DNA from: a virus
DNA length: 22,752 bases
Strand: one strand, 5' to 3'
IMG/VR virus record: IMGVR_UViG_3300000116_000257
Coordinates: 1 to 22,752 of that record
Under the pieces are notes generated by a model. That model was given only the letters and a program-made list of their open reading frames with translations. It was not told the DNA's origin and did not search any database. This document shows, one piece after another, positions 1-22,752 of this stretch. The number at the start of each line of letters is the position of its first letter. Position 1 is the first letter of the stretch. Position numbers and translations under genes: made by a program.

Positions 1-74
1 CCTGGTGCACCAGCCAATATAATTGCTTTTGGTTTACCAATTGCTTCATTTAAAATTTTAACTAAACTTATCAT
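1..74 (-). CDS. P-loop NTPase/kinase, N-terminal fragment
   Basis: This gene starts at the ATG at 74 and runs off the window at base 1, so only 24 codons plus two bases are visible. The peptide reads M-I-S-L-V-K-I-L-N-E-A-I-G-K-P, then K-A-I-I-L-A-G-A-P, with the next codon beginning GG. A hydrophobic beta strand followed by A-G-A-P-G is the opening of a Walker A loop (GxPGxGK). Phage proteins with this layout are often kinases or zeta-toxin-like ATPases. The exact family cannot be decided because the rest of the loop and the catalytic domain lie outside. The ATG has no Shine-Dalgarno sequence and sits 4 bases after the shared 15-base intergenic motif at 79-93, so it is probably the first gene of its own transcript. 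Confidence 0.6.
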   Translation of the reverse strand, partial: MISLVKILNEAIGKPKAIILAGAP

Positions 75-78
75 ATAT

Positions 79-93
79 TTTTATTATAAATAT
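79..93 (-). promoter_or_regulatory. Candidate late promoter, copy 1
   Basis: On the minus strand this reads ATATTTATAATAAAA, identical at all 15 positions to the copies at 5272-5286 and 18141-18155. It contains TATAAT, which matches a sigma-70-type -10 hexamer, and ends 4 bases before the ATG at 74. Its first base overlaps the TAA stop of the nuclease gene (93-95). A promoter role is inferred from the position and repetition; no transcript data are available. Confidence 0.5.
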
Positions 94-881
94 TATAAGT
101 TTCTCTTAGCTGTAGTTTTAAATTCTGTAAATGTAGGAGAATGTCTTGGAAATTCTAAATCAAATAATTTTTTAACAGTATTAAAAATATCTAAATTTTC
201 TTCTTGTGTACGTTTTGATTCATGCATTTCCCACCCTTTACCTTTTATCTTTTTACCAGTTTTATCTTCTCCTCTTGATTTTGATTTTAACCACAATACA
301 CCTACTCTATCTACACTTTTACCATAACATTCTTCATAACATTGGGCATAAATAGCTCCTTGTAAATCATGGGTTATCTGTAGATTATTAGATGTTTTAA
401 AATCAATAATCCACATTTCAGTTTTACCATCAATTTCAATTTCACACACTAAATCACAAGTACCTGCTACTTTAATTTTATCTGAAAATAAATGTACTTC
501 TGCTTCAACTAGTGTAGGATTATAGGTTTCCCAAAAATCAACAAATTTTAAAAACATTTGCCAAACATCAGGGTTATATGTAGGTATACCATTAGATAAA
601 AAATTTAATTCCTTACCATTAAGATAATCCTCAATCATTTCATGCACTTGGGTACCTTCTTCAGCTGCTTTTTTAACAATCCAATCAGCACTAAAACCTA
701 CTTTTTTTAACCAATCTTGGAAATGTTTTCCTTTAGGATAACAACTTAAAACATAAGTTATTGATGGATAATATTTACCATTTCTACGATAATATCTTGC
801 ATCTGGTAGTGTGATTTGTTTTGAATCTTCACTAATTTCTAAAATCCTATTATAAGATTTTTTTATATTTCTTTTTTTCAT
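93..881 (-). CDS. PD-(D/E)XK nuclease, RecB/Cas4-like
   Basis: This 262-residue protein carries the motif series of the RecB/AddB/Cas4-type PD-(D/E)XK nucleases. In order these are a G-T-Q-V-H-E segment with His80, an acidic strand around Glu126-Glu128, G-T-C-D-L-V with Asp143, I-I-D-F-K-T with Asp160 and Lys162, and Q-G-A-I-Y-A with Gln174 and Tyr178. These residues bind metal and form the active site in the family, so an active DNA exonuclease or endonuclease is likely. I see no four-cysteine iron-sulfur cluster of the true Cas4 kind and no helicase domain. The ATG at 879-881 overlaps the TGA of the primase gene as ATGA, which argues for coupled translation and a shared role in replication or recombination. 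The exact role (end processing, recombination, host DNA degradation) is not determined. Confidence 0.8.
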   Translation of the reverse strand: MKKRNIKKSYNRILEISEDSKQITLPDARYYRRNGKYYPSITYVLSCYPKGKHFQDWLKKVGFSADWIVKKAAEEGTQVHEMIEDYLNGKELNFLSNGIPTYNPDVWQMFLKFVDFWETYNPTLVEAEVHLFSDKIKVAGTCDLVCEIEIDGKTEMWIIDFKTSNNLQITHDLQGAIYAQCYEECYGKSVDRVGVLWLKSKSRGEDKTGKKIKGKGWEMHESKRTQEENLDIFNTVKKLFDLEFPRHSPTFTEFKTTAKRNL

Positions 882-1810
882 ATTGATTGTAATTTCCTTT
901 CCATTAATTGGTAGGAGGTTAGGGGGAATGTATTTTGAATTAATTTTGTAAAATTATAAAACCCCATTTCACTAGGATCTTTTTCTTTAAGATCTATTAA
1001 ATAAACTTCTTTTCCTTCATTTATGAATTCTTCGGCAAATTTAACTGCTTGTTTCATAGCATCTGTATCTAATGCTATGTATATTTTTTCAATAGTAGAT
1101 GTTACTATTTTTTTCATTAATTCAGATTGTATATTTTTACCTAATAAGGGTATAGCATTGCGTTTTATAGCAATAGCATCAAACATACCTTCACATATAA
1201 CTAAAGGTAAAGACCAATTAATTAAATGTTCATTTGGTATTATATTTCTTGATGCTTCTGGATTTTTATATTTTATATAAGGATCTTTTTCAAATGATCT
1301 TCCTGTATAATAATTTAATTGTCCGTTTTTATTATAGGAGGGTATAATTACCATTTTAGAATATCTACCATACTCACAATATCCTATATTATATTTTTCA
1401 ATATCTTCAATAGTTATACCTCTATTTTTTAAATAAGCCCATGCTTGTCTTCCTATTATGTTTTTACTATTATTAGTTATAGGAGTAAATTCATCTGGTA
1501 GTTTTAAGTCATATTTAATTACTTCAGTATCCTTAACTTGATAACCCGTTTTTACTAATGACTTTAATTCTGAAAAATGTTCAGGTAGTGCTTTTACTTT
1601 TTTAAATAAAGTATTTAAATATTTTCCTTTTTCATTACAAACCCAACAATGCCAAGGATGATGACCTTTTTTATTATCTGTAAAATTAATTTCTAATTTG
1701 GGTTTAGAATGATTACATAAAGGGCAATGAAATGCCCTATTACCACGAGCAGTCATTTTTCCATCTCCTAATACTCTACTTACTAAGCTTACTAGTAGTT
1801 CATTTATCAT
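878..1810 (-). CDS. DNA primase, DnaG/T4 gp61-like
   Basis: This primase synthesises RNA primers for lagging-strand replication. An N-terminal zinc ribbon is formed by Cys29, Cys32, Cys55 and Cys58 (C-P-L-C and C-W-V-C). The middle holds the primase core. A TOPRIM domain carries I-C-E-G-M-F-D-A with catalytic Glu207, A-L-D-T-D with metal-binding Asp248 and Asp250, and a K-D-P-S-E motif near 277-281. The length (310 residues) suits a stand-alone phage primase; no helicase domain is fused. I chose the ATG at 1810. The frame stays open to a TTG at 1825, which would add five residues, but ATG is the rule among the neighbours. The gene follows the GIY-YIG gene by 18 bases and overlaps the nuclease gene by four bases (ATGA). 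Confidence 0.88.
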   Translation of the reverse strand: MINELLVSLVSRVLGDGKMTARGNRAFHCPLCNHSKPKLEINFTDNKKGHHPWHCWVCNEKGKYLNTLFKKVKALPEHFSELKSLVKTGYQVKDTEVIKYDLKLPDEFTPITNNSKNIIGRQAWAYLKNRGITIEDIEKYNIGYCEYGRYSKMVIIPSYNKNGQLNYYTGRSFEKDPYIKYKNPEASRNIIPNEHLINWSLPLVICEGMFDAIAIKRNAIPLLGKNIQSELMKKIVTSTIEKIYIALDTDAMKQAVKFAEEFINEGKEVYLIDLKEKDPSEMGFYNFTKLIQNTFPLTSYQLMERKLQSI

Positions 1811-1828
1811 ATGGGGAATATACAAATA

Positions 1829-2329
1829 TTATTTTATATCTCCAAAGTCACGTGTAAAAAACTTACCTAAAATATTATCATTAATATGAGCACTATATTT
1901 GTTTTCTAATACTTCATTTAAAAATAAATATTTAGTTTCATAATAGGTAAGTAGTTTTTTATTTGGTACAAATTCTAATATACGTTTTTCCCAATTTTTT
2001 CCATCATTATCTTTTTTAGATAAATCTAATATTTCTTTTTGGGATCCAAAATAATATTTCCAATCAGATTCAGTTATTATTTTTTGTTTTTGGGGAGTAC
2101 GTCCTTTAAGACCTTGTTTAGATCTTTCTTCTTTTAAAGCTTGTAATGCTTTTTTACCTAATTTTTTATTTCTTTCAAAATAAAGAACTTTTTTACCTAT
2201 ATATCTTATGTCAGTAGGTTTATACCTAACTTCATAAATAAACCCATAGGTTCCTTCAGGCATGTCTTCTATTGATGTTATAACCCTTCCCTGGTGTACC
2301 CAAGCAGCGGTTGTTGGCATATCTATCAT
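1829..2329 (-). CDS. GIY-YIG-like endonuclease
   Basis: This 166-residue protein has the two signature strands of the GIY-YIG nuclease fold: G-F-I-Y-E-V at residues 29-34 and R-Y-I-G-K-K at 42-47. A basic region at 52-83 and S-D-W-K-Y-Y-F-G-S at 88-96 follow. The latter (S-D-W-x-x-Y-x-G-S) is common in phage proteins of this class. Glu131 in the Y-Y-E-T-K-Y-L-F helix is in the right place for the metal-binding glutamate, and an Asn-rich turn follows at 150-152. No NUMOD or helix-turn-helix DNA-binding module is visible, so it may be a simple nuclease rather than a full homing endonuclease. A second in-frame ATG four codons in (2320) is an alternative start. It sits between virion genes and the primase. 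Confidence 0.68.
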   Translation of the reverse strand: MIDMPTTAAWVHQGRVITSIEDMPEGTYGFIYEVRYKPTDIRYIGKKVLYFERNKKLGKKALQALKEERSKQGLKGRTPQKQKIITESDWKYYFGSQKEILDLSKKDNDGKNWEKRILEFVPNKKLLTYYETKYLFLNEVLENKYSAHINDNILGKFFTRDFGDIK

Positions 2330-2336
2330 TTAAATA

Positions 2337-3524
2337 TTATTGAGTATCAAATGCTACTTGAATTTCTAAATCTGCATTCATTGGTACTTTTGTTGCTGCT
2401 GACAGTTTTCCAATAGCTAATAAGTTTTGATCATTATCATATAATCCTACAGTTGTAATGTAAGGACTAAAATATGATCCTGTTGCAAAATCTTTATAAA
2501 CTGTATTTTGTCCTAAAATGCTTTGTGAGTCTTGACTACCAGATAATAATGATGGGTTTAATGAATATCCAAATTCATTTTCTCTTACTACACATTTATA
2601 TTGATGTTCATATAAAGTAACTGATGATGAAAATCCTACAGTTAAATTATCTATATTGTTTGAACTTCCATTAAATCCATTTTGACCTATTAAAACATCT
2701 AGTCCAAGCATTGCTACTAATGATTGTTGAATACCTTCAACATCACCTGAGGCACTTATAGGTGTTAATATAGCATTTCCATGTTCATAAATTATATTAC
2801 CACAATATTGACCATTTACTAAGGCTGTTCCAAAAGGATCTACATATTTAAATTTAAGATCTCCATCTCCATCATCATAAACAGTAAAAATGTTACCCGC
2901 ATTTAAATTATTAAATACTAAACTAAAACTTTGAGGTTCAATATTACTGCCCCATAATTTAGAAGGAATAGAAACCATTGATAAAAAATTATTATTGCTA
3001 TTTGACTGTACTGTTAAATCTTCTCCTAATAATGCTGTTCTAGTTTGAGTAATAGTACTTGATAGATAATTATCATATTGTGGACTTTTTATAGCTCCAA
3101 TAGAGATATTATTAGATCCACTAATACCCAAATTAATATTATTATTTTCAGCAAATGTATTATTTTGGGAACCTTCTAAACCATATAATAAACTTGAAGT
3201 TAATGCTAAACTACCAGATTGACTGTCAAAATAATTAGAATAATAAAGTTGCATTACACTAGAATAAACTGAATTTGTATTTAATTTATTTACAAATCCT
3301 GTAAAGTTTTGTGATCCTGAAACAGATGATGCTTGGTTAGATTGCCATAAGGATTGTTGGGAAGTTTCAAATATTAATTTACTAGCTGGGGGTTGGGTGC
3401 CAAAATAAATTTCAACTCCAACATTAGATGCCGTCATAGCATTTCCTGTAAATCTAAATCCTTTATTAGCTGAAAAAGGAGTTATTACAATATCCTTGGT
3501 TGTAAATTGTTTGTACGCTGACAT
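2337..3524 (-). CDS. Probable virion structural protein, paralog of its upstream neighbour
   Basis: I do not recognise a named family for this 395-residue protein. It is rich in Ser, Asn, Gly and Thr, with alternating hydrophobic strands, no signal peptide and no membrane segment, as expected for a beta-rich phage virion protein. Its C-terminus (about 323-395) matches the C-terminus of the 349-residue product just upstream. Both contain N-P-S-(L/F)-(L/V)-S-G-S, later I-T-T-V-G-L-Y and A-(I/V)-(G/A)-K-L-S, and end in a strand with alternating hydrophobics. The region just before (V-R-E-N-E-F-G-Y-S here, V-R-A-Q-N-S-D-F-N-Y there) also aligns. Its place after the baseplate genes suggests a tail or baseplate component. 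There is no ribosome-binding site, and the gap to the preceding gene is 6 bases. Confidence 0.65.
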   Translation of the reverse strand: MSAYKQFTTKDIVITPFSANKGFRFTGNAMTASNVGVEIYFGTQPPASKLIFETSQQSLWQSNQASSVSGSQNFTGFVNKLNTNSVYSSVMQLYYSNYFDSQSGSLALTSSLLYGLEGSQNNTFAENNNINLGISGSNNISIGAIKSPQYDNYLSSTITQTRTALLGEDLTVQSNSNNNFLSMVSIPSKLWGSNIEPQSFSLVFNNLNAGNIFTVYDDGDGDLKFKYVDPFGTALVNGQYCGNIIYEHGNAILTPISASGDVEGIQQSLVAMLGLDVLIGQNGFNGSSNNIDNLTVGFSSSVTLYEHQYKCVVRENEFGYSLNPSLLSGSQDSQSILGQNTVYKDFATGSYFSPYITTVGLYDNDQNLLAIGKLSAATKVPMNADLEIQVAFDTQ

Positions 3525-3530
3525 ACATTT

Positions 3531-4580
3531 TTAGTAATCTAATTTAACCCTAACAAGTAGTTCTTTTGTAAAATCTTTAACTAGTGGTCTACTTAATTTT
3601 GCTACAGCACATAATTCATTTGAATTGTTATATAAACCAACTGTAGTAATAAATGTTTGTGGGTTATTATACATAGTATTCCATAATAATTGTCCATTTG
3701 ATCCTGATACAAATGATGGATTTGAAGAATAATTAAAATCTGAGTTTTGGGCTCTTACAAAATAAAAATCAGATGCCAAAGTTTCTTGAGAATTTAAACG
3801 AAATGAATTTCCATCTTCCATACTAAGTGATATAGCTGTATTTAATTTGGCCATATTATCATCATTTGTATTTGAATTTCTTCCAGTAGCTAAGTTAATT
3901 CCTCCATCAGTTGCAAAAGCATTGGCACCATCTAATGCATCACCATTTAATAATATTAATCCTACATCAGGTAAAAATAAACCATATGATCCTGAATCTG
4001 GTGTATACCCATTAGCATTAAGAGTAGTATATACTGTTCCTTCTGATCCTGATACTACTTGATAAACTCTTCCAGCATTCCCAAATACATTTCCTGTACT
4101 TACTTTACTATTATCTGTTAAAGTTAATGTATCTGATCCATTTTTTAATGAAAGAGCCATTGTTCCTAATGCTAAGGATTCTTTATATCTTGATCTTTCA
4201 ATAGCTAAGGCATAAAAATATGATCCTGTAAAATCACCAAATATAAAAGGATTAGTATCATCACCCAAAGCAATATTTTGATATTGTCCAAATATTGTTG
4301 ATGATGGTGATTTACCATCAACCAAAACATTATAAAGTAAACTACCACTACCTACTTCATCCGCATAAGCTATGTCAAACTGAACAGCTGAATTTGTTTC
4401 AGTAGAAGCAGTTTGATATACATGAAGATAATATTGTCCTGTATTTGATGCTGCTTGAACTGATGATGTAAATATTTCTGTTAATCTTGGAGCATTATTG
4501 CTCCATGCAGTTCCTGTTATAGAATCTATACTATTAATTATATCACCTGATCCAAATTGTGTAAAAGCTCCGTTAGCCAT
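3531..4580 (-). CDS. Probable virion structural protein
   Basis: This 349-residue beta-rich protein has no membrane segment or signal peptide. Features include an N-terminal I-W/A-W-S-N-N-A-P-type segment (around 25-32), a run Q-F-D-I-A-Y-A-D-E-V-G-S-G-S near residues 68-81, and A-I-E-R-S-R-Y-K-E-S-L around 126-136. I recall this combination from conserved virion proteins of large myoviruses, but I cannot give a precise function. The C-terminus (287-349) is shared with the downstream 395-residue product, pointing to duplication. It starts at an ATG in a T/A-only leader, 25 bases after the 217-residue gene. Confidence 0.65.
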   Translation of the reverse strand: MANGAFTQFGSGDIINSIDSITGTAWSNNAPRLTEIFTSSVQAASNTGQYYLHVYQTASTETNSAVQFDIAYADEVGSGSLLYNVLVDGKSPSSTIFGQYQNIALGDDTNPFIFGDFTGSYFYALAIERSRYKESLALGTMALSLKNGSDTLTLTDNSKVSTGNVFGNAGRVYQVVSGSEGTVYTTLNANGYTPDSGSYGLFLPDVGLILLNGDALDGANAFATDGGINLATGRNSNTNDDNMAKLNTAISLSMEDGNSFRLNSQETLASDFYFVRAQNSDFNYSSNPSFVSGSNGQLLWNTMYNNPQTFITTVGLYNNSNELCAVAKLSRPLVKDFTKELLVRVKLDY

Positions 4581-4605
4581 ATTTTTATTTTATTTAAATT
4601 TATTT

Positions 4606-5259
4606 TTATTGCATTCCTGCTGATTTTCTCAGCTCAAATGGAACTTGTAATCTTGCTCCTGTACCTCTACCTACAATAGTTAAAGTAGCATATAATACAT
4701 CAGCTGTTCCAAATATATTAATTGATGTAGCTGCTAATGTAAAATTAGTACCTGTTACTGTTTTAGAAACATTAGTACCTAATGTTTGTTGAGTATTTAA
4801 AGCATTATTAGCATTAGCTCCTCCTCCTGTAATATTAGCATAAGTAATATTAGACATTGTTACAGTATATCCCTCTGCTTCTGGGGCAGTTCCTTCAAAA
4901 GTTTGAGTTTGGGGTGTTATAGCTGGGGTTGTAGATTCTCCTGTTACTAATTGAATTGTACTAGTCCCAACAGTTATAGTAGGCATTACTGCTGTTGATC
5001 TAGGTAATGTAACTAATTTATATTTCATTGTTTGCAATTCATTAGGAAAAGCTTCTAATACAGGCATATTTTCAATAGCTTCCCCATAATATGCTGATCC
5101 TGATGGGTGAGAAGGATTATATAATGAATAATCTACTTCATCATCTGATAATGAAAATTGTGTTATATTAAAAGCATTACCACCTTGAGCTAGTAATTCT
5201 CTTCCCTTTTTAGTTAAAATAGCATCTACTGTTACTACTTGATTATTTAAATATCCCAT
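4606..5259 (-). CDS. Conserved virion-associated protein, unknown function
   Basis: This 217-residue protein has two visible parts. Residues 1-87 hold a distinctive module: V-D-A-I-L-T-K-K-G-R-E-L-L-A near 11-24, F-S-L-S-D-D-E-V-D-Y-S-L-Y around 35-47, then N-P-S-H-P and I-E-N-M-P-V-L-E-A-F-P. This module occurs in proteins of large contractile-tail phages that are annotated only as structural. Residues 88-217 are Thr/Val/Gly-rich alternating strands, like an Ig-like or beta-sandwich domain. It is probably the first gene of a transcript, because the 58-base gap before it carries the 15-base promoter-like motif ending 12 bases before the ATG. Confidence 0.62.
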   Translation of the reverse strand: MGYLNNQVVTVDAILTKKGRELLAQGGNAFNITQFSLSDDEVDYSLYNPSHPSGSAYYGEAIENMPVLEAFPNELQTMKYKLVTLPRSTAVMPTITVGTSTIQLVTGESTTPAITPQTQTFEGTAPEAEGYTVTMSNITYANITGGGANANNALNTQQTLGTNVSKTVTGTNFTLAATSINIFGTADVLYATLTIVGRGTGARLQVPFELRKSAGMQ

Positions 5260-5271
5260 TTTTTATTAGTA

Positions 5272-5286
5272 TTTTATTATAAATAT
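5272..5286 (-). promoter_or_regulatory. Candidate late promoter, copy 2
   Basis: The minus strand reads ATATTTATAATAAAA, exact over 15 bases with copies 1 and 3. It lies in the longest intergenic gap of the window (5260-5317), after the giant wedge gene, and ends 12 bases before the ATG at 5259. The repeated gap-only placement suggests the start of a transcript for the downstream virion genes. Confidence 0.55.
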
Positions 5287-5317
5287 ATGTATTTTTTATT
5301 TTTAATCCAAATTATAA

Positions 5318-8300
5318 TTAACTTACATCTTGAGTTTCATTTGCATCTGGTGGATTTGTAAATGAATTTTGTGATTTTAACACATTAATTATTTTTTGAA
5401 CATTATCTTGTTGTGTTGGTGATAAATCATCAGGTATTAAATACCCATCTCCCGATGGGGTTATAGCTCCTTTCTGATTAATAGGTTGTGCCATATCTAC
5501 TATAACTTTAGTATCATCATTAACTCTTTTTACAATGGTAGCTGCAGAAATACTTCCTGAAGTGATTGGTTTAGGTAAAGTTGTAGGATCAGGTGATACT
5601 ATTAAAGTATCATACACAAAACCAGGATCAAGTGGATGATAAGCAGATCCATCCTCAACTACAGCAGAAAATTTAGATGGTGAAAAGGCGGGTGATGTTG
5701 TTTTAGGATCAAAACCTTCCCAAGATGCAGTAATTGGATTTCCAGAAGTATTAAAGCCCATTTCCATACCTGTTCTTAAGAAAGCTTGAGTAGTACCTAT
5801 TGCACCTTGTTCATTTGTTATATCACTTCCCCAACCTTGTAGTGTTAACCTTAAACTACCTGTTGGAGATATTATCCCACTAGAAGCACTTTGTTCACCC
5901 CATCTAGTTATAACTTCACAATTTAATAATGATCCTGTAGCTGCCTTGTTATTATTACTATCATTAATTACCATCATCCAAGGTTGTCCATTTTCAATCA
6001 TTAAGTCATACCTTTCTTTTAAGCTATCAGGAGAATATAATCCTGTTGGGGGTAAATCTTGAATATCAGCATAAAAAGTATTACCTGCTGTTGATGTTCC
6101 TGGAAAACCAGTTGCCCACCCATACTGTGTAGATCCATTATAAGGATAAGCTGCTTGTATGTGTACTATTGGGGGTGCTAATTCATAACCTAATACTGTA
6201 AAATCTACATTAATTAATTCATTATTAGATAAAGAATTAAAGTCAACTCCTCCATTATTTGTGGCATCTATAGCAGATGGAAAAGCATATGTAACTCTAA
6301 TTATATCTCCTTTTTCTATCATTACAGGAAGATTTCTATCAGTATATTCTGTTACAGCAGATTGAGAATAGTTGTATGTGAAATAATTTTCAATTCCTCT
6401 AGTACCATCTTGTGTTATTGGTAAATCTGGTAGACGGGTTTGGCTAACCCCAATAGTTCCTACAGGATCTTCTACAAAAGTAGATGAACACCAAGGCCAT
6501 GGAAAGAAATTACCTCCCTCATTTGAAGCCCACATTGCTGTAACATTATCCTTGCTAGTTATTTGGGTATTTGGGCTTACAGTAGCATTAGGAGCTGTTG
6601 CCCATCCTTGTGTTGATGAGGTATAAGCTATATTTCCATTATTAATATTATGATTAGCACTATTTATTAATTGTAAATGAGGGCCATTCATATCAAGTCT
6701 AACAATTGTAGCAACACCAGGAAAATTATATTGGTATAAATCTTCAGCATTTGTAGCATACCCCATTACATATAATAACCCATGTCCTTTATTTTTACTT
6801 GAGGGTGAACTACCTGTTTGGAACAATACTAAACTATTAGTATCACTAAATCCTGGGGATGGGAGTATACTTTGAGTAACTAAAAATCTATCGGAATTAA
6901 TTGGAGTACCATTTTTTGTACTAAGTATGTTCCAAAGAGGAGCAGTTGCGCCAGCTGATTTATTATGGTTAACACTAACATCTGTCCAATTAGGAGCATT
7001 AAAAGATTGAGTTTGTAATAATTCGAATGGTGTTTTTTGATTAGTAAAACTTGATGCTATATCTTGAGCTGGGGTGTAAATATATTTAGAAATATTTGTT
7101 AAATTACTATAATCTAATACAGGTGAAACTATTTCTGATATAGTTGGTGTTAAAGAAGTTTTTAAATTTCTAAATTGTTTTGTAGATTGATTATAAACTA
7201 CTTTTAATTTTCTATTAGGTGGAAAAGTACTTGCTACTGGAATTAAATTTTCGTTATTTCCTGTTAATTGTGAAGATGTAATAATTGGGGCTTGTTCTCC
7301 TTGAATAGATTCAAAAGGTATACTTATTAATTGATCTATTTCAAACGTACTTGTTCCAAATTTTTCTAAATTTTCATATGAAGATTTAAAATGAGCAAAA
7401 TTAATAGGACGGTTATCAATTGCAGAAATATATTCTGATGTTTTATCGCCTTCCCAACTACCAGTATCATCATTTAAAAATCTAATTTTACTTTGAAGTT
7501 TTAAATCTGGGGCCATTAAAGGACTAAATAATCCTGAAGGTTCTTGGCTTTCTGATAGATTAGCTTCAGTTATTCTAAAGTTATAATCCGCACTAGTTAT
7601 TTTACTACCATCATATCTAGGATTAATTATAGTTGTTGTTGTATAATTACTTTCAGGAACTTCAGCATACTCTAATAAATTAATGTTTGTTGAAGTTGCA
7701 CCTTTAAATCCTAATTCAGATGATGAGATTAATAAAGAATAATCTGAAGGTATTCCTTCTGTTTGTGATGATCCAGGTATTACAGGATCAAAATCCATAT
7801 CAAATAAAAATGAATTTTCTCTACTACCACTTACATTATTAATTGTAGGATTATATGGTGAATTTTGGAATAATTGACTTTGAGAAGGTACAATAGTAAA
7901 TCCATCTCTTTCATAGAAATGTTTAGGACCTAATGTATTTATTAAGGTAATAGAATCAATTTTAAGTCTAAATTGTTCTTGTCCAATGGCTGATGTAAAT
8001 AATTCTACTCCCCCATTATCAAATCCAGATCCAGGGCCCGAAGAATAGGGTTGAAGTAAAGGATCATCAGGATAATTATTTGTAGCTACAAATTGGTATG
8101 TAAAGTCTACTTGACCTGCATCACCAGCAGGGATTAAAAATCCTGAAAATTCAGCTAAAAGCGTTCCGGTGTGTGTTAAAAGTGTTTGTGGATAGACATT
8201 TGAAATGGATGTACCCGTTGGTCTACTATAATGACCCTTTATCTCATATGTTGCACCCGGTACTAGATTAAAAAACGATCCTGTCCAAAATTGGCTAGTA

Positions 8301-11300
8301 AATGCAGCAACACCTTCAGAAGCTGTTATTTGGGTGGCTGATCCTATAGTGAAGTAAGAAGGATTTCCACCCCCTTGAGTAAAATCAACATATGGAGTTG
8401 GAGCGGTTGATGTTGAAAATAATGTATCAGGTGTCTTATCATTCCCATCAGCAAATATTCTATAAGGATTATATTGAGTAGGAATAACTTCAAAATTACT
8501 ACCACTAAATTCACCATCATAAAATTCTTCTTGTGTACTTTTAATTTTATAATCTCCTGTAAAATCATCTAAATACCACCAAGCTTGTTGAGAAACAGAA
8601 GCTGAAGGAGGAACTCTTTGGGTTTGGGGAGCAATTGCTGATGATCTAGTATTAATAAGAATTTGATATGAAGTAGAATTAGAAGTTGCTCCTGTTGATT
8701 CAATTGTAAAATAAATTCTTTCACCAGGTGAAAATATAAAATTACCAAATTGAACTTCTTGATTACCAGCTGTTATTGTAATTGATTTTTCACTGATAAG
8801 TCCTCTTAAAGTGGAAAATAATTTTAATACAGTAACTGCTCCAAAAGTTGGAACGGAGTAAGTGCTCAATAGAACTATTGGATTACATTGAATTCTAACA
8901 GTAGTTTCAAGTAATTGAAGAGTATCATCAGCTATAATAATATTTTCTTGAACATCAAAACCACTGGCACCATTAAAACTTGCTGTAACGGGGGTAGTAC
9001 TTGGTATAAATCCAGTTACAGCATCTCTAAATGATCCTGATAATGCTTCAATTATATTATATTTATTAATACTTCCACCAGCACTACCTGTTAAAGAACC
9101 TACCCCTATACTTGAAGTAATTAATAGATTTCTTTGTGATATTACACTATTAAATCCTGTTTGATCAGTATAACCATAAACATTAGAGCCGGTTTCAGGC
9201 GTTTTAGCCACAGAAGTATTAGGATTAACCCCAATCACTGTGGAAGCATTGTTTCGTTCTAATAGATGCTGTTTTACGATAATTCCTGTGCTTAAACTTG
9301 TACGAGCAGGTACATAATTTTTTATCGCTTTAAATAATGATGTTTCATAAAATTGGATTAATCTATTATAATCAAATTCTTGAGGAATTAAAGTAACAGG
9401 AGAATTATTTTGAACTGTATTGTTGACATTAAATCCTTGATATTTTTTAAAATAATCTTCAGCTATACGAGTTAATTCTGGATATCTATCTGTTGATTCT
9501 GATAAGAATCTTGGATCAGCAATTGCATCAGACACAACACCATGTCCAAACGTTGCAATTATATCATCATTTATTTCATTTTGGAATGAAAAGCCAACTT
9601 CTAAGGAATTTAAATCTTCAGTATAACTTGAACTTTGTTCAAATTCTTGTTGTATACTTCTAAAAGGTGATAATGTAGTACCATATTCATTACCATCAAT
9701 TACTTGTATTTTATTTTTTATTCTATTTCTAATACCAGCTGCTGGCTGGTCCATATAATTAATTTCAGTATTAGGAGTAAACCAAGATGCTGTAATGTAT
9801 TGATTATCTGGACCTACTGCTATTTTCCAATTATAAAAACTACTAGTAGCAAATCCTCTAGTAGAACTAACAGATGGATTTTGTAGAAATGAAGATGTAA
9901 ATAATTCACCTGTTGAATTTACAATAGAAGGATGAATAGATCCTACTCCTTTATCTGTTCCTGCAACATTTTGACCTGCAAAAAAATCATTAACAGGATT
10001 ACTATAATTACCTGTTGCTGAAAAAATATGACGAAAGCCTACAGGTTGATAAACAAATTCTAATTCATTACCTAATGGAGCTCTAAATGATAATAAATCA
10101 TAGGAACTACCAGCTCCTGTATTAGAATCTGAGTGGCCTTGTATAGATTCAGGATTCATTACGTAATCATTAAAAGAAGATGCTGACATTGCTCTTCTAT
10201 AATATCTAAATTCTTGGAATTCCCCTACAAAAGGTCGTCCTATAAATTTACCCCCAACTTTCATAGGATTTTTAACACCAGGAGATCCTATTAAATTATT
10301 AGTACCATTCCCAAAATCTCCATCAAAAGGAGCTATACCTCCTAAACCTAATCCTTTTTTATTAGTTCCTGCATTAACTACATCAAACCCCATATTGTTC
10401 CAAGCTTCATTTATTGAAGATGAAATTTTATTGTCTATCATTGTAATAGATGCTGATGCTTGAAATCCAATTTGATTACCATCATAACCATCATATATGC
10501 TATTTGCTACCCTTAATTCATACTCATTAAGTGTATTATCTTGGTTAGATGCTGATAAATTAGTTAGTCTTTGTAATTGAACTGACCACCAACCATCATC
10601 AAAAAATGGTAAGGAAATTTTTGATGAAGTAAAATAATGACGTCCTGTTGTTTGAGTACCTTCTGTACCCCCATCAGCAGCTGATCCAGATATTACAAGT
10701 TGTAAAGTTCCATATTGTGAATCTGTTGGTAAGGCAGAACCACTAAATGATCCTGAATTTGAACCTGAGTATTCTAATACTAAACCAAAAGCACTAGGAC
10801 TATTAGGAATATTACCTCCTACCCCATCAAACCAAGGTTTTGCTAATAAAGAAGAAGTAAAGAATTGATCTGGTCCTATAGGTTTTTTATTTTTAAATCT
10901 AAATTGAATACAATCAGGAACTGACATATAATTTGCTGATGGAGAATTTTCATCATAAAAATTATTTGTAAGAGGTAACCAAGGTATTTGAACAGAACTA
11001 CTAGCTTGTGTTCCTATTGTTGTTGCAGTATTTTTTACTAAAGAACCAGAGTATGTTTTAAGTGCTGAGCTATAACGATTCATCCATAAATCATAATCGT
11101 TTTCATCATCTTTATTTTTTCCTCCAAATTCACTTATACGAAGCATTGTACTAGGAACACCCCAAATATTAATTAATTGTCTTAATCCAGTAACTGTTCC
11201 TTTTCTTTTTACTAAAGAAACCATATTATGAAATATTCTTTTATATATTTCTTGGGCAGCATTATCTATAGGGTAGGGGAATGATGGGTCTGCTAATGCT

Positions 11301-13003
11301 ATAACATATCCTAATGTTGATTCTTGTTGATCATAATAATTTATAACAGATCCAGAAGCAATATCTATATAACGAGTTATATATTCTAATCCTGATCCTG
11401 CAGATGGTACTACTGCAATTTGGTTAGGATTAAACCCTATAGAATTAAAACTATTTCCATAAGTTTCAAACCCTAAGGACTCAATTACATCATCTGCTAA
11501 ACCTAAAGGTAAAACATCTCCAGTTAAACTAGAATTAGTATTTCTAATTTGTTCTACAGCTTCTGTATAAAGATACATTTCATCAAAAGCTTGTCCTGTC
11601 ATATTTACAAATGTAGTATATTGTTCATTACTACTATTGTCGGTTATAAAGGGTGGTATTAAATAATATAAATAGTTTTGATTATTATTATCATATCTAG
11701 AAGCAGAATAAATTTGATTTTTTCCTGTATTATAATAAGGATTTGATTCATCTGTAGATCCAAACCAATTTTTTATTACTGAACTTGTTACTGAAAAATT
11801 AGCATAAGGGTAAGTTGAAGTATATTTAGGCCATGATTCTGATCCTGTTATATAATATAAAAAATATTCATAACTATCAAATTTACTAATAATATTATTT
11901 ATATTATTACTAGCGTTATTATAACTAGAGGAATATTCTGAGGTTGTTTTATTTAAAGATCCTATATTTTCAAGAGATGAAATTTCAGCTGAGGAACTTT
12001 CAATTGAAACCATCTTATTATAAAAATTATTTAATCTTTGTTCTGCTGAAGAATAATTTATAAATTGACTCCAATCAGACCAGTCTTTTCTTAATATTAC
12101 CCCTTTTTGATCTCTTAAAGAATTAAATTGATAGTATGATTCAGAGTTTGCAGTATTTATTAAGTCATTTAAATTTTTAAAATTAGTAGAATTATTTATT
12201 TTATCTTTTAGATCTATATTATAATTAGGACCCTTTAATGAAAGTAAATTATCTACAAATTCTAAATTAGGTTGAAATTCAACTTTAAATACTCTACTTT
12301 CTCCTACTTTTGAAATTATTTGAATTTCTGTTTCTACTTCAAAATTAATTGGTAGAGGTTTATATAATTTTATTAATATAGAAGTTGGTCTAATTGAACC
12401 CGAAGATGGGGATACTAATTGACTATTTACAGCTATAAAATTTCTATTATTTCCAAAAGAAATATAAAATTCATCTACATTTTCTCTAGCATTTAGTTTA
12501 GCATTAAATTGGTTATAATAAGATTCAATTTGATTCTGGGAAAGAAAATTATTTTGTATTCTCAATTCTGTTCTATCACCTGATATTTCTGAAATAAAAT
12601 AGGGATGTGATTGATATATGCCTTCAATTTCTTCTGAGTTTTCTGATCCTAACTCATAGTCAATAAAATTATATACAGCATAATATTCACCTGAAGAATA
12701 TCCTTGGTCATATATATCCTTTGTTGGATTTAATTCAAATTGATTATAACTAGAAGATGAATTAGAATTAGCAGTAGTTACTGGTGGTGTTAAATATGAA
12801 CCAACTGCATTATAATTTGAATTTTGATGTAAAATATTTTGAAAAATATCATATATAAATAATTGGGTTTTACTCTGAAATGGGGTAAATGAACCTGTTA
12901 GTTCTATTGAAGGTATAATATTATCTAAACTTAATTCATAACCTTCTGAAATAAAGGCTTCAGCGTTTAACTGTATTAATGATGATGAAATTGGTATAGC
13001 CAT
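5318..13003 (-). CDS. Giant baseplate wedge protein, gp7/P2 gpI-like, with LamG-like domain
   Basis: This 2561-residue protein is the largest product here. T4 gp7, the functional counterpart suggested by order after gp25 and gp6, has about 1030. Residues 1-570 contain Tyr/Asn/Ser-rich strands and an aromatic-rich segment. Around 580-617 a helical segment reads Y-K-R-I-F-H-N-M, then K-R-K-G-T-V-T-G-L-R, then I-N-I-W-G-V-P; this resembles the GT-containing core of P2 gpI-type wedge proteins. About 700-960 looks like a LamG/concanavalin-type sandwich (D-G-W-W-S-V-Q-L near 799, F-R-Y-Y-R-R near 930). About 1120-1255 is a second helical segment ending in F-K-A-I-K-N-Y-V-P-A-R-T-S-L-S and Q-H-L-L-E-R-N. 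The remaining roughly 1300 residues are beta-rich, with a jelly-roll or CBM-like stretch near 1535-1690. The role is inferred: it joins wedges and may touch host glycans. Confidence 0.75.
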   Translation of the reverse strand: MAIPISSSLIQLNAEAFISEGYELSLDNIIPSIELTGSFTPFQSKTQLFIYDIFQNILHQNSNYNAVGSYLTPPVTTANSNSSSSYNQFELNPTKDIYDQGYSSGEYYAVYNFIDYELGSENSEEIEGIYQSHPYFISEISGDRTELRIQNNFLSQNQIESYYNQFNAKLNARENVDEFYISFGNNRNFIAVNSQLVSPSSGSIRPTSILIKLYKPLPINFEVETEIQIISKVGESRVFKVEFQPNLEFVDNLLSLKGPNYNIDLKDKINNSTNFKNLNDLINTANSESYYQFNSLRDQKGVILRKDWSDWSQFINYSSAEQRLNNFYNKMVSIESSSAEISSLENIGSLNKTTSEYSSSYNNASNNINNIISKFDSYEYFLYYITGSESWPKYTSTYPYANFSVTSSVIKNWFGSTDESNPYYNTGKNQIYSASRYDNNNQNYLYYLIPPFITDNSSNEQYTTFVNMTGQAFDEMYLYTEAVEQIRNTNSSLTGDVLPLGLADDVIESLGFETYGNSFNSIGFNPNQIAVVPSAGSGLEYITRYIDIASGSVINYYDQQESTLGYVIALADPSFPYPIDNAAQEIYKRIFHNMVSLVKRKGTVTGLRQLINIWGVPSTMLRISEFGGKNKDDENDYDLWMNRYSSALKTYSGSLVKNTATTIGTQASSSVQIPWLPLTNNFYDENSPSANYMSVPDCIQFRFKNKKPIGPDQFFTSSLLAKPWFDGVGGNIPNSPSAFGLVLEYSGSNSGSFSGSALPTDSQYGTLQLVISGSAADGGTEGTQTTGRHYFTSSKISLPFFDDGWWSVQLQRLTNLSASNQDNTLNEYELRVANSIYDGYDGNQIGFQASASITMIDNKISSSINEAWNNMGFDVVNAGTNKKGLGLGGIAPFDGDFGNGTNNLIGSPGVKNPMKVGGKFIGRPFVGEFQEFRYYRRAMSASSFNDYVMNPESIQGHSDSNTGAGSSYDLLSFRAPLGNELEFVYQPVGFRHIFSATGNYSNPVNDFFAGQNVAGTDKGVGSIHPSIVNSTGELFTSSFLQNPSVSSTRGFATSSFYNWKIAVGPDNQYITASWFTPNTEINYMDQPAAGIRNRIKNKIQVIDGNEYGTTLSPFRSIQQEFEQSSSYTEDLNSLEVGFSFQNEINDDIIATFGHGVVSDAIADPRFLSESTDRYPELTRIAEDYFKKYQGFNVNNTVQNNSPVTLIPQEFDYNRLIQFYETSLFKAIKNYVPARTSLSTGIIVKQHLLERNNASTVIGVNPNTSVAKTPETGSNVYGYTDQTGFNSVISQRNLLITSSIGVGSLTGSAGGSINKYNIIEALSGSFRDAVTGFIPSTTPVTASFNGASGFDVQENIIIADDTLQLLETTVRIQCNPIVLLSTYSVPTFGAVTVLKLFSTLRGLISEKSITITAGNQEVQFGNFIFSPGERIYFTIESTGATSNSTSYQILINTRSSAIAPQTQRVPPSASVSQQAWWYLDDFTGDYKIKSTQEEFYDGEFSGSNFEVIPTQYNPYRIFADGNDKTPDTLFSTSTAPTPYVDFTQGGGNPSYFTIGSATQITASEGVAAFTSQFWTGSFFNLVPGATYEIKGHYSRPTGTSISNVYPQTLLTHTGTLLAEFSGFLIPAGDAGQVDFTYQFVATNNYPDDPLLQPYSSGPGSGFDNGGVELFTSAIGQEQFRLKIDSITLINTLGPKHFYERDGFTIVPSQSQLFQNSPYNPTINNVSGSRENSFLFDMDFDPVIPGSSQTEGIPSDYSLLISSSELGFKGATSTNINLLEYAEVPESNYTTTTIINPRYDGSKITSADYNFRITEANLSESQEPSGLFSPLMAPDLKLQSKIRFLNDDTGSWEGDKTSEYISAIDNRPINFAHFKSSYENLEKFGTSTFEIDQLISIPFESIQGEQAPIITSSQLTGNNENLIPVASTFPPNRKLKVVYNQSTKQFRNLKTSLTPTISEIVSPVLDYSNLTNISKYIYTPAQDIASSFTNQKTPFELLQTQSFNAPNWTDVSVNHNKSAGATAPLWNILSTKNGTPINSDRFLVTQSILPSPGFSDTNSLVLFQTGSSPSSKNKGHGLLYVMGYATNAEDLYQYNFPGVATIVRLDMNGPHLQLINSANHNINNGNIAYTSSTQGWATAPNATVSPNTQITSKDNVTAMWASNEGGNFFPWPWCSSTFVEDPVGTIGVSQTRLPDLPITQDGTRGIENYFTYNYSQSAVTEYTDRNLPVMIEKGDIIRVTYAFPSAIDATNNGGVDFNSLSNNELINVDFTVLGYELAPPIVHIQAAYPYNGSTQYGWATGFPGTSTAGNTFYADIQDLPPTGLYSPDSLKERYDLMIENGQPWMMVINDSNNNKAATGSLLNCEVITRWGEQSASSGIISPTGSLRLTLQGWGSDITNEQGAIGTTQAFLRTGMEMGFNTSGNPITASWEGFDPKTTSPAFSPSKFSAVVEDGSAYHPLDPGFVYDTLIVSPDPTTLPKPITSGSISAATIVKRVNDDTKVIVDMAQPINQKGAITPSGDGYLIPDDLSPTQQDNVQKIINVLKSQNSFTNPPDANETQDVS

Positions 13004-13013
13004 TTATATTATT

Positions 13014-13448
13014 TTAACGTATTGTTGAATCATTTGATACTTCTTCAATATTATTTAAATTATCTTTATATTCGCCAGTAAAGAATAAACTATCATTTTT
13101 ATCAATTGCATCCTCTAAATTAGTAGCATCTTTAATTAATTGTAAATTTTCAGCTCTTAATTCAGCAATTTCATCTAATAAAGCTTGTATTTCATTATTA
13201 ATATTTGAAAAATCAGCATATTCTCCACTAGTTTTAGCAAGATACTGATGAGATTCTATTTCTCCAAGTTTAGGTATAATGTAAAAGAATTTCTCATAGA
13301 GATACCAAAAATCACTTAATACAGCTAAATCTCTATCAAAAAATGAAGGATTTGGAATATCAACTAATTGAGAAAATTTAGTATCTACAGTTTCATTAAA
13401 TTTATCTTTATTAAATCTTTGTACTTTTAATGTTATTTTCTCTGCCAT
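13014..13448 (-). CDS. Small coiled-coil protein of the baseplate block
   Basis: This 144-residue protein is of unknown family. The N-terminal half has an aromatic-rich segment (F-W-Y-L-Y-E-K-F-F-Y-I-I-P-K, residues 47-60) followed by G-E-I-E-S-H-Q-Y-L. Residues about 82-116 form a likely coiled coil with regular Ile/Leu spacing (N-N-E-I-Q-A-L-L-D-E-I-A-E-L). No signal peptide or membrane helix is seen. It begins as TAATG overlapping the stop of the 486-residue gene and precedes the giant wedge gene by 10 bases. A connector or assembly role for the wedge is a guess from position only. Confidence 0.55.
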   Translation of the reverse strand: MAEKITLKVQRFNKDKFNETVDTKFSQLVDIPNPSFFDRDLAVLSDFWYLYEKFFYIIPKLGEIESHQYLAKTSGEYADFSNINNEIQALLDEIAELRAENLQLIKDATNLEDAIDKNDSLFFTGEYKDNLNNIEEVSNDSTIR

Positions 13449-14908
13449 TATCCATTTATTACTTTAAACATTATATCTTCATCAAATACTTTTGTGGTAC
13501 CATCAATAGTAGTTTTTAATAAAATAGTATAATATCTTTCTGGTTCTAATCCCCCCATATAAATATCAAAATAACTTGAAGTTGTATCAGCACTTATTTG
13601 GGTATAAGTAGAATCAAATTCAATTACATACTCATTTGTTTCTGAGTCTTTTATAGAATAATATGAATTTTTTGGTAAATAATAATTTGTTAAATAACCT
13701 GATGCTGTTTGGAATACTTTTTTAGGATATTGAGGAACTGCTGCTATTCTAAACCTTTGAATACTTTCAGAAAAATATACACCATCATTATTATAAGATG
13801 AAATAAATGATTCAGGTTGATATAGTTCATCCATTTTAGAAGAAGTATAATAAAACCAATCATCAAATTTTAATTCTAATTGTGGTGGATAAATTGTATT
13901 AGTATCTACTGAGTAAAACTTAAATGTAGAAGCTTGAGATGAAGAAGGAATAAGTTCTACAGATGATGTTTGTTTAACAATAAATCCCTCATTAGGTATA
14001 TCACCTCCAGTAATTCCTTTAGATTGGCTTATCCAAATATCTATAGTATTAGTTACATTTACATTTAAATCTATAGTATCAGAATACGTAAAAGTTTGGG
14101 ATTGTACTATGTCTTTTAATGTAGCAGATCCTGTGTACCATGTTCCTCCTCCTATGGTTGTTCCTTGATTTTGGGAATATGATCCTGTAGTTAAAGTTTC
14201 AAAGGTTCCATTAGTCCAGTTTATACCTTCTTTTTTATCACTCCAACTACATCCATTTATAGTAACAGGAGAATTTCCAAATCTTCCTGTTCCCATGTCC
14301 CAACTTTGAGATACGGGATAAACTTTTAAATATGATGTAGAATTTAAATTAGTTACTACAGCAGCATAATTTTTTAAGCTAGAGTTCCAATCTCTAGGTA
14401 AAAAATCTGAAGCTTTTAATGTAAGTGAGGCTGTTACCAATGTCCCGTCAGTTTGTTCCAAACCCCCTATTGTTATTTTATCACCTGGTTTGTAACCTTT
14501 TCCTCTAAATTCTCTATTAGTTGATCCTGGGGATGGAAAATTAACTACATTAAGAGTAGCTGATGATTGGAAAAGTTGAGCATATGCCCCTATACCATTT
14601 CCTGTAGATGAAGTAACAGGATAATATTTATTAATACCACCTACACTACTACTTAAACTTGTAGGATTATCTACTATAGAAGAAATAATATTTCCTTGTA
14701 AATAATTTACATCTGAGCTAGAAACATAAGTGTCATAACTTCCATCAATTTCATTTTGTGAGAATTTAATTAAATATCTACTTACTTGGGATCTACCATT
14801 TAATAAATAAGTAGATGCTTCTAATATCTCATCTAACCCAGTATTCATTGTAATATTTTGAGTATATAATGTAGCGTCTTTTGAAGGAAATAATTTATAA
14901 ATTGCCAT
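13448..14908 (-). CDS. Baseplate-block structural protein with DNRLRE-like fold
   Basis: This 486-residue, beta-rich protein opens with F-P-S-K-D-A-T-L-Y, then N-T-G-L-D-E-I-L-E, then S-R-Y-L-I-K-F (residues 7-49). It later has V-T-N-T-I-D-I-W-I-S, N-E-G-F-I-V-K, and P-P-Q-L-E-L-K-F. This series (D-A/T strand, N-x-G, R-(Y/L)-L-(I/L)-K-F, V-x-x-W, N-x-G-F, P-x-L-x-(L/V)) resembles DNRLRE-type carbohydrate-binding beta-sandwich modules of secreted and surface proteins, here with an extra insertion near 90-200. The assignment is by eye and moderate. A C-terminal strand-rich domain follows. Position between gp6 and the gp7-like gene indicates a baseplate component. The stop overlaps the next start (TAATG). 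Confidence 0.62.
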   Translation of the reverse strand: MAIYKLFPSKDATLYTQNITMNTGLDEILEASTYLLNGRSQVSRYLIKFSQNEIDGSYDTYVSSSDVNYLQGNIISSIVDNPTSLSSSVGGINKYYPVTSSTGNGIGAYAQLFQSSATLNVVNFPSPGSTNREFRGKGYKPGDKITIGGLEQTDGTLVTASLTLKASDFLPRDWNSSLKNYAAVVTNLNSTSYLKVYPVSQSWDMGTGRFGNSPVTINGCSWSDKKEGINWTNGTFETLTTGSYSQNQGTTIGGGTWYTGSATLKDIVQSQTFTYSDTIDLNVNVTNTIDIWISQSKGITGGDIPNEGFIVKQTSSVELIPSSSQASTFKFYSVDTNTIYPPQLELKFDDWFYYTSSKMDELYQPESFISSYNNDGVYFSESIQRFRIAAVPQYPKKVFQTASGYLTNYYLPKNSYYSIKDSETNEYVIEFDSTYTQISADTTSSYFDIYMGGLEPERYYTILLKTTIDGTTKVFDEDIMFKVING

Positions 14909-14912
14909 TTAT

Positions 14913-15500
14913 TTAAATATTAAAGTTTTTTAAATCATCTAATTTAGGTCCAACATCTTTAGGAACTATACTCTCATCAATATTTGTAGGTATACTTCCT
15001 TGTGTAGGTTCTTGTTCACCATTTTTTAATACCTGTTCTATTGCTGTACTAGGATCTGCTAATACCTCTAAATAAGTCCTATTAGGGGTGTATTGCTGTA
15101 AAGTCATAGTTTCTAGAGTTCCACCATCTTCTGTATTTATACTTGTATCTATAAATTTAGCTCTTGTAGGATATCTTAAAACCTTATAATCACCACTATC
15201 CATAAATGTAGATTTTGCACCATTTGCTGCTGATGTTCTATTTGGGCCCCCACTACCTCCTTGTTTTACTCCTGCTGAGGAGTCTTCAACATCTAGTGCT
15301 GTTATTTTAGTTGATGAAACTAAATCGTTGGTTGAAATATTAGCTCTAACTACTCCTTCATTAGTAGTATAATATGCATTTTCAGCATTATATCTTTGGA
15401 TAAAATTAGATGATGGGTTGTTAGTTGTTCCCCCATCTATTGGAGTACCATCTAAAGATTGATTTTTATTTATTTGGTTATATTTTTTTAATAAATCCAT
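14913..15500 (-). CDS. Baseplate-block protein of unknown function
   Basis: This 195-residue protein is not recognised. The first half is low-complexity, rich in Asn, Ser, Thr and Gly (for example G-G-T-T-N-N-P and K-Q-G-G-S-G-G-P), and probably disordered. The second half is more ordered (D-Y-K-V-L-R-Y-P-T-R-A-K-F-I-D near 103-117, then Y-L-E-V-L-A-D-P around 143-150). Its length is close to T4 gp53 (196 residues), which also belongs to the wedge, but I see no sequence similarity, so I do not assign it. It lies 11 bases after gp6 and 4 bases before the 486-residue gene, in one transcript block. Confidence 0.55.
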   Translation of the reverse strand: MDLLKKYNQINKNQSLDGTPIDGGTTNNPSSNFIQRYNAENAYYTTNEGVVRANISTNDLVSSTKITALDVEDSSAGVKQGGSGGPNRTSAANGAKSTFMDSGDYKVLRYPTRAKFIDTSINTEDGGTLETMTLQQYTPNRTYLEVLADPSTAIEQVLKNGEQEPTQGSIPTNIDESIVPKDVGPKLDDLKNFNI

Positions 15501-15511
15501 ATTTTTTTATT

Positions 15512-17374
15512 TTATAAAGGTACTACTCTTCCAACAATATCAGATTGAGGATATTTTAATTCAAAAACCATAGGATCAACTGATGGGTATACAACTCCCT
15601 GATTAGTTGCTGCTTTTATATCATAAGAATATTCACTATATCCAAGGCTTTTTCCAGCTATATTTTTTATTTCTACATTAGTTACAGTTTGTACACCATC
15701 TACTTTATCTAAAAGTATATTTATACTTTTTAATAAAATAGGTTGGTTAATATTCCAATTATCTATATCAAAATAAGATTGAATTTCACTTATACAATTT
15801 AAAATTACTTCATTATTATTATAATTTGGTAATACTATTATATCAAAATTACAAGTTATATTAATAATATAAGCATCTTTTATTTTTATAGAATCATTTA
15901 TCATTCTATATTCTGATAGATATGTTTTAAGATTTTGTTTTAATGTTGATGAAGCCGTTCTTAATTTTTTAGTTGATTCATAAGATAATACATACATATC
16001 TAATATTGTGGGTAATTCTCCTATACTATATTCTGCTACTTTAGTAGGTTGAATAAAAGCTTTAGCAATAGTACCAATATTAGCAGGCATACTTAAAGCT
16101 CTAATTAAATAATCTTGTTGTGTAACCGTTCTTAGTTGGTTTTGGAAATTACCTAAAGCATTTTGTCTAATCGTTTCTACACCATCTCCACTTTGACCCC
16201 CATCAGCTGCTAGTATATTATTTGTAGCTACAGAATTAAATATAATATTAGCTAAAGCTGTAGAAGATATATTTGGATTTACAAATACTATATTACTACT
16301 ATCAAAATTAGTTAATATTCCAGATGATACATTAGCATCTAGCCCCCCACCTACTAAATATCTTACTATTAATGTTGTATTTGAAGGTGCAATTCCATAA
16401 GTATCTGTAAACATAAAGTTTAAAGGAGAATATGCTGTTGTTAACTTATCTTTTGAAAAGGCTAAACCTGTTCCTACATTATCAGGATTAGGTACTAAAT
16501 CTTCATCATTATCACTTACAGTACCAGCCCCAAAACCTAATTGAAGTTGAGTTTTTGAAATAAATCTTGTTGTAAATCTTCTTTGTACTTGTTTTAAATT
16601 TAATAAATTAGGAGCATCATCTTGAACAGCATTTGGATCTGTGTAATTTGCGTTTATTTTTGTTGTAAAAACGGTATCTTGAGCAAGATTTAGTACTTCA
16701 TTCCACTCATTACCTTGTGAGTCAAAGCAATCTAATACATTAATAATTTGTGAATCATTAATATTTACACTAGAATATTTTACAGGAGTAGTAAATGTAA
16801 ATGTTGTTGATTTAATAGTTCCTGATATTGCTTTTCTTGTTTTTTTCAATAAAAATCTATCTGGATTTGTACCACTTAAAGAATAAATAGAAATATCAGT
16901 TGGATCTTGGGATGAGGATACTGAAAAATCACAAACATCTTCTATTATAAATTTTATATCAGCATTAGCATTAGAAGTTATTTGAAAATTATTAGGTATT
17001 TTTAAACAATAATCAAAATCAGGAACAAATGCTCCACTTGAATCTAATTTAGAGGGTAGTTGTTGATACAATGAAATATCTACTGTAGCTGCTGTAGTTA
17101 CTTTAGGTTTATACCCTAACATATAAGCTAAATCAAATAAATTTGATTCTTGTCTTGCATATTGAATAAAAGTTTCTTGGATTTGATTATCTAAATAAAA
17201 GGATAATACGTCACCCACATATGAAGCCATTTCAATGAATAACATTCCTGTTGAATCTGTAGAAAAATCATTGTATGTATTTGGGAAATATGTTTTAGAA
17301 TAATCTATAAGAGCATTTCTAAATGTATTAAAATCTCTATTAGTATATGTTATATTTCTATTTAAAGTTGCCAT
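15512..17374 (-). CDS. 6: Baseplate wedge protein gp6 (baseplate J family)
   Basis: This protein forms the ring-like wedge scaffold of the contractile baseplate, normally two gp6 chains per gp7. Its 620 residues are close to T4 gp6 (about 660). The N-terminal signature is clear: D-F-S-T-D-S-T-G-M-L-F-I-E-M-A-S-Y-V-G-D-V-L-S at about 37-58, then Y-L-D-N-Q-I-Q-E-T-F and L-A-Y-M-L-G-Y-K-P ending near 90. This segment is typical of gp6/baseplate J proteins. The C-terminus has a ferredoxin-like strand-helix pattern (I-I-N-I-T-C-N-F-D-I-I-V-L, then L-L-D-K-V-D-G-V-Q-T-V), also usual for the family. It begins at TAATG overlapping the gp25 stop, as in many contractile systems where gp25 and gp6 are adjacent. 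Confidence 0.93.
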   Translation of the reverse strand: MATLNRNITYTNRDFNTFRNALIDYSKTYFPNTYNDFSTDSTGMLFIEMASYVGDVLSFYLDNQIQETFIQYARQESNLFDLAYMLGYKPKVTTAATVDISLYQQLPSKLDSSGAFVPDFDYCLKIPNNFQITSNANADIKFIIEDVCDFSVSSSQDPTDISIYSLSGTNPDRFLLKKTRKAISGTIKSTTFTFTTPVKYSSVNINDSQIINVLDCFDSQGNEWNEVLNLAQDTVFTTKINANYTDPNAVQDDAPNLLNLKQVQRRFTTRFISKTQLQLGFGAGTVSDNDEDLVPNPDNVGTGLAFSKDKLTTAYSPLNFMFTDTYGIAPSNTTLIVRYLVGGGLDANVSSGILTNFDSSNIVFVNPNISSTALANIIFNSVATNNILAADGGQSGDGVETIRQNALGNFQNQLRTVTQQDYLIRALSMPANIGTIAKAFIQPTKVAEYSIGELPTILDMYVLSYESTKKLRTASSTLKQNLKTYLSEYRMINDSIKIKDAYIINITCNFDIIVLPNYNNNEVILNCISEIQSYFDIDNWNINQPILLKSINILLDKVDGVQTVTNVEIKNIAGKSLGYSEYSYDIKAATNQGVVYPSVDPMVFELKYPQSDIVGRVVPL

Positions 17375-17781
17375 TATTGTATTGCTATATTAATTTGATC
17401 TTCTGCTCCTATGTTACGAATTAAATAATTTACAAATAAATTTATTGTATTACTGTCAGCTTGATTGTTAAAGTTTACACTTTTTACTTGAATTTGAGGA
17501 AATTCTACAGATATATTATTTTTAATTCTTTCTTCAATAGCTGTATCAGTTCCGTCATTAATTCCTTCTCCAATAAAATCTCTTAAATTTGCACCAAAAG
17601 TAGGTCTCATTACTCTTTCACCCTTATTAGTTAATAACCAATTAAGTAAATTGGTTCTTATTACTTCTTTAGCTGTATAAGTAGGATTAAATACTGCATT
17701 TCCTGATAAAGGAAAGCTAAACCCTAAGGCTGCGCTACCACTTTCTTGGGTGGGAAATACATTATCTACAATTTGAGCCAT
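17374..17781 (-). CDS. 25: Baseplate wedge protein gp25 (GPW/gp25 family)
   Basis: This small wedge protein contacts the sheath and initiates its polymerisation; the family was once called lysozyme-like, but that activity is not expected. The 135 residues fit the family. Visible signature: I-R-T-N-L-L-N-W-L-L-T-N-K-G-E-R-V-M-R-P (about 41-60), then F-G-A-N-L-R-D-F-I. This is the conserved helix and G-E-R-x-x-x-P-x-F-G motif of GPW/gp25. The C-terminal strands (Q-I-Q-V-K-S-V-N-F, I-N-L-F-V-N-Y-L-I) complete the fold. Start and stop both sit in TAATG junctions with the neighbouring genes. Confidence 0.93.
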   Translation of the reverse strand: MAQIVDNVFPTQESGSAALGFSFPLSGNAVFNPTYTAKEVIRTNLLNWLLTNKGERVMRPTFGANLRDFIGEGINDGTDTAIEERIKNNISVEFPQIQVKSVNFNNQADSNTINLFVNYLIRNIGAEDQINIAIQ

Positions 17782-18134
17782 TATTTACTATTCATTAAAT
17801 TCATTATTTGATCCATTCCAACATTTCCTTCTGGTAATGTACCATTAGCTACATCCATTCCTGGGTTAGGTCTAAAATTTTGAGCATTATTAGTATTAAA
17901 TCCTGCTGCTGTTTCTCCTAAAATATTTTTATAAGCATCTCTTTTTTCCTGAGAAGACATAACAGGAGTTGTTGGAGATGGTTGAGGAATTGATGGGGAG
18001 AAGGATTCCATGACTGGAGATTGAGATACTATTTTTGGAGTTTTTACAGCTTCTAAAAGTATATCTTTTAATTCTTCTTGTATTACTTCTCTAACAGTTT
18101 CTTTAAGTACTTTTTTTAATTCTGTTAATTTCAT
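17781..18134 (-). CDS. Small protein with amphipathic N-terminal helix, baseplate operon
   Basis: This 117-residue protein starts with a strongly amphipathic Lys/Glu/Leu/Ile helix (residues 1-31, K-L-T-E-L-K-K-V-L-K-E-T-V and R-E-V-I-Q-E-E-L-K-D-I-L). A Pro/Ser-rich linker follows (37-60), then an Asn/Gly/Met-rich tail. Small proteins of this layout recur in large myoviruses, but I know no function. It is the first gene of the block that continues with gp25 and gp6, and the 15-base motif ends 6 bases before its ATG. It could be a chaperone or minor virion protein. Confidence 0.55.
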   Translation of the reverse strand: MKLTELKKVLKETVREVIQEELKDILLEAVKTPKIVSQSPVMESFSPSIPQPSPTTPVMSSQEKRDAYKNILGETAAGFNTNNAQNFRPNPGMDVANGTLPEGNVGMDQIMNLMNSK

Positions 18135-18140
18135 CTTTAA

Positions 18141-18155
18141 TTTTATTATAAATAT
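18141..18155 (-). promoter_or_regulatory. Candidate late promoter, copy 3
   Basis: The minus strand reads ATATTTATAATAAAA, exact with copies 1 and 2. It lies in the 45-base gap between the 642-residue gene and the 117-residue gene and ends 6 bases before the ATG at 18134. It would drive the wedge block (117-residue protein, gp25, gp6 and onward). Confidence 0.55.
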
Positions 18156-18179
18156 TAATAATTTTTGTTTTTATATCAA

Positions 18180-20108
18180 TTATGACCCCGTAGGTACGGG
18201 TAAACCATTTCTACCGAATTCAAAATACCATTTATCAGCTGTTGTTAAACCAGCATTTACATTATTTTGATTATATGAACTTGAATTTGGATTAGCTCCC
18301 CCAGGTGACCAGAATGGTAATTCAGAAGCTATTTGGGCATTTGCATTATACCAATTTATTCCTAATGTATTTTTAAGTTTTAAGAAAATTTGTGTTTTAG
18401 AGTATGCTTCAATTTGTTCATATGTTAAACCATCATTAGTAATAGCAACATCTTCATAGAGACCTTCACCAATTAAATTATTAATCCAATAATCTTCACT
18501 TATAGATTTTTGTGATTGGTATATGTTATTTATTTCATTGGAAGTAATTACTTCAGTAGCATTTCCACTTATTGGAATTTCATTGATAATAGGTTGATTA
18601 TAACCATGGTTTTTACTTAAAAAATATTCTTTTAGGGGATCATTAAAATTAATTCCTGCACCTGCTAAAAATTTTAAATTTGCTACTTCAAAAACAGCTT
18701 GGAGAAGTAGTTTTCGTTTAGCCATTTCTGGTCTTAGACTGATAAATTCACTTCCTATAGTATTATCATTATATAAATTTTCTGCTGTTAAAGCTAATCT
18801 TTCTGAATATGGATATAATCTTCCATCACTAGCAAATGCAAAATTTCCATCTTCACTATATCTTTTTGTTGTAGGGCTATAACTACCACCTATATCTTTT
18901 GCATTTTCAACTAGACCTTCAGCAGTTCTTCTAATTGAACTAATTTGAGCTTCTATTGCTTGATCACCACCCCCAAAATCTGCTAAAAATAATCTTTTAA
19001 TAGTTGTATCTAATACTCTATCACCTTGTTGCCATTCATATCCTTCATTAGCAACGGCTTGTTCTAAAATAGTTCTTGAATTATCAAATGCTTCTTGAAC
19101 TAATGTTGGGTAATAAAAAGCAGTTGGTCCTTTATTTTGTGATAATTCCCAAGCTAATTCATATAATTCTTCAGCCTCTTCTCTGTTGGCACCAAAAAGA
19201 CTCATTAATATAATAATTTGATTTTCTCTATAAATAATTTTTAATGGATCTTCTTGAGGTTCTGGTAGTGGGAATATTAAATCTTTAGTATCAATTAACC
19301 ATTTCATTTCATTAACTAAAACAATATTTGAAGATGAAAAAGATTCATCACCCAATAATTCTTCTGTAGAATAACCTGAGTTATAGAAATCACCATCTAT
19401 AACAGATTCTTTATTTTGAGCTATTATTTGTTTTTTATTAAATGAAAATTCTTCTACTGTTGGTATAATTTCTTTTCTTAAATAATAATCACCATATAAT
19501 AAACCTGGTGAGGTAGTTAATATGTCTTCTAAATCTTCATTAGTTAATGCTACTACTATATCATCAATATTAACTATTGGTTCGGATGCCTCATTTAAGT
19601 CCTCTTGGGTAATATTAGGATCTTTTTCTAAACAAATATCTAATGCTACACTAAACTCATTTAATTTAGTAATCACTTCTCCAACATCTTTTTTAATTAA
19701 ATCTAAAGCATCTGGTATTGTTTCTAATGATGCTTTTTCTTTATCAATTAAAGTGCCTAAATTATCTAATGCATCAGAAAAATTATTCATTATACTTAAA
19801 GGTAAACCCACTCCTGGGGGTACTGATGATGGGATTGGAATTTGTTTTATTAAAGTTTTTCCAGCACTTAAAGCTTCTGTTGCTATTTCAGAACCTTTAG
19901 CTACTTTATTTAGAGTTGCTATCTTTTGATTTATTTGTTCTAAAGCATCACTAATTAGATTTTTTTGATAAATTAAAGATCTTAATTCATCAGTTGTAGG
20001 GCAGGCATCTTTAAATCTATCAATTAATACATCTAAAGTTTTATTAAACTGAAAAGTTGTTCTAGTTATACTAGTTACTATTTTTGATATAAATCCTGCT
20101 AAAGCCAT
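18180..20108 (-). CDS. Probable virion protein between hub and wedge genes
   Basis: This 642-residue protein has no family name I can give. Residues 1-165 are almost wholly helical and probably coiled (K-T-L-D-V-L-I-D-R-F-K-D-A-C-P near 23-37), interrupted by a Pro/Gly turn (P-I-P-S-S-V-P-P-G-V-G-L-P, 91-103). I recall this N-terminal layout from other large myovirus structural proteins. The middle and C-terminal parts are acidic and mixed, ending F-G-R-N-G-L-P-V-P-T-G-S. No signal peptide or obvious membrane helix is visible. It starts at TAATG overlapping the gp5-like gene, so a hub-associated or tail-tip role is likely by position only. Its last codons contain a GC-rich inverted repeat (18187-18200). 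Confidence 0.6.
   Translation of the reverse strand: MALAGFISKIVTSITRTTFQFNKTLDVLIDRFKDACPTTDELRSLIYQKNLISDALEQINQKIATLNKVAKGSEIATEALSAGKTLIKQIPIPSSVPPGVGLPLSIMNNFSDALDNLGTLIDKEKASLETIPDALDLIKKDVGEVITKLNEFSVALDICLEKDPNITQEDLNEASEPIVNIDDIVVALTNEDLEDILTTSPGLLYGDYYLRKEIIPTVEEFSFNKKQIIAQNKESVIDGDFYNSGYSTEELLGDESFSSSNIVLVNEMKWLIDTKDLIFPLPEPQEDPLKIIYRENQIIILMSLFGANREEAEELYELAWELSQNKGPTAFYYPTLVQEAFDNSRTILEQAVANEGYEWQQGDRVLDTTIKRLFLADFGGGDQAIEAQISSIRRTAEGLVENAKDIGGSYSPTTKRYSEDGNFAFASDGRLYPYSERLALTAENLYNDNTIGSEFISLRPEMAKRKLLLQAVFEVANLKFLAGAGINFNDPLKEYFLSKNHGYNQPIINEIPISGNATEVITSNEINNIYQSQKSISEDYWINNLIGEGLYEDVAITNDGLTYEQIEAYSKTQIFLKLKNTLGINWYNANAQIASELPFWSPGGANPNSSSYNQNNVNAGLTTADKWYFEFGRNGLPVPTGS
18187..18200. 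terminator. GC-rich hairpin at operon end, weak terminator candidate
   Basis: CCCGTA and TACGGG form a perfect 6-base inverted repeat separated by two bases (or a 5-base stem with a 4-base loop). It stands out in this A+T-rich sequence and lies in the last codons of the 642-residue gene, just before the gap with promoter-like copy 3. No clean T-run follows on the minus strand, so intrinsic termination is doubtful; it may only be coding sequence. Confidence 0.25.
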
Positions 20109-21349
20109 TATAAAGTTCTTGTTGTTTTAGATTTATAAAATTCAATTGAAGATAACATAGTTTGTGCTTGTAATCCTACTTTTGTTGCTGTCTGTGCTAC
20201 AGCTACATTAGGTACAAAAGGTATAGGTGTACCTACAGTACTTAAAGCACTTGTTAGGGTAACTACATTAGTTAGTAATTTTTGAAAATCTTTTAAAAAT
20301 TTATCTCCTAATATTAAGGGTTCAGTATTACTTTCTTCTTTATCCCCTAACATTATTTTAGTTCCTACTTTAACGACAAAATTAGAAGTAGTATCAAAAT
20401 TAAAACCTTTTTGTGCTCCAAATGAAATTGTTCTTGCGGAACTAAGTAAAATATGATCATTTTTAGAATTAAATAATAAACGTCCTGAGTTAATAATAAC
20501 TTGAGAACCATTATATGAACTAGGGGATGAAGGAACTTCACCAAAAGCAGGTGTATATGAACTATAATCAGTACTAGATGCTCCTATAGGGATAGTTTGA
20601 TTAGATGTTAAATAAATTGATGATTTATCTGTATTTATATTTTCTACTTGGGGAATCCAAGGATCATCTTCTGTTTTTGTTTGACCATTTTTTATAATAG
20701 TAATAGGTTCACCATTAACCCCACTATCAGACCATGGGTTTGGGGGTGTACTATTATTTACTGTACTTCCAAATCTTATAGTATTACCCCATCTTCCTTC
20801 AATTAAAATATCACCTTCATAAGGTTGCAAATTTCTAATAGGTCTTTCTTTAAAAGTAGTTCCTAAAGTAATGTCTTCATTTTCAACATCAGATTGTATT
20901 TCAACTCCAGCTTCAGTAACTCCGTATTTTTGAGCATTAGAAGGATTTGAAGCTAATGTATTAGGTAAGGCATTATGATGAGCGCTATTCCAAATATTAA
21001 TGCTTTGAAAATAATATAAAGCTTTACCACTGTTTACATTTGTTTGAGTTTCTACGGTAGGGAGAGAAATCAAATATACTATTTCATTTATTAAAGGTAA
21101 AATTTTAATATTTGAATATAAAGGTAAAGCAAATTGTAAACTTTCTAAGGTTTGATTTGAGGGATTTTCTAAATTTTCAAATAATATACCTCCTACACTA
21201 TTATATTCTCCATATTTTTCCCATGTAATAGGATAATCAGCCCCATTTAATGAAACAAATTTAACTCTTACTGCAGTTATTTGAGTTCCTTTGTCATTAG
21301 AGTTATTATCTCTAATTTTAGGAGATAATCCTGTAGGAATTCTAGCCAT
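20108..21349 (-). CDS. Baseplate hub/spike protein, gp5/VgrG-like without lysozyme domain
   Basis: This 413-residue protein probably forms the trimeric central spike below the tail tube. Residues about 23-120 look like an OB-fold region, with an L-P-L-I-N-E-I-V-Y-L-I-S-L strand pair near 84-96. Y-E-G-D-I-L-I-E-G-R-W-G-N-T-I-R-F-G-S (177-195) is the conserved G-R-x-G-x-x-I-R-x-G segment of hub spikes. Residues 282-350 form short repeating strands (S-Q-V-I-I-N-S-G-R-L-L-F-N-S-K, then I-S-F-G-A-Q-K-G-F) typical of a triple-stranded beta-helix. A P-L-I-L-G-D-K-F-L-K-D-F-Q-K-L-L helix follows, as in gp5/VgrG C-terminal regions. T4 gp5 has a lysozyme domain between OB fold and helix; nothing like it is seen here. 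Start and stop are both TAATG junctions. Confidence 0.75.
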   Translation of the reverse strand: MARIPTGLSPKIRDNNSNDKGTQITAVRVKFVSLNGADYPITWEKYGEYNSVGGILFENLENPSNQTLESLQFALPLYSNIKILPLINEIVYLISLPTVETQTNVNSGKALYYFQSINIWNSAHHNALPNTLASNPSNAQKYGVTEAGVEIQSDVENEDITLGTTFKERPIRNLQPYEGDILIEGRWGNTIRFGSTVNNSTPPNPWSDSGVNGEPITIIKNGQTKTEDDPWIPQVENINTDKSSIYLTSNQTIPIGASSTDYSSYTPAFGEVPSSPSSYNGSQVIINSGRLLFNSKNDHILLSSARTISFGAQKGFNFDTTSNFVVKVGTKIMLGDKEESNTEPLILGDKFLKDFQKLLTNVVTLTSALSTVGTPIPFVPNVAVAQTATKVGLQAQTMLSSIEFYKSKTTRTL

Positions 21350-21705
21350 TATTTATCTTTTTTTAAATCTTTAGATACTCTTTCTAATTTATCCATTTCA
21401 GCTAATAACTCAGCTTTTTCTTCTTCTGAAATGCCAAATTCACTATCATCATTAGTATTATTTACTGCTCTTTGAATAATAGTAGCCATTTTAATTAATT
21501 GTTCATCATTTTTAACTCCTATTTCTAAATATTCTTTAATTAAAGGTACTATTAAAGTAGCATCACCTATTTCCTGAATTAAAGGTTTTAATTCACTTAT
21601 TAGAGAAGTTATTTGTTGTTTTTTTGTTGTTTGATTATCATATATTTCATGCAAAATATCTGAAAATTTTTTATTACCAAATACTATTGAATCTAGTTGT
21701 CCCAT
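21349..21705 (-). CDS. Small helical protein, unknown function
   Basis: This 118-residue, almost all-helical acidic protein has no membrane segment or signal peptide. A Q-Q-I-T-S-L-I-S-E-L-K-P-L-I segment (30-43) and a C-terminal E-E-E-K-A-E-L-L-A-E-M-D-K-L-E-R helix (94-109) suggest coiled-coil interaction. I do not recognise a family. It is the first gene of the hub block, 4 bases after the fourth promoter-like site, and its stop overlaps the gp5-like start (TAATG). A tail assembly role is plausible by position only. Confidence 0.55.
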   Translation of the reverse strand: MGQLDSIVFGNKKFSDILHEIYDNQTTKKQQITSLISELKPLIQEIGDATLIVPLIKEYLEIGVKNDEQLIKMATIIQRAVNNTNDDSEFGISEEEKAELLAEMDKLERVSKDLKKDK

Positions 21706-21709
21706 AATT

Positions 21710-21724
21710 TTTGGTTATAAATAT
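21710..21724 (-). promoter_or_regulatory. Candidate late promoter, copy 4 (variant)
   Basis: The minus strand reads ATATTTATAACCAAA, matching 13 of 15 positions of the other three copies (AC-C replaces AT-A in the middle). It lies in the 34-base gap between the sigma factor gene and the hub block and ends 4 bases before the ATG at 21705. The variant base change alters TATAAT to TATAAC, so it may be weaker or differently regulated. Confidence 0.45.
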
Positions 21725-21739
21725 TAAACTTTTTAACTT

Positions 21740-22549
21740 TTAAGAAGGAAAATAACCTTTATCATAATATACTAAGTATTTTTCTTTAAATACTTTATGA
21801 AGTTTATTAGCTATTTTAGTAATTTTAGGAGTTTTAACATCAATCATTTCCCTTATGTATATATAAAGTGCTTTTTTATTAAAAACATCTATAGCATCTC
21901 TTTTTCTAAACAATTCTAAAATACAATCAGCTATTTGAGCATCATATTCTTTAGGAAAATATGAATATATATGTTCAGTCATATATTTTACATATATATC
22001 AATAAATATTGATAATCTATCTCCTTCTTTATACCCCTGGGTGTATAATTCATCACCAAAATTTCTATCAGATTCAATAAACTTTTGTGATGTCTGTTCT
22101 AATTTTGTATTTAAAATAAATATTGTATTATCTCCAACATCTAAATTCTGATGTTTTGTTATATCATCCATATCTACAGAATCTATTTTTTTCTTATAAT
22201 TTTTTTGATTATAAATTATTAACCATCTTTTTACAATAGTTCCAAAATAAGAATAGGCTTTAGCACCTTTTGAAGGATCAAATAAATGAATTTTATCTAA
22301 AAGAAATACCATAATTTCATGTTGAAGATCTTCTAAATTTTCAACCCCATCTGTATAATAAAATTTAAAGGTATGAATAATATTTTCTGTTAATTTATAG
22401 AAAGGATAATGGATTTCTTTAGAATATATATTACTTTTAAACTTTTTATCATTACTTAAATTATATTGAACAATTGCGTCCTCAGTTTCTTGAGTAAAAT
22501 AATTTCTTTTTTGTCTTTTCTTTTTTGCAGCTTTTATTATATTATCCAT
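21740..22549 (-). CDS. 55: Late transcription sigma factor, T4 gp55-like
   Basis: This sigma factor should redirect host RNA polymerase to phage late promoters. A basic N-terminus (K-A-A-K-K-K-R-Q-K-R, 6-15) precedes Y-F-T-Q-E-T-E-D-A-I (17-26). Sigma region 2 is visible at about 55-121: L-E-D-L-Q-H-E-I-M-V-F-L-L-D-K-I-H-L-F-D-P-S-K-G (72-95) and A-Y-S-Y-F-G-T-I-V-K-R-W-L-I (98-111), then a basic N-Q-K-N-Y-K-K-K. T4 gp55 has 185 residues; this has 269, with an extra helical C-terminal part (about 165-269). It ends in L-V-Y-Y-D-K-G-Y-F-P-S and lacks the S-L-D-F-L-type tail that binds the sliding clamp in T4. It lies just upstream of the virion operons it probably activates. Confidence 0.85.
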   Translation of the reverse strand: MDNIIKAAKKKRQKRNYFTQETEDAIVQYNLSNDKKFKSNIYSKEIHYPFYKLTENIIHTFKFYYTDGVENLEDLQHEIMVFLLDKIHLFDPSKGAKAYSYFGTIVKRWLIIYNQKNYKKKIDSVDMDDITKHQNLDVGDNTIFILNTKLEQTSQKFIESDRNFGDELYTQGYKEGDRLSIFIDIYVKYMTEHIYSYFPKEYDAQIADCILELFRKRDAIDVFNKKALYIYIREMIDVKTPKITKIANKLHKVFKEKYLVYYDKGYFPS

Positions 22550-22558
22550 GTATTACAG

Positions 22559-22752
22559 TTATATATCTTTGATTTTAAACCTATTTAATAAATCTTGTAT
22601 TGTCATAACTGTTTTAAAGAAAAAACCTATTTCATCATCACTCTTAAATCTTCCCTGAGCATCTAATTTTTTTAATCTTGCATCTGATACTTCTATTGCT
22701 TTTGATATTTTATTTAAATATTTCATATATTCAACTAGAATATCTTCTTGTT
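22559..22752 (-). CDS. C-terminal fragment of a small unknown protein
   Basis: The reading frame enters from the window edge and stops at a TAA at 22559-22561, leaving 63 visible residues. It is helical and basic, with Y-M-K-Y-L-N-K-I-S-K-A-I-E-V-S-D-A-R-L-K-K-L-D near the start. The end has D-D-E-I-G-F-F-F-K-T-V-M-T-I-Q-D-L-L-N-R-F. It precedes the sigma factor gene by 9 bases and is probably cotranscribed with it. A role as a late coactivator like T4 gp33 would be attractive, but only position and small size hint at it. Confidence 0.55.
   Translation of the reverse strand, partial: QEDILVEYMKYLNKISKAIEVSDARLKKLDAQGRFKSDDEIGFFFKTVMTIQDLLNRFKIKDI

Follow-up and report, generated by a model that had tools for sequence, protein, structure and literature searches.

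What is the function of a 15-nt motif that recurs in the gaps between genes of a phage whose sigma factor gene lies next to one of the copies? The window, i.e., the whole stretch of DNA analysed, is 22,752 nt in length (IMG/VR record IMGVR_UViG_3300000116_000257). It is part of a large tailed phage that is kin of Flavobacterium phage immuto. All of its genes are on the minus strand, and they include those for a sigma factor, a baseplate wedge, an NAD synthetase family protein, a primase and an exonuclease. A protein of 2561 aa, for which neither PHROG nor NCBIfam gave a match, is encoded at positions 5318–13003, between baseplate-region genes and a 217-aa gene that has a hybrid promoter (described below). 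The sequence comparisons favor, with a probability of roughly 0.8, the reading of the motif as the core element of a -10-only late promoter that is recognized by the phage's own gp55-like sigma factor. The four copies are as follows.

Positions 21710–21724, minus strand: putative late promoter box, variant ATATTTATAACCAAA, directly after the sigma factor gene and 4 nt before the ATG at 21703–21705.
Positions 18141–18155, minus strand: putative late promoter box with the exact 15-mer; the ATG at 18132–18134 follows after 6 nt.
Positions 5272–5286, minus strand: putative late promoter box with the exact 15-mer; the ATG at 5257–5259 follows after 12 nt, and the box is kept in four related contigs (G008, G001, G014 and G015).
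Positions 79–93, minus strand: putative late promoter box with the exact 15-mer; the ATG at 72–74, whose gene continues beyond the window, follows after 4 nt, and the same site is present in G008 and G001.

The coordinates of the three exact copies of ATATTTATAATAAAA and of the 13/15 variant, which has two mismatches to it, were reproduced. As the original prediction had claimed, the three longest gaps of the window (58 nt at 5260–5317, 45 nt at 18135–18179 and 34 nt at 21706–21739) contain one motif each and the fourth copy is in an 18-nt gap (75–92). The motif in that gap overlaps the stop codon of the upstream gene by one base. The statement that an exact 15-mer is unlikely to recur by chance also holds: the 15-mer was seen 0 times in 100 second-order Markov simulations, none of which gave any 15-mer in three copies, and no other 15-mer reaches at least three copies on the minus strand of the window. 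The absence of copies inside genes is true of these four sites, but when two mismatches are allowed there are several chance copies within genes, e.g., at 12013, 13190 and 16940. At up to three mismatches the count in the window is 31 compared with a shuffle expectation of 26.8, which is no excess; nor does the window by itself show one at two mismatches. By sequence statistics the copy at 21710 is not significant alone and is secured by its orthologues; it is counted as genuine because 45 of 45 distinct window-like relatives have TATTTAT at the same place. A sigma-70 type reading of the window (TTGACA/TATAAT) was also tried and gave no excess over shuffles.

The closest cultured relatives are Flavobacterium phages immuto (41% identity for the sigma factor and 47% for the primase), and close marine contigs match the window at up to 97%. 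The comparison set consists of 12 sequences placed in one direction: ten relative contigs (40–156 kb, a few slightly short), immuto and the window. Gene calls come from a simple ORF caller, and genes were labelled as virion genes by homology to annotated immuto genes.

In this set, where some contigs are closely related to one another and the counts are thus not all independent, ATATTTATAAYNAAA is present in 69 sense and 0 antisense copies, nearly all in gaps and mostly 0–20 nt before an ATG. An even spread through coding sequence is thus not what the relatives display. Among 10-mers, ATATTTATAA shows the strongest enrichment ahead of gap-leading genes. It is found upstream of 83 of 258 genes with a gap of at least 20 nt but of only 8 of 387 genes without such a gap, and there are 0 occurrences on the reverse strand. 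The box is carried by 69 of 240 gaps, compared with a simulated mean of 2. A weight matrix gives 103 sense matches within 45 nt before gene starts, with 17 other sense and 8 antisense matches at the same threshold. The consensus has an invariant TATTTAT within [A/C]TATTTATWW, with YNAAA downstream in the window motif. Upstream of the box each column has less than 0.25 bit, i.e., there is no conserved -35 element, with the exception of about ten hybrid sites that have TTTGG or a similar sequence.

At the site that follows the sigma factor gene, all 115 distinct loci compared (45/45 window-like and 70/70 immuto-like) have TATTTAT between the sigma factor stop codon and the next ATG. The box mostly reads ATATTTATAA in the window-like loci, and CTATTTATWW is frequent in the immuto-like ones. 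No comparable pattern of the motif was seen in the 100 kb examined of jumbo phage LR756508.

The box is linked to a class of genes. It is found before tail sheath, tail tube, tape measure, head completion, gp73-like and baseplate-region genes. The expected enrichment in gaps before virion genes is borne out in the relatives, where the box precedes 25 of 42 virion gap-leading genes, so that coverage of this class is partial, versus 1 of 26 others (Fisher P 1.8e-6). In contig G020 the exact ATATTTATAA was not found before gap-leading genes of the replication (24–53 kb) and small-gene (72–98.5 kb) regions.

Orientation bears on an explanation in which the plus strand is the one that is read. Read on the plus strand, each site gives exactly TATAAATA, the T4 late promoter sequence, since the sense box includes its reverse complement, TATTTATA; a T4-type promoter pointing away from the following gene could be proposed. 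When TATAAATA was read by the same method over 49 kb of T4 as a control, it was on the sense strand and usually 14–28 nt before the next ATG, i.e., in T4 the box points at its gene. The gaps here have 36 sense and 138 antisense copies of TATAAATA, which is not the pattern of a T4-type sense box. The short distance to the ATG and the conserved YNAAA are both on the other side of the box, and a reversed promoter would yield antisense transcripts since nearly all genes are on one strand. A reversed T4-type promoter is thereby rendered highly improbable.

The candidate for reading the box in the sense direction is encoded in the window.

Positions 21740–22549, minus strand: phage sigma factor gene, 269 aa, gp55-like over residues 1–117 by hhalign, with a Pfam Sigma70_r2 match and fold matches mostly to sigma factors.

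The assignment to a gp55-like sigma factor, which the original prediction had made, is supported at the level of profiles. The Pfam Sigma70_r2 match is above cut-off, and hhalign of a family profile against a ten-member gp55 profile gives an E value of 4.9e-5 and a probability of 68%, colinear over residues 1–117. PHROG late sigma factor family 234 is matched by 8 of 58 relatives, with a best E of 8.8e-4. The family profile is needed, as single-sequence hhalign against T4 gp55 is not significant, and a direct PDB sequence search returned no relevant match. Foldseek searches with AlphaFold models found mostly sigma factors and one viral match at E 7e-5; these are taken as agreement only, because the models are moderate (pLDDT 64 and 73). 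The C-terminal ~150 residues, which end in YYDKGYFPS, do not align to gp55. In one of the models this part has helices at 175–192, 201–216, 225–235 and 240–263, and this helical domain (~175–263), absent from T4 gp55, could be a region-4-like or flap-binding domain. The T4 tail, a short C-terminus with a hydrophobic clamp-binding motif, is missing in some cyanophage gp55s.

Profiles for gp33 and gp45 (PF02916, PF09116, PF16805 and PF02768) found no match in G020, immuto or Microcystis phage Mel-JY01 in a search that is possibly too insensitive, and in G023, searched without PF02916, the other three were likewise not found, with the same doubt as to sensitivity. In the T4 control PF02916, PF09116 and PF16805 were detected. 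The sensitivity of the clamp search is doubtful because Mel-JY01 has annotated clamp-loader genes, yet no clamp was detected in it.

A second, bipartite signal, TTTGG-N15-TTYGTATATTW, marks the small-gene, early-type region in place of the late box. In 21 of 26 occurrences TTGG is exactly 19 nt before TTYG (start to start), and GGAA is at 23 nt in 20 further places, mainly in G020. Sites with this signal are also found in G008, G021 and immuto, as well as in G020. Elements of this type in the window are as follows.

Positions 1817–1846, minus strand: putative early-type bipartite signal, TTTGG-N15-TTTGTATATT, preceding the primase gene (ATG at 1808–1810).
Positions 5307–5311, minus strand: TTTGG upstream element in the early-type register; its TTGG starts 24 nt before the 5272 box, giving a hybrid site.

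Because the early-type signal spans 1817–1846, the TTG at 1825 that is listed as the start of the primase ORF (878–1825) is probably promoter sequence, and the ATG at 1808–1810 probably the true start. A subset of late boxes has TTGG exactly 24 nt upstream, in a register identical to that of the early-type signal; the main case is the 5272 site of the window and its orthologues. By its sequence elements the 5272 site is an early/late hybrid, and its description as a plain late promoter was thus incomplete. Since the hybrid sites share the early-type register, the late box appears to be tied to the -10 position of a promoter.

This common register would also be expected if the reader of the box were the host primary sigma factor, perhaps phage-modified, instead of that of the phage. 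The box resembles the host -7 element TAHHTTTG in its TA step and at some T positions (PMC6847099). However, the box has neither TTTG nor a -33 element, it marks virion genes only, and a phage sigma factor gene is present in every relative followed at the site, although these loci were chosen by that gene. Recognition by the host sigma factor is accordingly given little credence.

The original prediction had also divided the window into transcript blocks at 21705–18180, 18134–5318, 5259–about 93, and 74 onward. The 5' ends proposed for the blocks fit and are reasonable, but the proposed block ends have no support, as no terminator-like site was found at the four motif gaps. The third block is incompletely described: the primase within it has its own early-type promoter, as judged from the signal at 1817–1846. 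An RNA element, e.g., an mRNA cleavage or processing site that heads cistrons, would account for blocks with no terminators between them and for a motif that is AU-rich and intergenic. It would leave these genes without a promoter-like element, as no other conserved column of that type is upstream of them, and it does not explain why some boxes are in the register of the bipartite early-type signal. An RNA processing site is very unlikely.

A ribosome-binding or A-rich leader element, used in place of a Shine-Dalgarno sequence in Bacteroidota, must be weighed as well. The box is 0–20 nt before the ATG and ends in AAA, and an A at -3 is favored in F. johnsoniae translation (PMC6847099). Shine-Dalgarno-like sequences are present at only 3–6% in the window phage group, at or below background, versus 43% in Mel-JY01 and 66% in T4; this scarcity fits a Bacteroidota host. 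Against such an element, the spacing from box to ATG varies widely, from -3 to 28, and the box is largely absent before intra-operon genes (the 8/387 given above). Mel-JY01, a cyanophage whose sigma factor is 32% identical, provides a separate comparison. In the part of its genome that was read, the 100-nt stretches that precede annotated genes contain 13 sense and 0 antisense copies of ATATTTATR. Of these 13, eight are at 30–39 nt before the start (~33 nt), usually with a Shine-Dalgarno-like sequence between box and start. Retention of the box while the leader lengthens fits DNA that is read by RNA polymerase and not a ribosome signal, and a role in translation has only a slight chance of being correct.

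The late promoter reading thus has parts of different strength. It is very likely that the motif acts as a promoter, and likely that this promoter is late and virion-specific. Strand bias, location in gaps, bias toward virion genes and conservation strongly support the proposal of late promoters; the pairing of motif and neighboring sigma factor is likely and is drawn indirectly. The sequence of the box, its strand, position, gene class and conservation, and the separate early-type signal are seen directly, and from them we infer promoter activity, late timing, sigma recognition and start site. RNA polymerase with the phage sigma factor would recognize the box as a -10-only promoter pointing toward the following gene, with no -35 partner at most sites. 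In T4, roughly one helical turn separates the late box from the start downstream of it (PMC2988020). If the geometry is as in T4 (box at about -13 to -6), the predicted start is near motif positions 13–15, inside the conserved AAA; with ATATTTAT at -13 to -6, +1 would be motif position 14. In orthologues of the 18134 gene the motif is 0, 1 and 6 nt from the conserved ATG, spacings that are compatible with initiation near position 14 and incompatible with initiation near 18. An alternative, TATAAT-style alignment, in which TATAAY would occupy -12 to -7 and the start would be at position 18, was rejected, as orthologues with conserved N-termini leave 0–1 nt to the ATG. The leader would be about 0–20 nt long. 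Leaders this short would be tolerable, given that Shine-Dalgarno sequences are not used by these phages or, presumably, by their Bacteroidota hosts. In F. johnsoniae, the leader exceeds 10 nt in most transcripts (PMC6847099).

From sequence only, these results map early-type and late promoters in a group of marine phages for which just one cultured relative was found. In the library searched, no paper was found that combines the 10-mer with "phage" and "promoter", and papers that name immuto appear, from their titles and abstracts, to be on topics unrelated to transcription. A scan of these genomes with the T4 TATAAATA would put late promoters on the wrong strand. Mel-JY01 represents a natural experiment, in which the box is retained with a leader ~25 nt longer in a genome that uses Shine-Dalgarno sequences. 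Immuto makes it testable whether the T4 coupling of late transcription to replication through the clamp holds outside T4's family. A tentative and rather doubtful extension is that this is a distinct system, with a gp55-related sigma factor that has a new C-terminal domain, a -10-only TATTTAT promoter, no T4-type clamp or co-activator, and leaderless or nearly leaderless late mRNAs in hosts that ignore Shine-Dalgarno sequences.

Among known systems, Bacteroidota primary-sigma promoters (TTTG / TAHHTTTG), likely the host's own, have the TA step and some T positions in common with the late box, but differ in the TTTG and -33 elements that its conserved columns lack. In T4-like cyanophages such as S-PM2, a late motif NATAAATA was identified in silico before virion genes, together with a gp55 homologue (PMC2984593). 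That motif has the T4 orientation, opposite to the box here, and all those cyanophages carry g33 and g45. T4 itself uses gp55 with gp33 and gp45, and the latter two were not detected here by the possibly insensitive search described above. The box here, [A/C]TATTTATWW, is the reverse complement of that of T4, and its distance to the ATG is ~0–20 nt versus 14–28 nt in T4. Features in common with T4 late promoters are a box that is short, consists of A and T only and lies about one turn upstream of the (here predicted) start, AT-rich sequence downstream, the lack of a -35 element, a position before virion genes, and a phage-encoded gp55-like sigma factor.
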